A stretch of 64,000 nt of DNA from Jiangella sp. DSM 45060 (GTDB lineage: Bacteria; Actinomycetota; Actinomycetes; Jiangellales; Jiangellaceae): the NCBI RefSeq assembly GCF_900105175.1, contig NZ_LT629771.1, positions 2,976,001 through 3,040,000 on the forward strand. The letters are read 5' to 3'. Made by a program: the position numbers and the translations under genes. The first letter of the stretch is position 1. Each line of letters starts with the position of its first letter. The notes beneath the pieces are model-generated. The model was not told the origin of the DNA. It did not search any database and saw only the letters and a program-made list of their open reading frames with translations. Shown piece after piece: positions 1 to 64,000 of this stretch.

Positions 1-1163
1 GCGGCGACGAGGTCGCAGACGGCCCGGCCGAGCGACACGCCCAGCGTGCTGACCACCTCGGACAGGTACCAGCCCTCGAAGCGGTCGTGCTCAGGGCTGG
101 TGAGGTATCCCAGCCGCAGGTCCGAGAACGGCGCGCTGGCGACGTACTGCCGGGCGGCGCCGCTGGACTCGACCTCGGCGGCGATGCGGTCGCGCGTCGC
201 GCCGCCGGCCAGCCGCTCGCGCAGCCGGTCCGGCCCGCCCTCCTGCGCCCATAGGGGCAGCAGCCGGCTCAGCCGCGTGCCGCCCCACTCGTAGGTGTAG
301 GTGTCGAACGTGACGTCGAGGCCGGCGTCGCGCTCGTCCTGCAGCAGGTCCAGCATCCGCTGCGCGCCGCCGGTGTAGGTCGCCCGGGCGGACCGGGAGA
401 AGTGCGTGACCTGCAGCGGCGCACCGGATCGGCGGGCGATGTCGACGGCCTCGCGGAACGGGTCGAGGTAGGTGTCGCCGAGGCCGTAGCGGACGTGCGT
501 GTGGTACATCCCGCCCAGCTCGGCCGCCTCGGCGGCCAGCGCGATCAGCTCGTCCGTCGTCGCGTGCGCCCCCGGCGGGTAGTCCAGGCCGGTGGACAGG
601 CCGAACGCGCCGTCGTACATGGCGTCGCGGACCTGGCCGCGCATGCGGTCCAGCGCCGCGCCGTCCGCGACGCCGGGCTCCCAGCCGAGCGCGTTGACCC
701 GCAGCGCCGTGTTGCCGACCAGCGTCGCCACGTTCACCGCGAGCCGGCGGTCGTACGCGTCCAGCTGGTCCGCGATCGAGCGCCAGCCCAGCGGCTCCGC
801 GGGCAGCCCGGCGATGCCGGCGTTCTGCTCGGCGAACCCGTGCAGGTCGGCCGGCCGGTCGAACGGTGCGTACGACAGGCCGTCGACGCCGATGACCTCG
901 GTGGTGACGCCCTGGCGGACCTTCATCTCCAGGTCCGGGTCGCCGAGCAGGACGAGGTCGGAGTGGCTGTGCAGGTCGATGAAGCCGGGAGCGACGATCA
1001 GCCCGGTCGCGTCGATCCGCTCCAGCGCCGGCACGTCCGCCGTGGCGCCGCGCAGCAGCGTCACCCGTCCGTCCCTGATCCCGACGGCGGCCGAGAAGGG
1101 CGGGTTGCCGGTGCCGTCGACGACGGTGCCGTGCTCGATCAGCACGTCGAACGGGGCGTTCAC
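1..1163 (-). CDS. N-acyl-D-amino-acid deacylase (D-aminoacylase family), C-terminus beyond window
   Basis: Metal-dependent amidohydrolase expected to cleave the acyl group from N-acyl-D-amino acids or related amides in the cytoplasm. Reading leftward from a GTG at 1163, the product shows the PGFIDLHSHSD metal-binding motif near residue 50, followed by a QGVTTEVIG-type strand and a YHTHVR strand; all are classic for the family. About 387 codons are visible; the gene runs off the left edge, so the C-terminus is missing. The GTG overlaps the stop of the dehydratase gene by 4 bp (GTGA), which decides the start and implies translational coupling. It is the second gene of an operon whose promoter region carries the AGG-T-CCT palindrome. 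The true substrate is not shown by the sequence; members also act on other N-acylated or cyclic amides. Confidence 0.85.
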   Translation of the reverse strand, partial: MNAPFDVLIEHGTVVDGTGNPPFSAAVGIRDGRVTLLRGATADVPALERIDATGLIVAPGFIDLHSHSDLVLLGDPDLEMKVRQGVTTEVIGVDGLSYAPFDRPADLHGFAEQNAGIAGLPAEPLGWRSIADQLDAYDRRLAVNVATLVGNTALRVNALGWEPGVADGAALDRMRGQVRDAMYDGAFGLSTGLDYPPGAHATTDELIALAAEAAELGGMYHTHVRYGLGDTYLDPFREAVDIARRSGAPLQVTHFSRSARATYTGGAQRMLDLLQDERDAGLDVTFDTYTYEWGGTRLSRLLPLWAQEGGPDRLRERLAGGATRDRIAAEVESSGAARQYVASAPFSDLRLGYLTSPEHDRFEGWYLSEVVSTLGVSLGRAVCDLVA

Positions 1164-2335
1164 CGGGTGCCCCCGAGGTCCAGCACGAACCGGGGCTCGG
1201 AGCGCTCCAGCTCGTCGATCCGCAGCCGCGGCCCCAGCCCGGGCACGTCGTCGACCCGCCAGACGCCGTCGGTCACCTGCGGCGGATTCTCCACGTAGCG
1301 CTCCCAGTACGGCGCCTGCTCCGGCGTGATCATCGACTCGCTGAGCAGGAAGTTCGGCAGGGTCGCGGAGAGTTGCCAGGTGGCGGCGCTCTGCAGCGGC
1401 CCGAACGGGTTGTGGAACGCGACCGAGATTCCGTGCGCCTCGGCGAGGGTGGCGATCTTCTTCGCCGGCGTCAGGCCGCCGCAGATGCCGACGTCGGGCT
1501 GCGCGACGGCGACCGCGTGCTGCTCGATGAACGGCGCGCTGGCCAGGTGGTTGCCCCAGCGCTCGCCGGCCGCGATCGGCGTGCTGACCCGGCTGGACAC
1601 CTCGCGCAGCCAGTCCGGGCGCTCGTACGGCACCGGCTCCTCGATGAAGGTGAGGTCGTACGGCGCCAGCGCCTCGGCCAGCCTGATCGCGTTCGGCACG
1701 TTGAGTCGGCCGTGGCAGTCGACCATGAGGTGGACCTCCGGCCCGGCTGCCTCGCGGGCGGCGGCGAAGTACTCGGCGATGTGACCGAAGATCCACGGCG
1801 GAAGCAGCTCGGTCTCCGTCTGGCGCGGCGGGACCAACTGGACCCGTTCGTGCCGGACGCTGGTGACCTTCTCGTAGAACCCGGGCAGCGTCGTCTTGAT
1901 CGCGGTGAACCCGGCGGCGACCCGCGCGCGGACCGTCTCGGCCAGCGCCTCGGGCGACTCGCCGGCGCGGGCGTGCGTGTAGACGCGCACCTCGTCACGG
2001 AACGCGCCGCCGAGCAGCCGGTGCACGGGCACGCCGAGCGCCCGCGCGTTCAGGTCCCACAGCGCCATGTCGATGGCGCTGATGCCGATGGTGAGCAGCG
2101 TGCCGCCGAGGAACGCGTCGCGGTACATGCGCTCGCCGAGCTGCTCGATACGGGTCGGATCCTGGCCGCGCAACTCGTCCCCGAGCTCCTCGATGAGCGC
2201 CACGATCGACCGTGTCCGCCGCCGCATGGCGACCTCGGCCTCCCCGACCGCGCCGTCGTCGGTCTCCACCTGGACGTACACGGCGTTGTAGAAGCCGAAA
2301 TCCACCGGCCACGATCGAATTCGATCTATCTTCAT
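1160..2335 (-). CDS. Enolase-superfamily acid-sugar dehydratase (mandelate racemase/galactonate dehydratase type)
   Basis: 391-residue member of the mandelate racemase/muconate lactonizing superfamily, which abstracts a proton alpha to a carboxylate; this subgroup dehydrates aldonic or aldaric acids. Visible residues: a Lys in TAIKTTLPG after the barrel start, an Asp-x-His pair in MVDCHGR, metal-ligand Glu in FIEEPVP and AGERWG, and the catalytic His in FHNPFGP. The Asp-x-His plus late His layout is that of galactonate/mannonate-type dehydratases rather than muconate cycloisomerases. The ATG at 2335 follows a strong AAGGAGGT ribosome site. First gene of the leftward operon, divergent from the GntR gene, with the palindrome at 2353-2367 close to its own promoter. 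Exact sugar acid unknown. Confidence 0.85.
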   Translation of the reverse strand: MKIDRIRSWPVDFGFYNAVYVQVETDDGAVGEAEVAMRRRTRSIVALIEELGDELRGQDPTRIEQLGERMYRDAFLGGTLLTIGISAIDMALWDLNARALGVPVHRLLGGAFRDEVRVYTHARAGESPEALAETVRARVAAGFTAIKTTLPGFYEKVTSVRHERVQLVPPRQTETELLPPWIFGHIAEYFAAAREAAGPEVHLMVDCHGRLNVPNAIRLAEALAPYDLTFIEEPVPYERPDWLREVSSRVSTPIAAGERWGNHLASAPFIEQHAVAVAQPDVGICGGLTPAKKIATLAEAHGISVAFHNPFGPLQSAATWQLSATLPNFLLSESMITPEQAPYWERYVENPPQVTDGVWRVDDVPGLGPRLRIDELERSEPRFVLDLGGTR

Positions 2336-2352
2336 GGCACCTCCTTCCTAGA

Positions 2353-2367
2353 ACCTAGGACTTAGGT
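2353..2367. promoter_or_regulatory. Putative operator, copy 1 of the AGG-T-CCT palindrome
   Basis: ACCTAGGACTTAGGT, a 7-1-7 imperfect palindrome between the divergent dehydratase and gntR genes. Read on the other strand it is ACCTAAG-T-CCTAGGT and matches sites at 6133-6147, 6154-6168 and 19684-19698. On the minus strand a TTGCTA (-35-like) lies about 17 bp before TAGGTT (-10-like), so the palindrome would cover the -10 and spacer of the dehydratase promoter. That fits repression by the adjacent GntR protein; the regulator assignment is inference. Confidence 0.6.
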
Positions 2368-2442
2368 GTTTACTTAGCAAGTGCTGAACTATGCTGCTGC
2401 CCCGGCCAACCCCGGTAACGGCTGAAAGGATGTGACGCGACG

Positions 2443-3222
2443 GTGGCGCGATCAGGCACAGAGACGGACGAGCCCGCGACCACGACGCCCGACGACGACC
2501 GCCTCACCCGGCGGCTGTCCGACCACGGACGACGCGTGCCCCTGGGTGTCCAGGTGGCCGAACGGATCCGCGCGGACATCTCCAAGGGCGGGCTGCAACC
2601 CGGCGACGAACTGCCGTCCGAGGCCGAGTACGGCGAGCGATTCGAGGTCAGCCAGCGCGTGGTCCGCGACGCGCTGCGCACGCTGAACAACGAGGGCATC
2701 ATCTCCACGCGGCAGGGCAAGCGGGCCGTCGTCGGCAGCCTGCGCCCCGACGCCATGGGCAACTACATCCGCTTCCTCGTCGACACCGACCCGGGCGCCA
2801 TCGACGAGCTGATGGACTTCCGCGCCCTGCTCGAGGGGCACGCCGCGCGGCTGGCCGCCGAGCAGGCCACCGACGACGACATCGCGCAGATGAAGTCGGC
2901 GCTGGCCCGGGTGCTGGAGGCCGGCGACGACCTCGAGGCGCGCGTGCCCGCCGACCTGCGGCTGCACGAGCTGATCTCGCGGTCGTGCGGCAACCGGCTG
3001 GTCGACAGCATGCTCGGCGTGCTGGCCGACACGCTGGCCGAGGAGCGGCGGCGCGGCGCCCAGATCACCCGCGAGAAGGGCGTCGGGCACGACGAGACCA
3101 ACCACCAGCACGTCGCCCTGATCGAGGCGATCGCCGCCCACGACGGCGACGCGGCCCAGCGCAGCGCCGTCGAGATCGTCCAGCGGGCGCGCCGCTACTG
3201 GTCCTCGGCCGCGCGCCCATGA
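2443..3222 (+). CDS. GntR-family transcriptional regulator (FadR/FCD type)
   Basis: 259-residue DNA-binding regulator. After a non-conserved 30-residue leader comes a winged helix (about residues 30-95) with VAERIRADISKGGLQPGDEL and the recognition-helix region SQRVVRDALRTLNNEGII typical of GntR. An all-helical FCD effector domain follows (about 115-250), with MDFRALLEGHAARLA and paired His residues near LHELIS and NQHVALI that usually hold a metal and an organic-acid ligand. Start: GTG at 2443 with GAAAGGA about 12 nt upstream. It overlaps the downstream propeller gene by ATGA and is divergent from the dehydratase. The shared palindrome in front of four transcription units suggests it senses a sugar-acid intermediate of this pathway (inference). 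Confidence 0.9.
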   Translation: MARSGTETDEPATTTPDDDRLTRRLSDHGRRVPLGVQVAERIRADISKGGLQPGDELPSEAEYGERFEVSQRVVRDALRTLNNEGIISTRQGKRAVVGSLRPDAMGNYIRFLVDTDPGAIDELMDFRALLEGHAARLAAEQATDDDIAQMKSALARVLEAGDDLEARVPADLRLHELISRSCGNRLVDSMLGVLADTLAEERRRGAQITREKGVGHDETNHQHVALIEAIAAHDGDAAQRSAVEIVQRARRYWSSAARP

Positions 3223-5639
3223 CCACCCCGCCGGCCGGGGTGGCTGGGGCCGGCCGGGTGGCCCGGGTGGCCCGGGTGGCCCGGCGCTGGGCGACCGGCG
3301 CCGACGTCCGCCAGGTCGCCGAGTTCGCCGGGCCCGGCGGCGCGCCGTGCGTGCTCGTGCTGACCGGCGCGACGCTGCAGGCGTGGCGGTGGGACGGCAC
3401 GCTGCTGTGGACCGACGGCATGTCGGCGGTGACACGGGTGCTGCACGTGCGCGACGACACCGCGCTGGTGCTGTCCGGCGAGCGGCTGTTGCGCCGGCTG
3501 TCGCTGCACACCGGCGACGTGACCTGGCGTGGTGAGGCGCCTGATGGGACGAACCTGTCCGGCGCGGGGTCGTCCAAGCTGGCGCTCGTCGGCGGCCGTC
3601 TGCTCTGGTTCACCGCGCCGACCTACGCGACCGCCGTCACCTGCCGCGAGCTGCTGCCCGGCGGCGACGTCCGGACGGTGTGGGTGCGCGAGTTCGCCGG
3701 CCACTACGACGCGGGGTTCGGGCCGGTGCTGGTTGTGGCGGACGTGCTCGGCACGGGCGAGCCGCAGCTGCTGCTGTCGACCCGCACCGGTTCCGGCTAC
3801 GGGACCGGCGACGCGGACGTCAGCACGGAACGGCTGGTGCTCGGGCGCGAGGACGGGCGGCTGCTGCAGCTGGTGCTGTCGTTGTCCGACGGCTCGACGC
3901 TGACGGAGGTCGCGTACCGGCCCGACCCCGGCGACTACCCGTGCGCCCGTCCCTACGGCCTGCTGACGACGGCGGCGGCGCCCGGCGGGCGGATCGTCGT
4001 GCTGGTGAGCTGCCAGGTCGAGGAGTACTACTCGGTGACGCGGGTGCGCGACGGCGAGCTGACGCGGGCCTGGGGGCGGTTCGTCGAGAAGGACTGGCCG
4101 CACGACGCGCAGGAGCTGCGGCCGCAGGTCTCGTCCGTCGTCGAGTGGCCCGGCGCCGACCCGTGGCTGGTCACCGGCCACCACGACGGCACCACGTGGA
4201 CCACCGTGGTCGACGACGCGGTGACCGGCGAGCGGGTCGCAGCGCTGCCCGGTCACTACTTCTGGGGCGTCACGGGGTCGGTGGCGGTCGTGTCGCCGGC
4301 GGTCTCGCGGACCCTCACCGGCGCCGAGCCGACGCTGGCCGTGCGTCTGCCCTCTCTCACCGTTGAAGCGTCGTTCACCGGTCATCCCGTGATCACTGGT
4401 GAGGACGAGCTCGGTGCCGGCTTGTCCTTCCACGCCGAGCGGCGCTCGCTCGTGGCGCTGGGCGACGGCGTGCTGATGCGCGAGCCGTCCGGGTCCGCGG
4501 CGTGGTGGTCGCCGGAGTCCGGCGCGTCGGCGGCGCTGGGCGTCGATGACGTGGCCGGGGCGTTCCCGGGCACGTCCGGCGCTGCGGTGCTGGTGTCGTC
4601 CTCCGGTGCGCTGCACCGTGTTCTCGCCGATGGATCGGCCGCGGGTGCGGTACGGCCGGCCGGGCGGCGGGCGTCCGCGCTCCCCGTCGACTCCGAGGCG
4701 GGTCCGGTGGTGCTGCTGGACGGTCCGCGCGACAGCCGCGCCGTCCTCCCCGACGGCACGGAACTGCCGTTGCCCGGGCGGGTAGCCGCGGCCGGGCGGA
4801 CGCCGTCGGGCGAGGTCGTCGTCGCCTGCCTGGAGGACACGGCGGTGCGGTGCTGGCGGCTGGAGCCGTCGGGCTGGTCGCCGGCCGGCGTGGTGGCGGT
4901 GGGCGGCCGCCCGAGCCACGCGCTGCTGCTCGACGACGCGTCGCTGCTGCTGGTGGCCTCGCGGACAGGAGTGCACACCGCCGACGTGGGCGTGTACCGG
5001 CTCGACGGGACGGCGCTGTGGCACGACGCCGCGCAGGGCCCGCACCCGAACCTGCCGGCCGTCGCGCGCACGCCGTCGGGCCGGTGGCTCGCCGCGTATG
5101 ACGACCACGGCCAGTTCACGGCGCGCGACGCCCACACCGGCGAGGTGCTGACCAAGGACGACTGGACCGCCGCCTACACGATGCCGCTGCGGCTGGACTC
5201 CGTGCCCGGCTGGCTGCGCGTCGGCGGCATCCACGGCATCGATCTCCTCGACGATGCCGGCGGGGTCCGCTGGCGGCACGGCGCGCCACTCTGGACGTAC
5301 TTCCCCGGTGAGGCCGCGCTGGCCGGTCCGGTGCTCGGCTGCGTGACCCGGTCCGGCCGGCTCGACGCCTTCGAAGCCGCCTCGGGCCGGCCGCTCTGGA
5401 GCCTCGACCTCGGCCCCGTGGCGTCTCGGCCTCCCCTGGTCGCTGTCGACGCGGCGCTCGGCGGCGGGTTCGTCGCGGGGACCGCTGCCGGCGCGCTGGT
5501 GGCGGTGGACGCCTCGTCGGGCTCGCGCCGCGAGCTGCTGCCCGACCTCGGCGCCGCCGTCGAGACGTTGGTCGTGAGCGGGGCGGGGTTGCTGGCGGGG
5601 ACCGCTGATGGGGTCGTGCACGAGGTCGAGTTCGCCTGA
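3219..5639 (+). CDS. Large cytoplasmic PQQ/WD-like beta-propeller protein
   Basis: 806 residues, no signal peptide and no membrane segment. Repeated blades with a W-containing strand ending are visible throughout (for example WRWDGTLLWTDG near 50, RPLWSLDL near 725), the look of PQQ-like or WD40-like propellers; length suggests two propellers. No catalytic motif is recognised. The ATG at 3219 overlaps the gntR stop (ATGA), so it is co-transcribed with the regulator. The N-terminus holds a GRVARVARVARR run encoded by three near-perfect 9-bp repeats (about 3255-3285), a slippage-prone spot, so a later start cannot be excluded. Being cytoplasmic it may process imported fragments or act as a scaffold; function unassigned. 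It resembles in general style the exported FG-GAP proteins next door. Confidence 0.75.
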   Translation: MTTPPAGVAGAGRVARVARVARRWATGADVRQVAEFAGPGGAPCVLVLTGATLQAWRWDGTLLWTDGMSAVTRVLHVRDDTALVLSGERLLRRLSLHTGDVTWRGEAPDGTNLSGAGSSKLALVGGRLLWFTAPTYATAVTCRELLPGGDVRTVWVREFAGHYDAGFGPVLVVADVLGTGEPQLLLSTRTGSGYGTGDADVSTERLVLGREDGRLLQLVLSLSDGSTLTEVAYRPDPGDYPCARPYGLLTTAAAPGGRIVVLVSCQVEEYYSVTRVRDGELTRAWGRFVEKDWPHDAQELRPQVSSVVEWPGADPWLVTGHHDGTTWTTVVDDAVTGERVAALPGHYFWGVTGSVAVVSPAVSRTLTGAEPTLAVRLPSLTVEASFTGHPVITGEDELGAGLSFHAERRSLVALGDGVLMREPSGSAAWWSPESGASAALGVDDVAGAFPGTSGAAVLVSSSGALHRVLADGSAAGAVRPAGRRASALPVDSEAGPVVLLDGPRDSRAVLPDGTELPLPGRVAAAGRTPSGEVVVACLEDTAVRCWRLEPSGWSPAGVVAVGGRPSHALLLDDASLLLVASRTGVHTADVGVYRLDGTALWHDAAQGPHPNLPAVARTPSGRWLAAYDDHGQFTARDAHTGEVLTKDDWTAAYTMPLRLDSVPGWLRVGGIHGIDLLDDAGGVRWRHGAPLWTYFPGEAALAGPVLGCVTRSGRLDAFEAASGRPLWSLDLGPVASRPPLVAVDAALGGGFVAGTAAGALVAVDASSGSRRELLPDLGAAVETLVVSGAGLLAGTADGVVHEVEFA

Positions 5640-6187
5640 GTTCGCCTGGGGTCACAAGTTGACCGCCCCCCTGGCGCCCATTCTTAGCCGTGCGCACGCG
5701 CCTCGAGCGGACCCTGTTGGCGCTTCGCGCGACGGGTGACCGCTTGACCCGCGCACTCCCGGCCTGAGAACGGGCACCGATCAGGGGGACGGGGACGGAC
5801 CGGGCACGCCCCGGCCCATGCTGCCGTCACCAGGTCCACCGTGGCACGCCACCATCAACAGCCGGCACGCCGATCCAGTAGCCGCCGAAGCCGCACGCCG
5901 GCGTCTCCCCAAGCACGCCCACCCGCCGCCGACGCCAGGACCGGGGAGCGGGCGCCCGTGCCGGCGTCGGGCCCCGGCACCGGGCACCGGCACCGGCACC
6001 GGCCAGCGTCGGGCGTCGGCATCGGCCGGCATCGGGCGTCGAGCGTCGACGGGGCAGCGAGGCTGGGACCGCGGCCGGCAACCGCGCGCGTCTCCCCCGG
6101 TGAAACGGGGATGGACGGGGCAATTCCGGTCATGATAGGACCTAGGTCATGTAACTAAGGTCCTAGGTCTGTGGTAAGGAGCCCGCC
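5640..6187. other. 548-bp intergenic region without a supportable gene
   Basis: Contains short GC-rich runs rather than a gene: reiterated GGCACC/GGCACCG units at about 5972-6004 and GGCGTCGGCATCG-like units at about 6010-6050. A TTGACC at 5663 with TTAGCC 19 bp later is promoter-like but leads to no gene. Open frames of up to about 105 codons exist on both strands but overlap each other in all directions, lack ribosome sites and show no family features. The right end (6133-6168) holds two copies of the operator palindrome and the ribosome site of the next gene. Confidence 0.6.
6133..6168. promoter_or_regulatory. Two tandem operator palindromes (copies 2 and 3)
   Basis: TGATAGGACCTAGGT at 6133-6147 and ACTAAGGTCCTAGGT at 6154-6168; both fit the 7-1-7 pattern, with centres 21 bp apart (two helical turns), so two dimers would bind the same face. 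They sit 20-55 bp before the ATG of the exported protein, in the place of its core promoter. Same motif as 2353-2367 and 19684-19698. Confidence 0.65.
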
Positions 6188-7747
6188 ATGCCACATCGTC
6201 GCCTGTTACGGAACCTCATCGCCGCCGCCACCACGACCGGCATCGTCGCCGCGAGCGTGGGCGTCAGCGCGGCCCCAGCGCTCGCCGTCGCCCCTGAGGA
6301 CGGCACCGTGATCCAGCTGGCCGACGGCAGCTACCTGCCGATCGTCCCGGTCACCGGGCACTCCCCCGTCGAGGCCGTCGGCTACCGGGTCAGCGGCGGC
6401 CAGTTGCGCGCCTACGACCAGGACGGCGTCCAGCTGTGGGCCCGTTCGACCACCGGCACCCAGCTGTCCGGCGGCTACGACTTAGACGCCGACGGGTGGC
6501 CGGACGTGGCCGTCACGATCTCGGCGACCACCGGCTCCACCTGCGGCGTCAGTCCGCTCACCACCACGACGCTGCACTTCTACCAGGGTGCGACCGGCAC
6601 CCAGCACACCCCGCTCAGCCCCATGAACGACATCTGCTGGTCGTTCCCCGGCACCACGCCGTACCCGACGCACCAGTGGTCGGAGCTGGCGCCGCTCTGG
6701 GGCGACGAGACCAGCACGCTGTTCACGTCGCCGTACTACGCGACGACGTCGTGGTACCTCGGCTTCGCCGGCGGCTCCTTCAACACCGCCGGCGCGCTCT
6801 ACTACCCGTCGACGTCGTCGTACGACAGCACGTACACCAACGCGCAGCCGAACACGTACCCCACCGGCACCGACTACATCCAGTACTCCCACGTCGCGAA
6901 CGGCCTCATCACGTCGGTCGCCGGGCAGAACCGCGCGGTGTTCTGGACCAGCGGCCGCGTCGTGCAGTACGCGATCGGCGCGCTCGGCAGCGGCCAGCTG
7001 ATCGCCGACCGGCCGTACCTGACCGGCGGCCGCACCGACATCGCCGGACGCAACTACGGCCTGGTCGCCGTCGACCCGGGCAGCCCGAACTCCGTCGTGC
7101 TGCTGTCCGGGACGAGCAACTACTCGCTCTACCAGGACGCGATCAGCGGCACCCAGAGCTACGACATCTGGGGCGGCATCGAACGGCACGTCTCGATCTA
7201 CGACGCCGCCGCCAACACCGTCCAGGACCGCTTCTTCAGCTACGCCCACGACAACAACGACGGCGACCGCTACCAGAACCGCGTCAGCTACCCGGCGCAC
7301 CCGTTCGTCCGGCGCTCCGGCGCCTCGCGGCTGGCGTACAACGTGTTCCGCGACGGCCGCTGGCGCCTGCACGTCAGCCAGCCCGGCTCGACGACCTCGC
7401 TGTACGAGCTGGACGACGTGTTCCTGTGGGACATCGTCGACGTCGACGGGGACGGGACGCAGGAGTGGCTGATCAGCCCGACCCGCAACCCCGGCGAGCC
7501 GCTCGGCCCGGCGTACTACTTCCCGAAGTGGCAGACCAGCGCCTACCACTGGAACGAGTCGGCGCTGACGCTGACCAGCATCGCCACCTTCGCCGACGCC
7601 CTCCCGGCGCTGCAGAAGACGTTCGCCACCGCGAACACGACGAGCAGCGACGGCTCGCTGGCGCCGGCGCACGTCGTCGCCGACGGCGGCGTGCGGGAAC
7701 TGCTCGTCCGCACCAGCTCCGGCACCGTGGAGCGCCGCACGCTCTGA
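6188..7747 (+). CDS. Exported FG-GAP/VCBS-type protein
   Basis: 519 residues with a Sec signal peptide: basic MPHRRLLRN, a hydrophobic alanine-rich core and a PALAVA cleavage region near residue 35. The mature part has calcium-binding-like Asp-rich loops of FG-GAP/VCBS repeats, DLDADGWPD near 98 and DVDGDGTQE near 418, between aromatic-rich strands, consistent with an extracellular beta-propeller. Start ATG at 6188 follows GTAAGGAG. It lies 29 bp upstream of a second exported FG-GAP protein and behind the double operator, so both are likely in the GntR regulon. Similar Asp-rich propellers occur in polysaccharide lyases, but no catalytic signature is recognised and I do not assign an activity. 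Confidence 0.75.
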   Translation: MPHRRLLRNLIAAATTTGIVAASVGVSAAPALAVAPEDGTVIQLADGSYLPIVPVTGHSPVEAVGYRVSGGQLRAYDQDGVQLWARSTTGTQLSGGYDLDADGWPDVAVTISATTGSTCGVSPLTTTTLHFYQGATGTQHTPLSPMNDICWSFPGTTPYPTHQWSELAPLWGDETSTLFTSPYYATTSWYLGFAGGSFNTAGALYYPSTSSYDSTYTNAQPNTYPTGTDYIQYSHVANGLITSVAGQNRAVFWTSGRVVQYAIGALGSGQLIADRPYLTGGRTDIAGRNYGLVAVDPGSPNSVVLLSGTSNYSLYQDAISGTQSYDIWGGIERHVSIYDAAANTVQDRFFSYAHDNNDGDRYQNRVSYPAHPFVRRSGASRLAYNVFRDGRWRLHVSQPGSTTSLYELDDVFLWDIVDVDGDGTQEWLISPTRNPGEPLGPAYYFPKWQTSAYHWNESALTLTSIATFADALPALQKTFATANTTSSDGSLAPAHVVADGGVRELLVRTSSGTVERRTL

Positions 7748-7776
7748 CCCCACCCCCGCAACGATCGGAGACCGGC

Positions 7777-10572
7777 ATGCCCTCTGTACGTCGCCGAACG
7801 TTCCTCGCCGGCGCGGCGGCCGCCGCCGGCGCCGCCGCCATCCCCGGCCTCACCAGCACCGCGGCAGCGGTGACCGGGCCGGGACGGATCACCCCCGGCC
7901 AGTGGCCGCTCCCCCGCGCCGACGCCCGCAACACCGGCCACCAGCCGCTTCCCGGCGGCCTGCGCCGCCAGCCGAAGGTCGTGGCCAGTGCTTACCTGGG
8001 CGGCTCGACGCCCTGGGTGATGGCGGCCGACCTCGACGGCGACGGGTCGACGTCGCTGCTGTTCCTGACCGCCGGGTCGGTCGTCGCGACCGGCCCGCGG
8101 CTGGAGCCGCGCTGGTCCGCGCCGGGCCTCTCCCCCGCCGACATCGCCGGCGTCTACGACCTGGCCGGCGACGGCGGCCGCCAAGTGGTCGTCATCGGCA
8201 CGACGACGGTGACGGTGCTCGACGCCGCCACGGGTGCCAACCTGTGGACGCGCGACTTCGGCGCCGTCGTCGCGTTCGACTGGATGAGCATCGGCCCGCT
8301 CGCCGACGGCGTCGCCGGCGAGCAGATCGTCGTCTGGCCGTACCTGAGCCCCGTCGGCATCGCCGTCGCGTTCGACCGCGGCGTCACCGAGGGCTACGAG
8401 CTGTGGCGCACCGCGCCCGACTACGTCGAGTGGGCGTACGCACCCGAGCTGGTCATCGGCGACGTCGACGGCGACGGGCGGAACGAGCTGGTGATCGCCG
8501 GGTACGGGCAGATCCTCGCCTACGACGGCCGCACCGGCGCACTGCTCGACACCGGGTCCGGCTGGCGCGGCCGCGTCGACTGGATCTCCGGCCCGGACGT
8601 CAACGGCCGCAACTACGGCCAGGTGCAGCTGATCGAGCTGGACGGCGACGGGCGGCTGGAGCTGGTCGAGGTCTGCGACGGCGTCACGCTGCACGTCGCC
8701 GCCGTCGACAGCGACACCGACGGGCTGCGGCTGCTCTGGGACGAGTTCGTCGAGTTCCCCGAGAGCGGCAAGTCGCTGCGCACCACCGTCAACGGGGTCG
8801 GCGATCTCGACGGCGACGGCCGGGTCGAGATCGCGGTGTCGGTGTTCAACCACACCGGCGACGGACGCTGGCACGTGCTGGTCGTCGACGCGATCGAGGG
8901 GTTCGGCACGGTCAAGGCCGACCTCGCCGACCGGTACCTCTGGGGCGTCCAGGACCTCGACGGCGGCGGCGCGAGCCAGCTGCTGGTCAGCGTCGCGACG
9001 GACCAGACGCCGCCCGCGGTCGCCGACCTCGAGGTGTACGCACTGGACGGCGGCGGGACGTGGGCGCCGGTGTGGTCGCTCGCCGACGCGCAGTACGTCC
9101 TGGACCCGCACACGCCGGTCCCGGCAACGTTGAGCCCGCACTCGCGCACGGCCCGCTCCGAGATCCTGCGGGCCGGACCACTGGCCTCGTTCGTCGTCCG
9201 GGCCGGTGGCGAGCTGCGCGGATTCACCTACGCCGGCGGTGCCGTCACGCAGACGTGGACGCGGGCCGACGACGGCGGCGTGCTGCACCGCGCCGGCGAC
9301 CTCGACGGCAGCGGCACGGCGACGGTGCTGTACCAGCGTCCGTCCGGCGAGCTGGTCGCCGAGGACGCCGCCGGCGCCGTCCTCGGCAGCACCCGGCTCG
9401 GCGCGCTCGTCTGCGACCCGGTCGTCGCCGACCTCGACGGGCGCGGCCGCAGCAGCGTCGTCGTCAGCGCCTTCGACCGCATCCGGGTGCTGGACCTGCG
9501 CGGCACGACGTTCCGGGAGCGGTGGAGCGTGCCCGGCCGCGGCGAGTACGTGTACCTCGGCGCGCTGCAGTCGGCCACCGCGGCGGACCTCGACGGCGAC
9601 GGACGCGCCGAGGTGGTGTTCGTCGACGCGGACGGGCCGCGGTCGCGACTGCGGGTGCTCGACGGCGCCGGGCGCGAGGTGTGGAGCCACGTGTTCGCCG
9701 ACCTGCCCGCGCCCACGTTCGCCGGCCCGAACGGCGTCTACCTGTGGACGTTCGGCGACTTCACCGGCGACGGCCACCTCGACGTCTACGTCGGCGCGAA
9801 CAAGGCCGGTTACAACACCGAGGTGTCGCGGATCCTCGACGGTCGCGACGGCGCGCTGCTGGCCGCCCGCGACAACGACGGGCCGGGGCACGCGGGCGGC
9901 CAGTTCGGCCCGTGGGTCGGCCCGCCGGCGGCCGCGGACACCGACGGCGACGGCGTCGACAACGCGTTCTTCCTGGCCGCCGACCTGCTGTACGACGTCA
10001 ACGGGACCGACTTCGCCGACCCGGGCATCGTGCAGGGCCACGTCGGGCTCTACCACACGCCGATCCTGGTGGACGTCGACGGCGACGGCGCGCTGGAGGT
10101 CGTGCTGGCGGCCGGGTTCGACTACCTGGACGTCGTGACGTTCGCGTCGGCGCCGGCCGGGAGCACGCTCTGGCGGGTCGACACCGTGCCGGGCGCGCAC
10201 CTGGGTCGCCAGCCCGGCATCGCCGACGTCGACGGCGACGGGCGCATGGAGCTGGGCGTGCTGCTGAACGACGGCTCGTTCGAGTGCCGTGACGCCGCGA
10301 CCGGCGCACTGCGCTGGACGTTCGACGTCGGGGCCGCCGGCAGCGCCGTCACCACCCTCGACGTCGACCGCGACGGCCGTCCCGAGTTCGTCGTCGGCAC
10401 CGTCGACGGCCGGGTCGTCTGTCTGACCGCCGACGGCGACGACCCCCGGGTGAAGTGGACGGTCGAGCTCGGCCACAAGCTCGGCGACGTCATCGCCGCC
10501 GACGTCGACGGCGACGGGCGCAGCGAACTGCTCGTCACGGCCGACGACGGCTACCTCTACGTCATCGCCTGA
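7777..10572 (+). CDS. Tat-exported protein with many FG-GAP (DxDGDG) repeats
   Basis: 931 residues. The N-terminus MPSVRRRTFLAG is a twin-arginine signal followed by an alanine-rich core, so the protein is exported folded. The mature part holds at least ten Asp-rich loops of the D-x-DGDG-x-x-E/L kind (for example DLDGDGSTS, DVDGDGRNE, DLDGDGRAE, DVDGDGRME), spread from about residue 85 to the end, separated by W/Y-containing strands. This means two or more calcium-binding beta-propellers; the last blade reaches the C-terminus. The chosen ATG at 7777 excludes the open frame that continues upstream inside the previous gene, because the Tat signal begins there. Second gene of the two-gene exported operon; substrate unknown. 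Confidence 0.8.
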   Translation: MPSVRRRTFLAGAAAAAGAAAIPGLTSTAAAVTGPGRITPGQWPLPRADARNTGHQPLPGGLRRQPKVVASAYLGGSTPWVMAADLDGDGSTSLLFLTAGSVVATGPRLEPRWSAPGLSPADIAGVYDLAGDGGRQVVVIGTTTVTVLDAATGANLWTRDFGAVVAFDWMSIGPLADGVAGEQIVVWPYLSPVGIAVAFDRGVTEGYELWRTAPDYVEWAYAPELVIGDVDGDGRNELVIAGYGQILAYDGRTGALLDTGSGWRGRVDWISGPDVNGRNYGQVQLIELDGDGRLELVEVCDGVTLHVAAVDSDTDGLRLLWDEFVEFPESGKSLRTTVNGVGDLDGDGRVEIAVSVFNHTGDGRWHVLVVDAIEGFGTVKADLADRYLWGVQDLDGGGASQLLVSVATDQTPPAVADLEVYALDGGGTWAPVWSLADAQYVLDPHTPVPATLSPHSRTARSEILRAGPLASFVVRAGGELRGFTYAGGAVTQTWTRADDGGVLHRAGDLDGSGTATVLYQRPSGELVAEDAAGAVLGSTRLGALVCDPVVADLDGRGRSSVVVSAFDRIRVLDLRGTTFRERWSVPGRGEYVYLGALQSATAADLDGDGRAEVVFVDADGPRSRLRVLDGAGREVWSHVFADLPAPTFAGPNGVYLWTFGDFTGDGHLDVYVGANKAGYNTEVSRILDGRDGALLAARDNDGPGHAGGQFGPWVGPPAAADTDGDGVDNAFFLAADLLYDVNGTDFADPGIVQGHVGLYHTPILVDVDGDGALEVVLAAGFDYLDVVTFASAPAGSTLWRVDTVPGAHLGRQPGIADVDGDGRMELGVLLNDGSFECRDAATGALRWTFDVGAAGSAVTTLDVDRDGRPEFVVGTVDGRVVCLTADGDDPRVKWTVELGHKLGDVIAADVDGDGRSELLVTADDGYLYVIA

Positions 10573-10584
10573 CCGAGCGGCCCC

Positions 10585-10610
10585 CTACCCGCCCGGGCAC
10601 AGGCGGGTAG
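10585..10610 (+). terminator. Hairpin after the exported FG-GAP operon
   Basis: CTACCCGCC pairs with GGCGGGTAG (9-bp perfect stem, 8-nt loop) 12 bp after the stop codon of the plus-strand gene. There is no clear T-run, usual for high-GC actinomycete terminators. Confidence 0.55.
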
Positions 10611-10634
10611 AGGGCCGGGGGGTGGTTCAGCGCC

Positions 10635-10697
10635 CTTTGCAATGAGCACCCATACGCATCGCTTTCGCGGTGATGCGTATGGGTGCTCATTGCAAAG
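10635..10697. repeat. 26-bp perfect inverted repeat, copy 1 of the CTTTGCAATGAGCACC family
   Basis: Arms 10635-10660 and 10672-10697 are perfect inverted copies around an 11-nt centre. Each outer arm starts CTTTGCAATGAGCACC, shared with a near-perfect 56-bp palindrome at 50434-50489 while the inner bases differ. Here it lies between convergent genes and could act as a bidirectional terminator. Confidence 0.7.
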
Positions 10698-10719
10698 CGG
10701 GGCGCAGGGGGTCGGGGGG

Positions 10720-11673
10720 TCAGGCGGGCAGCGAGCCGGCCTCGAGGAGGGACTGGACGCGGGCGGCCGGCAGCACGTCGGCCGCCTGTACCAGGGGCGG
10801 CGGGCCGCCGGCAGCGGCGTCGAGGAAGGCGCGGTCCTGGGCGACGACGGCGGCGAACTGCTCTGTCGCGACGTCGCCGCCGTCGTAGACGACGGCGCCG
10901 TTCTCCCGCAGCACGGCACCGTCGACCTGGAAGGTGCGCTCCGGCGCGATCACCAGCACGTCACTGACCGCCTCGCGGCTGTGGTACGACACCGCGACCG
11001 ACGCCAGCCGGCCGTCCTCGGTGGCCAGCGCGGCGGCGACGTCCATCGGCGAGCCGCTGCCCGGCCACGGCGGCGCGGCGGTCCCGGCGACCGTGACGGG
11101 GGCCGGCGGGCGCAGGTGCCACAGCGCGGCGTCGATGATGTGCCCGCCATGGTGCCAGAGCGCGCTGTCGGTCCAGTCGCGCACCTTCCCGGTCCAGCCG
11201 ACGTCGCTCTGCCGCAGCATCAGCTGGCGCACCACCACCAGCGTCGGCAGCGTGCCGGTCTCGTCCAGCCGGCCGGCGAGCCGCCGGTGCGGCTCCCAGT
11301 ACCGCAGCGTGTACCCGACGGCGGCGACCTTGCCGGCCCGCTGCGCCGCCGCCTCGACCGCGGCCGACTCGTCCAGCGACAACCCGGCCGGGATCTCGCA
11401 CAGCACGTGCCGCCCCGCCTCCAGCACCCGGACGGACTGCGACGCGTGCAGGTGGCTGGGCGTCGCGACGATCACGGCCTCGACGTCGTCGTCGGCCAGC
11501 AGGTCGTCCAGCGAGCCGTAGGTGCGCGGCACGCCGTGCGCCGAGGCGAACGCGGCCAGCTCGTCAGGCTTCGGCCCGGCGGCGGCGACCGGCGTGACGC
11601 CGAGACGGGCCAGCGCCTGCGCGTGCACGTCGCCGATGGCGCCCGGCCCGACGATGGCGACCCCGGCCGGCAT
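10720..11673 (-). CDS. Gfo/Idh/MocA-family protein lacking the EKP lysine
   Basis: 317 residues. N-terminal Rossmann fold with VAIVGPGAIGD (residues 5-15) and VIVATPSHLHAS near 67-78; C-terminal GFO/IDH alpha/beta domain with GGHIIDAALWHL. Family members oxidise or reduce sugars and polyols with NAD(P). The normally invariant EKP motif reads E93-I94-P95 here, so the catalytic/substrate lysine is absent. Start ATG at 11673 overlaps the preceding amidohydrolase stop (ATGA); an open frame extends further upstream but is out of context. Last gene of the nine-gene leftward operon. It may be a non-redox paralogue, a binding protein, or an enzyme with altered chemistry. Confidence 0.8.
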   Translation of the reverse strand: MPAGVAIVGPGAIGDVHAQALARLGVTPVAAAGPKPDELAAFASAHGVPRTYGSLDDLLADDDVEAVIVATPSHLHASQSVRVLEAGRHVLCEIPAGLSLDESAAVEAAAQRAGKVAAVGYTLRYWEPHRRLAGRLDETGTLPTLVVVRQLMLRQSDVGWTGKVRDWTDSALWHHGGHIIDAALWHLRPPAPVTVAGTAAPPWPGSGSPMDVAAALATEDGRLASVAVSYHSREAVSDVLVIAPERTFQVDGAVLRENGAVVYDGGDVATEQFAAVVAQDRAFLDAAAGGPPPLVQAADVLPAARVQSLLEAGSLPA

Positions 11674-12443
11674 CAGCGCACCCCTTCGGTGGCGGCGGAC
11701 AGCCCGAACACCCGCGCGGCGGTGCCGCCGAGCACGTCGGCCGCCTGCGCGCCGGACAGCCCCCAGTGGGTCAGCGCCAGCGTCACCGCGTCGGAGTACT
11801 CGCCCGGCGCCAGCCCGGCCCGGTTCCAGTCGCCGCTCCACATCGTCCGCTCCGAGCCGAAGGCCTCGAGGCACCGGTCCAGGTACGGCCGCGCGTCGGG
11901 GTACGGGTACGGGGTGCCGGCGTTGGCGAAGAACCCCGACCACATGACGGTGACGTTCGGCAGCGCCGCCAGCGCCAGCAGCCGGTCGAACGCGTCGACG
12001 TCCGGCGAGCCGGGCTGGTAGCGGAACCAGCCCAGGTGCTCCAGCCGGACGTGCAGCCGCGGCCGGTCCGCGACCAGAGCGGCGAACGCGTCGGAGACGA
12101 CGTCGGGGAACGGGCCGGTGACGCTCGCGACCGCGCCGGCCGAGGCGAGCACGTCGAACACCTCCGCGCCGCTGCCGTCCGGCAGCCCGGACGGCGCCAC
12201 CCGCAGGCCGGCGAACCCCGCGGCCAGCACCGCGTCGGCGTCGGACGCCCGGTCGACGATCGCGACGCCGGCGAACCGCGCCGGATCGGACCGCAGGACG
12301 TCGAGCAGGTAGCGGTTGTCGCTGTTGCCGAGGTTCTGGACGAGCACGGCGGCGCCGATGCCGGACTCCGCCATGGCGACCCGGTAGTCCGAGATCGGTG
12401 GGTACTTCCCCCCGCCGACGTGGACGTGCGCGTCGACGATCAC
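11673..12443 (-). CDS. Amidohydrolase_2 family metal-dependent hydrolase
   Basis: 256 residues, compact TIM-barrel hydrolase of the amidohydrolase_2 (PF04909-like) group, which includes lactonases and decarboxylases. MIVDAHVHVGGGK at the start gives the HxH metal pair, LEHLG near 140 a barrel histidine, and WSGDWN near 205 the late aspartate. The expected histidine on strand 5 is not evident (it reads VASVTGPFP), so it is closer to lactonase-like members than to a typical binuclear site. Start GTG at 12443 overlaps the isochorismatase stop (GTGA). Likely hydrolyses a lactone or amide made by the preceding dehydrogenase and hydrolase; substrate unknown. Confidence 0.75.
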   Translation of the reverse strand: MIVDAHVHVGGGKYPPISDYRVAMAESGIGAAVLVQNLGNSDNRYLLDVLRSDPARFAGVAIVDRASDADAVLAAGFAGLRVAPSGLPDGSGAEVFDVLASAGAVASVTGPFPDVVSDAFAALVADRPRLHVRLEHLGWFRYQPGSPDVDAFDRLLALAALPNVTVMWSGFFANAGTPYPYPDARPYLDRCLEAFGSERTMWSGDWNRAGLAPGEYSDAVTLALTHWGLSGAQAADVLGGTAARVFGLSAATEGVR

Positions 12444-13174
12444 GGCGCCTCCACCGTCGCGCACGCGGCGCGGAAGTCCTCGGCCGTCGACGTGTAGCCG
12501 ACGTTGCACTCGATGTGCCGGATCGCGACGAAGTTCGCCCAGCCGCCCTCGCGCGTCTCCGGCCACTCGAACGTCGACACGCAGTCGCGCAGCACGACGA
12601 CGCGGTAGTTGCGGTACAGCGCGTCGACCACCGTGGTGCCGAGGCACACCCGGCTGTCGAACCCGACGACGATCAGGTTGCGCACGCCGCGGTTGCGCAG
12701 CGCGCTGTCCAGCTCGGTCTCGTGGAACCCGCTGTAGTACTGCTTGCGGATCAGCACGTCGTCGTCGTCAGGCGCGATCACCTTCGAGTGCTCCAGGATC
12801 GGCGTCGGCGCCTGCCAGTCCCTCAGCACGTCGACGCCGGTGACCCGCAGCGACATGTTGCGCCACTCGTTGCCCTCGTCGATGCCGGGCGACAGGTAGT
12901 TGGTGAGGTAGACGGTGGGCAGCCCGATGGCGCGGGCGGCGTCCTTCACCGGCCGGATCCGGTTGCGGACCATGTCCTTGGTCTCCGGGTCGACCAGGTA
13001 GATGCCGTCCAGCCCGTCGGCCGGCTCGTCGTCGAAGCCGGCGCCGTACACATCGACGATGAGCAGCGCGGTGTCGTCCAGGCCGAGTTCCAGCTCCTCC
13101 TCCGCGTGGCCGAGCGGTGCGGCGATGGTCGGCTTCAGCCGGTAGTAGCGACCGGACAGGCGCAGGGCGGTCAT
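12440..13174 (-). CDS. Isochorismatase-family cysteine hydrolase
   Basis: 244 residues, isochorismatase/nicotinamidase fold. The Asp-Lys-Cys catalytic triad is visible: Asp in LLIVDVYG, Lys in VLIRKQYYSGF, Cys in DSRVCLGTTVV. These enzymes cleave small amides, carbamates or vinyl ethers; an amidase such as a ureidoacrylate or N-carbamoyl hydrolase is as likely as isochorismate. Start ATG at 13174, preceded by GAGGAGG about 10 nt upstream and overlapping the dehydrogenase stop (ATGA). Central part of the leftward importer operon, among other C-N hydrolases. Confidence 0.85.
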   Translation of the reverse strand: MTALRLSGRYYRLKPTIAAPLGHAEEELELGLDDTALLIVDVYGAGFDDEPADGLDGIYLVDPETKDMVRNRIRPVKDAARAIGLPTVYLTNYLSPGIDEGNEWRNMSLRVTGVDVLRDWQAPTPILEHSKVIAPDDDDVLIRKQYYSGFHETELDSALRNRGVRNLIVVGFDSRVCLGTTVVDALYRNYRVVVLRDCVSTFEWPETREGGWANFVAIRHIECNVGYTSTAEDFRAACATVEAP

Positions 13175-14061
13175 GGTCGGTCGTCCTCCTCGAGGGTGGA
13201 TTGGTGCCGGACGGCGTGCCGGTACAGCGCCTGGGTGCCCAGGTCGCCGCCGCCGGCCTCGGACAGCCAGCGGTACCGCTCGCGCGCCGAGCGGCCGGCC
13301 GCGAGGTCCAGCCCCTGCTCGTCGCCCGCGGCCAGCGCCAGCGTGAGGTCCTTGATCATGTGGTCGACCTTGAAACCGGGCGCGAGGTCGCCGCCGGCCA
13401 GCCGCGGCCACATGAAGGCGAGCAGCGGGCTGGCGCCGAAGCCGCGGCCGACGACCTCGGCGACGATGGCGGGGTCCAGGCCCAGCGCGCCGGACAGCGC
13501 CCACGCGTCGGCGATGCCACCGGCGATGCCGCCGATCAGCAGCTGGTTGACCAGCTTCAGACTCTGCCCGCTGCCCGGACCGCCGATCAGCACCGGCGTT
13601 CCCAGCAGCTCGAACGCGGGCCGTGCGAGCGCGAACGCGTCCGGCGTGCCGCCGGCCATGATCGTCAGCGTGCCGGCGGCCGCGCCCGGCGGGCCGCCGG
13701 AGACCGGCGCGTCCAAAGCGGTCACGCCACGCTCGGCGGCGGCCGCGGCGAGCCGCCGGGCCAGCTGCGGCGGGCTGGTGGACATGTCCGCGACGACGGC
13801 GGGCGGCGTGCCCGCGGCCAGCAGCCCCGACGGGCCCAGGACGGCGTCCTCGACGCTGGCCGCGTCCGGCAGGAACGTGATGGCGAGGTCCGCGCCGTCG
13901 CCGGCCGCGGCCGCGGAGTCCGCCCACGCGGCGCCGGCGGCGAGCACGGAATCCGCGCTCTCCTTGCGCCGCGAGTGGACGGTGACCTCGTGGCCGGCCT
14001 CGGCCAGCCGGTGCGCCACGGGCCGGCCCATCAGGCCGATCCCGACGACTGCGATCCTCAC
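13171..14061 (-). CDS. NAD(P)-dependent beta-hydroxyacid dehydrogenase (HIBADH/6PGDH family)
   Basis: 296 residues. N-terminal Rossmann motif VVGIGLMGRPVA, substrate-binding DAPVSGGPPGA near residue 117, and the catalytic lysine region GQSLKLVNQLL near 170 followed by an all-helical C-terminal domain. It should oxidise a beta-hydroxy acid (3-hydroxyisobutyrate or tartronate-semialdehyde type), an expected step after acid-sugar cleavage. GTG start at 14061 overlaps the upstream ATPase stop (GTGA). First enzyme gene after the transporter genes in the same operon. Confidence 0.88.
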   Translation of the reverse strand: MRIAVVGIGLMGRPVAHRLAEAGHEVTVHSRRKESADSVLAAGAAWADSAAAAGDGADLAITFLPDAASVEDAVLGPSGLLAAGTPPAVVADMSTSPPQLARRLAAAAAERGVTALDAPVSGGPPGAAAGTLTIMAGGTPDAFALARPAFELLGTPVLIGGPGSGQSLKLVNQLLIGGIAGGIADAWALSGALGLDPAIVAEVVGRGFGASPLLAFMWPRLAGGDLAPGFKVDHMIKDLTLALAAGDEQGLDLAAGRSARERYRWLSEAGGGDLGTQALYRHAVRHQSTLEEDDRP

Positions 14062-15137
14062 CCGACCTCCTCCGACACCGCTGACGGGACGTCCGCCACC
14101 GGGTCCTCCGTGTGCGTCGCGAAGTGGCACGCGACCGCCGACCCGCCCGCCGCCGCCCGCAGCGCGGGCCGCTCGGTCAGGCACCGCTCCGGCCGGCCCA
14201 GCCGCTGGAACAGCGGGCAGTGCGACGCGTAGTGGCAGCCGACGGCCATCGCGGGCGCGGCGTCGGCGCCGGGCCCGCCCGCACCCGGCTCGCCCAGGCC
14301 CGGCGCCGCGCCGGGCGCCTCCGCCTGGCTCACCTCGGCGCGGTCGCGGTCGCCCAGGCCGGGCACCGCCGCGATCAGCCGCCGCGAGTACGGGTGCAGC
14401 GGGTGCTCCAGCAGCCGCTCCCGCGGCGCGACCTCGACCAGCCGGCCCTGGTAGAGCACCGCGATGCGCTCGCACAGGAAGTACACCGCCCGCAGGTCGT
14501 GGCTGATGAACAGCAGCGACAGCCCCAGCTCGCGGCGCAGCCGGGCGAACAGGTTGAGCACCTGCGCCTGCACGGACACGTCCAGCGCGGAGACCGGCTC
14601 GTCGGCGACGATCAGCCGCGGGCCGAGGCTCAGCGCGCGGGCGATGCCGATGCGCTGGCGCTGCCCGCCGCTGAACTGGTGCGGGTAGCGGTCCAGCATC
14701 GACGCGCGCAGGCCGACGCGCTCCATCAGCTCGCCGAGGGCGGCGTCGCGGCCGCCCGGCGCCGGCAGCCGGTGGATCTCGTACGGGTCGGACAGGATGT
14801 CGCGGATCTTCCGCCGCGGGTTGAACGCGTGCTGGGTGTTCTGGAAGATCATCTGGACGGTGCGGCGGTAGGCCAGCAGGTCCCGCCCGCCCAGGCCGCC
14901 GACGTCGCTACCGTCGACCAGCACCCGGCCGGACGTCGGCGTGATCAGCTTCGCCACGACCCGGCCCAGCGTGGTCTTGCCGGACCCGCTCTCGCCGACC
15001 AGCGCCAGCGACTCGCCGGCGCCGATGGTGAGCGACACGTCGTCGACGGCGAGGTGGCCGCGGCGGCCCGGCAGCAGCGCGCGGCGGGCGCCGAACTCGT
15101 GCGACACCCGGTCGATGGACAGCAGCGGCTCGGTCAT
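14058..15137 (-). CDS. Peptide/nickel-type ABC transporter ATPase (DppF/OppF-like)
   Basis: 359 residues, cytoplasmic ATPase of the importer. Walker A GESGSGKT at 48-55, Q-loop MIFQN near 107, signature FSGGQRQR, Walker B LIVADEP, D-loop ALDVS and switch FISHD are all intact. The C-terminal oligopeptide-type tail carries Cys residues in GCHYASHCPL and ERCLTERP, as in Opp/Dpp ATPases that hold an iron-sulfur-like or zinc tail. Overlaps both neighbours by 4 bp. Works with the DppD-like ATPase, which has an altered Q-loop, so this may be the fully active site of an asymmetric pair. Confidence 0.93.
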   Translation of the reverse strand: MTEPLLSIDRVSHEFGARRALLPGRRGHLAVDDVSLTIGAGESLALVGESGSGKTTLGRVVAKLITPTSGRVLVDGSDVGGLGGRDLLAYRRTVQMIFQNTQHAFNPRRKIRDILSDPYEIHRLPAPGGRDAALGELMERVGLRASMLDRYPHQFSGGQRQRIGIARALSLGPRLIVADEPVSALDVSVQAQVLNLFARLRRELGLSLLFISHDLRAVYFLCERIAVLYQGRLVEVAPRERLLEHPLHPYSRRLIAAVPGLGDRDRAEVSQAEAPGAAPGLGEPGAGGPGADAAPAMAVGCHYASHCPLFQRLGRPERCLTERPALRAAAGGSAVACHFATHTEDPVADVPSAVSEEVG

Positions 15138-16150
15138 CGGCGCACCCCTTCCAGCGGACTGTGCCCCAGAGGGAAGTGGCACGCGGCATGGACGGTGAGT
15201 CCGTCGGCGCTGCCGGGCCACGCCGACGTGCACTCGTCCGGCTCGCCCAGCTCGGTGAAGCGGCGGCAGCGGGCCTGGAAGCGGCAGCCCTCGGGCCAGG
15301 CCGCCGGGTCGGGCGGCATGCCCGACACCGTCTCCAGCTGCTCCGGCGGGACGCCGCCCAGCGGCGGGACGCTGCCGAGCAGGGCGGCGGTGTACGGGTG
15401 CCGCGGGGACGTGAGCACCTCGTCGGCGCCGCCCTGCTCGACGACCTGTCCGGCGTACATGACGACGACGCGGTCGCAGATCTCCCGGACGGTGCTGATG
15501 TCGTGCGTGACGAACACGATCGCGGTGCCCAGCTCGTCGCGCAGCTGCACCAGCAGCCGCAGGATCTCGGCCTGGATCGACACGTCCAGCGCGGTGGTCG
15601 GCTCGTCCGCCAGCAGCAGCTGCGGCTCGTTCTGCAGCCCCAGCGCGATCGCCGAGCGCTGCTGCATGCCGCCGCTGAGCTCGTGCGGGTACGCCGCCAG
15701 CGCCTGCTCCGGGCGGGCCAGCCGGGCCCGCCGCAGCGCGTCCAGGGCCCGGCCGCGGCGCTGCTGCGCGTTCAGCTCCGGGTGGTGGGTGCGCAGGCTG
15801 AGCCGCAGCTGCTTGCCGACCCGCGCGACGGGGTTCAGCGCGGCGCCGGCGTCGGACGGGATCAGCGCCACCTGGCGCCCGCGCAGCGACCGCAGCACCG
15901 ACGGGTCGGCGCCGCGCAGGTCGCGGCCGGCGAACGTGATGGCGCCGTTCACCACCCGGCCGCCGGCCGGCAGCAGGCCGAGCAGCGCGAGCAGCGTCAG
16001 GCTCTTGCCGCAGCCCGACTCGCCCACGATGCCGACGATCTCCCGCTCGCCGACCTCGAACCCGACGCCGTCGACCGGCCGGGACGTCGCCGCCCCGTGG
16101 CCGAACTCGACGGCGAGGTCGCGCACGCTGAGCAACGGCTGGCCGGTCAT
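15134..16150 (-). CDS. Peptide/nickel-type ABC transporter ATPase (DppD/OppD-like) with altered Q-loop
   Basis: 338 residues. Walker A GESGCGKS at 43-50, signature LSGGMQQR, Walker B LLLADEP, D-loop ALDVS and VFVTHD switch are intact, with the Opp-type Cys-containing C-terminus (EGCRFQARC). The Q-loop, normally FQ(D/E)P before LNPV, reads IPSDAGAALNPV at 97-108, so the glutamine that senses ATP-Mg and couples to the permease is a serine. ATG at 16150, 4-bp overlap with the permease gene. Confidence 0.92.
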   Translation of the reverse strand: MTGQPLLSVRDLAVEFGHGAATSRPVDGVGFEVGEREIVGIVGESGCGKSLTLLALLGLLPAGGRVVNGAITFAGRDLRGADPSVLRSLRGRQVALIPSDAGAALNPVARVGKQLRLSLRTHHPELNAQQRRGRALDALRRARLARPEQALAAYPHELSGGMQQRSAIALGLQNEPQLLLADEPTTALDVSIQAEILRLLVQLRDELGTAIVFVTHDISTVREICDRVVVMYAGQVVEQGGADEVLTSPRHPYTAALLGSVPPLGGVPPEQLETVSGMPPDPAAWPEGCRFQARCRRFTELGEPDECTSAWPGSADGLTVHAACHFPLGHSPLEGVRR

Positions 16151-17004
16151 GTGCTGGCTCCCTGCGGGTCGAGCCGGTCGCGCAGCACGTCGGCCATGAT
16201 GTTGATGCCGAGGACGACCAGCAGGATCGGGACGCCGGCGATGACGCCGATCCACGGATGGCTGAGGACGAACCCGCGCGACTGCGCGAGCAGCGAGCCC
16301 CAGGACGGGTCCGGCGGCTGCACGCCCAGCCCGAGGAAGCCGAGCCCGGCCTCGTCGAGCACGGCGAAGCCGAGCAGCACCGTCGTCTGGACGATGAGCA
16401 GCGGCAGCAGCGCCGGCACGATCTCCTTGCGGATGATCCGCCACCGCCCGGCGCCGATCACCCGGGCCGCGTCGGTGTAGGCGAGGTCGCGGACGCCGAC
16501 GACGGCGCTGCGCACCAGCCGGGCGTAGAACGGCCAGAACGCCAGCCCGAGCGCCAGCAGCGTCGTGCTGAACGACGGCCCGAACAGGCCGACGATGCCG
16601 ATGGCGACCAGCAGCGTCGGGATGGCGAAGAACAGGTCGACGACCCGCATGACGGCGAGGTCGACCCAGCCGCCGAGATACCCGGTGAGCAGGCCCAGCG
16701 GGACCGCGATGGCCGACGCGAGCGCGACGGCGCCGAGCGCGATCAGCATGGTCATCCGGCCGCCGACAGCCATGCGGGTGAACAGGTCGCGGCCGAGGTC
16801 GTCGGTGCCGAGCCAGTGCTGCGCCGACGGCCCGGCCAGTCGAGCGTCGAGGTCGGTGGCGTTCGGGTCGTATCCGGAGATCAGCGGCCCGACCAGCATG
16901 AACAGCGCCAGGATGCCGAGCAGCCCGCCGCCGACGAACACCTTCCAGCTCCGCTTCACGCGGGGGCCGTCGGTGGTCGCGGCCACCACCGCCACGGCGC
17001 TCAT
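16147..17004 (-). CDS. ABC transporter permease (DppC/OppC-like)
   Basis: 285 residues, inner-membrane permease. A short N-terminal tail and first helix (LLGILALFMLVGPLI) are followed by five more hydrophobic segments and the EAA-type loop that contacts the ATPase (KEIVPALLPLL region). The extracytoplasmic GTDDLGRDLFTRM segment after helix 1 is the hallmark of DppC/OppC proteins. ATG at 17004 overlaps dppB-like stop by 4 bp. Confidence 0.93.
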   Translation of the reverse strand: MSAVAVVAATTDGPRVKRSWKVFVGGGLLGILALFMLVGPLISGYDPNATDLDARLAGPSAQHWLGTDDLGRDLFTRMAVGGRMTMLIALGAVALASAIAVPLGLLTGYLGGWVDLAVMRVVDLFFAIPTLLVAIGIVGLFGPSFSTTLLALGLAFWPFYARLVRSAVVGVRDLAYTDAARVIGAGRWRIIRKEIVPALLPLLIVQTTVLLGFAVLDEAGLGFLGLGVQPPDPSWGSLLAQSRGFVLSHPWIGVIAGVPILLVVLGINIMADVLRDRLDPQGAST

Positions 17005-17951
17005 GTGAGCCTCACTCTCGGGTCCATCAGGCCCTGCAGGACCTCGGCGATGACGTTGACGACGATGAAGATCACGCCGTAGATCAGCATCAGCGCCTGG
17101 ATCATCGGGTAGTCGCGCTCGCTGACGCCGGCCGCGACCAGCCGGCCCATGCCGGGCCAGTTGAACAGCTCCTCGACGATGATCGAGCCGGCCAGCAGGA
17201 ACCCGACGGTCAGCGCGACCGCGACGATCAGCGACGGGATGGAGATGCGCAGCACGACGGTGCGCGCCACCGTCCGCTCCGGCAGCCCCTGTGCCCGGGC
17301 GTACGCGACGCTCGGTTCGCCGCCGGTCTCGACGACGGCGGTGCGGGTCAGCCGGGCCAGGTACGGCGCGATCGCCAGCCCCAGGGTCAGAGCCGGCAGC
17401 ACCAGCAGCCGCAGGTTCTGCCCCGGATCGACGTCGAAGGGCACGTAGCCCTGGCTGGGCAGCCAGCCCAGCTGCAGCGCGAGCAGCAGCATGAGCAGCG
17501 TGCCCAGCCAGAAGCCGGGCGTCGCCAGCCCGACCAGCGTGGCGCCGGTGATGACGTTGTCGGCCCGGCTGCCGCGCCGGAACCCGGCGTAGAGGCCGGC
17601 CGGGATCGCGATCAGCAGTCCGACCAGCAGCCCGCCGAGCGCCAGCTCCAGCGTCGCCGGGATGCGGTCGATCAGGATGTCCGACACCGGCATCCGGGAC
17701 CGGTACGACAGCCCGAAGTCTCCGGTCACCACGTTGCCCAGCCAGCTCGTGTACTGCTGATACCAGGGTTCGTTCAGGCCGAGCTGGTCGCGCAGCCGCG
17801 CGACCAGCTCCGGATCACTGTTGACCCCCAGCATCGCGGTCACCGGGTCGCCCGGGATGACCCGGACGTAGGCGAAGGCCAGGATGCTCAGCCCGAACAG
17901 CAGCGGGACCGCGAGCAAGAGCCGACGCGCGATGTACTGGACCACCTGCAC
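17001..17951 (-). CDS. ABC transporter permease (DppB/OppB-like)
   Basis: 316 residues, six predicted membrane helices; the first is RRLLLAVPLLFGLSILAFA, followed by the family motif IPGDPV. C-terminal FNWPGMGRLV and the GVIFIVVNVIAEVLQGLMDPR end are typical of DppB/OppB. GTG start at 17951 after GGGGGAGGT; 26 bp separate it from the binding-protein gene. Forms the channel with the DppC-like protein. Confidence 0.93.
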   Translation of the reverse strand: MQVVQYIARRLLLAVPLLFGLSILAFAYVRVIPGDPVTAMLGVNSDPELVARLRDQLGLNEPWYQQYTSWLGNVVTGDFGLSYRSRMPVSDILIDRIPATLELALGGLLVGLLIAIPAGLYAGFRRGSRADNVITGATLVGLATPGFWLGTLLMLLLALQLGWLPSQGYVPFDVDPGQNLRLLVLPALTLGLAIAPYLARLTRTAVVETGGEPSVAYARAQGLPERTVARTVVLRISIPSLIVAVALTVGFLLAGSIIVEELFNWPGMGRLVAAGVSERDYPMIQALMLIYGVIFIVVNVIAEVLQGLMDPRVRLT

Positions 17952-17977
17952 CTCCCCCTAGCTGGTCAGCGCCGACA

Positions 17978-19600
17978 TCACTCGGTGAGCGTGGCGTCGA
18001 CCAGCGTGTACGAGTCGGCGTCGACGCCGGGCTTGTAGTTCTGCACCCGTTGCGTCATGCCGACCTGTGGCCACTGGTATCCCACCACGAGCATCGGCAG
18101 CTCGTCGGCCTGCCACTGCTCGAGCTCCTTGATGATCTCGATGGACGCGGCCTCGTCGACCTGCTGCGCCTCGGTGATCTTCGCGTCGATCTCGGGGTCG
18201 TTCAGGTGCGTGGTGAGCGCGGTGAGCGAGCCGCCGGAGGCGAACCAGTTCGTGTAGAGGTCCATCGAGTCGGCCGCGCCGGCGCCGCCGTGGTACATGG
18301 TGAACAGGCCGTTGCCGACGTCGCCCCAGTAGGCGGCGGGGTCGTACTTGCGCGGCGTCACCTCGATGCCCACCTCCTGCAGGTTCTGCTGCAGGATCTG
18401 CACGTGGCACTCGGCCGCGGGCCAGTTGCCCTCGTACGGGACCTCGAACGCCAGCGGGGTGCCGTCGTCGACGCCGTCGACGCCGTCCGCCACCCGGGTG
18501 CCGCCGCCGTCGGGCTCGACCCAGCCGGCCTCGTCCAGCAGGTTCGCGGCCTCGTCGAGGGCGTCCTCGCGGCTGTCGGCCTTGTACGTGTCGATCTCCT
18601 CGTACGCCGCGTCCCAGGGCCGCAGGATGTTGCCGTAGGTGAGGCCGCCGGTGCCGAACCAGCAGGCCTCCTGCTTGCCCTCGCGGTCGACGGCCCAGGC
18701 GACGGCCTGGCGCACCTGCTTGTTGTCGAACGGGGCCTTGGTCCGGTCCCAGCCCCAGAACAGCGGGGACAGCTGGTCGGACTGGATGACCTGGATGGTG
18801 CCCTCGGACTTCAGCCGCTCGGCGTCGGAGTAAGCGACGCTGGCGACGTCGGCCGAGCCGGACTCCAGCGCGGCCGCGTTGGCCGTCGGGTCGTTGTTGA
18901 ACGAGACCTGGATGGTCGCGATGCCCGGCGGGCGGAAGTAGTGCTCGTTGGCCGTGAACGTCATCTGGCTCTTGGGTGTGTACTCCGACAGCGTCCAGGG
19001 ACCGGAGGTGACCGTCGGCATGGTGAAGTAGTCCGGGTCGGCGGTGACCGCCGCCTCGGACAGGATCGCCGCGTTGGCCGGGCGTCCGACCAGCGCGGGG
19101 AACGTGCTCATCGGGCCCGCGAGGGTGAACTGCACGGTCGTGTCGTCGACGGCCTCGACGGAGGTCAGCGTGCCCAGCTGGCCGGACAGCGCCTCGCCCT
19201 CCTTCGCCCGCTCGAACGAGAACACCACGTCGGACGCGGTGATCGGCGAGCCGTCGCTGAACGCGATCCCGTCGCGCAGGGTGAACGTGTAGACGGTGCC
19301 GTCGTCGGAGATCTCCCACGACTCGGCGAGGGCGCCGACGATCTCGCCGTCGCCGTCTCGCTCGGTGAGGGTCTCGTAGATCATCGCCATCGGGACGCGG
19401 GAGGCGTCGGCGAACGCGGTGGCCGGGTCGAAGCCCTGAGTGGGCTCCACCCCGAGCATCCGCAGCGGGCCGGCCGACTGGCCGTTGCCGCTGCTGTCGC
19501 CGCCCGCCGCCGGCTCGCTGCTCGAGCCGCCTCCGCAGCCGGCCAGCACGACCGCGGTGACGAGCCCCGCAGCCAGGATTCGGAACTGACGCTTCGACAT
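17978..19600 (-). CDS. Lipoprotein solute-binding protein of the peptide/nickel-type ABC importer
   Basis: 540 residues, SBP_bac_5 fold. Lipoprotein signal with lipobox VVLAGC, lipidated Cys22, and a Ser/Gly-rich tether. Family strands are visible in YTFTLRDGIAFSDGSPITAS near 100 and the closing QWPQVGMTQR region. It captures the ligand outside the membrane and delivers it to the two permeases. Start: ATG at 19600, 6 nt after AAGGAG; a GTG one codon upstream is possible but sits too near the ribosome site. First gene of the operon, with its own promoter and operator (19646-19698). Ligand could be oligopeptide, oligosaccharide or another charged oligomer; these importers are not specific by sequence. 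Confidence 0.92.
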   Translation of the reverse strand: MSKRQFRILAAGLVTAVVLAGCGGGSSSEPAAGGDSSGNGQSAGPLRMLGVEPTQGFDPATAFADASRVPMAMIYETLTERDGDGEIVGALAESWEISDDGTVYTFTLRDGIAFSDGSPITASDVVFSFERAKEGEALSGQLGTLTSVEAVDDTTVQFTLAGPMSTFPALVGRPANAAILSEAAVTADPDYFTMPTVTSGPWTLSEYTPKSQMTFTANEHYFRPPGIATIQVSFNNDPTANAAALESGSADVASVAYSDAERLKSEGTIQVIQSDQLSPLFWGWDRTKAPFDNKQVRQAVAWAVDREGKQEACWFGTGGLTYGNILRPWDAAYEEIDTYKADSREDALDEAANLLDEAGWVEPDGGGTRVADGVDGVDDGTPLAFEVPYEGNWPAAECHVQILQQNLQEVGIEVTPRKYDPAAYWGDVGNGLFTMYHGGAGAADSMDLYTNWFASGGSLTALTTHLNDPEIDAKITEAQQVDEAASIEIIKELEQWQADELPMLVVGYQWPQVGMTQRVQNYKPGVDADSYTLVDATLTE

Positions 19601-19645
19601 CACGCACTCCTTCAGGTGGTCGATCCGCCGGAGGGGATGGACGGG

Positions 19646-19675
19646 ACCCTAGGTTCCCCGTCAAAGTGTAGTCAA
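19646..19675 (-). promoter_or_regulatory. Promoter of the leftward ABC importer operon
   Basis: On the minus strand TTGACT (19670-19675) and TAGGGT (19646-19651) are separated by 18 bp, a good sigma-70-type promoter about 45 bp before the binding-protein ATG. The operator palindrome centred at 19691 lies just upstream of the -35. Confidence 0.6.
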
Positions 19676-19683
19676 GTCTCTTG

Positions 19684-19698
19684 ACATAGGTCCTATGT
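19684..19698. promoter_or_regulatory. Operator palindrome, copy 4 (perfect)
   Basis: ACATAGGTCCTATGT is a perfect 7-1-7 palindrome between the divergent importer operon and the DapA-family gene. It shares the AGG-T-CCT core and spacing with the sites at 2353, 6133 and 6154. A half-match (CCTAGGTT) sits at 19648-19655 inside the leftward -10. One protein bound here could control both directions. Confidence 0.65.
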
Positions 19699-19715
19699 AA
19701 GGATTGGGTTACGAC

Positions 19716-20657
19716 ATGAGCGACGGCTTCTCCCTGTCCGGGGTGTTCCCCGCGAGCCTGACGATGTTCGACGAGGCCGGCCGGCTGGACCAGCCGGCCA
19801 CGCACCGCCACCTGGCGTCGCTGGTCGACGCGGGTGCGCACGGTCTGGTGGTGGCCGGGACCAGCGGCGAGTTCGTCGCCATGGCCCCCGACGAGAAGGT
19901 GCGGCTGGTGGCGACGGCGGTCGCCGCGGCGGACGGGCGAGTGCCGGTCGTGGCCGGCACCGGTACCGCGTCGACCGCCGAGTCCGTCGAGCTGACCCGG
20001 GCGGCGGCCGCCGAAGGCGCCGCCGCCGTGCTGGTGATCCTCCCCTACTACATGCGCCCGCACCGCGAGGAGGTGCTGGCGCACGTCCGTGCCGTCGGCG
20101 CGGCCAGCCCGGTGCCGGTGCTGCTCTACAACAACCCGGCCAACAGCGGCACCACCGAGCTGGACGCCGTCGACGTCGGCATGCTCTACCGCGAGGGCGT
20201 CATCCACGGCGTCAAGAGCACCTTCCCCACCGTCCACCAGGTTCCCGAGGTCATCGACGAGACCGGGCCGGACTTCGCCGTCTTCTACGGCGGGTTCATG
20301 GCGCCGTTGTCCGGGCTGGCCGAGGGCGCGCACGGGTGGATCAGCGGCGTGCTGAACGTCGCGCTGGCCGAGGCGCTGGCGCTGTATGACGCGGTGCGCT
20401 CCGGTGACCTGGCGGCGGCGCGGCGATGGGCCGCGGCGATCCGCCAGTACCGCTACCTCTACACCCGGCGCCCGCTCGGCCAGGTCGGCGACCTCGCGCT
20501 GTACCGGACCATGCTGGAGCTGCGCGGCGAGCACGGCGGGCACTGCCGGCTGCCGCTGCTGCCGCTGACGCCGGAGCAGCGGGCCACGCTCGAGCGGATC
20601 ATGACGGAGAACCCTGCGCTGCGCGGTACCGCGGTCAGCGGGGCTCCGTCTCGATGA
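19716..20657 (+). CDS. DapA/N-acetylneuraminate-lyase family aldolase or dehydratase
   Basis: 313-residue class I lyase of the dihydrodipicolinate synthase superfamily, using a lysine Schiff base on a 2-keto acid. Visible: the GTSGEF loop, the tyrosine in VPVLLYNNPAN near residue 140, and the Schiff-base lysine in IHGVKSTF near 168. In this context a 2-keto-3-deoxy sugar acid made by the enolase-superfamily dehydratases is a likely substrate (inference). Start ATG at 19716, 12 nt after AAGGA; a TTG at 19704 would abut the ribosome site. Transcribed divergently from the ABC importer and overlaps the MFS gene by ATGA. Confidence 0.88.
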   Translation: MSDGFSLSGVFPASLTMFDEAGRLDQPATHRHLASLVDAGAHGLVVAGTSGEFVAMAPDEKVRLVATAVAAADGRVPVVAGTGTASTAESVELTRAAAAEGAAAVLVILPYYMRPHREEVLAHVRAVGAASPVPVLLYNNPANSGTTELDAVDVGMLYREGVIHGVKSTFPTVHQVPEVIDETGPDFAVFYGGFMAPLSGLAEGAHGWISGVLNVALAEALALYDAVRSGDLAAARRWAAAIRQYRYLYTRRPLGQVGDLALYRTMLELRGEHGGHCRLPLLPLTPEQRATLERIMTENPALRGTAVSGAPSR

Positions 20658-22948
20658 CGAGATCAGGACTCTGGCGGCCTCGCCGCCTGCCACCGGCGCC
20701 CGAACGCAGCCGAGTCCGGCCGGCGCCGTCCACCCGGAGACTCGTCGGCACCGCGATCGTCGGCGCCGTCATGCTCAACCTCGACATCGCCTCCGTCAGC
20801 GTCGTGCTGCCGACGTTCCAGGCCGAGTTCGGCACGACCGTCGCCACCGCGGCCTGGACGATGACCGCCTACACGCTCGCGCTCGCCGCGGTCATCCCGT
20901 TCACCGGCTGGGCGACGGACCGGTTCGGCGCTCGGCGGCTGTACCTCGTCGCGCTGACGTTGTTCGGGTCCGGCGCGCTGCTGTGCGGCGTGGCCTGGGA
21001 CATCGGGGCGCTGATCAGCGCTCGGACGCTGCAGGGGCTCGGCGGCGGCCTGCTGGTGCCGCTGGCCATGACGATCACCACCCACGCAGCCGGTCCGGGC
21101 CGCGTCGGCCGTGTCACGGCGGTCCTGTTCGCGACCGCGGCCACCGGGGCGATCGCCGGGCCGATCCTGGCCGGCTGGCTGCTCGGCATCGCGTCCTGGC
21201 ACTGGGTCTTCCTCGCCGAGTTGCCGCTCGTCGCCGCCGCGTTCGCGGCCGCGCACCGGGTGCTGCCGCGGGACCGTCCGCAGCGCCCGGCCGGCTTCGA
21301 CTTCACCGGGATGGCGCTGCTCTCCCCCGGCCTGGCGGCGCTGCTGTTCGCCGTGTCGTCCGCGCCCGGGCAGCGCTCGCCCGTCACGGCCGCGGTGCTG
21401 GCGCCGGCCGCGGCCGGGGTGCTGCTGGTCGTGGCGTTCGTCGTGCACGCGCTGCGGGCCGGCCATCCCCTGATCGACCTGCGGATGTTCCGCAACCGGG
21501 AGCTGACCGTCGCCGCCGTGACCATGGCGATGTTCTTCGTCGCGTTCACCGGCACCGGGCTGCTGCTGCCCGGGTACTTCGTCATGGTCCGCGGCGAGAG
21601 CGCTCTGGCCGCGGGGCTGCTGATGGCGCCGCAGAGCGTCGCCGGCATCGTCACGATGATCCTGTGCGGCCGGTACGCCGACCGCGTGGGCCCGCGGCGG
21701 CTGGTGATCGCCGGCCTGACGCTGGTCGTACTGGGCCTCACCACGCTCGCCCAGGTGCGGGCCGACACCTCGTACCTGCTGCTGGCCGGGTCGCTGGCCG
21801 TCGTCGGGCTCGGCCTGGGGATGACGACGCTGCCGCTGACGGCCGCGGCGCTGGCCAGCCTGCGCCCTGCCGAGGTGGCCCGCGGCTCGACCCTCATCAC
21901 CATCGTCCAGCAGACCGGCGCGGCCGTCGCGACCGCCGTCATGTCGGTGCTGCTGACCAGCCGCCTGCTGGACGTGTCCGCCGCCGACCGGCCGGCGATG
22001 GCGCGGGCGTTCGCCTCGACCTACGCGGTGGCCGTCGCCCTGGTGGTGCTGTCGATCGTCCCGGCGCTGTTCCTGCCCCGCACCCGCAGGTCAGTACTGG
22101 GCACGCCGGGCGGCGCAGCGCGGGCAGCCGGGACCGTCGCAGACGCCGGCCAGCGGGTCGCGCCGGAACACGTCCGCCGCGGCCGCCAGGGTCTGCGCCG
22201 CCGGGTACGCCCGCCACCGGCTCGCGCCCACGGCGCCGGTCCGCTCCAGGTGGGCCAGCGCCGGCGCCAGCCGTTCGAACCCGCGCGAGCAGCCGCCGTG
22301 GCGCGTGGTCACGACGCCGTCGACGCCGGCCACCCTGGCCCAGCGGACCACCGGCGTCATGCCGATGTCCTCCTCGGCGGCGTGCAGCAGGGTCATCGCG
22401 TCCAGGCCGACCCCGGCCAGCAGCACGATGCCGTCGCGGGCGGCCAGCTCGCGCAGCGGCGCGAACACGTCCTCGGCGCTCTGCCCGCCGACCAGTGCGT
22501 CCGCCAGCGGCCCGGCGGCGGCGAACGACGACAGCGCGTTCGCGCCGCGGGCCCGGCCCGGCCGCGCGAGCACCGCCCGCGAGACGGCGCCCATGCTCCG
22601 GTCGACGGCGTTCCCGGCCGGGTCGTACCCGATGGCGGGCTGCGCGGCCGGGATCATGCCGTCGTCCTCGCTGTTGAACGGCAGCGGGACGTGCCCGGCC
22701 GGCGGCGGCGCCGCGAACTGCGGGCTCTGGGTGGGCACCAGCACCGTGCCGCCGTCGGCCAGCAGCCCGTCGACGACGGCGTCCGCTCCCCCGCTCACCC
22801 GGCCGAACGACGACAGCGACGAGTGCAGGCCGACCGGCCGCCCCGCCAGCCCGAGCCGCTGCGCCGCGGCGCGCACGTCCGCCGCCGTCACCGCTGCGAT
22901 CATCACGTCACCTCGAAGCCAGGTCATCTGTCGGAGGTCACATGTTAG
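20654..22948 (+). CDS. MFS transporter (DHA2-type) with an anomalous read-through C-terminus
   Basis: The first about 480 residues form a 14-helix drug:H+ antiporter-2 type carrier: SVVLPTFQAEF after helix 1, the DRFGARRLY motif A, and the motif-C-like GPILAGWLLG. It should export or import a small organic compound. The recognisable protein ends near 22098 (FLPRTRRS), but no stop occurs; the frame stays open for another 280 codons antisense through the acetyltransferase gene and ends with TAG at 22946-22948 inside the next gene. That tail is Arg/Gln/Gly-rich and featureless. ATG at 20654 overlaps the DapA-family stop (ATGA). Either the natural stop was lost or a small sequence error hides it. 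Confidence 0.75.
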   Translation: MTRSGLWRPRRLPPAPERSRVRPAPSTRRLVGTAIVGAVMLNLDIASVSVVLPTFQAEFGTTVATAAWTMTAYTLALAAVIPFTGWATDRFGARRLYLVALTLFGSGALLCGVAWDIGALISARTLQGLGGGLLVPLAMTITTHAAGPGRVGRVTAVLFATAATGAIAGPILAGWLLGIASWHWVFLAELPLVAAAFAAAHRVLPRDRPQRPAGFDFTGMALLSPGLAALLFAVSSAPGQRSPVTAAVLAPAAAGVLLVVAFVVHALRAGHPLIDLRMFRNRELTVAAVTMAMFFVAFTGTGLLLPGYFVMVRGESALAAGLLMAPQSVAGIVTMILCGRYADRVGPRRLVIAGLTLVVLGLTTLAQVRADTSYLLLAGSLAVVGLGLGMTTLPLTAAALASLRPAEVARGSTLITIVQQTGAAVATAVMSVLLTSRLLDVSAADRPAMARAFASTYAVAVALVVLSIVPALFLPRTRRSVLGTPGGAARAAGTVADAGQRVAPEHVRRGRQGLRRRVRPPPARAHGAGPLQVGQRRRQPFEPARAAAVARGHDAVDAGHPGPADHRRHADVLLGGVQQGHRVQADPGQQHDAVAGGQLAQRREHVLGALPADQCVRQRPGGGERRQRVRAAGPARPREHRPRDGAHAPVDGVPGRVVPDGGLRGRDHAVVLAVERQRDVPGRRRRRELRALGGHQHRAAVGQQPVDDGVRSPAHPAERRQRRVQADRPPRQPEPLRRGAHVRRRHRCDHHVTSKPGHLSEVTC
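22091..22903 (-). CDS. AAC(3)-family (aminoglycoside 3-N-acetyltransferase-like) protein
   Basis: 270 residues of the Antibiotic_NAT fold, which transfers acetyl from acetyl-CoA to an amine. Visible: VGLHSSLSSFGRV near 28 (pantetheine-binding HSSLS), DGGTVLVPT, SMGAVSRAVL and the EDI...H-like core around 200. ATG at 22903 lies 7 nt after GAGG; an in-frame ATG at 22927 has no ribosome site. It carries a Cys-rich C-terminal tail (CDGPGCPRCAARR). Lone leftward gene inside a rightward operon, antisense to the 3' part of the MFS reading frame. Family proteins act on many amines, so drug resistance is not implied. Confidence 0.82.
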   Translation of the reverse strand: MIAAVTAADVRAAAQRLGLAGRPVGLHSSLSSFGRVSGGADAVVDGLLADGGTVLVPTQSPQFAAPPPAGHVPLPFNSEDDGMIPAAQPAIGYDPAGNAVDRSMGAVSRAVLARPGRARGANALSSFAAAGPLADALVGGQSAEDVFAPLRELAARDGIVLLAGVGLDAMTLLHAAEEDIGMTPVVRWARVAGVDGVVTTRHGGCSRGFERLAPALAHLERTGAVGASRWRAYPAAQTLAAAADVFRRDPLAGVCDGPGCPRCAARRAQY

Positions 22949-24516
22949 TGGGGTACGTCAGCGACGAGAACGACGTCGCCATCGCCGACGTCGCCGTCGA
23001 GCTGACCGGCCCGGACGGCGTGCCGGTGAGCTGCCGGTCCAGCGCCAGCGGCCGGATCGACGCCGACGTCGCGCCCGGCCGGTACGACGTCGTGCTGGCC
23101 CGCGACGGCTACGGCCCGAAGCGGACGACGGCCGTCGCCGGGGCCGGGCCGGTGCGGTTCCGGCTGCTCGGCGAGCGCACCTACGGGTTCCTCTGGCCGA
23201 AGGAGGTGACGTCCGGGAGCACCGCCGAGATCCGGGTCTCCTGCCCGCGGCCGTACCGGCTGTCGCTCTGGCGCTACGGCGCCGGCCGCGAGCACGTCGC
23301 GCCGCTGGGCGTCGGCGAGCACGAGCCGGGCGCCACGGCCGTCCCGCTGCCCGACGGCGACGTCGCCGGGTCCGGCGTCGACTGGTCGCCGGGCGAGTTC
23401 CCCGGCCAGCGGGTGGTCGCGCCGGAGCGCGGCGGGCTGTACTTCGTGCACGTCGACGACGACCGCGGCGGGTTCCACGGGCTGCCCTGGATCGTGTCGC
23501 CGTCAGCGCCGACGGCGCCCGTGGCGGTGCTGGCCAGCGACCTGACCTGGACTGCGTACAACTCGTTCGGCGGGCGCAGCAACTACCTGAACCCGGCCGG
23601 GCTGCCGCCGGCGCCCGCGGTGTCGCGGCGCCAGGACCTCGCGTTCTACGCCGAACCGGAGCGCGGCGAGTGGGAGGACGAGCACTACCCGCCGCTGTCG
23701 CTGCGCCGTCCCGACCCGGACCAGTCCATCCCGCTCGGCGAGGACGTGGACGGGCCGACGACCACCCGGCCGGGCGCGCACCTGGCCGCCGCCGACTGGC
23801 GGCTGCTGGCCTGGCTGGAGCGGCAGGGCTACGGCTACGACCTGTACGCGGAGTCGCGGCTGGACCGCGGCGAGGTGCCGCTGGACGCGTACCGGGTGCT
23901 GGTGCTCGGCTGCCACCCGGAGTACTGGACGTACGGCATGTTCCGGCAGGTGCGCGACTGGGTGCACGCGGGCGGCCGGCTGCTGCACCTCGGCGGCAAC
24001 GGGCTCAACTGCGAGGTCGAGCTGCTCGGCGACGACCGCCTGCTGGTGCACAACGGCGACACCCGGAAGCTCGGGCCCGGCGACGGGCCGGACTGGAGCC
24101 GGTTCACCGCGCGCCGCGAGCCCGAGGCCGCGCTGCTCGGCGTCGGCTACGACCAGCGCGGCCTGCTGACGGCGGCGCCGTACGAGGTGGTGTCGCCCTC
24201 GCATTGGGCATTCGAAGGAACCGGGGTGGCGGCGGGCTCGCTGTTCGGTGAGCGGTCCCTGAACGGGCGGATCCTCGGCGGCGCGTCCGGGCACGAGACG
24301 GACAAGCTCTCGCCGCATTCCCCGCCCGGCACGACGCTGCTGGCCCGCGGCGTCAACGCCGGCGGCGGTGGCGCGCATTTGGTGCACGTGCCGGCGCTCG
24401 GCCGCGGCGAGGTCGTGTCCACCGGCTCGATCGCGTACGTCATGTCGTTGCTGGCCGACGACGTCGTGTCGGCGCTGACGCGCAATGTGCTGGACCGCTT
24501 CCTGGCGGAGTGGTGA
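22942..24516 (+). CDS. N,N-dimethylformamidase beta-subunit-like protein with an N-terminal prealbumin-like domain
   Basis: 524 residues. Residues 1-75 look like a carboxypeptidase-regulatory/transthyretin-like beta-sandwich. From about 165 the sequence matches the large-subunit domain of dimethylformamidase-like proteins: SDLTWTAYNSFGGRSNY, LGCHPEYWTYGMF near 315, and HLGGNGLNCEV near 350, a GATase-like fold. Real DMFase uses an iron site; a wider family of amide hydrolases shares the fold. No signal peptide. ATG at 22942 after CGGAGG; 4-nt overlap into the heparinase-like gene. Likely an amide hydrolase acting on an unknown intermediate. Confidence 0.72.
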   Translation: MLVGYVSDENDVAIADVAVELTGPDGVPVSCRSSASGRIDADVAPGRYDVVLARDGYGPKRTTAVAGAGPVRFRLLGERTYGFLWPKEVTSGSTAEIRVSCPRPYRLSLWRYGAGREHVAPLGVGEHEPGATAVPLPDGDVAGSGVDWSPGEFPGQRVVAPERGGLYFVHVDDDRGGFHGLPWIVSPSAPTAPVAVLASDLTWTAYNSFGGRSNYLNPAGLPPAPAVSRRQDLAFYAEPERGEWEDEHYPPLSLRRPDPDQSIPLGEDVDGPTTTRPGAHLAAADWRLLAWLERQGYGYDLYAESRLDRGEVPLDAYRVLVLGCHPEYWTYGMFRQVRDWVHAGGRLLHLGGNGLNCEVELLGDDRLLVHNGDTRKLGPGDGPDWSRFTARREPEAALLGVGYDQRGLLTAAPYEVVSPSHWAFEGTGVAAGSLFGERSLNGRILGGASGHETDKLSPHSPPGTTLLARGVNAGGGGAHLVHVPALGRGEVVSTGSIAYVMSLLADDVVSALTRNVLDRFLAEW

Positions 24517-26168
24517 GCTTCCGGGCCCGGGCACTGGCCGGGATGCTGACCGACGCGCGGGTGTGGGCGGGGCGGCCGGTCGACGCCGACTGGATCGCGC
24601 CGGTGGCCGACGACCCGGTGTACGAGAACCTGTACGACCGGTTCTGGGCGGTCACGTCCGACGCCGCCGTGCTCGAGCACCTCGCCCTGACGGCGCACCT
24701 GGACGGCTCGGCGTGGGTGACGGACGCGGCCGCAGCCCGGCTGGTGGGCACGGCCCGGCGGTGGCGGCGGGAGGCGGAGCTGGCGCCGGACTACGGGACC
24801 GCCTACGCGACGACGCGCATCGTCAAGGCGCTGGCCACCGGGTACGACCTGCTGCGCGACGCGCTGCCGGGCCCGGCCGCCGACGAGGTGACCGAGGTGC
24901 TGGCGGACTGCCTGCGGCCGCTGGCGGCGGGCTGGTTCGCGCGGCCGCCGGTCCGCGGCCCGGTCGGCGCCGGCGCCGACCGGCACTCGCCGCACCACTC
25001 GAGCGTCGAGTGGTCCGCGTTCGGGATCGGCGCGCTGGCTCTGGTGGATCGGCAGCCCGAGGCAGCGAGCTGGGTGGCCGACGCCGAGCGGCAGTTCCGC
25101 GATCACCTGCTGCCCGGCGCTCTGGCGGCGGACGGCAGCGCGCCGGAGGGCATGGAGTTCTGGGCGTCGACGGTGCTCAGCCAGGTGCAGTTCCTCGACC
25201 GGCTGCGCGACGCGACCGGGCGCGACCTGCTGACGGCGCACGCCCGCACGCTGGACCCCACGCCCGGGCTGGCGATCTACCTGCCGTCGCGGCCGGCGAC
25301 GGCGGACGGGCACCCGTACTACGGGCCGAGCACCGGCCTGTGTGCGGTGCTGTCGGCGCTGGCCCGGGAGCGCTCGGACCCGGCGCTGGCCGCCGTCGCC
25401 GCCCGGGAGGCCGCGCCGGGACGACTGGAGGTCTGGCCGGCCCGGACGCCGCGCCGCGGCGAGCAGCTCCGGATGGCCTGGAGCGGGTACGCGGCGCTCT
25501 GGCACCCCGGCGCCACCGGCGACGCGCCCGAACCGGCCCCGCTGAGCTGGCACTCTCCCGCGCTCGGCGAGGCGCACGTGCGCACCGGCTGGGATCCGGA
25601 CGCCGTCGCCGTCACCGTCCGCCGCGGCAAGGTCACCGTCTGGACCGGCGGCGAGTGCGCGTTCGCCGACCTCACGCCGGAGACCGTCGTCGACGTCGAG
25701 GAGTCGCGGCGCACCGGCTCCGGCGTCTACCGCACCGAGCCGGAAGGGCTGGAACCCGCGGAACTGCGGGTGGCCGAGGCCGGCGACGCGGCGGTCGTCA
25801 CCGGCGCCGACGCGTCCGGCCGGCCGCTGCTGCGGCTCACGCTGGACCGGCGCCGCCGCGCCGTCACCGTCGTCCGGCTCGACGGCGTGCCGCGGCGCTG
25901 GTGGTGGGGCGCTCCCTCCAGGCCCGCCGTCACCGTCGGGACCGTCACCGGCGTGACACCCGGCGGCCACCGCCCGGACCTGCGGGCCGGCTACGGCCTG
26001 CTGGACGTCGTCGAGACCGACCCGCGCGCCTACCCCCTCGCGGCCGTGGAACCCGACGCGGGGCGCATCGACGTGGCGCTGCGACTGGGCAAGAACCGGC
26101 CTGGCGCATCCGGGCGGGACCGGCAGGATCGGACCGACGACGCCCGGCGACTGGAGGACCCCGCATGA
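24513..26168 (+). CDS. Heparinase II/III-like protein (alpha/alpha toroid plus beta-sandwich)
   Basis: 551 residues. The N-terminal part (about 30-330) is helical with family-like elements YATTRIVKALATGYDLL, HHSSVEWSAFG and APEGMEFWAS; the C-terminal part (about 350-530) is a beta-sandwich. Heparinase II/III-type proteins eliminate uronate-linked polysaccharides by beta-elimination. No signal peptide is seen, so it would act on imported oligomers. GTG at 24513 gives a GTGA overlap with the previous gene (an adjacent GTG at 24510 is possible); it overlaps the next gene by ATGA. Family assignment rests on fold-like features, not on a full catalytic set. Confidence 0.6.
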   Translation: MSFRARALAGMLTDARVWAGRPVDADWIAPVADDPVYENLYDRFWAVTSDAAVLEHLALTAHLDGSAWVTDAAAARLVGTARRWRREAELAPDYGTAYATTRIVKALATGYDLLRDALPGPAADEVTEVLADCLRPLAAGWFARPPVRGPVGAGADRHSPHHSSVEWSAFGIGALALVDRQPEAASWVADAERQFRDHLLPGALAADGSAPEGMEFWASTVLSQVQFLDRLRDATGRDLLTAHARTLDPTPGLAIYLPSRPATADGHPYYGPSTGLCAVLSALARERSDPALAAVAAREAAPGRLEVWPARTPRRGEQLRMAWSGYAALWHPGATGDAPEPAPLSWHSPALGEAHVRTGWDPDAVAVTVRRGKVTVWTGGECAFADLTPETVVDVEESRRTGSGVYRTEPEGLEPAELRVAEAGDAAVVTGADASGRPLLRLTLDRRRRAVTVVRLDGVPRRWWWGAPSRPAVTVGTVTGVTPGGHRPDLRAGYGLLDVVETDPRAYPLAAVEPDAGRIDVALRLGKNRPGASGRDRQDRTDDARRLEDPA

Positions 26169-27268
26169 AGATCACCTCGGTGACGGCCATCCCGATCCGC
26201 GCACAGCGGATCACCCCGATGGTGGCGACGCAGGGCGCCATCGACGTCTCGGAGTTCGGCGTCGTGCGGGTCGAGACCGACGAAGGGCTGACCGGCTGGG
26301 GCGAGATCGCGATGTCGTGGGGCCGGGTCGGCCGCGGCCTGTGCCAGGACGTCGAGCTGATCCTCGGTCCCGCGGTCACCGGCCTGGACCCGTGCGACCT
26401 GCCGCGCTGCGCCGCCGCCATGCAGGCGCGGCTGCCGCTGCCGATGGACGGCGGGCACGCGGCCCGGGCCGCCGTCGAGATGGCGCTGCTGGACGTCGCC
26501 GGCAAGGCGTTCGAGCTGCCCGCGTACCAGCTGCTGGGCGGGCGCGCCCGCGACGCCGTCCCGGTGGCCTGGCCGATCCCGTGGGGCTCCGTCGAGGCCA
26601 CCGTCGCCGCCGCCGAGGAGGCGGTCGCCGCCGGCTTCCCGACCGTCAAGCTCAAGATCGGCCGGCCCGGCCGCAGCGACGACACCGTGGTCGCGGCCGT
26701 GCGGGCCGCCGTCGGCGACGAGATCGCGATCAAGGTCGACGCGAACATGGCCTACAGCAGCGCCACCCAGGCGCTGGCCGCGCTGCGGCCGCTGGAGCGG
26801 CACGGGCTGCAGCTGATCGAGCAGCCGCTCCCGCCGCGCGACCTCGACGAGCTGGCCCGGCTGCGGGACCGGCTGGAGACGCCGCTGCTGCTGGACGAGT
26901 CCTGCTGGGAGCTGCGCGACATCGGCGAGATCGTCCGCCGCGGAGCCGCCGACGTGCTCAACGTGTACGTGACGGAGATGGGCGGGCCGCTGCAGGCGGT
27001 GAAGGCGTTCGCCGCCGCCGAGGCCGCCGGGCTGACCGGCCTGCTGGGCAGCCAGTGCGAACTGGGCCTCGCGACCGCCGCCTGCGCGCACGCCGGCGTC
27101 GCCGTCGCGAATCTGGCCTACGAGTCCGACGTGGTCGGGCCGCTGCGCTACGTCCGCGACATCGTCGCCGAGCCTCCGGTCATCGCCGGTGGCGTGCTGG
27201 TGCCGCCGGACCGCCCGGGCCTCGGGGTCGACGTCGACCCCGAGGCCGTCGAGGCGATGCGCTGTTGA
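26165..27268 (+). CDS. Enolase-superfamily enzyme (mandelate racemase/muconate lactonizing type)
   Basis: 367 residues. Capping-domain start MKITSVTAIPIRA, then the KxK pair in VKLKIG near 162, metal ligands Asp (KVDANMAY), Glu (LIEQPLPP) and Asp (LLLDESCWE). The strand-6 lysine of the muconate cycloisomerase group is not obvious (reads DVLNVYVTEMGG), so the reaction may be racemisation, dehydration or cycloisomerisation. Differs clearly from the galactonate-type dehydratase at 1160-2335. ATG at 26165 overlaps the heparinase-like stop. Last gene of the rightward operon; its stop is 5 bp from the convergent propeller gene. Confidence 0.85.
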   Translation: MKITSVTAIPIRAQRITPMVATQGAIDVSEFGVVRVETDEGLTGWGEIAMSWGRVGRGLCQDVELILGPAVTGLDPCDLPRCAAAMQARLPLPMDGGHAARAAVEMALLDVAGKAFELPAYQLLGGRARDAVPVAWPIPWGSVEATVAAAEEAVAAGFPTVKLKIGRPGRSDDTVVAAVRAAVGDEIAIKVDANMAYSSATQALAALRPLERHGLQLIEQPLPPRDLDELARLRDRLETPLLLDESCWELRDIGEIVRRGAADVLNVYVTEMGGPLQAVKAFAAAEAAGLTGLLGSQCELGLATAACAHAGVAVANLAYESDVVGPLRYVRDIVAEPPVIAGGVLVPPDRPGLGVDVDPEAVEAMRC

Positions 27269-27273
27269 CGCGG

Positions 27274-28590
27274 TCAGTCCTTGTAGCGGACGAACAGCAG
27301 CGGGTGGAACGCAGGGTCGCCGCTGGTCTGGCCGGCCATCAGCATGCCGACGGTGGGCCGCCGGCTGTCGAATCCGGGCGGGACCCGGCTGCCCTGGCGC
27401 GCGCTGAGCAGGTTCGGCCACAGCGCGCCGACGACGCCGGGAATCGTGTGCCGCTCGATCGACCAGTCGACGCCGTCGGTGCTGGTGGCGACGACGAGCG
27501 CGGCGCCCTCGCTGGAGAACACGCTGATCTTCCCGTCCGGGCCGACCAGGATCTGCGAGTGGTTGTCCATCGGCCCGACCGCGACCGGGTCGCCGTCCAG
27601 GCCACGCTGGTAGTAGAGCGTGCCGACGCCGCCGTCGCGCCGGTAGAAGACGGTGTGGACGTCACCGTCCGGCCCGACGGTGAGGTCGGACGCGTCGACC
27701 CAGTTGCCGTCGCCGTCCGGTGCCGGGTTGCTCGTGAGCACCTCCTGGTGGCCGAAGGTCCGGCCGCCGTCGCCGGACGAGAACAGCAGCGCCGCGTCCA
27801 GGTAGGCGGAGTTCGGCGTGCCGAGCACGTACTGGCTGAAGCTCAGCGACACCTCGCCCGGCGCCGTCCCCGGCTGCACCCGCGGGTAGAGCCACGCGCG
27901 GCCGGCCGGCGGACTGCCGACCTTACTCGTGTGCACGTCCTCGCCGGTGACGGTGTCGAACACGTTGATCCACAGGTCCCAGCCGTCGACGGCGTACGCC
28001 GAGTACAGGTACCGGCCGGTCGGGTCGACCGCCATGCCCTGGTAGTACCGCTCGCTGCCGGCGGTGCGGATCGTGTGGTCGGTGAAGTCCGCGAAGTCCA
28101 CCGAGCCGTCCGGGTTGCGATCGGTGAACTCCAGCCGCACCGGGTACACGGCGCCCACGTCGGCGCCCGGCGCCGGCTCGACGCCCGGGTAGCACTCGGC
28201 GCCGGTGTAGCAGGCCACCTGCAGGTGCAGGTCGCCCTCGCCGTCGACGAGCAGGCCGACCGGCTGGTAGACGTGCCCCGGCAGCCGCAGGACGGGCGTC
28301 CAGAGGGTGCCGTTGCGCGACCTCCATACCTGCGCCGACCACGGGTACTGCGCGCCGTCGCCGTCCAGCGTCGCGGCGTAGTAGAAGTGGCCGTCGTAGA
28401 CCACCTTCGGGATCTGCGCGCCCCACGTCGGCACGACGTTCGTCACGGCCAGGTCGTCGGAGACGACGGACGCGCGGACGACGGCGGGCGGATCGGGGTC
28501 GGCGGCCGCGGATCCGCCGGCCCCGGCGAGGACGGCGGCCACGGCGGCCACCGTGGCGGCGGCGAGCAGGCGGGAACGGTGCGTGGGCAT
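27274..28590 (-). CDS. Exported BNR-type beta-propeller protein (paralogue A1)
   Basis: 438 residues, Sec signal peptide (MPTHRSRLLAAATVAAVAAV, cleavage near GGSAAA). The mature part is a single propeller with recurring strands and sialidase-like Asp/Trp turns: YPWSAQVWRSRNGTLWTPV near 85, FSSGDGGRTFGH near 268, DGVDWSIERH near 380. Blade-by-blade it resembles the product of 46583-47911 (same ACYTG/CYPGV segment, SERYYQGMA versus AERYYGGMA, ending in a Leu-rich strand). Such folds occur in exo-enzymes and polysaccharide lyases, but no catalytic set is recognised. Preceded by a tandem-site promoter at 28621-28684. Confidence 0.78.
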   Translation of the reverse strand: MPTHRSRLLAAATVAAVAAVLAGAGGSAAADPDPPAVVRASVVSDDLAVTNVVPTWGAQIPKVVYDGHFYYAATLDGDGAQYPWSAQVWRSRNGTLWTPVLRLPGHVYQPVGLLVDGEGDLHLQVACYTGAECYPGVEPAPGADVGAVYPVRLEFTDRNPDGSVDFADFTDHTIRTAGSERYYQGMAVDPTGRYLYSAYAVDGWDLWINVFDTVTGEDVHTSKVGSPPAGRAWLYPRVQPGTAPGEVSLSFSQYVLGTPNSAYLDAALLFSSGDGGRTFGHQEVLTSNPAPDGDGNWVDASDLTVGPDGDVHTVFYRRDGGVGTLYYQRGLDGDPVAVGPMDNHSQILVGPDGKISVFSSEGAALVVATSTDGVDWSIERHTIPGVVGALWPNLLSARQGSRVPPGFDSRRPTVGMLMAGQTSGDPAFHPLLFVRYKD

Positions 28591-28620
28591 GGCGGCTCCC
28601 TGGTGTCGTTGGTGCCCCCG

Positions 28621-28684
28621 ACGCTAGGGATCCGCCGCCGCCTCGGCAGGACGCCTGCTTGCCCTGCCGACCCCGATCTTGCCC
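28621..28684 (-). promoter_or_regulatory. Promoter with tandem GGGCAAG sites (regulon member 1)
   Basis: Minus strand: -10-like CTAGCGT at 28621-28627, preceded after 19 bp by GGGCAAGCAGGCGTCCTG (28647-28664), and by a second GGGCAAG at 28678-28684, 20 bp further up. From the proximal GGGCAA to the -10 is exactly 37 bp, as at 43597, 43649 and 50349. Confidence 0.65.
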
Positions 28685-28839
28685 GGTCAGCCCGCCCCGC
28701 CGACACCGTCGCACCAGACACCGACCCCGCCGCGCACCCGACCCGGGTGGGTGCGATCCCGCGTGGTGACACCCGCGCCAACTGTTGGCCGCTGTGCCAC
28801 CACGCCCGGCAAGAGGTCTCCCGGCAGGAGGTAGCGCGG

Positions 28840-30189
28840 TCAGGGACGGAGGTCGTCGAACGCCCCGTCGCGGAGGACGTCGGCGACGATCTCGATGGTC
28901 TGGTCGACGTCGGCCTCGGTGTGGGCGGCGGACAGGAACCACAGGCCGCGCGGCACGATGTTGACGCCGCGGCGCAGCAGCCCGGCGTGCAGCCGGGCCA
29001 TGCCCGCGCGGTCGGTCGCGGCGAAGTCGCGGTAGTCGCGAACGGCGCCGGCGCTGGTCAGGTAGGTCTGGAAGACCGGGCCCGGCCCGTCGACGAGCAT
29101 CGGGACGCCCGCGCCGGCGGCGGCGGAGCGGATGCCGTCCATCAGCCGGCCGCCCAGCGTGCGCAGCCGCGGGTACAGCTCGTCGCCGTCGCGCCGCAGC
29201 CGGCCCAGCGTCGCGACGGTCGCGGCCATGCCGATCGGGTTGCTGTTGAAGGTGCCGGCGTGCCCGACGGTGCCCGCCGTGATCTGGTCCATCACCTCGG
29301 CGCGCCCGGCGATCGCGGCCACCGGCAGCCCGCCGGCGATCGCCTTGCCGTACACCGCGAGGTCCGGCACCACGCCGAACCACTCCTGCGCGCCGCCGCG
29401 GGCCAGCCGGAACCCGGTGATGACCTCGTCGAACACCAGCAGCGCTCCGGCGGCGGAGGTCTGCTCGCGCACCGCCTCGAGGAAGCCCGGCACCGGCGCG
29501 ATGCAGCCGGTGTTGCACAGCAGCGGCTCCATGACGACCGCCGCGATCTCGTCGCGGTGCGCGGCCAGCAGCGCGGTGAACGCGTCGAGGTCGTTCCAGG
29601 GCGCGAGGACGAGGTCGGCGGCGGCGCTGGCCTGCTGGCCCCCGCTCGCGGCCACGGCGACCGGCGCCTCCCGCGGGCCGGCCGCGTCGACCGGCGGGTG
29701 CAGGCTCCACAGCGCGGCGTCCAGCCAGCCGTGGTAGTGCCCCTCGAACTTGAGGATCTTCTGCCGGCCGGTGAGGCCGCGGGCCAGCCGCCACGCGCCG
29801 ATGACCGCCTCGGAGCCTACGGTGTTGAACCGCACCAGGTCCGCGCCCGGCACCATCGCCTGGACCAGCTCGGCCGCTTCGATCTCCAGCGGGTGCTGGC
29901 CGGCGTACGCCTGGCCGCGGGCGACCTGCCGGGTGACGGCCTCGACCACCTCGGGCGCGCTGTGGCCCAGGATCATCGGCCCCTGGCCGAGCACGTAGTC
30001 GACGTAGTCGTTGCCGTCGACGTCGGTGAGATGCGCGCCAAGAGCATGGTCGACGTAGACCGGCTCGGGCAGGCCACGCCGGGCGTCGCTGGACACGCCG
30101 GCGGGCAGCACGCGGCTCGCGCGGGCGGCCAGCTCGGCGCCGCGCCGCAGCGGCGTGCGGGTGCCTGCGGCGACGGTCGGGTTCGTCAT
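28840..30189 (-). CDS. Class-III PLP aminotransferase (glutamate-1-semialdehyde aminomutase-like)
   Basis: 449 residues, fold-type I PLP enzyme. Visible: VDGNDYVDYVLGQGP, the phosphate-binding NTVGSEAV near 123, FDEVITGFR with the PLP-pyridine Asp near 243, and the Schiff-base lysine in VYGKAIAGGLP near 272. It is of the HemL-like branch, but a heme role is unlikely here; such proteins also move amino groups between adjacent carbons or act on amino acids and amino sugars. ATG at 30189 after GAGGAGG. It has its own promoter (30219-30247) with a 14-bp palindrome, divergent from the CUT1 operon. Confidence 0.85.
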   Translation of the reverse strand: MTNPTVAAGTRTPLRRGAELAARASRVLPAGVSSDARRGLPEPVYVDHALGAHLTDVDGNDYVDYVLGQGPMILGHSAPEVVEAVTRQVARGQAYAGQHPLEIEAAELVQAMVPGADLVRFNTVGSEAVIGAWRLARGLTGRQKILKFEGHYHGWLDAALWSLHPPVDAAGPREAPVAVAASGGQQASAAADLVLAPWNDLDAFTALLAAHRDEIAAVVMEPLLCNTGCIAPVPGFLEAVREQTSAAGALLVFDEVITGFRLARGGAQEWFGVVPDLAVYGKAIAGGLPVAAIAGRAEVMDQITAGTVGHAGTFNSNPIGMAATVATLGRLRRDGDELYPRLRTLGGRLMDGIRSAAAGAGVPMLVDGPGPVFQTYLTSAGAVRDYRDFAATDRAGMARLHAGLLRRGVNIVPRGLWFLSAAHTEADVDQTIEIVADVLRDGAFDDLRP

Positions 30190-30206
30190 CGATCCTCCTC
30201 GATCTG

Positions 30207-30247
30207 CGGTCGTCCGACCGTAGAGTCCCTCGTCACAGGCGTGTCAA
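30207..30247 (-). promoter_or_regulatory. Promoter of the aminotransferase gene with an internal palindrome
   Basis: Minus strand TTGACA (30242-30247) and TCTACG (30219-30224) with a 17-bp spacer. A perfect 6-2-6 palindrome CGGTCGTCCGACCG at 30207-30220 sits at the start point and would block initiation if bound. The binding protein is unknown. Confidence 0.55.
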
Positions 30248-30273
30248 CCGCACACCGCCGTCACGGCGCAACA

Positions 30274-30338
30274 GGACAACTACGGGACCCTGACGACACG
30301 AACCGCGCTTGCTGGCGCCGTCGCGAGGCCCCTAGCGT
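30274..30338 (+). promoter_or_regulatory. Promoter with tandem GGACAAC-type sites (regulon member 2, weaker)
   Basis: Plus strand CTAGCGT at 30332-30338. A site-like GACACGAACCGCGCTTG at 30295-30311 begins exactly 37 bp upstream of the -10, and a better copy, GGACAACTACGGGACCCTG (30274-30292), starts 21 bp further up. Same tandem geometry as the other members, with a degenerate proximal site. Confidence 0.45.
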
Positions 30339-30377
30339 GACGGCTCCGCCGCACAACCAACGGGAGGACGACGCATC

Positions 30378-31409
30378 GTGGACCAGCTCGGCATGGGCAT
30401 CGTGGGGACGGGCATCATGGCCCGCCAGCACGCCGCCGTGCTCGCCGCCTACCACCGCAGCCGCGTGGCCGGGTGGAGCAGTCGCGACCCCTCGGCCGTC
30501 ACCGGCCTGGACGAGTTCGGCCCGGCGCCGGTGCACGGCGACCTGGCCGAGTTGCTCGCCGACGACGCCGTCGGCGCCGTCCTCGTCGCCACCCCCGACC
30601 ACGCGCACGCCGCGGCCGCGCTCGCCGCCATCGAGGCCGGCAAGCCCGTGCTGGTCGAGAAGCCGCTGGCCACCACGGCCGCCGACGCCCGCCGCATCCG
30701 GGACGCGGCGCGATCGGCCGGGGTCACCGCGATGACGCTCTACAACCACCGCTGGGTGCCGGCCTACTGGCAGGCGCACGAGCGGGCGGCCGGCGGCGCG
30801 CTGGGCACGCCGGTGCTGGCCTACGCCCGGAAGAACGACACGATCTACGTGCCGACGCAGATGCTGGACTGGGCCGACCAGACCTCGCCGTCGCTCTTCC
30901 TCTCCGGGCACGATCTCGACCTCATCCTGTGGTGCTTCGACGACCACGTGGTCGAGGTCTACGCGACCGCGGTGCACGGCGTGCTCCGCGACCGGGGCAT
31001 CGACACCCCCGACGCCGTCCAGGCCCAGCTGCGCCTGGCCGGCGGCGCCGTCGTCACCGTCGAGGCCTGCTGGATCTACCCCGACACGTTCCCCACCATG
31101 ACCGACTCGTTCCTCGAGCTGATCTTCAGCGACGCGGTGATCCACCTGGACCGCAAGCACGAGCAGATCGAGATCGCCACCCACGAGTCGTTCGCCTATC
31201 CGCGCAACCAGCTCGCGGGCCGGGTCGGCGGCAAGCCGTCCGGCTCGATCGCCGGCGCCGTCGAACACTTCGTCGACGCCGTGCTGGACGGCACCCCGCC
31301 GATCGTGTCGATCGACAGCTCGGTGCACGTCACCGAGGTCCTCGCCGCCATCGACCGGTCCTGGCGCTCCGGCCGGCCGGTCGACCTCACCGTGGAGTCC
31401 AACTCATGA
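30378..31409 (+). CDS. Gfo/Idh/MocA-family NAD(P)-dependent oxidoreductase
   Basis: 343 residues. Rossmann start MGIVGTGIMARQH, intact EKP motif in VLVEKPLATT near residue 95, and the catalytic HxxxD-like region LSGHDLDLILW near 178. Likely oxidises or reduces a sugar or cyclitol derivative. GTG at 30378 with GGGAGG about 10 nt upstream. First gene of the eight-gene operon; its stop overlaps the SBP start (ATGA). Confidence 0.88.
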   Translation: MDQLGMGIVGTGIMARQHAAVLAAYHRSRVAGWSSRDPSAVTGLDEFGPAPVHGDLAELLADDAVGAVLVATPDHAHAAAALAAIEAGKPVLVEKPLATTAADARRIRDAARSAGVTAMTLYNHRWVPAYWQAHERAAGGALGTPVLAYARKNDTIYVPTQMLDWADQTSPSLFLSGHDLDLILWCFDDHVVEVYATAVHGVLRDRGIDTPDAVQAQLRLAGGAVVTVEACWIYPDTFPTMTDSFLELIFSDAVIHLDRKHEQIEIATHESFAYPRNQLAGRVGGKPSGSIAGAVEHFVDAVLDGTPPIVSIDSSVHVTEVLAAIDRSWRSGRPVDLTVESNS

Positions 31410-32767
31410 AGACACGTTCGCTCCTCCGCGCCACCGCCGTGGCGACCGCCGTCATGCTGAGCCTGACGGCGTGCATCACCGGCTCCGACGACGGCGACGA
31501 GCCCGAGACCGAGAGCACCGGCGGCGGTGAGTCCGGCGGCGACGCCGCGGCCGAGATCACCGGCCCGCTCGAGGTCGTCAGCTTCTACCCCGAGGGCTCG
31601 CCCGACTTCGAACGGCTCAGCGGCCTGGCCGAGGAGTTCGAGACGCGGCACCCCGGCGTCGACGTCACGCTCACCTTCGGCGGCGGCCAGGACGTGCCGC
31701 AGATCGAGGCCCGCTGGCGCGCCGGCGACCCGCCGGACGTCAACTACGGCTTCCTCGACGCGTCCGCGCCCGACGGCGGCCCGTGGGTGTCGGCCGGCCA
31801 GGTGCTGCCGCTCGCCGACGCCATGGCGCAGCCGCTGGAGGGCTACGACGGCACCTGGGAGGAGGCGATCCTGCCCGGCGTGCTGCCGCTGCTCAGCGTC
31901 GACGACACCATCTACAGCGCGCCCGAGTCGGTGACCACGCTGCAGTTCTTCTACAACGCCGCGCTCTTCGCCGAGCACGGCATCGAGCCGCCGCAGACCT
32001 TCGAGGACCTCGTCGCCGCGGCCGACACGCTGAAGGCGGCCGGCGTCGCGCCGTTCACCGTCACCGGCACGTTCCTGCCGTACCTGCAGATGTACTGGGA
32101 CTACCTGGCGCTGCGCCACATCGGGCTGGAGGGCCTGCAGCAGGCCATCGCCGGCGAGGTGGAGCTGGCGTCGCTGCCCGGCGCCGCCGAGGCCGCCGCT
32201 GACCTGGAGCGGCTGACGTCCAGCGGGTACTTCCTCGACGGCTTCCGCGGCGTCGACTTCACCTCGGCGCAGATGTCGTTCTTCCAGGGCGACGCGGCGA
32301 TGATCCTCATGGGCTCGTGGCTGATCGGCGAGATGGCCGCCGCCATCCCCGAGGGCTTCGAGGTCGGCACGTTCGCGTTCCCGACGGTCGACGGCGGCAG
32401 CGGCGACCAGGACGGCCTGTTCGGCGGCACCAACGGGCAGATCGTCGCGAAGGACGGCGAGAACCCCGACGCCGCCGTGGCGTGGCTCCAGTTCGTCGCC
32501 GAGCCGGAGAACCAGACCGCCTACGTCCAGAACACCGGCGGCATCTCCGCCTACACCGGCATCGCCGCGCCGGAGGGCTTCGAGGACGTCACCGCCATGC
32601 TGGAGGAGGGCGCCGCGTTCGCCCCGTCCTACATGGGCATCCTCGCGCAGAGCCAGGAGGTCCAGAACGCCTACCAGCAGCCGATCGCGCAGCTGTTCTT
32701 CGGCGAGATCGACGGCGCCACCATGCTCAGCCAGATGTCCGACGGTCTGCGGTCGGCCGCGGGCTGA
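31406..32767 (+). CDS. CUT1-type carbohydrate ABC binding lipoprotein
   Basis: 453 residues, SBP family 1. Lipoprotein signal MKTRSLLRATAVATAVML with lipobox LTAC, Cys23, then an acidic Gly/Ser-rich tether. Mature protein begins LEVVSFYPEGSPDFERL and holds the family segments LEEFETRHPGVDVTL-like and FFQGDAAMILMGSW near 305. Binds a sugar or oligosaccharide outside the cell for the two permeases that follow. Confidence 0.92.
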   Translation: MKTRSLLRATAVATAVMLSLTACITGSDDGDEPETESTGGGESGGDAAAEITGPLEVVSFYPEGSPDFERLSGLAEEFETRHPGVDVTLTFGGGQDVPQIEARWRAGDPPDVNYGFLDASAPDGGPWVSAGQVLPLADAMAQPLEGYDGTWEEAILPGVLPLLSVDDTIYSAPESVTTLQFFYNAALFAEHGIEPPQTFEDLVAAADTLKAAGVAPFTVTGTFLPYLQMYWDYLALRHIGLEGLQQAIAGEVELASLPGAAEAAADLERLTSSGYFLDGFRGVDFTSAQMSFFQGDAAMILMGSWLIGEMAAAIPEGFEVGTFAFPTVDGGSGDQDGLFGGTNGQIVAKDGENPDAAVAWLQFVAEPENQTAYVQNTGGISAYTGIAAPEGFEDVTAMLEEGAAFAPSYMGILAQSQEVQNAYQQPIAQLFFGEIDGATMLSQMSDGLRSAAG

Positions 32768-32798
32768 CCGCCGCCCGTACCCGCGGAGAGGAGAAACG

Positions 32799-33698
32799 GT
32801 GCCACGCAGCCGGCCCAACCTGCTCGAGCGACAACGCCGCCGACTCGTGGTGCCGTTCCTCCTGCCCGCCCTGGTGCTGTACGCGCTGTTCATGCTCTAC
32901 CCGGCGTTCACGACGTTCTACGTCGCGCTGACCGAGTGGGACGGCGTGAACGCACCGGAGTGGGTCGGCGCGGCCAACTTCACCCGGCTCACCGAGGACT
33001 CGCTGTTCAGCAGCACGATCACGCACACGATCGTGTTCACGGTGCTCGGCGCGCTGGTGCTGTTCCCCGGCGCGATGTTCTTCGGCTACGTGACGCAGCG
33101 GATGCGGCTGGGCCGGGTGTACCGGTTCCTCATCCTGGCGCCGGTCGCGCTGTCCGTCACCACCGCGGCGCTGCTGTGGAAGTTCCTGGTCGACCCGAAC
33201 TTCGGCGCGGTGCAGAGCGTGCTGCGCGCCGTCGGGCTGGACTCGCTCGCGTCGGTGGAACTGCTCGGACGGCCGTCGACGGCCATGCTCATGGTGGTGC
33301 TGGCGACGGTCTGGCACGGCATCGGGCTGTGGATGATGTTCTTCGCGGCCGCCGCCGAGCGGGTACCGGCCGAGCTCAAGGAGGCCGCGACGCTCGACGG
33401 CGCCAGCTCGTTCCAGGTGTTCCGGCACGTCGTCTGGCCGCTCATGTGGGAGGTCACCCGGACGCTGCTGATCCTCTGGATGATCCAGGGCCTGCAGACG
33501 TTCGCGTTCATCATCGCGATGACGAACGGCGGCCCGCTGCGCGCCACCGAGGTGATCGGCACCTACCTCTACAAGGTCGCGTTCGCGTCGTCCGAGTTCG
33601 GCTACGCCGCGGCCATCGCCGTCGTGCTGTTCGCGGCGATCCTCGTCCTCACGCTGCTCTCCCAGCGGCTCACCCGGCGCGAAAGCGAGCAGTACTGA
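32799..33698 (+). CDS. CUT1-type sugar ABC permease (MalF/UgpA-like)
   Basis: 299 residues, six membrane helices starting at VVPFLLPALVLYALFMLYP. EAA-loop ELKEAATLDGASSFQVFRHVVWP near 200 is the ATPase-contact signature. GTG at 32799 follows GGAGAGGAG. Stop overlaps the next ATG by one base (TGATG). No ATPase gene is present in the operon, so a shared MsiK-type ATPase elsewhere is expected. Confidence 0.92.
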   Translation: MPRSRPNLLERQRRRLVVPFLLPALVLYALFMLYPAFTTFYVALTEWDGVNAPEWVGAANFTRLTEDSLFSSTITHTIVFTVLGALVLFPGAMFFGYVTQRMRLGRVYRFLILAPVALSVTTAALLWKFLVDPNFGAVQSVLRAVGLDSLASVELLGRPSTAMLMVVLATVWHGIGLWMMFFAAAAERVPAELKEAATLDGASSFQVFRHVVWPLMWEVTRTLLILWMIQGLQTFAFIIAMTNGGPLRATEVIGTYLYKVAFASSEFGYAAAIAVVLFAAILVLTLLSQRLTRRESEQY

Positions 33699-34609
33699 TG
33701 ACGACCCCGACCGCCACCCCGCCGGCCGCCGTCGCCGCCGCTCCCCCGCCGGCGCCGTCGTCGCAGCGACGCCGGCCACCGGTCCGGCCCGGCCGCCTGC
33801 TCAGCCATCTCGCGCTCGTGTCGTACTGCCTGACCTCGGTCAGCGCGTTCGTCTGGTGCGTCATGGTGTCGCTGAAGACGAACCCGGAGTTCTTCTCCAG
33901 CAGCCCGTGGTCGCTGCCGCGGGACCCGCAGTTCGGCAACTACGCCGAGGCGTGGAACGGCGCGCAGATCAGCCGGTTCTTCCTCAACAGCCTCTACGTG
34001 ACGGTCACCAGCGTCGGCGTCAGCCTGCTGTTCGCGGTGATGGCGGCGTACGTGCTGGCCAGGGTCGACTTCCCGGGCCGGTCGGTGGTGCGGCTGGTGT
34101 TCCTCAGCGGCCTGATGATGCCGGCCTTCCTGGTGATCGTGCCGCTGTACTTCCTGCTCCGGAACCTCGGGCTGCTCGGTTCGCTGCACGGGCTGGTGCT
34201 GGTGTACATCGCCACCCAGATCCCGTTCAGCATCTACCTGCTGAGCAGCTTCTTCCAGTCGCTGCCGAAGGAGCTGGAGGAGGCCGCGTGCATGGACGGC
34301 GCCTCGCCGACCCGCACGTTCTTCTCCGTCGTGCTGCCGCAGGTGTCGCCGGCGGTCGCCAGCGTGGCGCTGCTGAACACGCTGACGATCTGGAACGAGT
34401 TCTTCTTCGCCCTGGTGTTCCTCACCGACCCGCAGCAGCAGACGATCCCCGTCGGCCTGCTCGGCCTGTCGGTGAACGCGCAGTACAGCGCGAACTGGGT
34501 GCAGCTGTTCGCGGGCCTGGTGATCACCATGATCCCGATGCTCGTGCTCTTCGCCTTCGCGCAGGAACGCATCGCGCGGGGCGTCAGTGTCGGCGCGTTG
34601 AAGGGCTGA
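33698..34609 (+). CDS. CUT1-type sugar ABC permease (MalG/UgpE-like)
   Basis: 303 residues with a Pro/Ala-rich cytoplasmic N-terminus (about 35 residues) and six helices. EAA-loop ELEEAACMDGASPTRTF near 195 and the MalG-like C-terminal ARGVSVGALKG are present. ATG at 33698 overlaps the previous stop. Partner of the MalF-like protein. Confidence 0.92.
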   Translation: MTTPTATPPAAVAAAPPPAPSSQRRRPPVRPGRLLSHLALVSYCLTSVSAFVWCVMVSLKTNPEFFSSSPWSLPRDPQFGNYAEAWNGAQISRFFLNSLYVTVTSVGVSLLFAVMAAYVLARVDFPGRSVVRLVFLSGLMMPAFLVIVPLYFLLRNLGLLGSLHGLVLVYIATQIPFSIYLLSSFFQSLPKELEEAACMDGASPTRTFFSVVLPQVSPAVASVALLNTLTIWNEFFFALVFLTDPQQQTIPVGLLGLSVNAQYSANWVQLFAGLVITMIPMLVLFAFAQERIARGVSVGALKG

Positions 34610-34610
34610 G

Positions 34611-36773
34611 ATGACCGACGTACGGCTGAGTGTCAGCGAGGAGATCGGCGTCGCCCGGTCCGGCGAGGTGGTGGTGTGCGGCGTGCCGGTGTCCTCTGAC
34701 GGCCCGCTGGCGGTGCTGGTGGACGGCGCTGTGGTGCCGCACCAGTCGCTGTGGCGGCGGGGCGGGTGGGTGGGCCTGGCGTTCCCGGTGTCCGTCGGCG
34801 CGCGGGCGTCGGCGGAGGTGGTCGTGCGGCCGGCGGGTGAAGCTGGTCCCCCGCCGGCCGTGACGTCCGCCGCCGGGGTGTCCGGGCTGTCGCTGACGAC
34901 GGGCGTGGTCACGGCGGAGCTCGGGCTGTCCCCGTTCACCGTCGCGGTTCCCGCCCTCGGGGTGCCCGCGGCGTCCGTGGTCCTGGTCGACGGCGACGGC
35001 GTCCGGCACGCCGCAGTGGTGCCGGCCGGCGGCGTCACCGTCACGCAGGCCGGGCCGCTGCTCGCGGAGGTCACGCTGAACGGGCGGTACGGGTCCTCGT
35101 GGGGGTTCACCGCCCGGCTGACGGCGCGGGCCGGCGCCGCCGCGGTGGACGTCGCCGTCGGGCTGGTCAACGACGACGACGCGGCCGAGAGCGAGGTCGC
35201 CGAGTGGTCCGTCGAACTGGACACCGGGCCGGTGGCGACCGCCGTCACCGGCGTCTTCAGCGCCGCCCACCGCGGCCTGCCGCCGTACGCCGTCCAGCAC
35301 CGAGGCGAGGGCCATCCGCGCGGCATCTTCGCGACGTCGCAGGTGGTGGGCGGGTCCTCGTGGGAGGACGTGAGCGACCCGGACTACGCGACCCGCTGGG
35401 AGTGGGCCGAGCTGCACGGCCGTCAGGCGGTGAACTGGCTGGTCGCCTCGCGAGTGGGCGGCGACGATGTCACCGTCGCCGTCCACCGGTTCGCCGAGAA
35501 CCACCCGAGCGACCTCGCGGTGTCACCGTCCGGCGTCACCGTCCAGTTCTGGCCGTCCGACGCGGGCGCGCTGCGGCTCACACAGGGCGCGGCGAAGACC
35601 CGCCGGCTGCGGCTGACCGGCGGCGACGACCGGCGGGCCGGCCCGGTGCTGGACTCGCCGCTGGTGCCGTCGCTCTCCGGTCCGCCGGTGCCCGGCTACC
35701 TGCCGTACCTGCCGGAGCGGTACCCGAACCTGGAGTCGCACATCCGCGAGGAGCTGTCCGGCTGGTACCAGTCCGGGCAGTCGCTGGGCTTCCACGACTT
35801 CGGCGACAGCGTGCAGGGCATCACGTCCGGCCCGCGCACCGGGTACAGCGCGAACAACGAGCACGACGCGCTGCTGGCGCTCTCGTTGCACTACCTGCGC
35901 TCCGGCGAGCGGGCGTACTACGACTCCGCCGAGGCCTACGCCGACCACCTGTGCGACGTCGACCTCATCCACCACAGCGCCCACCCGCACGAGGTCGGCG
36001 GGCTGCGCGCGCACGGGCGGGCGCACGTGCACTACGTGTCGGCGCGCACGGCGGCCGGGCCGGTGCGGACGTCGATCGACACCGGGCACCTGTGGACCGA
36101 GGGGCTGGTGCTGTTCGGGTCGCTGTCCGGCTCGTCGGTGTACCTCGACGCCGCGCGGCGGGTGGCCGACTGCATCGTCGGGCTGGTCGACCTCGGCTGG
36201 ACCCGGCCGGAGCCGGGGCCGCGCAACAGCGGCTGGCCGCTGATGGCGCTGTGCGCGGTGGCCTCGGCGACCGGTTCGGCCGAGTATGTCGACGCCGCGG
36301 AGCGGACGGCGAAGGCGGCGGTGGCCGCGCAGCACCCGGACGGGCGCTGGCTGATGCGGCTCGGCCTGGCCGACGACTACTGCGCCTGGCAGAACGCCGT
36401 CCTGCTGATCGGGCTGGCCCGGCTGCAGGCGCTGTCGCCGTCGGCCGAGGTCGCAGCGGCATTCTCTGCCGGGGCGCGGGCGCTGCTGACCCTGGGCCGC
36501 AACCGCGACGGCAGCTTCGTCTACCTGTCCCGGTTCGACTACCGGTGGGCGAACCGGTCGGCGCTGATCCGCGAAGCGCTGGCGCTGGCCTTCGACGCCA
36601 CCGGCGACGACGCGTACCTGCGGGCCGGGCTGGCCGGCGGGTCGCGCTGGTACCGGCCGCGGTCGGTCGCGCCGGCGTTGAGCAACGACGTCGCCGAGTG
36701 GCGCGGCCACCTGCCGTTCCTGCTGCGGGCGCACGAGGCGGGGCTGCTCACCGACCTGCCGGACGCCGGATGA
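34611..36773 (+). CDS. Exo-rhamnogalacturonan lyase (PL26/YetA)-like protein, cytoplasmic
   Basis: 720 residues without signal peptide. The N-terminal half (about 1-350) is beta-rich, resembling the RIFT-barrel plus beta-sandwich of PcRGLX/YetA proteins; the C-terminal half (about 360-715) is an alpha/alpha toroid. Conserved-looking aromatic/acidic stretches FHDFGDSVQG near 400, GYSANNEHDALLAL near 412 and HSAHPHEVGGL near 452 would line the active cleft. The architecture suggests beta-elimination on an imported uronate oligosaccharide, by analogy; catalytic residues are not proven. ATG at 34611 directly follows the permease stop; ATGA overlap with the next gene. Confidence 0.6.
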   Translation: MTDVRLSVSEEIGVARSGEVVVCGVPVSSDGPLAVLVDGAVVPHQSLWRRGGWVGLAFPVSVGARASAEVVVRPAGEAGPPPAVTSAAGVSGLSLTTGVVTAELGLSPFTVAVPALGVPAASVVLVDGDGVRHAAVVPAGGVTVTQAGPLLAEVTLNGRYGSSWGFTARLTARAGAAAVDVAVGLVNDDDAAESEVAEWSVELDTGPVATAVTGVFSAAHRGLPPYAVQHRGEGHPRGIFATSQVVGGSSWEDVSDPDYATRWEWAELHGRQAVNWLVASRVGGDDVTVAVHRFAENHPSDLAVSPSGVTVQFWPSDAGALRLTQGAAKTRRLRLTGGDDRRAGPVLDSPLVPSLSGPPVPGYLPYLPERYPNLESHIREELSGWYQSGQSLGFHDFGDSVQGITSGPRTGYSANNEHDALLALSLHYLRSGERAYYDSAEAYADHLCDVDLIHHSAHPHEVGGLRAHGRAHVHYVSARTAAGPVRTSIDTGHLWTEGLVLFGSLSGSSVYLDAARRVADCIVGLVDLGWTRPEPGPRNSGWPLMALCAVASATGSAEYVDAAERTAKAAVAAQHPDGRWLMRLGLADDYCAWQNAVLLIGLARLQALSPSAEVAAAFSAGARALLTLGRNRDGSFVYLSRFDYRWANRSALIREALALAFDATGDDAYLRAGLAGGSRWYRPRSVAPALSNDVAEWRGHLPFLLRAHEAGLLTDLPDAG

Positions 36774-38725
36774 GCGGCGCCGTGCGGATCGACGCCAACG
36801 TCGTCCTCGGGCCCTGGCCGTCCGACGCGTCCGCCTCGTGGTCCGTGGCCGACGTGTCGCGGCACCTGGACCGCTTCGGCCTGTCCCACGCCGTCGTGCG
36901 GTCGGCGGAGGCCGTCACGTACGACGCGGCGTCCGGGAACGCGTCGCTGCTGGCGGCGGTGGCTGGTGATCCGCGGCTGCTGCCGGCGTTCGTGCTCGGG
37001 CCGCTGGACGCGGGCGAGCACGGCCCGCTGCCCCTTGGTGTCCGCGCGGTGTGGCTGCTGCCGGCGCGGCACGGGTGGAGTCTCACGGGACCGGAGGCCG
37101 GCTCGCTGCAAGACGTGCTGCGGCGGGCCGGTCTCCCCGTGTTCCTCGACCTCGAGGAGACCGACTGGGCCGGCATCGACGCATGGTGCGCCGCGCTGCC
37201 GTCCGTCGACGTCGTCGTCTGCGGGATCGGGTACCGGACGCTGCGGCAGGCGCTCCCCGTCCTCGACCGCCACCCCCACCTGCACGTCGACCTCTCCTAC
37301 CTCGCCGCGCTGGACGGGCTGGAGCTGCTGGCCGCCCGCTACGGCGCGTCACGGCTGCTGTTCGGCACCGGCGCACCGGTCCGCGACGAGGCGGCGCCGT
37401 CGTTCCTGCTGTCGCGCTCCGGATTGTCCGACGACGACCGGGCGCTCGTGGCGGGCGGGACCGCGGCCCGGCTGCTCGGCCTCGCCGAACCTCCGGTCGT
37501 TCCCGCGGCCCCGGCGCAGGCCGCCACCTCTGCGCAGCCCGCCGCCGTCCACGCCAGCTCTGCGCAGCCCGCCGCCGTCACCGCGACCTCTGCGCAGCCC
37601 GCTGCCGCCACTCCCGCCACCCCAGCGCCGTCCGCTGCCGCCGCTCCCGCCACCCCAGCGCAGCCCGCTGCCGCCGTTCACGCCACCTCTGCGCCGTCCG
37701 CTGCCGCCGTTCCCGCCACCCCAGCGCCGTCTGCCGCCGCCGTTCACGCCACGTTCTCACGGCCCGCCCGTAGGGTGGGAGCCCTCCCGGCCGGGCGGGG
37801 TCCGGCTACGGTCGCGAACGCGATAAACGCCGCCGATCGCCCGGCCGACGCCGACCCGGACAGCCACACCGACCCGGACAGCCACACCGACCCGGACAGC
37901 CACACCGACCCGCACGGCCACACCGACCCGGGCGGCCGCGCCGAGCTGCCGGACATCGTCGACGCGCATGCTCATCTGGGCCGCTGGCCGTCGTCGTGGC
38001 TGCCGCACCCCGACGCGGACTCGTTGCTGGCCGCGTACGACCGCACCGGCACCCGGCACGCCGTCATCTCGCACCTGAGCGCCATCTGGGGCGGCGACGC
38101 GCCCGCCGGGAACGCCGCCGCGCTGGCCGCCGCGGCCGAGTACCCGGACCGGCTCTCCGTATGGTTGGTCGCGAACCCGAACCGGCCGCACGACGCCGAA
38201 CTGCTGACCGAGCAGCTGCGCTCGCCGCTCGTGCGCGGGTTCAAGGTGCACCCCGACACCCACGACTGCCCGATCGACGACGCCCGGTACGACTGGGTGT
38301 GGCGCCTGGCGCTGAACGCGTCGGTCCCGGTGCTGGCGCACGGGTTCGCCGGGACGACGCACAGCGACCCGCTGCTGTTCGGCCACGTCGCCGCGCGGCA
38401 CCCCGAGCTGCCGCTGATCGTCGGCCATTCCGGCGCCACCGTCGACGGCTTCCGCCGCACCATCGACGTCGGGCTGCGGCACCCGTCCATCCTGGCCGAG
38501 ACCTGCGGCTCCTGGATGACCGGCCGGTGGCTGCGCCGCCTCGTCGCGGCCCTGGGCGGCGGCCGGGTGCTGCACGGCACCGACGCGTGCCTCATCGATC
38601 CCCGGTACGGCGTCGGGCGGGTGCTCGGCGCCGGTCTCGACCCGGCCGATCTGGCCCTCGTGCTCGGCGGCAACGCCCGCCGGGTGCTCGGGCTGCCTTC
38701 TCCGTCACTGCTTGGAGGTCACTGA
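36770..38725 (+). CDS. Double amidohydrolase_2 protein: degenerate N-domain, intact C-domain
   Basis: 651 residues. Residues 1-240 have the amidohydrolase_2 barrel pattern but the metal motif reads RIDANVVLG (no HxH), the later barrel histidines are absent and the final Asp is Gly in LLFGTGAP. Residues 245-395 are a repetitive linker: 30-33-bp units (37514-37757) giving AQPAA/PATPAPS repeats, then 18-bp units (37853-37942) giving PDSHTD. Residues 396-651 are a complete hydrolase: DAHAHLG, KVHPDTHD, LAHGFAG, GHSG, HGTDA. So it looks like a pseudoenzyme fused to its active partner. A GTG at 37774 is a possible internal start for the C-domain. Overlaps both neighbours (ATGA, TGATG). Substrate unknown; lactone, amide or acid decarboxylation are possible. 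Confidence 0.78.
   Translation: MSGAVRIDANVVLGPWPSDASASWSVADVSRHLDRFGLSHAVVRSAEAVTYDAASGNASLLAAVAGDPRLLPAFVLGPLDAGEHGPLPLGVRAVWLLPARHGWSLTGPEAGSLQDVLRRAGLPVFLDLEETDWAGIDAWCAALPSVDVVVCGIGYRTLRQALPVLDRHPHLHVDLSYLAALDGLELLAARYGASRLLFGTGAPVRDEAAPSFLLSRSGLSDDDRALVAGGTAARLLGLAEPPVVPAAPAQAATSAQPAAVHASSAQPAAVTATSAQPAAATPATPAPSAAAAPATPAQPAAAVHATSAPSAAAVPATPAPSAAAVHATFSRPARRVGALPAGRGPATVANAINAADRPADADPDSHTDPDSHTDPDSHTDPHGHTDPGGRAELPDIVDAHAHLGRWPSSWLPHPDADSLLAAYDRTGTRHAVISHLSAIWGGDAPAGNAAALAAAAEYPDRLSVWLVANPNRPHDAELLTEQLRSPLVRGFKVHPDTHDCPIDDARYDWVWRLALNASVPVLAHGFAGTTHSDPLLFGHVAARHPELPLIVGHSGATVDGFRRTIDVGLRHPSILAETCGSWMTGRWLRRLVAALGGGRVLHGTDACLIDPRYGVGRVLGAGLDPADLALVLGGNARRVLGLPSPSLLGGH
37514..37757. repeat. 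In-frame 30-33-bp minisatellite in the linker
   Basis: Roughly eight imperfect units beginning GCGCAGCCC or GCGCCGTCC; early units are 30 bp, later ones 33 bp, all multiples of three. They encode Ala/Pro/Ser-rich linker sequence. Confidence 0.75.
37853..37942. repeat. In-frame 18-bp tandem repeat (five units)
   Basis: Units GACCCGGACAGCCACACC: three identical copies, then two diverged ones. They encode PDSHTD, PDSHTD, PDSHTD, PHGHTD, PGGRAE directly before the active amidohydrolase domain. Confidence 0.8.
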
Positions 38726-39591
38726 TGTTCCTCTGCCGTATCCGCACCGACGCCGGCGTCGTCCCCGCCGTCCGCCTCGACGACGAGACACTGCTCGACC
38801 TGACGCCCGTCGCCGGCGCGGCCGGGGACGACCTGGTCGTGCTGGCCGCGATGCCCGGGCTGGCGGACGCCGTGGCGTCGCTCGCGGGGTCCGGCGTGCG
38901 GATCCCGGTGGCGTCGGCGCGGTTCGAGGTGCCGGTCGCCCGCCCGCAGAAGATCGTCTGCGTCGCTCTCAACTACGTCGCGCACGCCGAGGAAGGCGCG
39001 CAGGCCGTCCCGACCGAGCCGGTGATCTTCTTCAAGCCGCCGTCGTCGCTGCTGCCGCACGGTGAGACCGTCCGCTGCCCGGAACGGTCGTCGCGGCTGG
39101 ACTTCGAGGTCGAGCTGGCGGTCGTCATCGGCACCCGCGCCCGCGACGTCGCGGTCTCCGGCTGGCGTGACGTCGTCGCCGGCTACACCGTCCTCAACGA
39201 CATGACGGCGCGCGACCTCCAGCTGGTCGCGATCGAGAAGAACCAGCCGTGGGACCACAGCAAGGGCTTCGATACGTTCGCGCCGTGCGGCCCGTACCTC
39301 GTCACGGCCGACGAGATCGCCGACCCCGGGAACCTCGACCTGTCGTTGACGACCGACGGCGTCCTACGCCAGTCGTCGAACACCCGGCACATGGTGTTCG
39401 GCGTGCCGGAGCTGATCTCCGTCATCTCGGCCGGGATCACCCTCGAGCCGGGCGACATCATCGCCACCGGCACCCCGTCCGGCATCGGCCGGGTCGACGA
39501 CGGCGGCACCATGGTCGCCACCGTCGAGGGTGTCGGCTCGCTGGTCAACCCGGTCGCGTACGACCGCGCCGCCGTCGCCGCCCCCGCCTGA
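38725..39591 (+). CDS. Fumarylacetoacetate hydrolase (FAH)-family protein
   Basis: 288 residues. C-terminal FAH fold with metal ligands in LDFEVELAVVIG near 118, VLNDMTARDLQ near 155, KGFDTFAPCGP near 177 and GTPSGIG near 253. Family members hydrolyse or decarboxylate 2,4-diketo and related acids, or dehydrate 2-keto-3-deoxy sugar acids. ATG at 38725 overlaps the double-amidohydrolase stop (TGATG) and its own stop overlaps the nitrilase start. Probably handles a diketo or keto-deoxy acid from the same pathway. Confidence 0.9.
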   Translation: MFLCRIRTDAGVVPAVRLDDETLLDLTPVAGAAGDDLVVLAAMPGLADAVASLAGSGVRIPVASARFEVPVARPQKIVCVALNYVAHAEEGAQAVPTEPVIFFKPPSSLLPHGETVRCPERSSRLDFEVELAVVIGTRARDVAVSGWRDVVAGYTVLNDMTARDLQLVAIEKNQPWDHSKGFDTFAPCGPYLVTADEIADPGNLDLSLTTDGVLRQSSNTRHMVFGVPELISVISAGITLEPGDIIATGTPSGIGRVDDGGTMVATVEGVGSLVNPVAYDRAAVAAPA

Positions 39592-40406
39592 TGCCCGTCA
39601 CGGTCGCCTGCGCCCAGGTCGCTCCGGTCCTGGGCGCGGTCTCCGTCAACCTGGACGCGATGGCGGCGCAGGCCCGCTCCGCCGCCGCGGCCGGAGCGTC
39701 GCTGGTGGTCTTCCCCGAGTGCGCCGTCACCGGGTACCCGTTCTCCCGCACCGACGCCGCCGCCGTCGCCTCGCCCGCCGACGGCCCGGTGGCGGAGCGG
39801 CTGGGCGCCCTCGCCGCCTCCCTGGGCGTCCACCTCGCCGCCGGCGTCATCGAGTCCTCGGGCGCCGACCTCTACGACGCGCTGTCCCTGTTCGGCCCCG
39901 ACGGCGCGCGGCTGGCGACGTACCGGAAGGCGCACCTGTTCAGCACCGAACGGACGGTCTACGCGCCCGGCTCGGCGCCGGTCGTCGTGCCGACGGCGCT
40001 GGGTGCCCTCGGCCTGACGGTCTGCTACGACCTGATCTTCCCCGAGTACGTCCGCGCCCTCGTCGACGCCGGCGCGTCGATGATCGTCAACGCGACCAAC
40101 TGGATCACCGACCCGTGGCAGACCGGCATGGGCTGGGACGGGCCGATGGTGCGGTCGCTGGCGCGGGTGCGGGCCCTGGAGAACGGCGTGCCGGTGGTGA
40201 TGTCGTGCCTGGCCGGCTCGGGTGGCGGGTTCACCAGCATCGGCCACTCCACCATCGCCGGCCCCTCCGGCCGCGTCCTCGCCTCCCTCGACGCCGCCGA
40301 AGGCCTCGCCCTCGCCGAGCTGCCCGCCGACGACGACGCCGACGCCCGCCGCTGGTCCGCCCTGGCGACCTACCGCGCCGACCGCCGCCCCGACCTCTAC
40401 GGCTGA
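39591..40406 (+). CDS. Carbon-nitrogen hydrolase (nitrilase superfamily amidase)
   Basis: 271 residues. Catalytic Glu in VFPECAVTGYP near 42, Lys in TYRKAHLF near 107, Cys in TVCYDLIFPE near 141: the complete nitrilase-superfamily triad. Cleaves an amide, carbamoyl or nitrile group of a small molecule. ATG at 39591 overlaps the FAH stop. Last gene of the operon; a hairpin follows at 40445. Confidence 0.9.
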   Translation: MPVTVACAQVAPVLGAVSVNLDAMAAQARSAAAAGASLVVFPECAVTGYPFSRTDAAAVASPADGPVAERLGALAASLGVHLAAGVIESSGADLYDALSLFGPDGARLATYRKAHLFSTERTVYAPGSAPVVVPTALGALGLTVCYDLIFPEYVRALVDAGASMIVNATNWITDPWQTGMGWDGPMVRSLARVRALENGVPVVMSCLAGSGGGFTSIGHSTIAGPSGRVLASLDAAEGLALAELPADDDADARRWSALATYRADRRPDLYG

Positions 40407-40444
40407 CTGTCTTTACATTCGAGTTCCTCACTGCTGATCTTGTG

Positions 40445-40461
40445 GGTGGCACACTGCCACC
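40445..40461 (+). terminator. Hairpin after the CUT1 operon
   Basis: GGTGGCA pairs with TGCCACC around CAC, 39 bp after the nitrilase-family stop. Short, no T-run; weak terminator candidate. Confidence 0.35.
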
Positions 40462-40577
40462 GTGGCTGGCTGGGGCAGGCACGTCTCCAGAGTCGCCCCA
40501 GCGGCAGACCCAGGGGGACGACGATGCACGATCACCACGGCCATAGGCCTGGCCACTCCGCCCTCGAGGGCTGAGAC

Positions 40578-41510
40578 GTGAATGGTCACGACCAAGAACG
40601 CAGCCCGTCCGGGCCTCCTTCGAGCGCGGCTCGACTTCGCCGTATCGTCTCGAACGCCTTCGGACGGTCCTGGTGGCAGGGCGTGAGCGCGATCATGGCG
40701 ATCGCCGCAGTGGTTCTGACGGTCGTCCAACTCAGCGGCGATGGCGCAGAGCCGACCGGCGACCGTTCCACGACTGCTGACAATTCCGGCGCCGTCGGCG
40801 ACTGTTCCGCAGTAGGCCAGGACAACACGATCACATGTGTGGAGGAGGCACCCACGCCACCCAGCTACGCCGACCTCGAGGCCGTCCCGAGTTTCCCTTC
40901 CGACTATGTGGTCTTCGGTGACCTCGACGCTTTGCCGCCGCCACCCGAAGTCCGTGAGGAAGAACTGTTCTCCAGGTGCGAAGAATGGGAAGGCTGGCTG
41001 GAAGACGTCGCCGCCGTTCGTGCCTCGCCCGACTTCGACATCACGGTCGCTGCAGGGGCTGAGGACCTCGTGATCATCTCCGACATTCGCCCGGTCATCG
41101 TGCGCAAGCAGCCAGCGCCGGAGCACTCATCAGTGGTCCGCTGCACCTATGGTGGAGGACTTTCTCCGGGTTACGAGGTCCACCTCGACCTGGCCTCGGC
41201 ATCGAGTTCTCTCGTGGATCTCGAACGCGACAGTTCGGCGGCCATGCCACCCGCCACCCTCTCCCTGGCCGACGCCGGCGCGTTCGGGGTGTCTGCGAAG
41301 GTCGCTTCCGCGGAAGGCTATGTCTACGAAGGGTACTTTCAGGTGTTCTGCTCGGTAAATGGCATAGACGAGATCTTCACGTATGGCAGCCCTCAGGAGC
41401 CGATCGCGTGGCTGGGCGGCGCGAATCTCCTGCCGCCAGAACTGGTCTACGGGTGGAACCACGTCACGCACGCCTGGGCTCGCGGGCTGGATCCCGCCTT
41501 CGTCGAGTAG
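40578..41510 (+). CDS. Single-pass membrane-anchored protein of unknown function, lower GC
   Basis: 310 residues. A cytoplasmic N-terminus of about 35 residues is followed by one membrane helix (GVSAIMAIAAVVLTVVQLSG) and an external part with a Cys pair around GDCSAVGQDNTITCVEE and further Cys near 135, 190 and 260. Pro-rich segment AFTER the helix (PTPPSYADLE). I recognise no catalytic family; the Cys-flanked asparagine-rich segment recurs in other actinomycete membrane orphans. Start GTG at 40578 is weakly supported. The gene and about 170 bp before it have visibly more A/T at third positions than neighbours, a sign of separate origin. It does not fit the catabolic theme. Confidence 0.65.
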   Translation: MNGHDQERSPSGPPSSAARLRRIVSNAFGRSWWQGVSAIMAIAAVVLTVVQLSGDGAEPTGDRSTTADNSGAVGDCSAVGQDNTITCVEEAPTPPSYADLEAVPSFPSDYVVFGDLDALPPPPEVREEELFSRCEEWEGWLEDVAAVRASPDFDITVAAGAEDLVIISDIRPVIVRKQPAPEHSSVVRCTYGGGLSPGYEVHLDLASASSSLVDLERDSSAAMPPATLSLADAGAFGVSAKVASAEGYVYEGYFQVFCSVNGIDEIFTYGSPQEPIAWLGGANLLPPELVYGWNHVTHAWARGLDPAFVE

Positions 41511-41536
41511 GCCCGGACCGCCGAAGCGGTCCGGGC
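41511..41536. terminator. Strong bidirectional terminator hairpin
   Basis: GCCCGGACCGC and GCGGTCCGGGC form an 11-bp perfect stem with a CGAA tetraloop, directly after the stop of the plus gene and 17 bp before the end of the convergent propeller gene. Confidence 0.8.
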
Positions 41537-41553
41537 CCTCGTCGTCGGTCAGG

Positions 41554-43569
41554 TCACGGAGTCCAGCGCATGACCTTGGTCCCGCTCCCCCAGTACACCC
41601 GCCCCTCGTCGTCGAAGGCGATGGTGCGGTAGTAGCCGCCGCCCACCTCGGCGAGGGTGGTGACGGCGTCAGTGGCGGGGTCGATGCGGAACAACGCCCC
41701 GCCGGTGCCGTACACCAGCCCGTCCGGGCCGGTGGCCAGCGCGTTCGCCGACCCCAGCGGGAACGCGCCGAGCCGGGTCACCTCACGGGACGACGGGTCG
41801 AAACGGAACCACTGGCCGTCGAGCGTCGAGCCGTAGACCTGGCCGTTGCCGGCCACCGCCAGCGAGGCGATCCACGTCGAGCCTGGCACCGGCACCACCG
41901 CATGCGTCACCGTCGAGGACGCCTCGTCGAACACGAGCAGCTGGGCGTCGCCGGAGGCCGTGACGCCGTCGCCGTGGGTGGTGGAGCCGACGTAGATCTC
42001 GCCGGAGCCGGCGGCCAGCGCGAACAGGTTCTGGTCACCGGCCAGCCCCCGCCACGACGACACCGAGTGCGTCGCCGGGTCGATCCGCGACAGCGCCCCG
42101 CCCAGCTGGCCGTACGCCGCCCCGGAGGCGAGGAACACGTCGCCGGACGAGCCCTGGACCATGTCCCACGGCCGGTACTGCTCGTCGCCGACGGGGCCGA
42201 GGTCGAGCGGGTTCGACGCGGACGGGTCGACGCCTGGGGCCCAGGGCCGCGCGGGGTCGTAGACGGTGACGACGTTGTGGGTGTACGAGCCCATGTACAG
42301 CTCGTCGTCCGTCGCCGCCAGCGACAGGATCTCCCCGCTCCGTCCGGCCGCGACCCCGCCGAGCACAGTCGTCGCGCCGGAGTCGGGGTCGATCCGGAAC
42401 AGCGCGTTCGTCTCGTACGTGCCGCCGTAGATCGCGCCCTCCGGCCCGGTCCGCAGCGCCGTCACGTTGCTGCCGGAACCGGCGAAGGACAGCTGCGACG
42501 TCACGACCTCGCCGGTCTCCGGGTTGTACCGGCCGAACAGCCCCTTCGACCCGACGCCGACCAGCCACTGCGACCCGTCGTCGAGAACGGCCCGCGACAC
42601 CTGACCGGACACCCACGACGCGTCGGTCTGCCACTCGCAGCCGCCGGTGCGGAAGTCGTAGCGGACGATGCCGTACGCGGAATCCGGGCAGGATCCGACG
42701 GCGTACGCCTCGTGTCCCGAGATGGGCACGATGCCGGTCCCGGTCAGCCCCGGCACCTCGCCGGCGAACACGGTCCGCGTGCCGCGCAGCTCGAACCGCA
42801 GCACCCGCTGGTCCGGCACGACCAGCTGCACCAGCAGGTTGGTGCCGACGACGGCCGCGTTGTAGGCGAAGGAGTAGCCCGCGTACTCGGGCGGCAGGAT
42901 CGACGTCGCGACGCCGGTGCGGGTGTCGACGATGTTGGCCGACGCAGGGGTGCCGCCGCCGACGAAGACGCGACGGCCGTCCAGGGGCACGATCGCCTTC
43001 GCGTAGAGCCGGTCCTGCTGGACCGTGCCGAGGTCGGTCAGCTCCGACGACGACTGGTCGTACGAGAACAGCTTCCCCGACGGGTACGTGCCGAGGTAGG
43101 TCTTGCCGCCGCGGCCGGCGCCGACCCCGAAGAAGAACGTGTGCCCGATGTCCGTCTCGTCGGTGGTGGCGACGATCCCCAGCTGCTCGGTCGCCGGGTC
43201 GTAGCGCCACAGGTGCGCCCGCCCGTCGCCGTGCTGGGTGGCGAGGTACACGCGCCCGTCCGAGCCGAGTGACGTGTGGTAGCCGCCCCACGAGTCGGGC
43301 ATCGGCAGCTCCTCGACCAGTTCGCCGGTCTCGACGTCGATGGCGAAGAACGTGACGCCGGGCGAGCTGGCCGCGTAGGTGCTGCCGTACAGGGTGGGAC
43401 GGCCGTCGCGGTCGGCGCCGACGACGCTGTCCAGGATGAGGAAGTTCGAGATCGGCATGCCGAGGTCCTCGACGGTGCCGGTCGTGGCGGGTGCGGCGGG
43501 GGCCGCGGCGCCCGCGGTGGCCGTCGTCATCAGGACGGCGGCGAGCACAGCGGTGATCCATCTGAGCAT
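41554..43569 (-). CDS. Exported Vgb/YncE-like beta-propeller protein (paralogue B1)
   Basis: 671 residues, Sec signal peptide (MLRWITAVLAAVLMTTATAG, Ala-rich cleavage site near 25). The mature part has two sets of repeated blades with the streptogramin-lyase/NHL-like pattern (YGGTYETNALFRIDPDSG near 370, GEIYVGSTTHGDG near 510, LVYGTGGALFRIDP near 625). It is clearly related to the product of 47904-50294, sharing VEDLGMPIS/VENLGIPIS, PWDMVQGSSG/PWDMEVGPDG and many blades, but lacks that protein's C-terminal Ig-like domain. ATG at 43569 after GAGGAG. Activity unknown; a lyase or lectin-like role is possible. Confidence 0.78.
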   Translation of the reverse strand: MLRWITAVLAAVLMTTATAGAAAPAAPATTGTVEDLGMPISNFLILDSVVGADRDGRPTLYGSTYAASSPGVTFFAIDVETGELVEELPMPDSWGGYHTSLGSDGRVYLATQHGDGRAHLWRYDPATEQLGIVATTDETDIGHTFFFGVGAGRGGKTYLGTYPSGKLFSYDQSSSELTDLGTVQQDRLYAKAIVPLDGRRVFVGGGTPASANIVDTRTGVATSILPPEYAGYSFAYNAAVVGTNLLVQLVVPDQRVLRFELRGTRTVFAGEVPGLTGTGIVPISGHEAYAVGSCPDSAYGIVRYDFRTGGCEWQTDASWVSGQVSRAVLDDGSQWLVGVGSKGLFGRYNPETGEVVTSQLSFAGSGSNVTALRTGPEGAIYGGTYETNALFRIDPDSGATTVLGGVAAGRSGEILSLAATDDELYMGSYTHNVVTVYDPARPWAPGVDPSASNPLDLGPVGDEQYRPWDMVQGSSGDVFLASGAAYGQLGGALSRIDPATHSVSSWRGLAGDQNLFALAAGSGEIYVGSTTHGDGVTASGDAQLLVFDEASSTVTHAVVPVPGSTWIASLAVAGNGQVYGSTLDGQWFRFDPSSREVTRLGAFPLGSANALATGPDGLVYGTGGALFRIDPATDAVTTLAEVGGGYYRTIAFDDEGRVYWGSGTKVMRWTP

Positions 43570-43596
43570 CCGGGTCTCCTCTGCTAGGTGGCCCGC

Positions 43597-43640
43597 ACGC
43601 TAGAGGTGCCGGCGCGCTTCGCCCAGGCGCGTGTTTGCGC
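43597..43640 (-). promoter_or_regulatory. Promoter with GCGCAA-type site (regulon member 3)
   Basis: Minus strand CTAGCGT (43597-43603); GCGCAAACACGCGCCTG at 43624-43640 starts exactly 37 bp upstream. It lies back-to-back with the divergent member at 43649, leaving 8 bp between the two sites. Confidence 0.6.
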
Positions 43641-43648
43641 ACTCCAGA

Positions 43649-43692
43649 GGGCAAGAATGCGTCCTGTGCCGGCCGGTCGCGGTGCCTATCGT
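43649..43692 (+). promoter_or_regulatory. Promoter with GGGCAAG site driving a probable leaderless mRNA (regulon member 4)
   Basis: GGGCAAGAATGCGTCCTG at 43649-43666, 19 bp, then CTATCGT at 43686-43692; again 37 bp from GGGCAA to the -10. The ATG at 43700 is 7 nt after the -10, so the transcript should start at or next to it. Confidence 0.65.
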
Positions 43693-43699
43693 GGCCGCA

Positions 43700-45349
43700 A
43701 TGATCCGCATCATCACCGACCGGAAGGCGGCCGAGGCGGCCCGGCGCGACGGCCGCGACGTGTGGTCGGCGCCGGCCGCCGTGGAGGCGCTGGCCGTACT
43801 CGGCGTCCCGGCCACCGTCCACGACGTCGCCGACGGACCACTGCCGGCCACGACCGCGCCCGTCCTCGTCGTCGACCATCCCGGCGATGCCGCGGCCGCC
43901 CTGCTGGCGTGGACGGCGGACGGCGGCGGGCTGGTGGTCTGCGGACACGACGCGGGCTGGACCGGCATTGCGGCGTTCCCGGCGCCCGACAACGCCCTCG
44001 CCGAGGTCGGTGGGCAGCGGCTGCGCGCCTTCGGCGGCTGGGCCCTCGGCGAGACCGGCGAGGTGGTCGCCCGCTGGGCCGACGGCCGCCCGGCGATCGT
44101 CACGGTGCCGCACGGACGCGGCACCATCGCCGTCGTCGGGCCGGACCTGTGGCACACGCTGGTGCGGATCGCCCAGGGCCACCCGGTGCACGCCGACGGC
44201 GTCGCGCCCGCGGACGGCTCGGCGCCGGTCGACGACGGCTGGCTGAAGACCGACGACGGCATCGCGCTCTCGTGGACCGAGGACCGCGCCGTCCCCGACC
44301 CGGACGCCCCCTACGAGCACGTCCACCCGCCGGCGCGCAGCCTGCCGTACTTCGCCACCGCGCAGGCCGACCGCTGGCGCGAGGTCCTCCTCGGCCTGCT
44401 CCTCGACAGCGGCGAGGTGCTCCCTCTGGTCGCGCCGTGGCCGGACGGCGCGCCCGCCGCCGCGCACGTCAGCCACGACTCCGACGCCAACGACGACCCG
44501 TCCGCCCGCGCCGCGCTGGACGCGTTCGCCGCGGCGGACGTGCCGGTGACCTGGTGCTTCCTGTACCCGGGCGGCTACTCGCAGGCCGTGTACGACGAGG
44601 TGGTGGCGGCCGGGCACGAGCCGGGGCTGCACTACAACGCGATGCTCGACACCCCGGACTGCACGTGGGGCTTCGACCGGCTGCGCGACCAGCTGGCCTG
44701 GGCGACGTACCAGGTGCGCGGCGCGGCGATCGTCACGAACAAGAACCACTTCACCCGCTGGGAGGGGTGGGACGAGTTCTACCTGTGGTGCGAGCGGCTG
44801 GGCCTGCGGGTCGACCAGAGCCACGGGCCGAGCGTCCAGGGCGCCGTCGGCTTCCCGTTCGGCACCTGCCACCCGCACCACCCGATCACCGGCGCCGCGC
44901 ACGGCAACCGGCCGATCGACGTGCTCGACCTCCCGCTGCAGACCCAGGACCTCTGGCTCACCTGCACGGACGAGGTGCGGGACGGGTTCGTGGACGAGGC
45001 GCTGCGCCGGCACGGCGTGGTGCACCTGCTGTTCCACGGCCAGCACCTGCAGCACCACGCCGAGGTCCGCGCGTCCTTCGCCGCGACGGTCGCCCGGCTG
45101 CGCGCCGCCGGGGTCAGGTTCTACACCAGCGTCGCGCTGGCCGACTGGTCGGAGCGACGGCGCGCGCTGCGGGTCCACCTGACCGGCCTCACCGTCACCG
45201 TCGAGGGCGACGTCGAGGGCGTCGCGCTGCTGCTCCCGCCGCACCTCGTCCCGGCCGGCGCCGAGCGGCACGAGCGGGTGCAGCGCTACGGCCGCGCCTT
45301 CACCCAGGTGCACCTCGACGGCCACAGCCTGCGGCTGGTCGCGGCATGA
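43700..45349 (+). CDS. Polysaccharide-deacetylase-like protein with N-terminal GATase/ThuA-like domain
   Basis: 549 residues, no signal peptide. Residues 1-180 alternate strands and helices with PVLVVDHPGD and GGGLVVCGHDAGW, like the ThuA/GATase-like domain of carbohydrate proteins. From about 245, AAAHVSHDSDANDDPSAR carries the HxSxD motif of NodB-type deacetylase barrels, followed by WCFLYPGGYS, GLHYNAML and FPFGTCHPHHP. It may deacetylate or otherwise hydrolyse a sugar or amide. Start: ATG at 43700, because the -10 leaves no room for the longer frame (43631). ATGA overlap with the aminotransferase gene. Confidence 0.68.
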   Translation: MIRIITDRKAAEAARRDGRDVWSAPAAVEALAVLGVPATVHDVADGPLPATTAPVLVVDHPGDAAAALLAWTADGGGLVVCGHDAGWTGIAAFPAPDNALAEVGGQRLRAFGGWALGETGEVVARWADGRPAIVTVPHGRGTIAVVGPDLWHTLVRIAQGHPVHADGVAPADGSAPVDDGWLKTDDGIALSWTEDRAVPDPDAPYEHVHPPARSLPYFATAQADRWREVLLGLLLDSGEVLPLVAPWPDGAPAAAHVSHDSDANDDPSARAALDAFAAADVPVTWCFLYPGGYSQAVYDEVVAAGHEPGLHYNAMLDTPDCTWGFDRLRDQLAWATYQVRGAAIVTNKNHFTRWEGWDEFYLWCERLGLRVDQSHGPSVQGAVGFPFGTCHPHHPITGAAHGNRPIDVLDLPLQTQDLWLTCTDEVRDGFVDEALRRHGVVHLLFHGQHLQHHAEVRASFAATVARLRAAGVRFYTSVALADWSERRRALRVHLTGLTVTVEGDVEGVALLLPPHLVPAGAERHERVQRYGRAFTQVHLDGHSLRLVAA

Positions 45350-46575
45350 GCCGGCTCGCCGTCGACGGCGGGACGCCGGTGCGCACGCGCCCGTTCCCCA
45401 CCGTCCTCGACCCGGCCGGCCGGACGTTCGGCGCCGAGGAGCGCGCCGCCGTGCTCGAGGTGCTGGACGGCGCCGTGCTCAACTCCTCCGCCGGCGGGCC
45501 GTGGCTGCCCGACCTGGAGGCGACGATGGCACGGCTGCACGGTGGCGGGCACGCCGTCGCCAGCTCGTCCGGGACGGCGGCGCTGCACCTGGCGGTCGCG
45601 GGCATCGATCCGGAGCCGGGCGACGAGATCGTCACGACTCCCCTGACCGACTTCGGCACCATCGCCGCGATCCTCGCCCAGAACGCCGTGCCCGTCTTCG
45701 CCGACGTCGACCCGCTGACCGGCAACCTCGACCCGGCGTCGGTCGAGGCCTGCCTGTCGCCGCGCACCCGCGCCATCCTGGTCGTGCACCTGTTCGGGGC
45801 GGCCGCGCAGGTCGCCGAACTGCGTGCCCTGGCCGACCGCGCCGGCGTCGCGCTGATCGAGGACTGCGCGCAGGCCTACCTCGCCCGGCCCGCCCCGGAC
45901 GCCCCGCCGGTCGGGACGTACGGCGCCGCCGGCTGCTTCAGCCTGCAGCAGTACAAACACGTGACCGCGGGCGACGGCGGGCTCTGCCTCACCGGCGACG
46001 CCGCGCTGGCCGAGCGGATGCGGCTGTTCGCCGACAAGGCGTGGCCGCGCGACCAGGGCCGGTTCCACCAGTTCCTGGCGCTGAACTACCGGATGACCAA
46101 CCTCACCGCCGCGGTCGCCGCCGTCCAGTTGCGCCGGCTGCCCGGTGTGGTGGAGCGGCGGCGCCGCCTGGCGGCCCGGCTGCTCGCCGCCGTTCGCGAC
46201 GTGCCCGGCGTGCACCTGCCCGAGCGCGCCGACCTGCACGCGTGGTGGGTGCTGCCGCTCGTGGTCGACGGCGGCAACCGGCGCTGGGCGGACGCGCTGA
46301 CGGCGGAGGGCGTACCCGCGCACGCGGGCTGGCTGCGGTCGCCGGTCTACCTGTACCCGGCGCTGGCCGAGCGGCGCACGTACGGGACCTCCGCGTTCCC
46401 GCTGACCAGCCCGCCGGCCCGGCGCGACTGGACCTACCGGCGCGGGCTCTGCCCGGTCACCGAGCGGCTGATCGACGACACCCTCGTGGTGCTGCCCTGG
46501 AACGAGAACTACACCGACGCCGACGTCGACGACATCGCCGCCGCCCTCGTGAAGGTGGCGGCGGCGTTGTCGTGA
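45346..46575 (+). CDS. DegT/DnrJ/EryC1/StrS-family PLP aminotransferase
   Basis: 409 residues. SSSGTAALHLAV binds the PLP phosphate near 76, LIEDCAQAYLAR holds the pyridine Asp near 168, and the Schiff-base lysine is in SLQQYKHVTAGDGG near 204. These enzymes transaminate keto-sugars; in a catabolic setting the reverse direction (amino-sugar deamination) is possible. Overlaps the deacetylase-like gene by ATGA, which suggests sequential action on an amino sugar. Its stop is 7 bp from the convergent propeller gene. Confidence 0.88.
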   Translation: MSRLAVDGGTPVRTRPFPTVLDPAGRTFGAEERAAVLEVLDGAVLNSSAGGPWLPDLEATMARLHGGGHAVASSSGTAALHLAVAGIDPEPGDEIVTTPLTDFGTIAAILAQNAVPVFADVDPLTGNLDPASVEACLSPRTRAILVVHLFGAAAQVAELRALADRAGVALIEDCAQAYLARPAPDAPPVGTYGAAGCFSLQQYKHVTAGDGGLCLTGDAALAERMRLFADKAWPRDQGRFHQFLALNYRMTNLTAAVAAVQLRRLPGVVERRRRLAARLLAAVRDVPGVHLPERADLHAWWVLPLVVDGGNRRWADALTAEGVPAHAGWLRSPVYLYPALAERRTYGTSAFPLTSPPARRDWTYRRGLCPVTERLIDDTLVVLPWNENYTDADVDDIAAALVKVAAALS

Positions 46576-46582
46576 GCAGCGG

Positions 46583-47911
46583 CTACGTCGGTGTGTAGAT
46601 GAGGAAGTCGAGCCGGGAGAAGGCCGACGATCCGGCCGGGCGGGCCGACAGCAGCATCCGCACGCCGGTGCCGGCGTCCGGGACCCACGAGCCGGTCTCC
46701 TTGCGCTCCAGGTTCGGCGAGTACACCTGCGCCGCCCCGCTGACGGGGAACGTCTCCGTCGTCCAGCTGGTGCCGGTGGTCGAGCGCAGCACGTGCAGCG
46801 ACGACGAGCCGGCCGCCGGCGTGCCGAGCACGAACCGCTCACCGCTCGCGGCGACGGCCAGCTGGGCGTGGTTCTCGTAGGTGCCGAGATCGACCGGCGA
46901 GCCGGGCAGCGTCACCGAGCCGGCGTTGCCCTTCCAGTAGTAGAGGTGCGACGCCCCGGAGATCATCTTGTAGAAGAGGACGTGTGGCTGGTTCGACGAG
47001 TCGACGACGAGGTCGACGGCGTCGGTCCAGTTGTTCACCCCGTCCGGTGACGGGCTGGACGAGACCATGTAGCGCTGCCCGGACGGGAACGAGGCGCCGC
47101 CGTCGGTCGACCGCCACAGCTGCACCCCGTGGATCGTGGCGCTGCTGCCGGTGTTGAGCACGGTCTGGTTGAACAGCAGCCACACCTCGCCGCTGGACGT
47201 GCCCGGCCGGACCCGTGGATAGAGGTACGCCTCGTTCACCCCGGGGTTGGCCACCAGCGTCGTCGTCTCGGTGTTCGTCCAGGTGTCGAACCTGCTGACG
47301 TTCAGGCTCCAGTCGGCCTTGCTGTAGGCGTGGTAGATGTAGCGGCGGTCGTTGTCGATGGCCATGCCGCCGTAGTACCGCTCCGCGCCGGCCGAGCGCA
47401 CCGACTGGTCGCTCCACGCGCCGAAGTCGAACGAGCCGTCACCGAGCCGCGACGAGAACTGCAGCCGCACCAGGTACACCCGCTCCATCGACGCGCCACT
47501 GGCCGCCGCGACGCCCGGGTAGCACGGCCCGCCGGTGTAGCACGGCACGGTCAGCCAGAGCCGGTTGCCGGAGTCCAGCAGCAGCGACGGCGGCTGGTAC
47601 ACCCACTGGTTCAGCGTCACCGCGACCGTCCAGTTGACGCCGTCGGGCGACTTCCAGATCCGCGCGATCCACGGGTACGACGTGCCCGAGCCGTCCAGCG
47701 TCGTGGTGTAATACCAGCCGTTGGAGTCGCGGACGATCTTCGGCAGTTGCGGGCTGTGCATCGGGGTCACGTTGGTGGCACCGATGGTGGACGAGATCGT
47801 CGAGACGGTCGTGGACGACGCCGCGGCGGGCGCGATCGGGCCGGCCAGCGCGGTGGCGACGACGGCGAGCGCGGCGAGCGCCGCGGACAGCAGCCTCCTC
47901 ACGTCACTCAC
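46583..47911 (-). CDS. Exported BNR-type beta-propeller protein (paralogue A2)
   Basis: 442 residues, Sec signal peptide (MSDVRRLLSAALAALAVVAT, cleavage near AAASS). Same layout as 27274-28590: YPWIARIWKSPDGVNWTV near 80, CYTGGPCYPGV, AERYYGGMAID, LWRSTDGGASFPSG, and a final hydrophobic strand. GTG at 47911 overlaps the stop of the upstream propeller gene by 8 bp, so both are translated from one message. Function unknown; probably acts outside the cell with paralogue B2. Confidence 0.78.
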   Translation of the reverse strand: MSDVRRLLSAALAALAVVATALAGPIAPAAASSTTVSTISSTIGATNVTPMHSPQLPKIVRDSNGWYYTTTLDGSGTSYPWIARIWKSPDGVNWTVAVTLNQWVYQPPSLLLDSGNRLWLTVPCYTGGPCYPGVAAASGASMERVYLVRLQFSSRLGDGSFDFGAWSDQSVRSAGAERYYGGMAIDNDRRYIYHAYSKADWSLNVSRFDTWTNTETTTLVANPGVNEAYLYPRVRPGTSSGEVWLLFNQTVLNTGSSATIHGVQLWRSTDGGASFPSGQRYMVSSSPSPDGVNNWTDAVDLVVDSSNQPHVLFYKMISGASHLYYWKGNAGSVTLPGSPVDLGTYENHAQLAVAASGERFVLGTPAAGSSSLHVLRSTTGTSWTTETFPVSGAAQVYSPNLERKETGSWVPDAGTGVRMLLSARPAGSSAFSRLDFLIYTPT

Positions 47912-50294
47912 CGCCCAGCCGGATCGGCCCGACGATGACCCGCACCGACGCCGACGTGCTCGGCTGGTGCGCGAGGTCGCCGCCGTACACCGCGACCAGC
48001 GTGTGCCGGCCCGGCCCGCCCACGTCGGACGCCCGGACGGTGACGGTGGCGGCGCCGTCGCGCAGCTCCCCCGCCGCGACGGCCGCGCCCGGCGACCCGT
48101 CGGGACCCGCCAGGTGCAGCGTCACCGTCCCCTGCGGCGAGCCGGGCGGGCTGCCGACCTCGACGGTCACCACGGCCGGGCCGCCGGGCGACGCCGGCCG
48201 CAGCCCCGTCGACGCCGTGGTGGAGCTCGGCGCCGGCGCGATGTCGGGCAGCGTGCGCAGCAACACGCCGCCGCTGCCCCAGTACGCGCGGTCCGACCCG
48301 TCGAACGCGAGCGTCCGGTAGTAGCCGCTGCCCGGCGTCGCCACCGTCTCGACGGTGTCGGTGCCGGCCGGGATGCGCACGATCGCACCGCCGGTGTGGC
48401 CGTACAGGTCGCCGCCGGGACCGTCGATCAGGCCGAGCAGCGTGCCGCCCGGGAACGCGCCCAGCACCGTCACGACGCCGGTCGACGGGTCCATCCGGAA
48501 CCAGGTCCCGTCCGCCGACCCGTACAGCGTGCCGTCGGCGGCGGTCTCCAGCGTGAGGATGCGCGTGGCGCCAGGCACCGGCACAACTGAGGCGAGGACC
48601 GTCCCGTCGTCCGGGTCGACCGTCAGCACCTGCGCGGAACCACCGGCGTCGGTGTCGTCGCCGTAGCGGGTGGTGCCGGCGTAGAGGACGTCGTCACCGG
48701 CCGCCACGGCGAAGAAGTGCTGGTCGCCGGCCAGGCCGCGGAACGACTCGACCTCGTACGTCACCGGGTCGATCGCGGTCAGCGCGCCGCGCAGCGCGCC
48801 GTACGCTCCCGACGACGCGACCCAGACGCGGCCGTCCGGCCCGACCTCCATGTCCCACGGCCGGTACTGGCTCTCGCCGACCGGGCCGAGATCGCGCGGG
48901 TTCGACGTCGCTGACGTGCCGGGGTTCCACGGCTGGGACGGGTCGAAGACGGTGACCACGTTGTTGATGTACGAGCCGATGAAGATCTTGTCACCGGCGG
49001 TCACCATCGACAGGATCTCGCCGGTACGTCCGGGCGCGACGTTGCCGTACACGGTGGTGTCGCCGGTGTCCGGGTCGTAGCCGAACAGCGCGTTCGTCTC
49101 GTACGTGCCGCCGTAGACCGACCCGTCCGGGCCGGACACCAGCGCGGTGATGTTCGTCGGGTTGCCCGGCAGCGTCAGCTGGTGCGTCCACACCTCGCCG
49201 GTCGCCGGGTTCCACCGGCCGAGCATGCCGTTGCTGCCGACGCTGGTGAACCACTGCTGGCCGCCGATCGTCACCGGCCATATCCGCGCCGCGGACACGA
49301 ACGTCGGCGCCGTCCCGGTGGGAGTGGTGGCGAGCGTGTCACCGTCGACGGCGACGATGCCGCCGGCGCCGGTCGCGTAGAAGTCGTTCGGGTCGGCGCC
49401 ACCCTGCGGGGCGAAGCCCATGCCGGTGATGCCCGGCACCTCGGCGTCGAACGTCATCGTCGCCGCGTCGAACCGGACGATGCGCGAGTCCGGCGTCACC
49501 AGCTGCACGTACACCCAGTCGCCGATGCGCACGGCGTTGTAGGCGAACGAGTAGTGCTGGTACGCCGCCGGCAGCACCTCGGTGGCCGCGCCGGTCGCGA
49601 TGTCGACGACCAGCACGCTGGCCTCGGTGCCCTGGGCGACCACCAGCCGGTTCGCGTCCAGCACCGCGAGCCCCTTGGGGTACGTGCGGGTGGAGACGAC
49701 GAGGCGGACAGCGTCCGTGACGGGGTCGTACTCGTAGACGCCGGCGCCGGAGTGCACGCCGCAGTAGACCTTGCCGGTGTACGGCGACACCGTGATGCCG
49801 AAGCACATGATGCCGGTCGGCATCGTCGCCACCAGGTCGATCGTGTCGGTGACCGGGTCGTACTCCCAAATCTGCGACGCGCTGGACGAGTTCAGCGGGC
49901 CGAGGTAGACGTGCCCGTCCGGTGCGGCGGCGACGTGGTAGCCGCCCCACGCGCCGGGCATCGGCAGCTCGGTGCGGACGGCGCCGGTCTCGGGGTCGAC
50001 GCCGAAGAACGTCACGCCGTCGCTGGGCGCGTTGTACGTGCTGCCGTAGAGGGTCGGGTCGCCGTTGACGTCGTCGGCGAGGACGGTGTCGAGGACGAGG
50101 TAGGTGGAGATGGGGATGCCGAGGTTCTCGACCACGCCGGGCGCGGCCGCGGGTGCGGCCGGGGCCGCCGGCGCGGCCGGGGTCGCGGGCGCGGCCGCCG
50201 CGGGCGCGGCCGCCGCGGGCGCCAGCAGCGCGGTCGCGGCGACCGCGGCCAGCGCGGCGAGACGTCGTGGGAATCGTGTACGCAGGACGGGCAT
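47904..50294 (-). CDS. Exported Vgb/YncE-like beta-propeller with C-terminal Ig-like domain (paralogue B2)
   Basis: 796 residues. Signal peptide MPVLRTRFPRRLAALAAVAA followed by an Ala/Pro-rich stretch to about 50. Two propeller-like halves (about 55-680) match paralogue B1 strand for strand (YGGTYETNALFGYDPDTG, YRPWDMEVGPDGRVWV). Residues about 695-790 form an Ig-like domain (VVTVEVGSPPGSPQGTVTL, HTLVAVYGGD), typical of extracellular anchoring or spacing. ATG at 50294 after AGGAG. First of a two-gene operon with paralogue A2, behind a tandem-site promoter. Confidence 0.8.
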   Translation of the reverse strand: MPVLRTRFPRRLAALAAVAATALLAPAAAAPAAAAPATPAAPAAPAAPAAAPGVVENLGIPISTYLVLDTVLADDVNGDPTLYGSTYNAPSDGVTFFGVDPETGAVRTELPMPGAWGGYHVAAAPDGHVYLGPLNSSSASQIWEYDPVTDTIDLVATMPTGIMCFGITVSPYTGKVYCGVHSGAGVYEYDPVTDAVRLVVSTRTYPKGLAVLDANRLVVAQGTEASVLVVDIATGAATEVLPAAYQHYSFAYNAVRIGDWVYVQLVTPDSRIVRFDAATMTFDAEVPGITGMGFAPQGGADPNDFYATGAGGIVAVDGDTLATTPTGTAPTFVSAARIWPVTIGGQQWFTSVGSNGMLGRWNPATGEVWTHQLTLPGNPTNITALVSGPDGSVYGGTYETNALFGYDPDTGDTTVYGNVAPGRTGEILSMVTAGDKIFIGSYINNVVTVFDPSQPWNPGTSATSNPRDLGPVGESQYRPWDMEVGPDGRVWVASSGAYGALRGALTAIDPVTYEVESFRGLAGDQHFFAVAAGDDVLYAGTTRYGDDTDAGGSAQVLTVDPDDGTVLASVVPVPGATRILTLETAADGTLYGSADGTWFRMDPSTGVVTVLGAFPGGTLLGLIDGPGGDLYGHTGGAIVRIPAGTDTVETVATPGSGYYRTLAFDGSDRAYWGSGGVLLRTLPDIAPAPSSTTASTGLRPASPGGPAVVTVEVGSPPGSPQGTVTLHLAGPDGSPGAAVAAGELRDGAATVTVRASDVGGPGRHTLVAVYGGDLAHQPSTSASVRVIVGPIRLGGE

Positions 50295-50348
50295 GAGTGC
50301 TCCTGACGGCCGGGGGACGATTCGGGTGAAGCCAGGACGCTTGCCGTG

Positions 50349-50412
50349 AACCTAGGCGGACGGCAGGCGCGGCGACAGCCGCATAGTTGCCCGGCGGACC
50401 GGAGACTTGCCC
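50349..50412 (-). promoter_or_regulatory. Promoter with tandem GGGCAA sites (regulon member 5)
   Basis: Minus strand CTAGGTT (50349-50355); GGGCAACTATGCGGCTG ends at 50392, exactly 37 bp above the -10, and GGGCAAG at 50406-50412 lies 20 bp further up. Same geometry as 28621-28684. Confidence 0.65.
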
Positions 50413-50433
50413 GGTCGGCGGGGCCCTCGGCCG

Positions 50434-50489
50434 GCCTTTGCAATGAGCACCTCTACGTATCGATGCGTAGAGGTGCTCATTGCAAAGGC
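50434..50489. repeat. 56-bp near-perfect palindrome, copy 2 of the CTTTGCAATGAGCACC family
   Basis: Pairs base by base around 50461/50462 with a single T-G wobble (50458/50465). The outer CTTTGCAATGAGCACC matches the arms at 10635-10697; inner bases differ but stay complementary. Here it follows the end of a leftward gene and precedes the promoter of the next leftward operon, where it could end transcription. Confidence 0.75.
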
Positions 50490-50519
50490 GCTACGCGAGG
50501 GACCCGGCCGGCGGCCGCG

Positions 50520-51410
50520 TCACCCGGCGCGGAAGAACCGCTTCCAGTTCTCGTGCACGATCTGGTCCTGCACGTCCACCGGCAGCGTCGGCAGCGGCGT
50601 CCCGGCGACCACGTCGTTGACCCGGCGCAGCCCCTCCAGCGTCTGGTCCACCGTCGCACTCGGGAAGTCCGACGCGAACAGCAGCTTGCCCGTCACGCCG
50701 TACTCGAACGCCGTCGTCATCGCGTGCCAGAACCGGTACGGCCGGTAGTGCAGCGCGGAGATGTCGGCCCACACGTTGGGGGCCTTCCGCATCAGCGCGA
50801 CGACGTCCTCCTCCCAGGGGTGGCCGAGGTGGGCGATGATCACCCGCAGCGACGGGAACCGCATGACCAGCCGTTCCAGCAGCAGCGGCTGGGCGAACTC
50901 CAGCCGGGCCGTCGTCGGGAACGTGGTGCCCTGGTGGACGATCACCGGCAGGTCGTGCCGCGCGCAGTACTCGAACACGCCCCACAGCGAGGTGTCGCGC
51001 GGATCCCAGTGCTGGCACGTCGGCCCGACCTTGAGGCCGCGCAGTCCGAGGTCCTCGACGCAGCGGACCAGCTCGTCCACCGCCCCGGGCGAGCCTGGGT
51101 TCACCGACGCCCAGCCCTCGAGCCGGTCCGGATGCTCGCGGACGTAGCCGGCGATGACGTCGTTGGGCACGTCGAACCCGGTCGGCTTGGCCGCCATCCC
51201 GAACACGACGACGCGCTCGGCCTGCTGCGCCGCCGCCCAGTGCTCGTCCGGCGTGGAGTCGTAACAGTGCAGGTCGAGGTGGGCGGCGTTGGTGAGGCCG
51301 CCGCTGCGCTCGAGCTTGACCAGCTTCGCCGCCAGCGCCTCGCCGGCGGTGCGGTCGCTGATGTGGTCCGGGTACCACATCACGTGCGTGTGGACGTCGA
51401 CGATCCCCAT
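50520..51410 (-). CDS. Amidohydrolase_2 family hydrolase/decarboxylase
   Basis: 296 residues with a full metal set: MGIVDVHTHVMWYPD (HxH), GLKVGPTCQHWD near 168, VIVHQGTTFP near 195, IIAHLGHPW near 230, LFASDFPS near 265. COG2159-like, close in style to ACMSD and related decarboxylases/hydrolases. ATG at 51410 overlaps the AraC stop, so it is in one operon with the regulator. Substrate unknown. Confidence 0.85.
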   Translation of the reverse strand: MGIVDVHTHVMWYPDHISDRTAGEALAAKLVKLERSGGLTNAAHLDLHCYDSTPDEHWAAAQQAERVVVFGMAAKPTGFDVPNDVIAGYVREHPDRLEGWASVNPGSPGAVDELVRCVEDLGLRGLKVGPTCQHWDPRDTSLWGVFEYCARHDLPVIVHQGTTFPTTARLEFAQPLLLERLVMRFPSLRVIIAHLGHPWEEDVVALMRKAPNVWADISALHYRPYRFWHAMTTAFEYGVTGKLLFASDFPSATVDQTLEGLRRVNDVVAGTPLPTLPVDVQDQIVHENWKRFFRAG

Positions 51411-52603
51411 CAGCCGACCGCCCGCAGCACGGGCGTCGCGACCTGGCGGCGGTACTCGCTCGGCGTCACGTGGAAGGTCCGCTTGAACAGCTCGCGGAAC
51501 CGCTTCGGCGCCTGGTAGCCGACCTGCTCGGCGACCAGCTCGACCGGCAGGTCGGTCTCGGCCAGCAGCCGCCGCCCGTGCCGCATGCGCACCGCCGTCA
51601 GGTACTTGAGGAACGTGGTGCCGAGCTCGCGCTGGAACAGGTGGCTGATGTAGTACGGGCTGACGAACACCGCCTCGCTGACGGTGACCAGCCGCAGGTC
51701 GTCGGCATAGTGGTCCTGGATGTACCGCTCGACGACGGCCAGGACGTGCCGGGCCGGCGACGGCGCCGTGTGCGACGCGACGATCCGCGGCAGCAGCTGC
51801 TCCAGCCACAGCACCAGGTAGGAGCGGTCGTGGATGTCGTACATCTCGACCACCTCGTTGAGCGGCAGCCGCGAACAGGCCGCGATCCAGTCGGTCGAGC
51901 CGTCCGACAGCCGCCGCTGACCGGCCACCTCCAGCGCGTACAGCACCTCGGCGGCCAGCCACTCGCGCAGCACGTCGGGAGTGACGCCGTCGACGGCGCT
52001 GACCCGCTCGATCCAGGACCGCAGCGTCGCCACCGCGCCGGTCGCGTCGCCGCGACGGATGCAGCGGGCCAGCCGCTCCTCGACGCGGTCCGGCACCGGC
52101 ACCGGGGCGGCGCCACCGGCGTGGGCGGCCCGCACCTCGGCGAGGTCGTAGACGGCGTCGCCGCCGCTGACCAGCTTGTGGTCCAGCGCCGACACCGCCT
52201 CCGCGGTCGCCGCCTCGACCCGCGCCGACCCGGTGTGCGGCCGGCTGATGCCGACCGTCACGGCCACCCCGCAGGCGGCCTGGACGCGGTCGCGCACCAG
52301 CGCGGCGAACCGCCGCCCCGTGGCGCGCAGCTCGGTCGGGTCGGCGCCGTGGAAGGTCACCATCCAGGCGTCCGGCGGCACGGCGACGACGGCGCCGTGG
52401 CGCTCCGGCGCGTAGCCGGCGGCGCAACGCTCGACGGCGGCAGCGGCGGCCGCGAGCATGCCCTCCGCCCACTCGTCGCCGCGGGACAGGCGGCTCACCT
52501 CGAAGTCGTCGACGTCGGCCAGGACCACGAGCACGTGGCCCTCGTCACCGGCCTGGTCGGGCACGGTGATCGCCTGGCCGAGGACGGTCGAGTGGTGTCG
52601 CAT
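51410..52603 (-). CDS. AraC-family regulator with a degenerate GGDEF-like N-domain
   Basis: 397 residues. C-terminal AraC/XylS DNA-binding domain (about 295-395) with both helix-turn-helix units: SEAVFVSPYYISHLFQREL and VELVAEQVGYQAPKRFRELF, then FHVTPSEYRR. Residues 20-175 resemble a nucleotide-cyclase-like fold (VLVVLADVDDFEVSRLSRGD, VAVTVGISRPHTG) but the GG(D/E)EF signature is absent, so it may be a sensor rather than an enzyme; the middle part is helical. ATG at 52603 after GGAGGA. It is the only AraC protein in the window and the best candidate to bind the tandem GGRCAA sites (inference). Confidence 0.88.
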   Translation of the reverse strand: MRHHSTVLGQAITVPDQAGDEGHVLVVLADVDDFEVSRLSRGDEWAEGMLAAAAAAVERCAAGYAPERHGAVVAVPPDAWMVTFHGADPTELRATGRRFAALVRDRVQAACGVAVTVGISRPHTGSARVEAATAEAVSALDHKLVSGGDAVYDLAEVRAAHAGGAAPVPVPDRVEERLARCIRRGDATGAVATLRSWIERVSAVDGVTPDVLREWLAAEVLYALEVAGQRRLSDGSTDWIAACSRLPLNEVVEMYDIHDRSYLVLWLEQLLPRIVASHTAPSPARHVLAVVERYIQDHYADDLRLVTVSEAVFVSPYYISHLFQRELGTTFLKYLTAVRMRHGRRLLAETDLPVELVAEQVGYQAPKRFRELFKRTFHVTPSEYRRQVATPVLRAVG

Positions 52604-52683
52604 GGCTCCTCCAGTGATCGGCTCGGCCCGCTGCCGGCCACCCCTTGACCGACGCGGAACGGGCTGTTCAGTAGCCGCTGATG

Positions 52684-52697
52684 TCTGATATACCAGA
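52684..52697. promoter_or_regulatory. FadR/GntR-type operator candidate
   Basis: TCTGATATACCAGA is palindromic apart from one base pair and fits the T-x-G-T-(x)-A-C-x-A style of FCD-type GntR operators (GATATACC core). It sits just before the KDGDH-like gene, whose operon also encodes a GntR regulator, suggesting autoregulation. A TTGACC at 52645 is a possible -35. It differs from the AGG-T-CCT palindrome, so the two GntR proteins would have separate targets. Confidence 0.45.
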
Positions 52698-52723
52698 GCC
52701 GTCCCTTCGTGGAAAGGCCAACC

Positions 52724-53641
52724 GTGGATCTGCAGACCTTGCGCACCTCGCTGCGCGGCGTCCTCGCCTTCGCCCCGACGTCGATGCACGACGACGGCGC
52801 CCTCGACCTCGACAGCCAGCGCAGTCACGTGGCCTTCCTCGCCGGCAGCGGCGTCGGGGCGGTCGTGGTCGGCGGCGGCGTCGGCGAGTTCTACGCGCTG
52901 GACGAGCCCGAGTACGCGGCGCTGGTGCGCGAGAGCGTCGACGCCGCCGGCGGCCGGGTCCCGGTGCTGGCCGGCGTCGGGCACGCCACCGCCATCGCCT
53001 CCCGGCTGGCCCGCGTCGCGGCCGACGCCGGCGCCGACGGGCTCATGGTCAACCCGCTGTACTTCGTCACGCCGGACCGCGACGGCATGGTCCGCCACTA
53101 CCGCGAGATCGGCGCCGCGTCCGGCCTGGGCTTGATCGTGTTCAGCACCACCGGCGCGGTCTACGACGACGCCGACCTCGAACGGCTGGCCGAGGTCGAG
53201 GCCGCGGTCGCGGTGAAGGACGAGGCCGGCGACCAGGAGCTGTTCGCCCGCTGCGTCCGCACCCTCGGCGACCGGTACGTGTGGATCAACGGCATGGCCG
53301 AGCTGCCCGCCGTCGACTACGCCCGCATGGGCGCGGTCGCGATGACCTCCGGCATGGTCAACCTCGACCCGGATGTCGCGCTGGACGTGTGGTCGGCGGC
53401 CCTGGCCGGCGACGCCGAGCGGCACGCGACGCTGCTGCGCGAGCGGATCGCCCCGATCGCGGCCCTGCGCGCGGCCCGCCCGGGCTACCACATCACCGTC
53501 ATCAAGGAGGCCATGCACCTGCTCGGGCGGGGCGGGCCGGCGGTGCGGCTGCCGCTGCTGCCGCTGCGCCCGGAGGACCGCGCCGCGCTGGCCGAGCACC
53601 TGGACCGCTGCGGCTACCGCCGCCCGGAGCCCGTCGCGTGA
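52724..53641 (+). CDS. DapA-superfamily lyase resembling 5-dehydro-4-deoxyglucarate dehydratase
   Basis: 305 residues. The start LRGVLAFAPTSMHDDGALDLD, GGGVGEFYALDEPEYAAL and VPVLAGVGH strands look like KDGDH (5-dehydro-4-deoxyglucarate dehydratase), which converts that acid to 2,5-dioxopentanoate. Schiff-base Lys165 is present (AVKDEAGD). The catalytic Tyr is Phe140 here (LIVFSTTG instead of VYN). GTG at 52724, 6 nt after GGAAAGG; an upstream GTG at 52709 lacks a ribosome site. First gene of the operon, GTGA overlap with the next. Confidence 0.78.
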   Translation: MDLQTLRTSLRGVLAFAPTSMHDDGALDLDSQRSHVAFLAGSGVGAVVVGGGVGEFYALDEPEYAALVRESVDAAGGRVPVLAGVGHATAIASRLARVAADAGADGLMVNPLYFVTPDRDGMVRHYREIGAASGLGLIVFSTTGAVYDDADLERLAEVEAAVAVKDEAGDQELFARCVRTLGDRYVWINGMAELPAVDYARMGAVAMTSGMVNLDPDVALDVWSAALAGDAERHATLLRERIAPIAALRAARPGYHITVIKEAMHLLGRGGPAVRLPLLPLRPEDRAALAEHLDRCGYRRPEPVA

Positions 53642-54369
53642 CGACGGACGCCCACGTCGCCGCCGGCGAGCACCCCAGCCTGCCGACGCTAGGCGTCGAC
53701 GACCTGTTGCGGGCGCTTGACGGCGGCGCCGACCGGGCCGTGCTCGGCCCGGTCGGGCGCTGGCTCGCCGTCGACAACGAGGACGGCAACCGCACACTGG
53801 CGGCCTGGTGCGACGCGCACCCGGACCGGCTGGCGCACTGGGCCACCGTCAACCCCTGGTACGGCGGGCGCGCGGTGGCCGAGCTGCGCCGGGCGTTCGC
53901 CGCCGGGGCGCGCGGGCTGAAGCTGGCGCCGTCGGTGCAGGGGTTCGGGCTGCTGTCGCCGCTGCTGGAGCCGGTGCTCGACGTCGCCGAGGAGCACGGC
54001 CGGCCGGTCTACGTCGTCACCGGGGTGCCGGTGGCGAGCGAGCCGCTGCAACTGGCCGAGCTGGCGCTGCGCCGTCCCGGCGTCACGTTCGTCATGGGCC
54101 GGTCCGGGCGCACCGACTTCTCCCTCGACCTGCTGCCCGCGCTGACCACCGCGCCGAACCTGGTGGCCGAGACGGCGTACAACGGCGCGTCGCTGATCGC
54201 CGGGCTGGTCGCCGCTCTCGGCGCCGGCCGGGTGCTGTTCAGCAGCGACGCGCCGTTCAACGACCTCGCGCTGGAGCTGGAGCGGGTCGGCCGGGCCGGG
54301 CTGGCCGACGCCGACCGCGCCGCGGTGCTCGGCGGCACCGCCGCGACGCTGCTGGGGGTGGCCGCGTGA
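53638..54369 (+). CDS. Degenerate amidohydrolase_2 protein (probable pseudoenzyme partner)
   Basis: 243 residues with the amidohydrolase_2 barrel plan (NPWYGGRAVAELRRA, LVAALGAGRVLFSSDAPF) but most metal ligands replaced: the HxH motif reads DAHVAAG (second His lost), strand 5 reads VVTGVP where VHxG is expected, and strand 6 reads MGRSGRTD instead of GHSG. Only the last Asp (SSDAP) remains. It should not bind a normal metal centre and may be structural or regulatory. GTG at 53638; overlaps both neighbours by GTGA, and the next gene encodes a complete family member. The same dead-then-live order occurs fused at 36770-38725. Confidence 0.78.
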   Translation: MTTDAHVAAGEHPSLPTLGVDDLLRALDGGADRAVLGPVGRWLAVDNEDGNRTLAAWCDAHPDRLAHWATVNPWYGGRAVAELRRAFAAGARGLKLAPSVQGFGLLSPLLEPVLDVAEEHGRPVYVVTGVPVASEPLQLAELALRRPGVTFVMGRSGRTDFSLDLLPALTTAPNLVAETAYNGASLIAGLVAALGAGRVLFSSDAPFNDLALELERVGRAGLADADRAAVLGGTAATLLGVAA

Positions 54370-55118
54370 ACTTCGTCGATCTGCACACCCACCTGCCGTC
54401 GGCGGCCGCGCCGGAGTGGGCGTCGTGGCGGCAGCCGGACGTGCTGGCCGCCATGGACCGCCTGGGCATCACCCGGGCCGCCGTCATGACGCTGGACGGG
54501 CTCGGCTACGACGCGGTGGCCGGCAACGACGTGGTGGCGCGGGCCTGCGCCGGGTCGGACGGGCGGCTGCTGCCGCTGGGCACCGTCGACCCGCGCCGGC
54601 CGGACGCCGCCGACGAGCTGCGCCGCTGCGCCGACCGCGGCTTCCACGCCATCAAGCTGCACCCGTGGATGCAGGGGTTCTCGCCGCTGGAGGCGTACAT
54701 GGACCCGGTGGCGGAGGCGGCGATCGAGCGCGGCCTGCCGTTCGTCGTCCACGACGGCACGCCCCCGTACGCGTCGCCGCTGCAGATCGCCCGGCTGGCC
54801 GCCCGGTTCCCGGAGCTGACGGTGGTGCTGGCGCACGGCGGCCTGTTCGACCTGTGGGAGGACGCCGTCGCCGCGGCGCTGCGGTACCCGAACGTGCACA
54901 TCACGATGTGCGGGACGGCGCCGCTGGCGGTGTTCCGCGAGATCGCCCGGCGGGTGCCGGCGGCGAAGCTGACGCTGGGCACCGACAGCGGTTTCGGCGA
55001 CCCGGACCTGCCACGGCACCGGCTCTCCGTACATCGTGCCATCCTGGCGGAGCTGCCGGACGACGACGCCGCCGCGCTGGCACACCGCAACGCCGAACGA
55101 CTCCTGGGGCTGACGTGA
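54366..55118 (+). CDS. Intact amidohydrolase_2 hydrolase (partner of 53638-54369)
   Basis: 250 residues with all expected ligands: NFVDLHTHLPS, AIKLHPWMQG near 98, FVVHDGTPPY near 125, VLAHGGLFDLW near 155 and LGTDSGFGD near 200. GTG at 54366 overlaps the degenerate partner (GTGA), favouring co-translation and complex formation. Probably a lactonase, amidase or decarboxylase in the same pathway. Confidence 0.85.
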   Translation: MNFVDLHTHLPSAAAPEWASWRQPDVLAAMDRLGITRAAVMTLDGLGYDAVAGNDVVARACAGSDGRLLPLGTVDPRRPDAADELRRCADRGFHAIKLHPWMQGFSPLEAYMDPVAEAAIERGLPFVVHDGTPPYASPLQIARLAARFPELTVVLAHGGLFDLWEDAVAAALRYPNVHITMCGTAPLAVFREIARRVPAAKLTLGTDSGFGDPDLPRHRLSVHRAILAELPDDDAAALAHRNAERLLGLT

Positions 55119-56128
55119 GCGAAGAATCCCTGCCGGTGGTCCAGGTGGGCTGCGGCGACATCGCGACGACGGGGCACCTGCCGGCGCTGCACCGCTCCCC
55201 CGCCGTCACGCTGACCGGCGTCGTCGACGTCGTCCCCGAGCACCGCGACGCCGCCGCCGCGGCCTACGGCGTCCCCGGCTGGGCCGACTTCGGCCCGGCC
55301 GTCGCGGCGGGCGCGAAGGCCGCCGTCATCGCCGTCCCGCCGCACGTCGCGCCCGGCCTGACGCTGGCCGCCGTCGACGCCGGGCTGGACGTGCTGTGCG
55401 AGAAGCCGATGGCCGTCGACCTCGCGTCGGCGCAGCGGGTCCACGACGCCGCGCGGGCGGCCGGGCGGATCGTCCAGATCGGCTTCAAGAACCGGTTCTC
55501 GCCGCTGGTCCGGGCCGCGCGGCGGTGGCTCGACGACGGCCTCATCGGGTCGCCGGTCGTGTACACGCTGGGCGGCTTCGACGAGCGCTACGACGCCGCC
55601 GACACCGTGCACACCGGGCGCATCCAGGAGTTCCTCGAGCACGGGCCGTCGTACCTGCACGAGGGCGCGCACTTGGCCGACTACGTCGCCTACCTGACCG
55701 GCGCGTCGCCGGTGCGGGTGCGCGCCGCCGGGCTGCGGTCGCGTGCCTCGTTCCGGGGCGAGAACTTCGCGTCCACGCTGGTCGATTACGACAACGGCGA
55801 CGTCGCCCGCATGGAGGTGGGCTGGTTCTTCCCCACCTCGCCGAAGGGCGAGTTCCGCATCCTCGGGCCGCGCGGCGTCGCGCTGATCGACCGGCCCGAG
55901 CAGGTGGCCACGCTGACCACCCGCGAGGACGGCACGCTGCGCACCGAGGAGGTGCGGTTCGAGCGGCCGTGGAACGACGAGTGCTTCGACCGGCAGCTGG
56001 CCCATTTCGTCGAGTGCGTGCGCACCCGGGCCGAGCCGGAGACGTCGACGGCGGCCGGGCTCGCGTCGCTGCGCATCGGGGCGGCCGTGACGGAGTCGCT
56101 GCGCGAGGGGACGGTGGTGACATGGTGA
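55115..56128 (+). CDS. Gfo/Idh/MocA-family NAD(P)-dependent oxidoreductase
   Basis: 337 residues. Rossmann start VVQVGCGDIATTGH, intact EKP in VLCEKPMAVD near 96, and HEGAHLADYVAYL near 182 providing the histidine and aspartate. Acts on a sugar, inositol or sugar-acid derivative. GTG at 55115 overlaps the amidohydrolase stop; its own stop overlaps the gntR start by 7 bp. Confidence 0.9.
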   Translation: MSEESLPVVQVGCGDIATTGHLPALHRSPAVTLTGVVDVVPEHRDAAAAAYGVPGWADFGPAVAAGAKAAVIAVPPHVAPGLTLAAVDAGLDVLCEKPMAVDLASAQRVHDAARAAGRIVQIGFKNRFSPLVRAARRWLDDGLIGSPVVYTLGGFDERYDAADTVHTGRIQEFLEHGPSYLHEGAHLADYVAYLTGASPVRVRAAGLRSRASFRGENFASTLVDYDNGDVARMEVGWFFPTSPKGEFRILGPRGVALIDRPEQVATLTTREDGTLRTEEVRFERPWNDECFDRQLAHFVECVRTRAEPETSTAAGLASLRIGAAVTESLREGTVVTW

Positions 56129-56796
56129 CCGAGGACCGGCCGACGATCCAGGAAGCGCCGCTGATCCGCGACCAGGTGTACAAAGTGCTGCTGACCAAGC
56201 TGATCAATGGCGACCTCGAGCCCGGTGACCGCATCACCGAGCGGGTCACGGCGCAGGAGCTGGGCATCAGCACCACGCCGGTGAAGGAGGCGCTGCGCCG
56301 GCTCGAGAACGAGGGGTTCGTACGCACCATGCCGCGGCGCGGCATCGTCGTCGGCGAGAACGCGCTGACCTCGTTCGAGCAGGTCATCACCGTGCGGGCG
56401 TGGCTGGAAGGGCTCGGCGCCCGGCTGTGCGCGGCCCGGGTGGCCGACGGCGGCCTGCCCGGCGTCGCCGCCCTGACCGAGCCGCTGGAGCTGATGAAGG
56501 ACCCGATCCTGCGCCCGGTGCCGGAGATCATCGAGATCAACGCCAGCTTCCATGACGCGATCCGCGACCTCTCCGGCAACCGCGTCATCGTCCAGTTCCT
56601 CGGCACGCTGCTCGGCGTCGACGCGGCCGTGCGCGAGCGGGCGCTGTCCGACCCCGACGAGCTGCAACGCGGCAACGCCGAGCACATCGACGTCGGCGAC
56701 GCGATCCTCGACGGCGACCCGGACCGCGCCGAGGCGCTGATGCGCAGCCACGTGCTGCGCTCCGGCGACCACACGCTGCACGCCAGGCCGTCATGA
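56122..56796 (+). CDS. GntR-family regulator (FCD type)
   Basis: 224 residues. Winged helix at 15-85 with GDLEPGDRITERVTAQELGI and TTPVKEALRRLENEGFV, then a helical FCD domain with His residues in NASFHDAIRDL and LMRSHVLRSG. ATG at 56122. Placed inside the operon it likely controls; the palindrome at 52684-52697 is its best candidate site. Confidence 0.9.
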   Translation: MVTEDRPTIQEAPLIRDQVYKVLLTKLINGDLEPGDRITERVTAQELGISTTPVKEALRRLENEGFVRTMPRRGIVVGENALTSFEQVITVRAWLEGLGARLCAARVADGGLPGVAALTEPLELMKDPILRPVPEIIEINASFHDAIRDLSGNRVIVQFLGTLLGVDAAVRERALSDPDELQRGNAEHIDVGDAILDGDPDRAEALMRSHVLRSGDHTLHARPS

Positions 56797-57542
56797 CGGC
56801 GCTGCTGGCCGAGCTGACCCGCGCCGCGGTCGCGCGGCGGGCGCCGGACGCCGTCGCCGTCGTGCCGGTCGGGGCGTGCGAGCAGCACGGGCCGCACCTG
56901 CCGCTGGGCACCGACCTCATGGTGGCCGAGCACCTGGCCGCCGCGGCCGCGGACCGGCTGACCGGGGTGGTGGACGTCCTCGTCGCGCCGGGCGTCGCGG
57001 TCGGGTACTCGCCGCACCACGTGCCGATCGGCGCGACGCTGACCACCGGGGTGGGCACGCTGCTGGCCCAGCTGCGCGACGCCTGCGCCGGTCTGGCCGC
57101 GGCCGGGTTCGGCCGGATCTTCCTGCTCAACGGGCACGGCGGCAACGCCGAGCTGATCGTCGTCGCCGCCCGCGAGGCCGGTCAGGAGCTGCGGGTGGTC
57201 GTCGGCGCCGGGTCGTACTGGGTCATGGCGTGGGACGAGCTGGTCGCGGCCGGCGCGCAGGACCGCGGCCGGCTGCCCGGCCACGCCGGCGCGTTCGAGA
57301 CGTCGCTGGTGCTGGCGCTGCGCCCTGACCTCGTCGACGCCCCGCCGCACCGGCCGGGCGCCCCGTTCGCGCGCAACCCGGCCGGCTACTGGGGCCGCTA
57401 CCACGTGGAGCGGCCGGACGCGATGGCGGCGGGCGACGGGTACTCCGACGACCCCTCGGCCGCCACCGCTGACGACGGCCGCCGCTACCTCGACGCCGCC
57501 ACCGGCGCCGTCGCCGCGGCCCTGCGCGAGTTCGCCGCCTGA
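56793..57542 (+). CDS. Creatininase-family metal-dependent amidohydrolase
   Basis: 249 residues. VGACEQHGPHLPLGTDLMV near 30 (metal-binding E-x-H and D), FLLNGHGGNAEL near 108 and GHAGAFETSL near 163 are the family signatures. Members open cyclic amides or cleave formamides. ATG at 56793 overlaps the gntR stop. Last gene of the operon, followed 3 bp later by the promoter of the transglutaminase-like gene. Confidence 0.9.
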   Translation: MTALLAELTRAAVARRAPDAVAVVPVGACEQHGPHLPLGTDLMVAEHLAAAAADRLTGVVDVLVAPGVAVGYSPHHVPIGATLTTGVGTLLAQLRDACAGLAAAGFGRIFLLNGHGGNAELIVVAAREAGQELRVVVGAGSYWVMAWDELVAAGAQDRGRLPGHAGAFETSLVLALRPDLVDAPPHRPGAPFARNPAGYWGRYHVERPDAMAAGDGYSDDPSAATADDGRRYLDAATGAVAAALREFAA

Positions 57543-57544
57543 CA

Positions 57545-57589
57545 GGACAAGTCTGGGCCTGTCGCCGCGGCGCCCGCGTTCCGTAGCCT
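57545..57589 (+). promoter_or_regulatory. Promoter with GGACAAG site (regulon member 6)
   Basis: GGACAAGTCTGGGCCTG at 57545-57561, then GTAGCCT at 57583-57589, 38 bp from GGACAA (one more than the other members). Immediately follows the creatininase-family stop. Confidence 0.5.
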
Positions 57590-57623
57590 CGACCGGACCG
57601 GACACCGCCCGATGGAGGACGCC

Positions 57624-59012
57624 GTGCAGGAGCACCCCGACTACCGCACGCTGGAGGAACGGCTCGCCGAGTGGCGCACCGAGATCCTCACCCGCATGGA
57701 CCGCGAGGACGAGCTGTCCGTGCTGCCGTCGTACCCGCGGGTGAACCTGGCGCGTGAGGCCGGTGTGACGGTGCGGGTCGAGAGCTGCCTCGGCACCGTC
57801 AACCCGCTGTCCGCGGACGCCGTCTACTACGACGTCACGGCGCCCGCACCGGACGGGGCCGTCCCGTTCGCGTCGGAGGATCCGGACCACCCGACGCTGG
57901 CCGAGCTGCGCCGCCGGTTCCCGCTGGCCGAGGTCGCCGGCGAGGGCACGTCGGTCGAGAAGGCGGTGCGGCTGCGCGACTGGATCAAGTCGCTGTTCCC
58001 GCACCACATCCCGTACCGGATGCCGGAGTGGAACGCTCTGCTGATCCTGGACCGCGGCTCCCGTGGCGTCGAGCACTTCATCTGCGTCCACTACTCGGTG
58101 GCGCTGGTGCAGTGCTGCCTCGCGCTGGGCATCCCGGCCCGGATGATCAACCTGCACCGCGGCATCTCCGACAGCTACCGCGTCGGCGACGAGGCGATCG
58201 CCGACCCGCCGGTCGACGAGCACGTCGTGGCCGAGATCTTCTCGTCCGAGCAGGGCGGCTGGGCGATGATGGACACCGACTTCGACGTCCACTACGAGCG
58301 CGACGGCCAGGCGCTGTCGGCGTGGGAGATCCACCGGGCGTTCGCCGACGACGAGCTGGCCAAGATCGAGCCCCGGCGCGGTCCGCACTCGCTGTCGTTC
58401 AACGCCTACGGCGAGCGGCTGCCCGACGAGGACGAGTTCTTCGCCACGAAGCTGCCCGCGTACTACCGGCACGTCACCGTGCTCATGCGTAACGACTTCC
58501 TCAGCGACACCGACGGCCCGGTCACCATGGCGCACCCCGTCGACGAGACCGCGACGCCGATCCTGTGGCACCGCGGCTCGGACAACCGGCTGCAGCCGCA
58601 CCTCATGGGCCCGGTCGTCGTCGCGCAGCCGTGGACCGACCTCACGCCCGTCCTCACCGACGGCAACCGGCGCACCGGCTGGGCGTCGGCCGACCTGGCC
58701 TACCCGCACACCGTCGAGGTCGCGCTGGCCGGGCCGCGCCTGCTCGGGCGGGCCGTCCTGCACTGGCCGGAGTACCGGCTGCGCTACCACAGCAGCGCGG
58801 TCTACCGGCTGGAGACCCGCGACGGCGACGACGGCGCCTGGGAGCCCTGGATCGACGTCACCGACGGCGCCGAGACGCCGTACTCGGTGCACGACGCCCC
58901 CGCCCGCCGCGCGACCCACGTCCGGCTGACGCAGCCGGCCGGCGGCGGTTCGGCGGACTTCCCGGACCGGCTCTGGCTGACCCAGCTCGAGCTGTACGCG
59001 CCGACGGCTTGA
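57624..59012 (+). CDS. Transglutaminase-like protein with C-terminal discoidin-like domain
   Basis: 462 residues, no signal peptide. The transglutaminase/protease fold shows Cys in EHFICVHYSVAL near 155, His in PVDEHVVAEIF near 197 and Asp in MMDTDFDVHY near 213. The last 130 residues (TDLTPVLTDGNRRTGWAS to the end) resemble an F5/8 type C carbohydrate-binding domain. It may act on peptide or amide links of a glycoconjugate. GTG at 57624 is chosen for the GGAGG 5 nt before it; an ATG at 57612 is in frame but has no ribosome site. Own promoter of the GGRCAA type. Confidence 0.7.
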   Translation: MQEHPDYRTLEERLAEWRTEILTRMDREDELSVLPSYPRVNLAREAGVTVRVESCLGTVNPLSADAVYYDVTAPAPDGAVPFASEDPDHPTLAELRRRFPLAEVAGEGTSVEKAVRLRDWIKSLFPHHIPYRMPEWNALLILDRGSRGVEHFICVHYSVALVQCCLALGIPARMINLHRGISDSYRVGDEAIADPPVDEHVVAEIFSSEQGGWAMMDTDFDVHYERDGQALSAWEIHRAFADDELAKIEPRRGPHSLSFNAYGERLPDEDEFFATKLPAYYRHVTVLMRNDFLSDTDGPVTMAHPVDETATPILWHRGSDNRLQPHLMGPVVVAQPWTDLTPVLTDGNRRTGWASADLAYPHTVEVALAGPRLLGRAVLHWPEYRLRYHSSAVYRLETRDGDDGAWEPWIDVTDGAETPYSVHDAPARRATHVRLTQPAGGGSADFPDRLWLTQLELYAPTA

Positions 59013-59039
59013 CCCTCACGTCGCGTCAGGCCCCAGCAT
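59009..59039 (+). promoter_or_regulatory. MerR-type promoter with operator in a 19-bp spacer
   Basis: TTGACC (59009-59014) and CAGCAT (59034-59039) are 19 bp apart, the long spacing of MerR-activated promoters. CCTCACGTCGCGTCAGG (59014-59030) is an inverted repeat (CCTnACG-n3-CGTnAGG) between them. The -35 overlaps the stop of the previous gene and the ATG follows the -10 by 7 nt, so the mRNA is probably leaderless. Confidence 0.65.
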
Positions 59040-59046
59040 CGGGGGC

Positions 59047-59553
59047 ATGACCGACCACTTCAACGCCTTCGAGATCAGCCCGGTCCCGGAACCGGCCGCC
59101 GACGCCGTCGCGCCGGCGGTCTTCCGGGGCATCTACGGCATGCCGATGTTCGTCACCGTCCCCACGGCCGACCTGGCGGCCTCGGTGGACTTCTGGACCC
59201 GCGGGCTCGGCTTCGTCGACCTCTTCACCGTCCCCGGCCAGGTCACCCACCTGCGCCGGTGGGCGTTCCAGGACGTCCTGCTGGTGCCCGGCGCGCCGGC
59301 CGCGGAGGTGCCGGCGGCCACCGTGAGCTTCTCCTGCGTCCTGAGCCAGCTCGACGGCATCGCGCGGGACTGCGCGGCCGTCCTGCCCGGGAGCGCGGGT
59401 GAGCCGGCGCCGACGCCATGGAACACGATGGACCTGCACGTCGTCACGTCGGAGCGCACCCACGTCGTCATGACCGCGGCCCGGCCGTGGGACCCCTCGT
59501 CGGCGGAGGCGGAGTACCTGAGGGCCGGCGGCATCGAGCATCCGTCAGCGTGA
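59047..59553 (+). CDS. VOC/glyoxalase-bleomycin resistance family protein
   Basis: 168 residues with the beta-alpha-beta-beta-beta pattern: MFVTVPTADLAASVDFWTRG near 38 and a second half ending VVMTAARPW. Such proteins bind or transform small molecules with a metal. ATG at 59047 directly behind a MerR-type promoter; GTGA overlap with the MerR gene. Likely induced by the compound that MerR binds. Confidence 0.8.
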   Translation: MTDHFNAFEISPVPEPAADAVAPAVFRGIYGMPMFVTVPTADLAASVDFWTRGLGFVDLFTVPGQVTHLRRWAFQDVLLVPGAPAAEVPAATVSFSCVLSQLDGIARDCAAVLPGSAGEPAPTPWNTMDLHVVTSERTHVVMTAARPWDPSSAEAEYLRAGGIEHPSA

Positions 59554-60389
59554 CGGCGCCGCCTGCCAGACTGGACGGCGTGACCGGCGCGGCCCCCGAC
59601 CACGACGACGGCCTCACCGTCGCCGCCACGGCGGCGCTGACCGGCGTCACCGTGCGCACCCTGCACCACTGGGACGCTGTCGGGCTGGTCTCGCCGTCCG
59701 GCCGCACGGGCCGCGGCTACCGGCTGTACTCCGCGGCCGCCGTCGCCCGCATCCATCGTGTGCTGATGTATCGCGAGCTCGGCCTCCCGCTCGAGCGCAT
59801 CGCCGCGCTCCTGGACGGGCCGGCGTCCGATCCCGCCGCGCCGTTGCGGGAGCAGCGCGAGCAGCTGCTCGCCCGCATCGACCGGCTGCGCGGCATGGTC
59901 GGCGCCGTCGACCGGCTGATCGAGGCCACCGAGGCCGGCATCCTGCTCTCCGCCGAGCAGCAGGTCGAGCTGTTCGGCGTCGACTGGCGACCGGAACGGG
60001 TGGCGCTGGCCCGCGACCGGTGGGGCCAGACCCCGCAGTGGCGGCAGTTCGCCGAACGCTCCGCCGCCCGCACCGGCGACGACTGGCGCGAGCTCGCCGA
60101 CGGCGTCACGGCCCTGTACGAGGACCTCGCCGCCGCCCAGCGCGCGGGCGTCGCCCCGGGCAGCGCGGCCGCCGGCGAGCTGGCGGAGCGGCACCGGGCG
60201 AGCATCGGCGCCTACTTCGACTGCACCCACGCCATGCACGTGTGCCTGGTCCGCCAGCAGGCCGGCGACCCCGAGTTCGTCGCCTACTACGACCGGTTCG
60301 GCCCCGGCCTGGCCGCCTGGCTGCGCGACGTCGTCGACGCCAACGCCGCCGCCCACGGCGTCGACCCCGCCACCGCCACGTGGACCTAG
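59550..60389 (+). CDS. MerR-family regulator with TipAS-like effector domain
   Basis: 279 residues. After a short leader comes the MerR winged helix (LTVAATAALTGVTVRTLHHW, GYRLYSAAAV) and the dimerising coiled coil to about 125; residues 140-275 form a TipAS-like all-alpha ligand domain (AYFDCTHAMHVCLVRQ, YYDRFGPGLAAWL). TipAS domains trap hydrophobic or thiopeptide ligands. GTG at 59550 overlaps the VOC stop; a GTG at 59580 is an alternative. Confidence 0.85.
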   Translation: MTAPPARLDGVTGAAPDHDDGLTVAATAALTGVTVRTLHHWDAVGLVSPSGRTGRGYRLYSAAAVARIHRVLMYRELGLPLERIAALLDGPASDPAAPLREQREQLLARIDRLRGMVGAVDRLIEATEAGILLSAEQQVELFGVDWRPERVALARDRWGQTPQWRQFAERSAARTGDDWRELADGVTALYEDLAAAQRAGVAPGSAAAGELAERHRASIGAYFDCTHAMHVCLVRQQAGDPEFVAYYDRFGPGLAAWLRDVVDANAAAHGVDPATATWT

Positions 60390-60468
60390 CCGATCGAGGG
60401 TTTCTGCACCTGGTTCTGGCGCTTCTCCAGCAAAGCCTCGAGAAGCACTTCAATGAGACGATGGAAGC

Positions 60469-60648
60469 ATGAAGTTCGTGCTGGAAGTCGACCTCGACGA
60501 CATCGGCGACACCGCCAAGGAACTGGGCCGCATCCTGCGCTACTGGGGCGGCAACCTGCACCACTACGACCTCGTGCCCGGCGACGGCTCGGTCGTCTAC
60601 GACTCCGCCTACCGCGAGACCGGCCGTTGGAGCATCACCCCCGGCTGA
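60469..60648 (+). CDS. Small conserved-looking protein, 59 residues
   Basis: Begins MKFVLEVDLDDIGDTAKELG and ends RETGRWSITPG; acidic, beta-alpha-beta-like, no signal or membrane segment. ATG at 60469 follows GGAAG. A well-formed short gene with normal codon use, convergent with pucR before the IS insertion. Function unknown. Confidence 0.65.
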   Translation: MKFVLEVDLDDIGDTAKELGRILRYWGGNLHHYDLVPGDGSVVYDSAYRETGRWSITPG

Positions 60649-60662
60649 GCCCGCCTCGGAGC

Positions 60663-61492
60663 CTAGATGAGTGAGTCCGATTGATCGTTAGTGGTCGTAG
60701 GCGATCAGGGATCGTTTGGTGAGCGCGCCGGTGTGCCAGTTGTGCCAGATCGCGGTGGCGAGGGCGAGGAGCCGTGCGGCGATGCGGACGTAGAGGCCGG
60801 GCAGGGTGCGCGCGCCGTGGGCTTCGAGGGTGAGTTGACCTTTGAGCGAGTCGAAGACGGCTTCGATCCACTGCCGGACCCGGGCCAGCTTGCCCAGTCT
60901 GGTCGGCTCATCCCTGCGGTCGGGACGGATCAGGTGCGCGCCCAGGCTGGTGACGAAGGTCTGGAAGTCGCGGCCGGAGAACGCTGGCGCAGTAGCCGTA
61001 GCCGGCGTGCCCGGCCAGGCCCGAACGCTTCACCGTCTCCCGCGACGCCGCGCACGGCAGCACGGTGGAGTCCAGCAGCCGCAGGTCGTCGTGCCACGAC
61101 GGCGTGTCCCGGGCGAGTTCGGTGATGACCGCGGCATGCAGCCCTCCGAACGACCGAAGACGTTTGCCGTATCCGGATTGGCCGGGCAGGTAGGGGAACA
61201 ACCCACCCAACCGGGCGCGCGCGAACCGGATCCAGCGGCGTTCGCTCGCCACACCGAGCAACTGCTGCGCCACCGCCAGCGTGATCAGCTCGCCGTCGGA
61301 CAGCCCTGGCTTCCGCCCGGGCCGGTGATCACGCGACCACCCCAACGCCGGGAAGACACGATCCTCGACATGGACATAGAGTGCGGTCAGGAGGGCGTCA
61401 AGATCATTGCTCACACACTGATCCTCGACGCCCTCCACCCATGTCTATCGGCAGCGACACACCCACAAGATCAATAGGACTCACTCATCTAG
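60663..61492 (-). mobile_element. Decayed IS982-family insertion sequence
   Basis: Bounded by 24-bp inverted repeats at 60663-60686 and 61469-61492 (one mismatch at position 17), each starting CTAGATGAGTGAGTCC. CTAG at both ends is a likely 4-bp target duplication. The element is about 830 bp, shorter than the usual about 1 kb, because the transposase has an internal deletion. The right CTAG contains the stop codon of pucR. Confidence 0.75.
60688..61438 (-). pseudogene. IS982-family transposase, internally deleted and frameshifted
   Basis: The N-terminal part (GTG at 61438, or more likely 61414, MSNDLDALLTALYVHVEDRV) runs through LLDSTVLPCA and GLAGHAGYGYCAS, the usual start of the DDE core, then changes frame near 60987. 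The C-terminal part resumes in another frame (FSGRDFQTFVTSLGAHLIRP, WIEAVFDSLKGQLTLE, IWHNWHTGALTKRSL) and ends at TAA 60688-60690. About 70 residues, including a catalytic Asp, are missing at the joint. Inactive by itself. Confidence 0.8.
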
Positions 61493-63147
61493 GACTCGTC
61501 GCCGCCGAGAACGGACCAGCCGCGGACGGCGACGTGCAGGTTGAGGCGGATGTCGGGGTCGCCGAGGTCGAAGCCGGTGAGGTCGCGGATGCGCTGCAGC
61601 CGGTAGCGCAGCGTGCTGCGGTGGATGATCAGCGCGGCCGCGGTCTCGTCGTAGTTGCCGCCGCGGTCGAGGTAGGTGCGCAGCGTCCGGGTCAGCTCAC
61701 TGTGGTTCTCGGCGTCGTAGCGCAGCAACGCGCCCAGCCACTCGTCGACGTAGCGTTCGAGGTCGCCACTGCCGGCGCCGGTGCCGAGGATGCGGTAGAG
61801 GCCCAGTTCGTCGTCGACGGTGACGCCGTCGCGCTGGCGGCCGCCGGCCCGCACGGCGTAGGCCCGCTGCGCGTCGCGCCACGACTGCGCGAGACCGGCC
61901 GGGCCGTCTGCCGGCCGCCCCACCCCGACGGCCACCTCGGCGGCGCCGAGGCGGTGCGAGATCGCCGCGTGCAGCCGCTCCCAGGTCGCTGCGGCGGCGG
62001 CCCGCGGCGGGTCCGGTGTCAGCAGCACGACGTGGTCGGCGCGGCGTCCGAGCAGGCCGGGCAGCCCGAGCCCGGCGACGGCGTGCTCGACGGCCGCCGT
62101 CAGGGCGTCGCCGGCCGGCGCCACCGGTGAGCCGACGACGACGGCGCGGTGCGGCGGGCCGAGGTCGTACCCGACCGACTCGGCCCGGGCCGTCGCGCTG
62201 GCCTCGTCGACGCCGTCGAGCAGGTCCTCGACGAGGTCGCGCCGCTGCTTCCCCTCCACCTCGGCCACCGCCTGGACGTGCGCCAGCTCGCCGGAGAGCA
62301 CCAGCGCGGCGTGCGTCAGCGCGAACTGGTCCCGTTCGCCGGCCATGCGGCCCGGGTCGACCAGCGCGATCGTGCCCAGCACTTCGTGCCGCGGCTGCGC
62401 CGCCGCGACCAGGCGGTCGCCGTCGCGGACCGGCAGCGGGCCGCGCAGCTCCGGCGCGCCGGTCCCGGCCGCGGGCGCGTCGAGCAGGCCGGACCACGCG
62501 CGGGGGTGCCCGGAGGAGTCCTCGATGACCACCGGCAGGCCGGTGATCGCGTGCAGCGCCTCGGCGATGGCGCGGATGCGGTCCTCGGCGGGCTCGGCCG
62601 CGGCGCGAGCCAGCGTCTCCTGGACGGCCACCTGTTCGCGCAGCTGCGCCTCGGCCCGGTGGAGGTCGCCGGTGGTCCTGCGCAGCCGGCGGCGCAACGC
62701 GTCCTGGCCGAGCGCGACGGCGGTGTAGCGGGCCAGGCTGGCGAGCAGGAAGCGCTCGTCGGTGCTCGGCGGCCGGTCGCCGCCGACGACGAGGTGGCCC
62801 TGCGGGCCGTTCGCGGCGTGCATGGCGTACGCCCACGCCCAGCCGTAGCCCTCGGCGGCGACCCGCCCGCCGGCCGCGCGCAAGCCGCCGATCCCGGCGG
62901 CGGCCGCCTCGCCCGCCTTGCGCGGGACGGCGACCACCTCGCAGGCGGTCCAGGACCGGACGGCGCCGCGGGCCAGCTCGACGATCTGTGCCGCCGGGCG
63001 GCCGTCGGCCATCAACAACGACAGCGCCAGCAGCTCACGCAGCCGCGCTGGTCCACGCCGCGCCGCCGGTGGTCCCACGACAGGCGGCCGCGGCGCCCCA
63101 CCCCGAGCGCTGCCGCTGTGCGACATCATCCCAGTCTGCCCCGTCAC
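61489..63147 (-). CDS. PucR/CdaR-family transcriptional regulator with GAF-like domain
   Basis: 552 residues. A GAF-like sensory region (about 30-200), a linker helix (RAEAQLREQVAVQETLAR), a second sensory region (about 200-460), and the C-terminal PucR helix-turn-helix (YLDRGGNYDETAAALIIHRS, TLRYRLQRIRDLTGFDL near 510). Start GTG at 63147 is uncertain; ATGs at 63129 and 63126 are alternatives with equally weak ribosome sites. The TAG stop (61489-61491) lies within the CTAG at the edge of the IS982 element. Likely controls nitrogen or aromatic metabolism genes outside the window. Confidence 0.85.
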   Translation of the reverse strand: MTGQTGMMSHSGSARGGAPRPPVVGPPAARRGPARLRELLALSLLMADGRPAAQIVELARGAVRSWTACEVVAVPRKAGEAAAAGIGGLRAAGGRVAAEGYGWAWAYAMHAANGPQGHLVVGGDRPPSTDERFLLASLARYTAVALGQDALRRRLRRTTGDLHRAEAQLREQVAVQETLARAAAEPAEDRIRAIAEALHAITGLPVVIEDSSGHPRAWSGLLDAPAAGTGAPELRGPLPVRDGDRLVAAAQPRHEVLGTIALVDPGRMAGERDQFALTHAALVLSGELAHVQAVAEVEGKQRRDLVEDLLDGVDEASATARAESVGYDLGPPHRAVVVGSPVAPAGDALTAAVEHAVAGLGLPGLLGRRADHVVLLTPDPPRAAAAATWERLHAAISHRLGAAEVAVGVGRPADGPAGLAQSWRDAQRAYAVRAGGRQRDGVTVDDELGLYRILGTGAGSGDLERYVDEWLGALLRYDAENHSELTRTLRTYLDRGGNYDETAAALIIHRSTLRYRLQRIRDLTGFDLGDPDIRLNLHVAVRGWSVLGGDES

Positions 63148-63336
63148 GCGTCACATGTCAGTCGGTTCGGCGGGGACACGCCGGGCAGACTGGTCCGCCC
63201 ACCCCTCTCGACCTGCCAGGACGGTCCGTGCGGGGTCCTCTCGTCCCGTCAGGCCGAAGCCGTTTCCGCTGGTCGATGACATCGTCGACAACAGGACCAG
63301 CCGATTTTCAGGTATGAGGCGACGGGGGCGGAGCCG

Positions 63337-64000
63337 ATGACCACGGACCAAGCCATGACCACGGGGCCCAAGACGGCCTGTGCCCTGCTCACCAGCAGCG
63401 GCACCTTGCATGACTTCCTGACCGGCCTGGCCGGCAGCATCGCGCACGAACTGGGCGGCGGGGTGGCCTGCTCGGTGACGGTGCGGCGCGGGCCACGCGT
63501 GCCGGTGACGTCGGGCAGCAGCGACGCCGTCGCCGCGGCCCTGGAGGAGACGCAGTACATCACCCAGGAGGGGCCGACGCTGCAGGCCGTCCAGACCGGC
63601 GAACCGGTGCGGGTCGAGTACCTGCCGGTCGACGTGCGCTGGCCGGAGCTGACCCTGCGCGGGACCGCCGACGGCGTGGCGACGGTGTTCGCGGTGCCGG
63701 TCGCCGGCGATCTCGCGCCGCTGGGCGCCGTCACCGTCTACGCGCGGCGGGCGGAGGCGCTGGACGCCGCGGCCCGGGCGCGGACGGCGGAGCTGGCCGG
63801 TCAGCACGCCGTCGCCCTGCACATCGCGCTGCGGATGTTCGAGTACGCGGCGCACGCCGAGCACCTGCGCGTCGCGCTGACCTCGCGCTACGTCATCGAC
63901 CAGGCGCTCGGGGTGCTGATGAGCCGGCACAGCTGCAACGCCCGCACGGCGTTCGAGGTGCTGCGGCGCCGCTCGCAGCGCGACAACGTCAAGCTGCGCA
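63337..64000 (+). CDS. GAF-ANTAR domain regulator, C-terminus beyond window
   Basis: At least 221 residues visible. GAF domain at about 15-150 (LHDFLTGLAGSIAHELGG, VFAVPVAGDLAPLGAVTVYA) and the beginning of an ANTAR RNA-binding domain (TSRYVIDQALGVLMSRHSC, AFEVLRRRSQ) cut by the right edge. ANTAR proteins bind paired RNA hairpins to prevent transcription termination in response to a signal. ATG at 63337; an ATG at 63355 is an alternative. About 190 bp upstream carry no recognised element. Confidence 0.85.
   Translation, partial: MTTDQAMTTGPKTACALLTSSGTLHDFLTGLAGSIAHELGGGVACSVTVRRGPRVPVTSGSSDAVAAALEETQYITQEGPTLQAVQTGEPVRVEYLPVDVRWPELTLRGTADGVATVFAVPVAGDLAPLGAVTVYARRAEALDAAARARTAELAGQHAVALHIALRMFEYAAHAEHLRVALTSRYVIDQALGVLMSRHSCNARTAFEVLRRRSQRDNVKLR

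Follow-up and report, generated by a model that had tools for sequence, protein, structure and literature searches.

Jiangella is a soil bacterium, and the window described here, i.e., the whole 64-kb stretch analysed from Jiangella sp. DSM 45060, holds an island of genes in which six promoters (P1 to P6) share one sequence element. Genes were called from GC frame in the course of the analysis, and those that bear on the element are the following.

27274..28590, minus strand: P1 target, signal-peptide-like start; family search negative
30378..34609, plus strand: P2 target operon, with a Gfo/Idh enzyme, a solute-binding protein and two following ORFs
41554..43569, minus strand: P3 target, a propeller (DUF6923-type, Kelch-like) with a signal-peptide-like start
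43700..45349, plus strand: P4 target, no visible signal peptide; family search negative
47904..50294, minus strand: P5 target, a propeller (Kelch/NHL-like) with an Ig-like C-terminus and a signal-peptide-like start
50520..51410, minus strand: amidohydrolase (Amidohydro_2), directly downstream of the AraC gene on the same strand
51410..52603, minus strand: AraC-family regulator, the proposed activator, with a C-terminal double helix-turn-helix (HTH) and an N-terminal GGDEF_2-like domain
57612..59012, plus strand: P6 target, transglutaminase-like, with a weak F5/8 C match

The Gfo/Idh enzyme at 30378 is the first gene of an importer operon, in which the two ORFs after the solute-binding protein are putative permeases by position, and the amidohydrolase is probably carried on one transcript with the AraC gene. 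A preliminary description of this DNA had spoken of five exported, deacetylase-like or transglutaminase-like units; by eye, signal-peptide-like starts can be seen in 27274, 41554 and 47904 and none in 43700 or 57612. The AraC/XylS family is marked by two helix-turn-helix motifs in a C-terminal domain of about 100 residues. The protein of 51410-52603 matches Pfam HTH_18 (2.2e-24) and HTH_AraC (5.7e-14), and its residues from about 290 to 387 give sequence matches to the solved domains of AraC, MarA, SoxS and a xylose regulator. Its GGDEF_2 match, at 24.1 bits, falls just below the cut-off of 24.5. The parts of the promoters are arranged as follows.

28679..28684, minus strand: P1 distal box A GGGCAA, 58 bp from the -10; in 5/5 aligned genomes, reading GCGCAA in one
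28647..28664, minus strand: P1 proximal site GGGCAAGCAGGCGTCCTG, with box A at 28664-28659 and box B at 28654-28647
28621..28626, minus strand: P1 -10 TAGCGT
30274..30279, plus strand: P2 distal box A GGACAA, 59 bp from the -10; unchanged in 7/7 genomes
30294..30311, plus strand: P2 degenerate proximal site CGACACGAACCGCGCTTG, its register kept in 7/7 genomes
30333..30338, plus strand: P2 -10 TAGCGT
43624..43640, minus strand: P3 single site GCGCAAACACGCGCCTG, in 5/5 genomes having gene 41554
43597..43602, minus strand: P3 -10 TAGCGT
43649..43666, plus strand: P4 single site GGGCAAGAATGCGTCCTG, divergent from P3; 7/7 genomes
43687..43692, plus strand: P4 -10 TATCGT
50407..50412, minus strand: P5 distal box A GGGCAA, 58 bp from the -10; 20 bp spacing in 7/7 genomes
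50375..50392, minus strand: P5 proximal site GGGCAACTATGCGGCTGT
50349..50354, minus strand: P5 -10 TAGGTT
57545..57561, plus strand: P6 single site GGACAAGTCTGGGCCTG, in 7/7 Jiangella, with an orthologous promoter in two Dactylosporangium
57584..57589, plus strand: P6 -10 TAGCCT

The element can be written as G(G/C)RCAA-N4-GCGnCCTG-like, a box A followed by a box B. Its near-constant distance from the -10, reported earlier, is borne out with every coordinate correct: counted to the T of the -10 hexamer, which adds 1 (the C of CTAG) to the earlier figures, box A lies 38 bp away at 28664(-), 43649(+), 43640(-) and 50392(-) and 39 bp away at 57545(+). The motif itself needs revision. Its gap had been given as N5 and is N4 at 28664 and 43649, with GCGCCTG, GGGCCTG, GCGGCTG or CGCGCTTG as the second box of the other sites, and an exact search with GGRCAA-N5-GCGnCCTG finds nothing in the window, 5 matches in the rest of the genome and, when the pattern is reversed, 3. 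The site at 43640 reads GCGCAA in place of GGRCAA. A second copy had also been placed 20-21 bp upstream in three units; it is found at 28684(-) and 50412(-), each 20 bp above the proximal box A, while 30274(+) is itself the distal copy, 59 bp from TAGCGT, and has a degenerate proximal partner, CGACAC, 20 bp away at 30294. P3, P4 and P6 show no recognisable second unit, and a tandem dimer can therefore not be the general case. In 6/6 promoters 20-22 bp separate the end of the proximal unit from the -10, which was placed by sequence only, and the YTG of box B stands at the -35 place with a spacer of 17-19 bp; the CCTG part may be a -35 as much as an AraC box. With a start codon at 43700 and a -10 at 43687..43692, the mRNA of P4 is probably nearly leaderless.

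The phasing of these words can be set against chance in several ways. All six GGRCAA...TAGNNT pairs 6-120 bp apart in the window fall at 38/39 or 58/59 bp, and strict words at 38/39 bp were observed 3 times against a mean of 0.03 and a largest count of 1 in 100 first-order Markov versions of the window. When each site was held out of the profile, P1, P3, P4, P5 and P6 ranked 5, 7, 5, 6 and 6 of 127,876 positions, where every higher position was a training site or a shifted version of such a site; with P2 held out, the best untrained position in the window was 30294. The boxes without the -10 gave the weaker ranks of 7, 64, 3, 7 and 7 for P1 and P3-P6, and P2 at its first-assumed base ranked 43,672 by boxes alone and 487 with the -10. 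On genome-wide frequency, which the preliminary description had raised, the answer is divided. Strong profile matches are confined to the island: the six sites score 31-51 bits and the best match elsewhere in the genome of DSM 45060, among 150 candidates scored per genome after the first pass, scores 17.1 bits. The fixed-spacing word GGRCAA-N32-TAGNNT occurs 2 times in the 7.49 Mb genome, as does its reversed control, so this count is no evidence, although the location of both matches in the island is. A 17.1-bit match at 3497408 (L075) was discarded, as inspection showed no box A.

Within Jiangella, alignments of 5-7 genomes per promoter give invariant columns of 33/36 for box A, 39/48 for box B, 35/36 for the -10 and 34/108 for the spacer; the figures for box A and the -10 lean upwards, as the register was fixed on the -10 word and on the CAA of box A; box B follows the register of box A. 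Since the seven species are close, rows of one promoter do not count as independent. The direct-repeat spacing is 20-21 bp in 19/19 rows of P1, P2 and P5. Box A of P4 reads GCGCAA or CGGCAA in 3 of 7 genomes, and the distance from box A to the -10 in P6 is 39 bp in 3/7 genomes, including DSM 45060, and 38 bp in 4/7. A profile of the sites finds 39 matches of at least 29.1 bits in 12 Jiangella genomes, with 150 candidates scored in each, all at the island and all in the 7 genomes that carry the AraC gene; one of them, P1 of J. ureilytica, was outside the training set and is the correct promoter. The 5 genomes without the AraC gene contain weak matches, at best 20.7 bits (E 0.003). For propeller-family genes, a site is present in 13/13 loci of islands with this AraC type versus 0/17 others at that spacing, a contrast for which 30 of 34 matches could be used (4 had no locus) and in which 12 of the 13 loci are orthologues of P3 or P5 themselves. 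One propeller gene without this AraC type nearby (G005:C77) bears a degenerate likeness to the element. The proposal of a single regulon is supported for the six promoters and must be narrowed elsewhere: the regulon is not the whole island, as the promoters at 28840, 19716 and 52724 carry other elements, and the element has been lost at P1 (the 27274 orthologue) of J. anatolica. The region ahead of the AraC gene itself showed no site in Jiangella.

The element also recurs beyond Jiangella. Dactylosporangium, a member of another order, has a 58-59% AraC and many of the island's genes, and the two best of about 42,100 positions for the Jiangella profile lie there in the promoters of orthologues of two targets, the second-best being a distal box. 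The repeat spacing in its 27274 promoter is 22 bp, and a strict-word search of Dactylosporangium found nothing. A covariance-model search placed coding-region matches first and the transglutaminase promoter third, whereas the fixed-spacing two-box profile placed the promoter first. The Dactylosporangium loci come from a collection other than the 393 genomes of the class in which an AraC search at E 1e-80 found no carrier outside Jiangella. At a paralogous locus of J. anatolica, with a 52-54% AraC whose HTH segments are very similar, GGACAA lies 59 bp before TAGCGT by eye and by word, and the two-box profile did not rank this site first. No convincing copy was seen in the Nonomuraea loci (38-40% AraC) or the J. 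rhizosphaerae locus (28%), where five of six Nonomuraea loci and the J. rhizosphaerae locus were profiled and two of their best scores reached 13.7.

The layout, units 20-22 bp apart that end 20-22 bp before the -10, matches the known arrangement of AraC-family activators overlapping the -35. For example, one study (PMC5481539) describes XylS at Pm as contacting, through two recognition helices, two direct repeats that each have a box A and a box B (TGCA and GGTA, 6 bp apart, in 15-bp repeats). The Jiangella units are likewise bipartite and in direct repeat but have GGRCAA and GCGnCCTG-like boxes 4 bp apart, with one clear unit at 3/6 promoters. In the work on AggR (PMC6392122), a single site is enough; it lies 21-22 bp upstream of the -10 and overlaps the -35, much as the Jiangella units end 20-22 bp before the -10, although sequence, host and genes differ, that study being of E. 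coli fimbrial operons. AraC-family catabolic regulons for rhamnose and in Caldicellulosiruptor (PMC3870299, PMC8579813) have direct or tandem repeats with 21-bp periodicity upstream of promoter elements and local regulators of importers and catabolic genes. Jiangella shares the repeats, the local regulator and the importer and catabolic genes, but has other regulators and motifs, and its AraC has a GGDEF_2-like N-terminus.

Taken together, phasing, conservation, confinement to the island, recurrence in Dactylosporangium and a known layout argue for a local, pathway-specific AraC regulon. With a probability of roughly 0.85, the element is the site of the AraC protein encoded at 51410-52603, a class II activator, specific to its pathway, that serves six promoters in one conserved catabolic island. 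Both the class II activator on direct repeats and the AraC gene as its source had been proposed beforehand, and both gain support from the 20-22 bp repeats, the position of the units, the confinement of strong sites to the island, co-occurrence with the AraC gene in 7/7 Jiangella, the lack of any match above 20.7 bits in the 5/5 that have no such gene, and recurrence beside the AraC of Dactylosporangium and the AraC paralogue of J. anatolica. One AraC monomer would use its two helix-turn-helix motifs to contact a single unit of about 18 bp: box A, G(G/C)RCAA, and then box B, GCGnCCTG, at a distance of about 10 bp. Since the proximal unit ends where it does, bound protein would cover the -35 place and could touch RNA polymerase there, a contact that may compensate for a poor -35 (YTGnnn). 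The second unit of three promoters, 20 bp upstream or about two helical turns, would lie on the same face, the arrangement of a tandem dimer. The N-terminal domain would sense an inducer that probably comes from the island's substrate. A bolder version is doubtful: an undescribed catabolic pathway with exported propellers, an inducer, perhaps nucleotide-like, sensed via a degenerate GGDEF-type domain, and graded promoter strength set by three in-phase arrangements of the 18-bp unit (proximal alone; tandem; distal plus degenerate proximal).

Other readings of the element must be weighed against this one. A first rival, that the binding protein is the linked regulator GntR/FCD (56122-56796) and not AraC, is very unlikely. 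This regulator lies in the same island and has a linked relative both at the J. anatolica paralogous locus and in Dactylosporangium; the genes, the sites, AraC and GntR occur as a set, and their co-occurrence does not by itself tell one regulator from the other. GntR/FCD proteins bind short palindromes, and the element is a direct repeat. A palindrome of its own, TCTGATATACCAGA at 52684, belongs to the operon holding gntR; it is identical in 7 Jiangella, and two Dactylosporangium retain TGATATACCA. A regulator encoded elsewhere, such as another AraC or a response regulator, is an equally improbable user of the sites. The genome does hold at least 10 other AraC-like HTH regions, and tandem GGGCAA-N13-16-GGGCAA is found at 8 places, its reversed control giving 2. 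The 20 bp spacing occurs solely at the two places in the island; the other six, one of them beside an AraC gene, are at 21 or 22 bp and were not accepted as members, having no proven link. Against such a regulator, strong sites are found only at the island and in genomes with this AraC, and in another order they are again found next to an AraC of this type.

Slightly more improbable still is an alternative sigma factor recognition sequence or a general Jiangella promoter feature, with no activator site. The YTG of box B at the -35 place would suit it, but box A lies farther from the -10 (38-39 bp) than a -35 would, three promoters have another copy of it 20 bp higher up, and either reading is hard to square with scores of at most 17.1 bits outside the island and 20.7 bits in AraC-less genomes. 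That a short GC-rich word and a loose -10 were merely picked by eye is scarcely credible. At up to 3 mismatches, GGRCAA-N5-GCGnCCTG gives 132 matches in the window versus 89 expected, so the loose pattern is too frequent to single out sites, and the fixed-spacing word does no better than its reversed control; phasing, conservation and the held-out and cross-order tests all speak against chance.

The AraC regulon proposed here would be a new one of a familiar kind, its element being very probably the landing site of AraC, and the understanding of AraC activators in general is unchanged. For an island in which few gene functions are known, this supplies a probable regulator, a defined operator and six targets. 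The common operator allows the importer, the propellers and the family-less proteins (27274 and 43700) to be assigned to one response. For the AraC field, the six promoters offer a natural series of one operator, single, tandem or half-degenerate, in near-constant phase.

A seventh member was considered at 6118 (+), where GGGCAA lies 38 bp from TAAGGT, and was rejected because the J. anatolica orthologue reads GCCGCAT. Near 6118, CCTAGG palindromes are kept in the J. anatolica orthologue.

The six promoters under study lie inside an island of about 19.7-59.0 kb in the window, which encodes enzymes, a solute-binding-protein importer, exported propeller proteins and regulators of the AraC and GntR families. 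The window belongs to a single-contig genome of 7.49 Mb, and six other Jiangella genomes keep the island, whole or in part. A preliminary description proposed that these promoters share a tandem GGRCAA element at a near-constant distance from the -10, a pattern that phasing, held-out ranking and conservation together indicate is real. Its literal form, with five bases between the two boxes, has zero exact matches in the window. Direct reading gives the following units (window positions):

P1, gene 27274: 28684 (distal) and 28664 (proximal), minus strand
P2, operon 30378: 30274 (distal) and 30294 (proximal, degenerate), plus strand
P3, gene 41554: 43640, minus strand
P4, gene 43700: 43649, plus strand
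P5, gene 47904: 50412 (distal) and 50392 (proximal), minus strand
P6, gene 57612: 57545, plus strand

Each unit consists of box A, G(G/C)RCAA (the exception being CGACAC at 30294), a gap of four bases, and box B, which reads GCGTCCTG, GCGCCTG, GCGGCTG or GGGCCTG, and CGCGCTTG at P2. From the first base of box A to the start of the -10 (TAGCGT three times, TATCGT, TAGGTT and TAGCCT) is 38 bp, or 39 at P6 and the degenerate P2 unit.

GGRCAA occurs 29 times on the two strands of the window, and TAGNNT follows it at 6-120 bp in six pairs, all at distances of 38, 39, 58 or 59. In 100 first-order Markov resamples of the window, pairs at 38/39 averaged 0.03, with a maximum of 1, and in six orthologous stretches 31 of 32 pairs fell at 38/39 or 58-60. 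A fixed-spacing word has two matches genome-wide, both in the island; since its reversed control also has two, location and not count is the evidence. For held-out ranking, one promoter and its orthologues were removed and a profile from the other five was ranked over 127,876 positions. With the -10 included, P1 and P4 ranked 5 and P5 and P6 ranked 6, with only training sites above them, while P3 ranked 7, outranked by training sites and by P2 read in a shifted register. At P2 the best untrained position was 30294; the base first assumed, one base off, ranked 487th. The boxes without the -10 perform less well (P1 7, P3 64, P4 3, P5 7, P6 7, and 43,672 for P2 as first placed).

Alignments of five to seven genomes per promoter, registered on the -10 and on box A's CAA, have invariant columns at 33/36 positions of box A, 39/48 of box B and 35/36 of the -10, and at 34/108 of the spacer ahead of the -10. 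The distal unit lies 20-21 bp upstream in all 19 rows (P1, P2 and P5). No such promoter was found at the J. anatolica orthologue of 27274, where the element is lost. A sequence profile built from 38 aligned sites scores P1-P6 at 31-51 bits, and everything else in the window's genome at 17.1 or less. Across 12 Jiangella genomes it gives 39 matches of at least 29.1 bits, 38 of them training rows and every one in the seven carriers of the AraC gene. The untrained match, GGGCAAGATCGGGGCACGGGAGGGCAAGCAGGTGTCCTG with CTACCGT at the end of a J. ureilytica contig, precedes an orthologue (86% identical) of the 27274 gene. The next-best match (20.7 bits, E 0.003) is the top score among the five AraC-less genomes.

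The element also follows the regulator. Relatives of the 47904 propeller gene (34 matches) are present in 12/12 Jiangella genomes; among the 30 with sequence, a site at the right distance is found at 13/13 loci in islands with this AraC type, 12 of them orthologues of P3 or P5, versus 0/17 others, one of which (a J. anatolica locus, G005:C77) has a degenerate likeness to it. The independent locus among the 13 is the paralogous G005:C219, also in J. anatolica, whose AraC is 52-54% identical to that of the island with very similar helix-turn-helix (HTH) segments. Its propeller promoter has GGACAA 59 bp ahead of TAGCGT, in phase with the distal unit of P2; this site is not ranked first by the two-box profile, whose spacing is 38/39 bp. 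Dactylosporangium sucinum and D. fulvum, of the Micromonosporales (Jiangella is in the Jiangellales), have an AraC of 58-59% identity and many shared genes. There (42,124 and 42,112 positions) the transglutaminase-like gene's promoter holds the top-ranked position of the Jiangella profile, with GGGCAATTCTGCGCCT lying 39 bp ahead of TACGGT, and that of the 27274 orthologue the second, with GCGCAA 60 bp ahead of TAGCGT followed by CCGCAA at 38 bp (ranks 6th and 3rd). Strict GGRCAA...TAGNNT words have zero matches in both records, and Nonomuraea loci with a 38-40% AraC have no convincing copy of the element.

The AraC protein (gene 51410-52603) combines a double HTH at its C-terminus with an N-terminal region resembling GGDEF_2 (24.1 bits against a cut-off of 24.5). 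Units end 20-22 bp before the -10, an arrangement shared with AraC-family activators overlapping the -35; AggR sites, as described in PMC6392122, lie 21-22 bp upstream of the -10. The unit is bipartite, as in the XylS account of PMC5481539, where two direct repeats are bound, each with a box A and box B. The distal spacing of 20-21 bp likewise resembles the 21-bp periodicity of AraC-family direct repeats in the regulon reconstructions of PMC3870299 and PMC8579813. In P1-P6 a YTG lies within box B, 23-25 bp ahead of the -10, which places a weak -35 on top of box B in Jiangella. The two Dactylosporangium promoters retain GCGCC with no YTG at the -35 place, which favours box B as a putative protein contact. 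The AraC protein would bind these units and activate transcription, presumably with an inducer. Layout and co-occurrence agree with the earlier proposal of an AraC-family activator at the -35, which is very probably right as judged from sequence. The regulon is new but of a well-known kind, useful rather than surprising.

It is probably one layer among at least three kinds of control, since other promoters of the island carry other elements: the aminotransferase gene 28840 has its own conserved TTGACA...TACGGT promoter, the 19716 promoter a ACATAGGTCCTATGT palindrome, and the 52724 operon, which includes the GntR gene (56122-56796), the following:

52684-52697: palindrome TCTGATATACCAGA, ahead of the 52724 operon, identical in seven Jiangella

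Its core, TGATATACCA, is retained in the two Dactylosporangium, and the palindrome is likely the operator of this GntR. Palindromes of the CCTAGG/ATAGGTCCTAT type occur at three promoters (2353-2367, 6139-6169 and 19684-19698), one adjoining a second GntR gene (2536-3222), and the pair at 6139/6160 is retained in J. anatolica; they are perhaps candidate operators of that second GntR. Elsewhere in the genome (G000:C1:3118055-3118081; L021 1501-1527), a tandem GGGCAA with 21-bp spacing separates another AraC gene, of 283 aa, from the divergent gene next to it, and may be a relative of box A recognised by an AraC other than that of the island.

A dispersed near-perfect palindrome, TTTGCAATGAGCACC...GGTGCTCATTGCAAAG, is found at 50435-50488 and 10634-10697. 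Copies whose arms are separated by 8-26 bp number 11 in this genome (the 10634 copy, with a longer loop, lies outside this count), 23 in genome G004, 11 in G009 and one in G002, with none in eight other Jiangella or for the reversed control. Its tip is ATCGAT in all 11 copies here and ACCGGT in those of the three other species, as would be expected if copies evolved in concert. Inspection of 16 copies placed 15 in intergenic DNA and nine between converging genes, like a bidirectional terminator or REP-like element. Within the amidohydrolase ORF 36770-38725, an 18-base unit, GGACAGCCACACCGACCC, stands in three head-to-tail copies (37858-37912); in three orthologous genomes the protein alignment of this ORF is interrupted.
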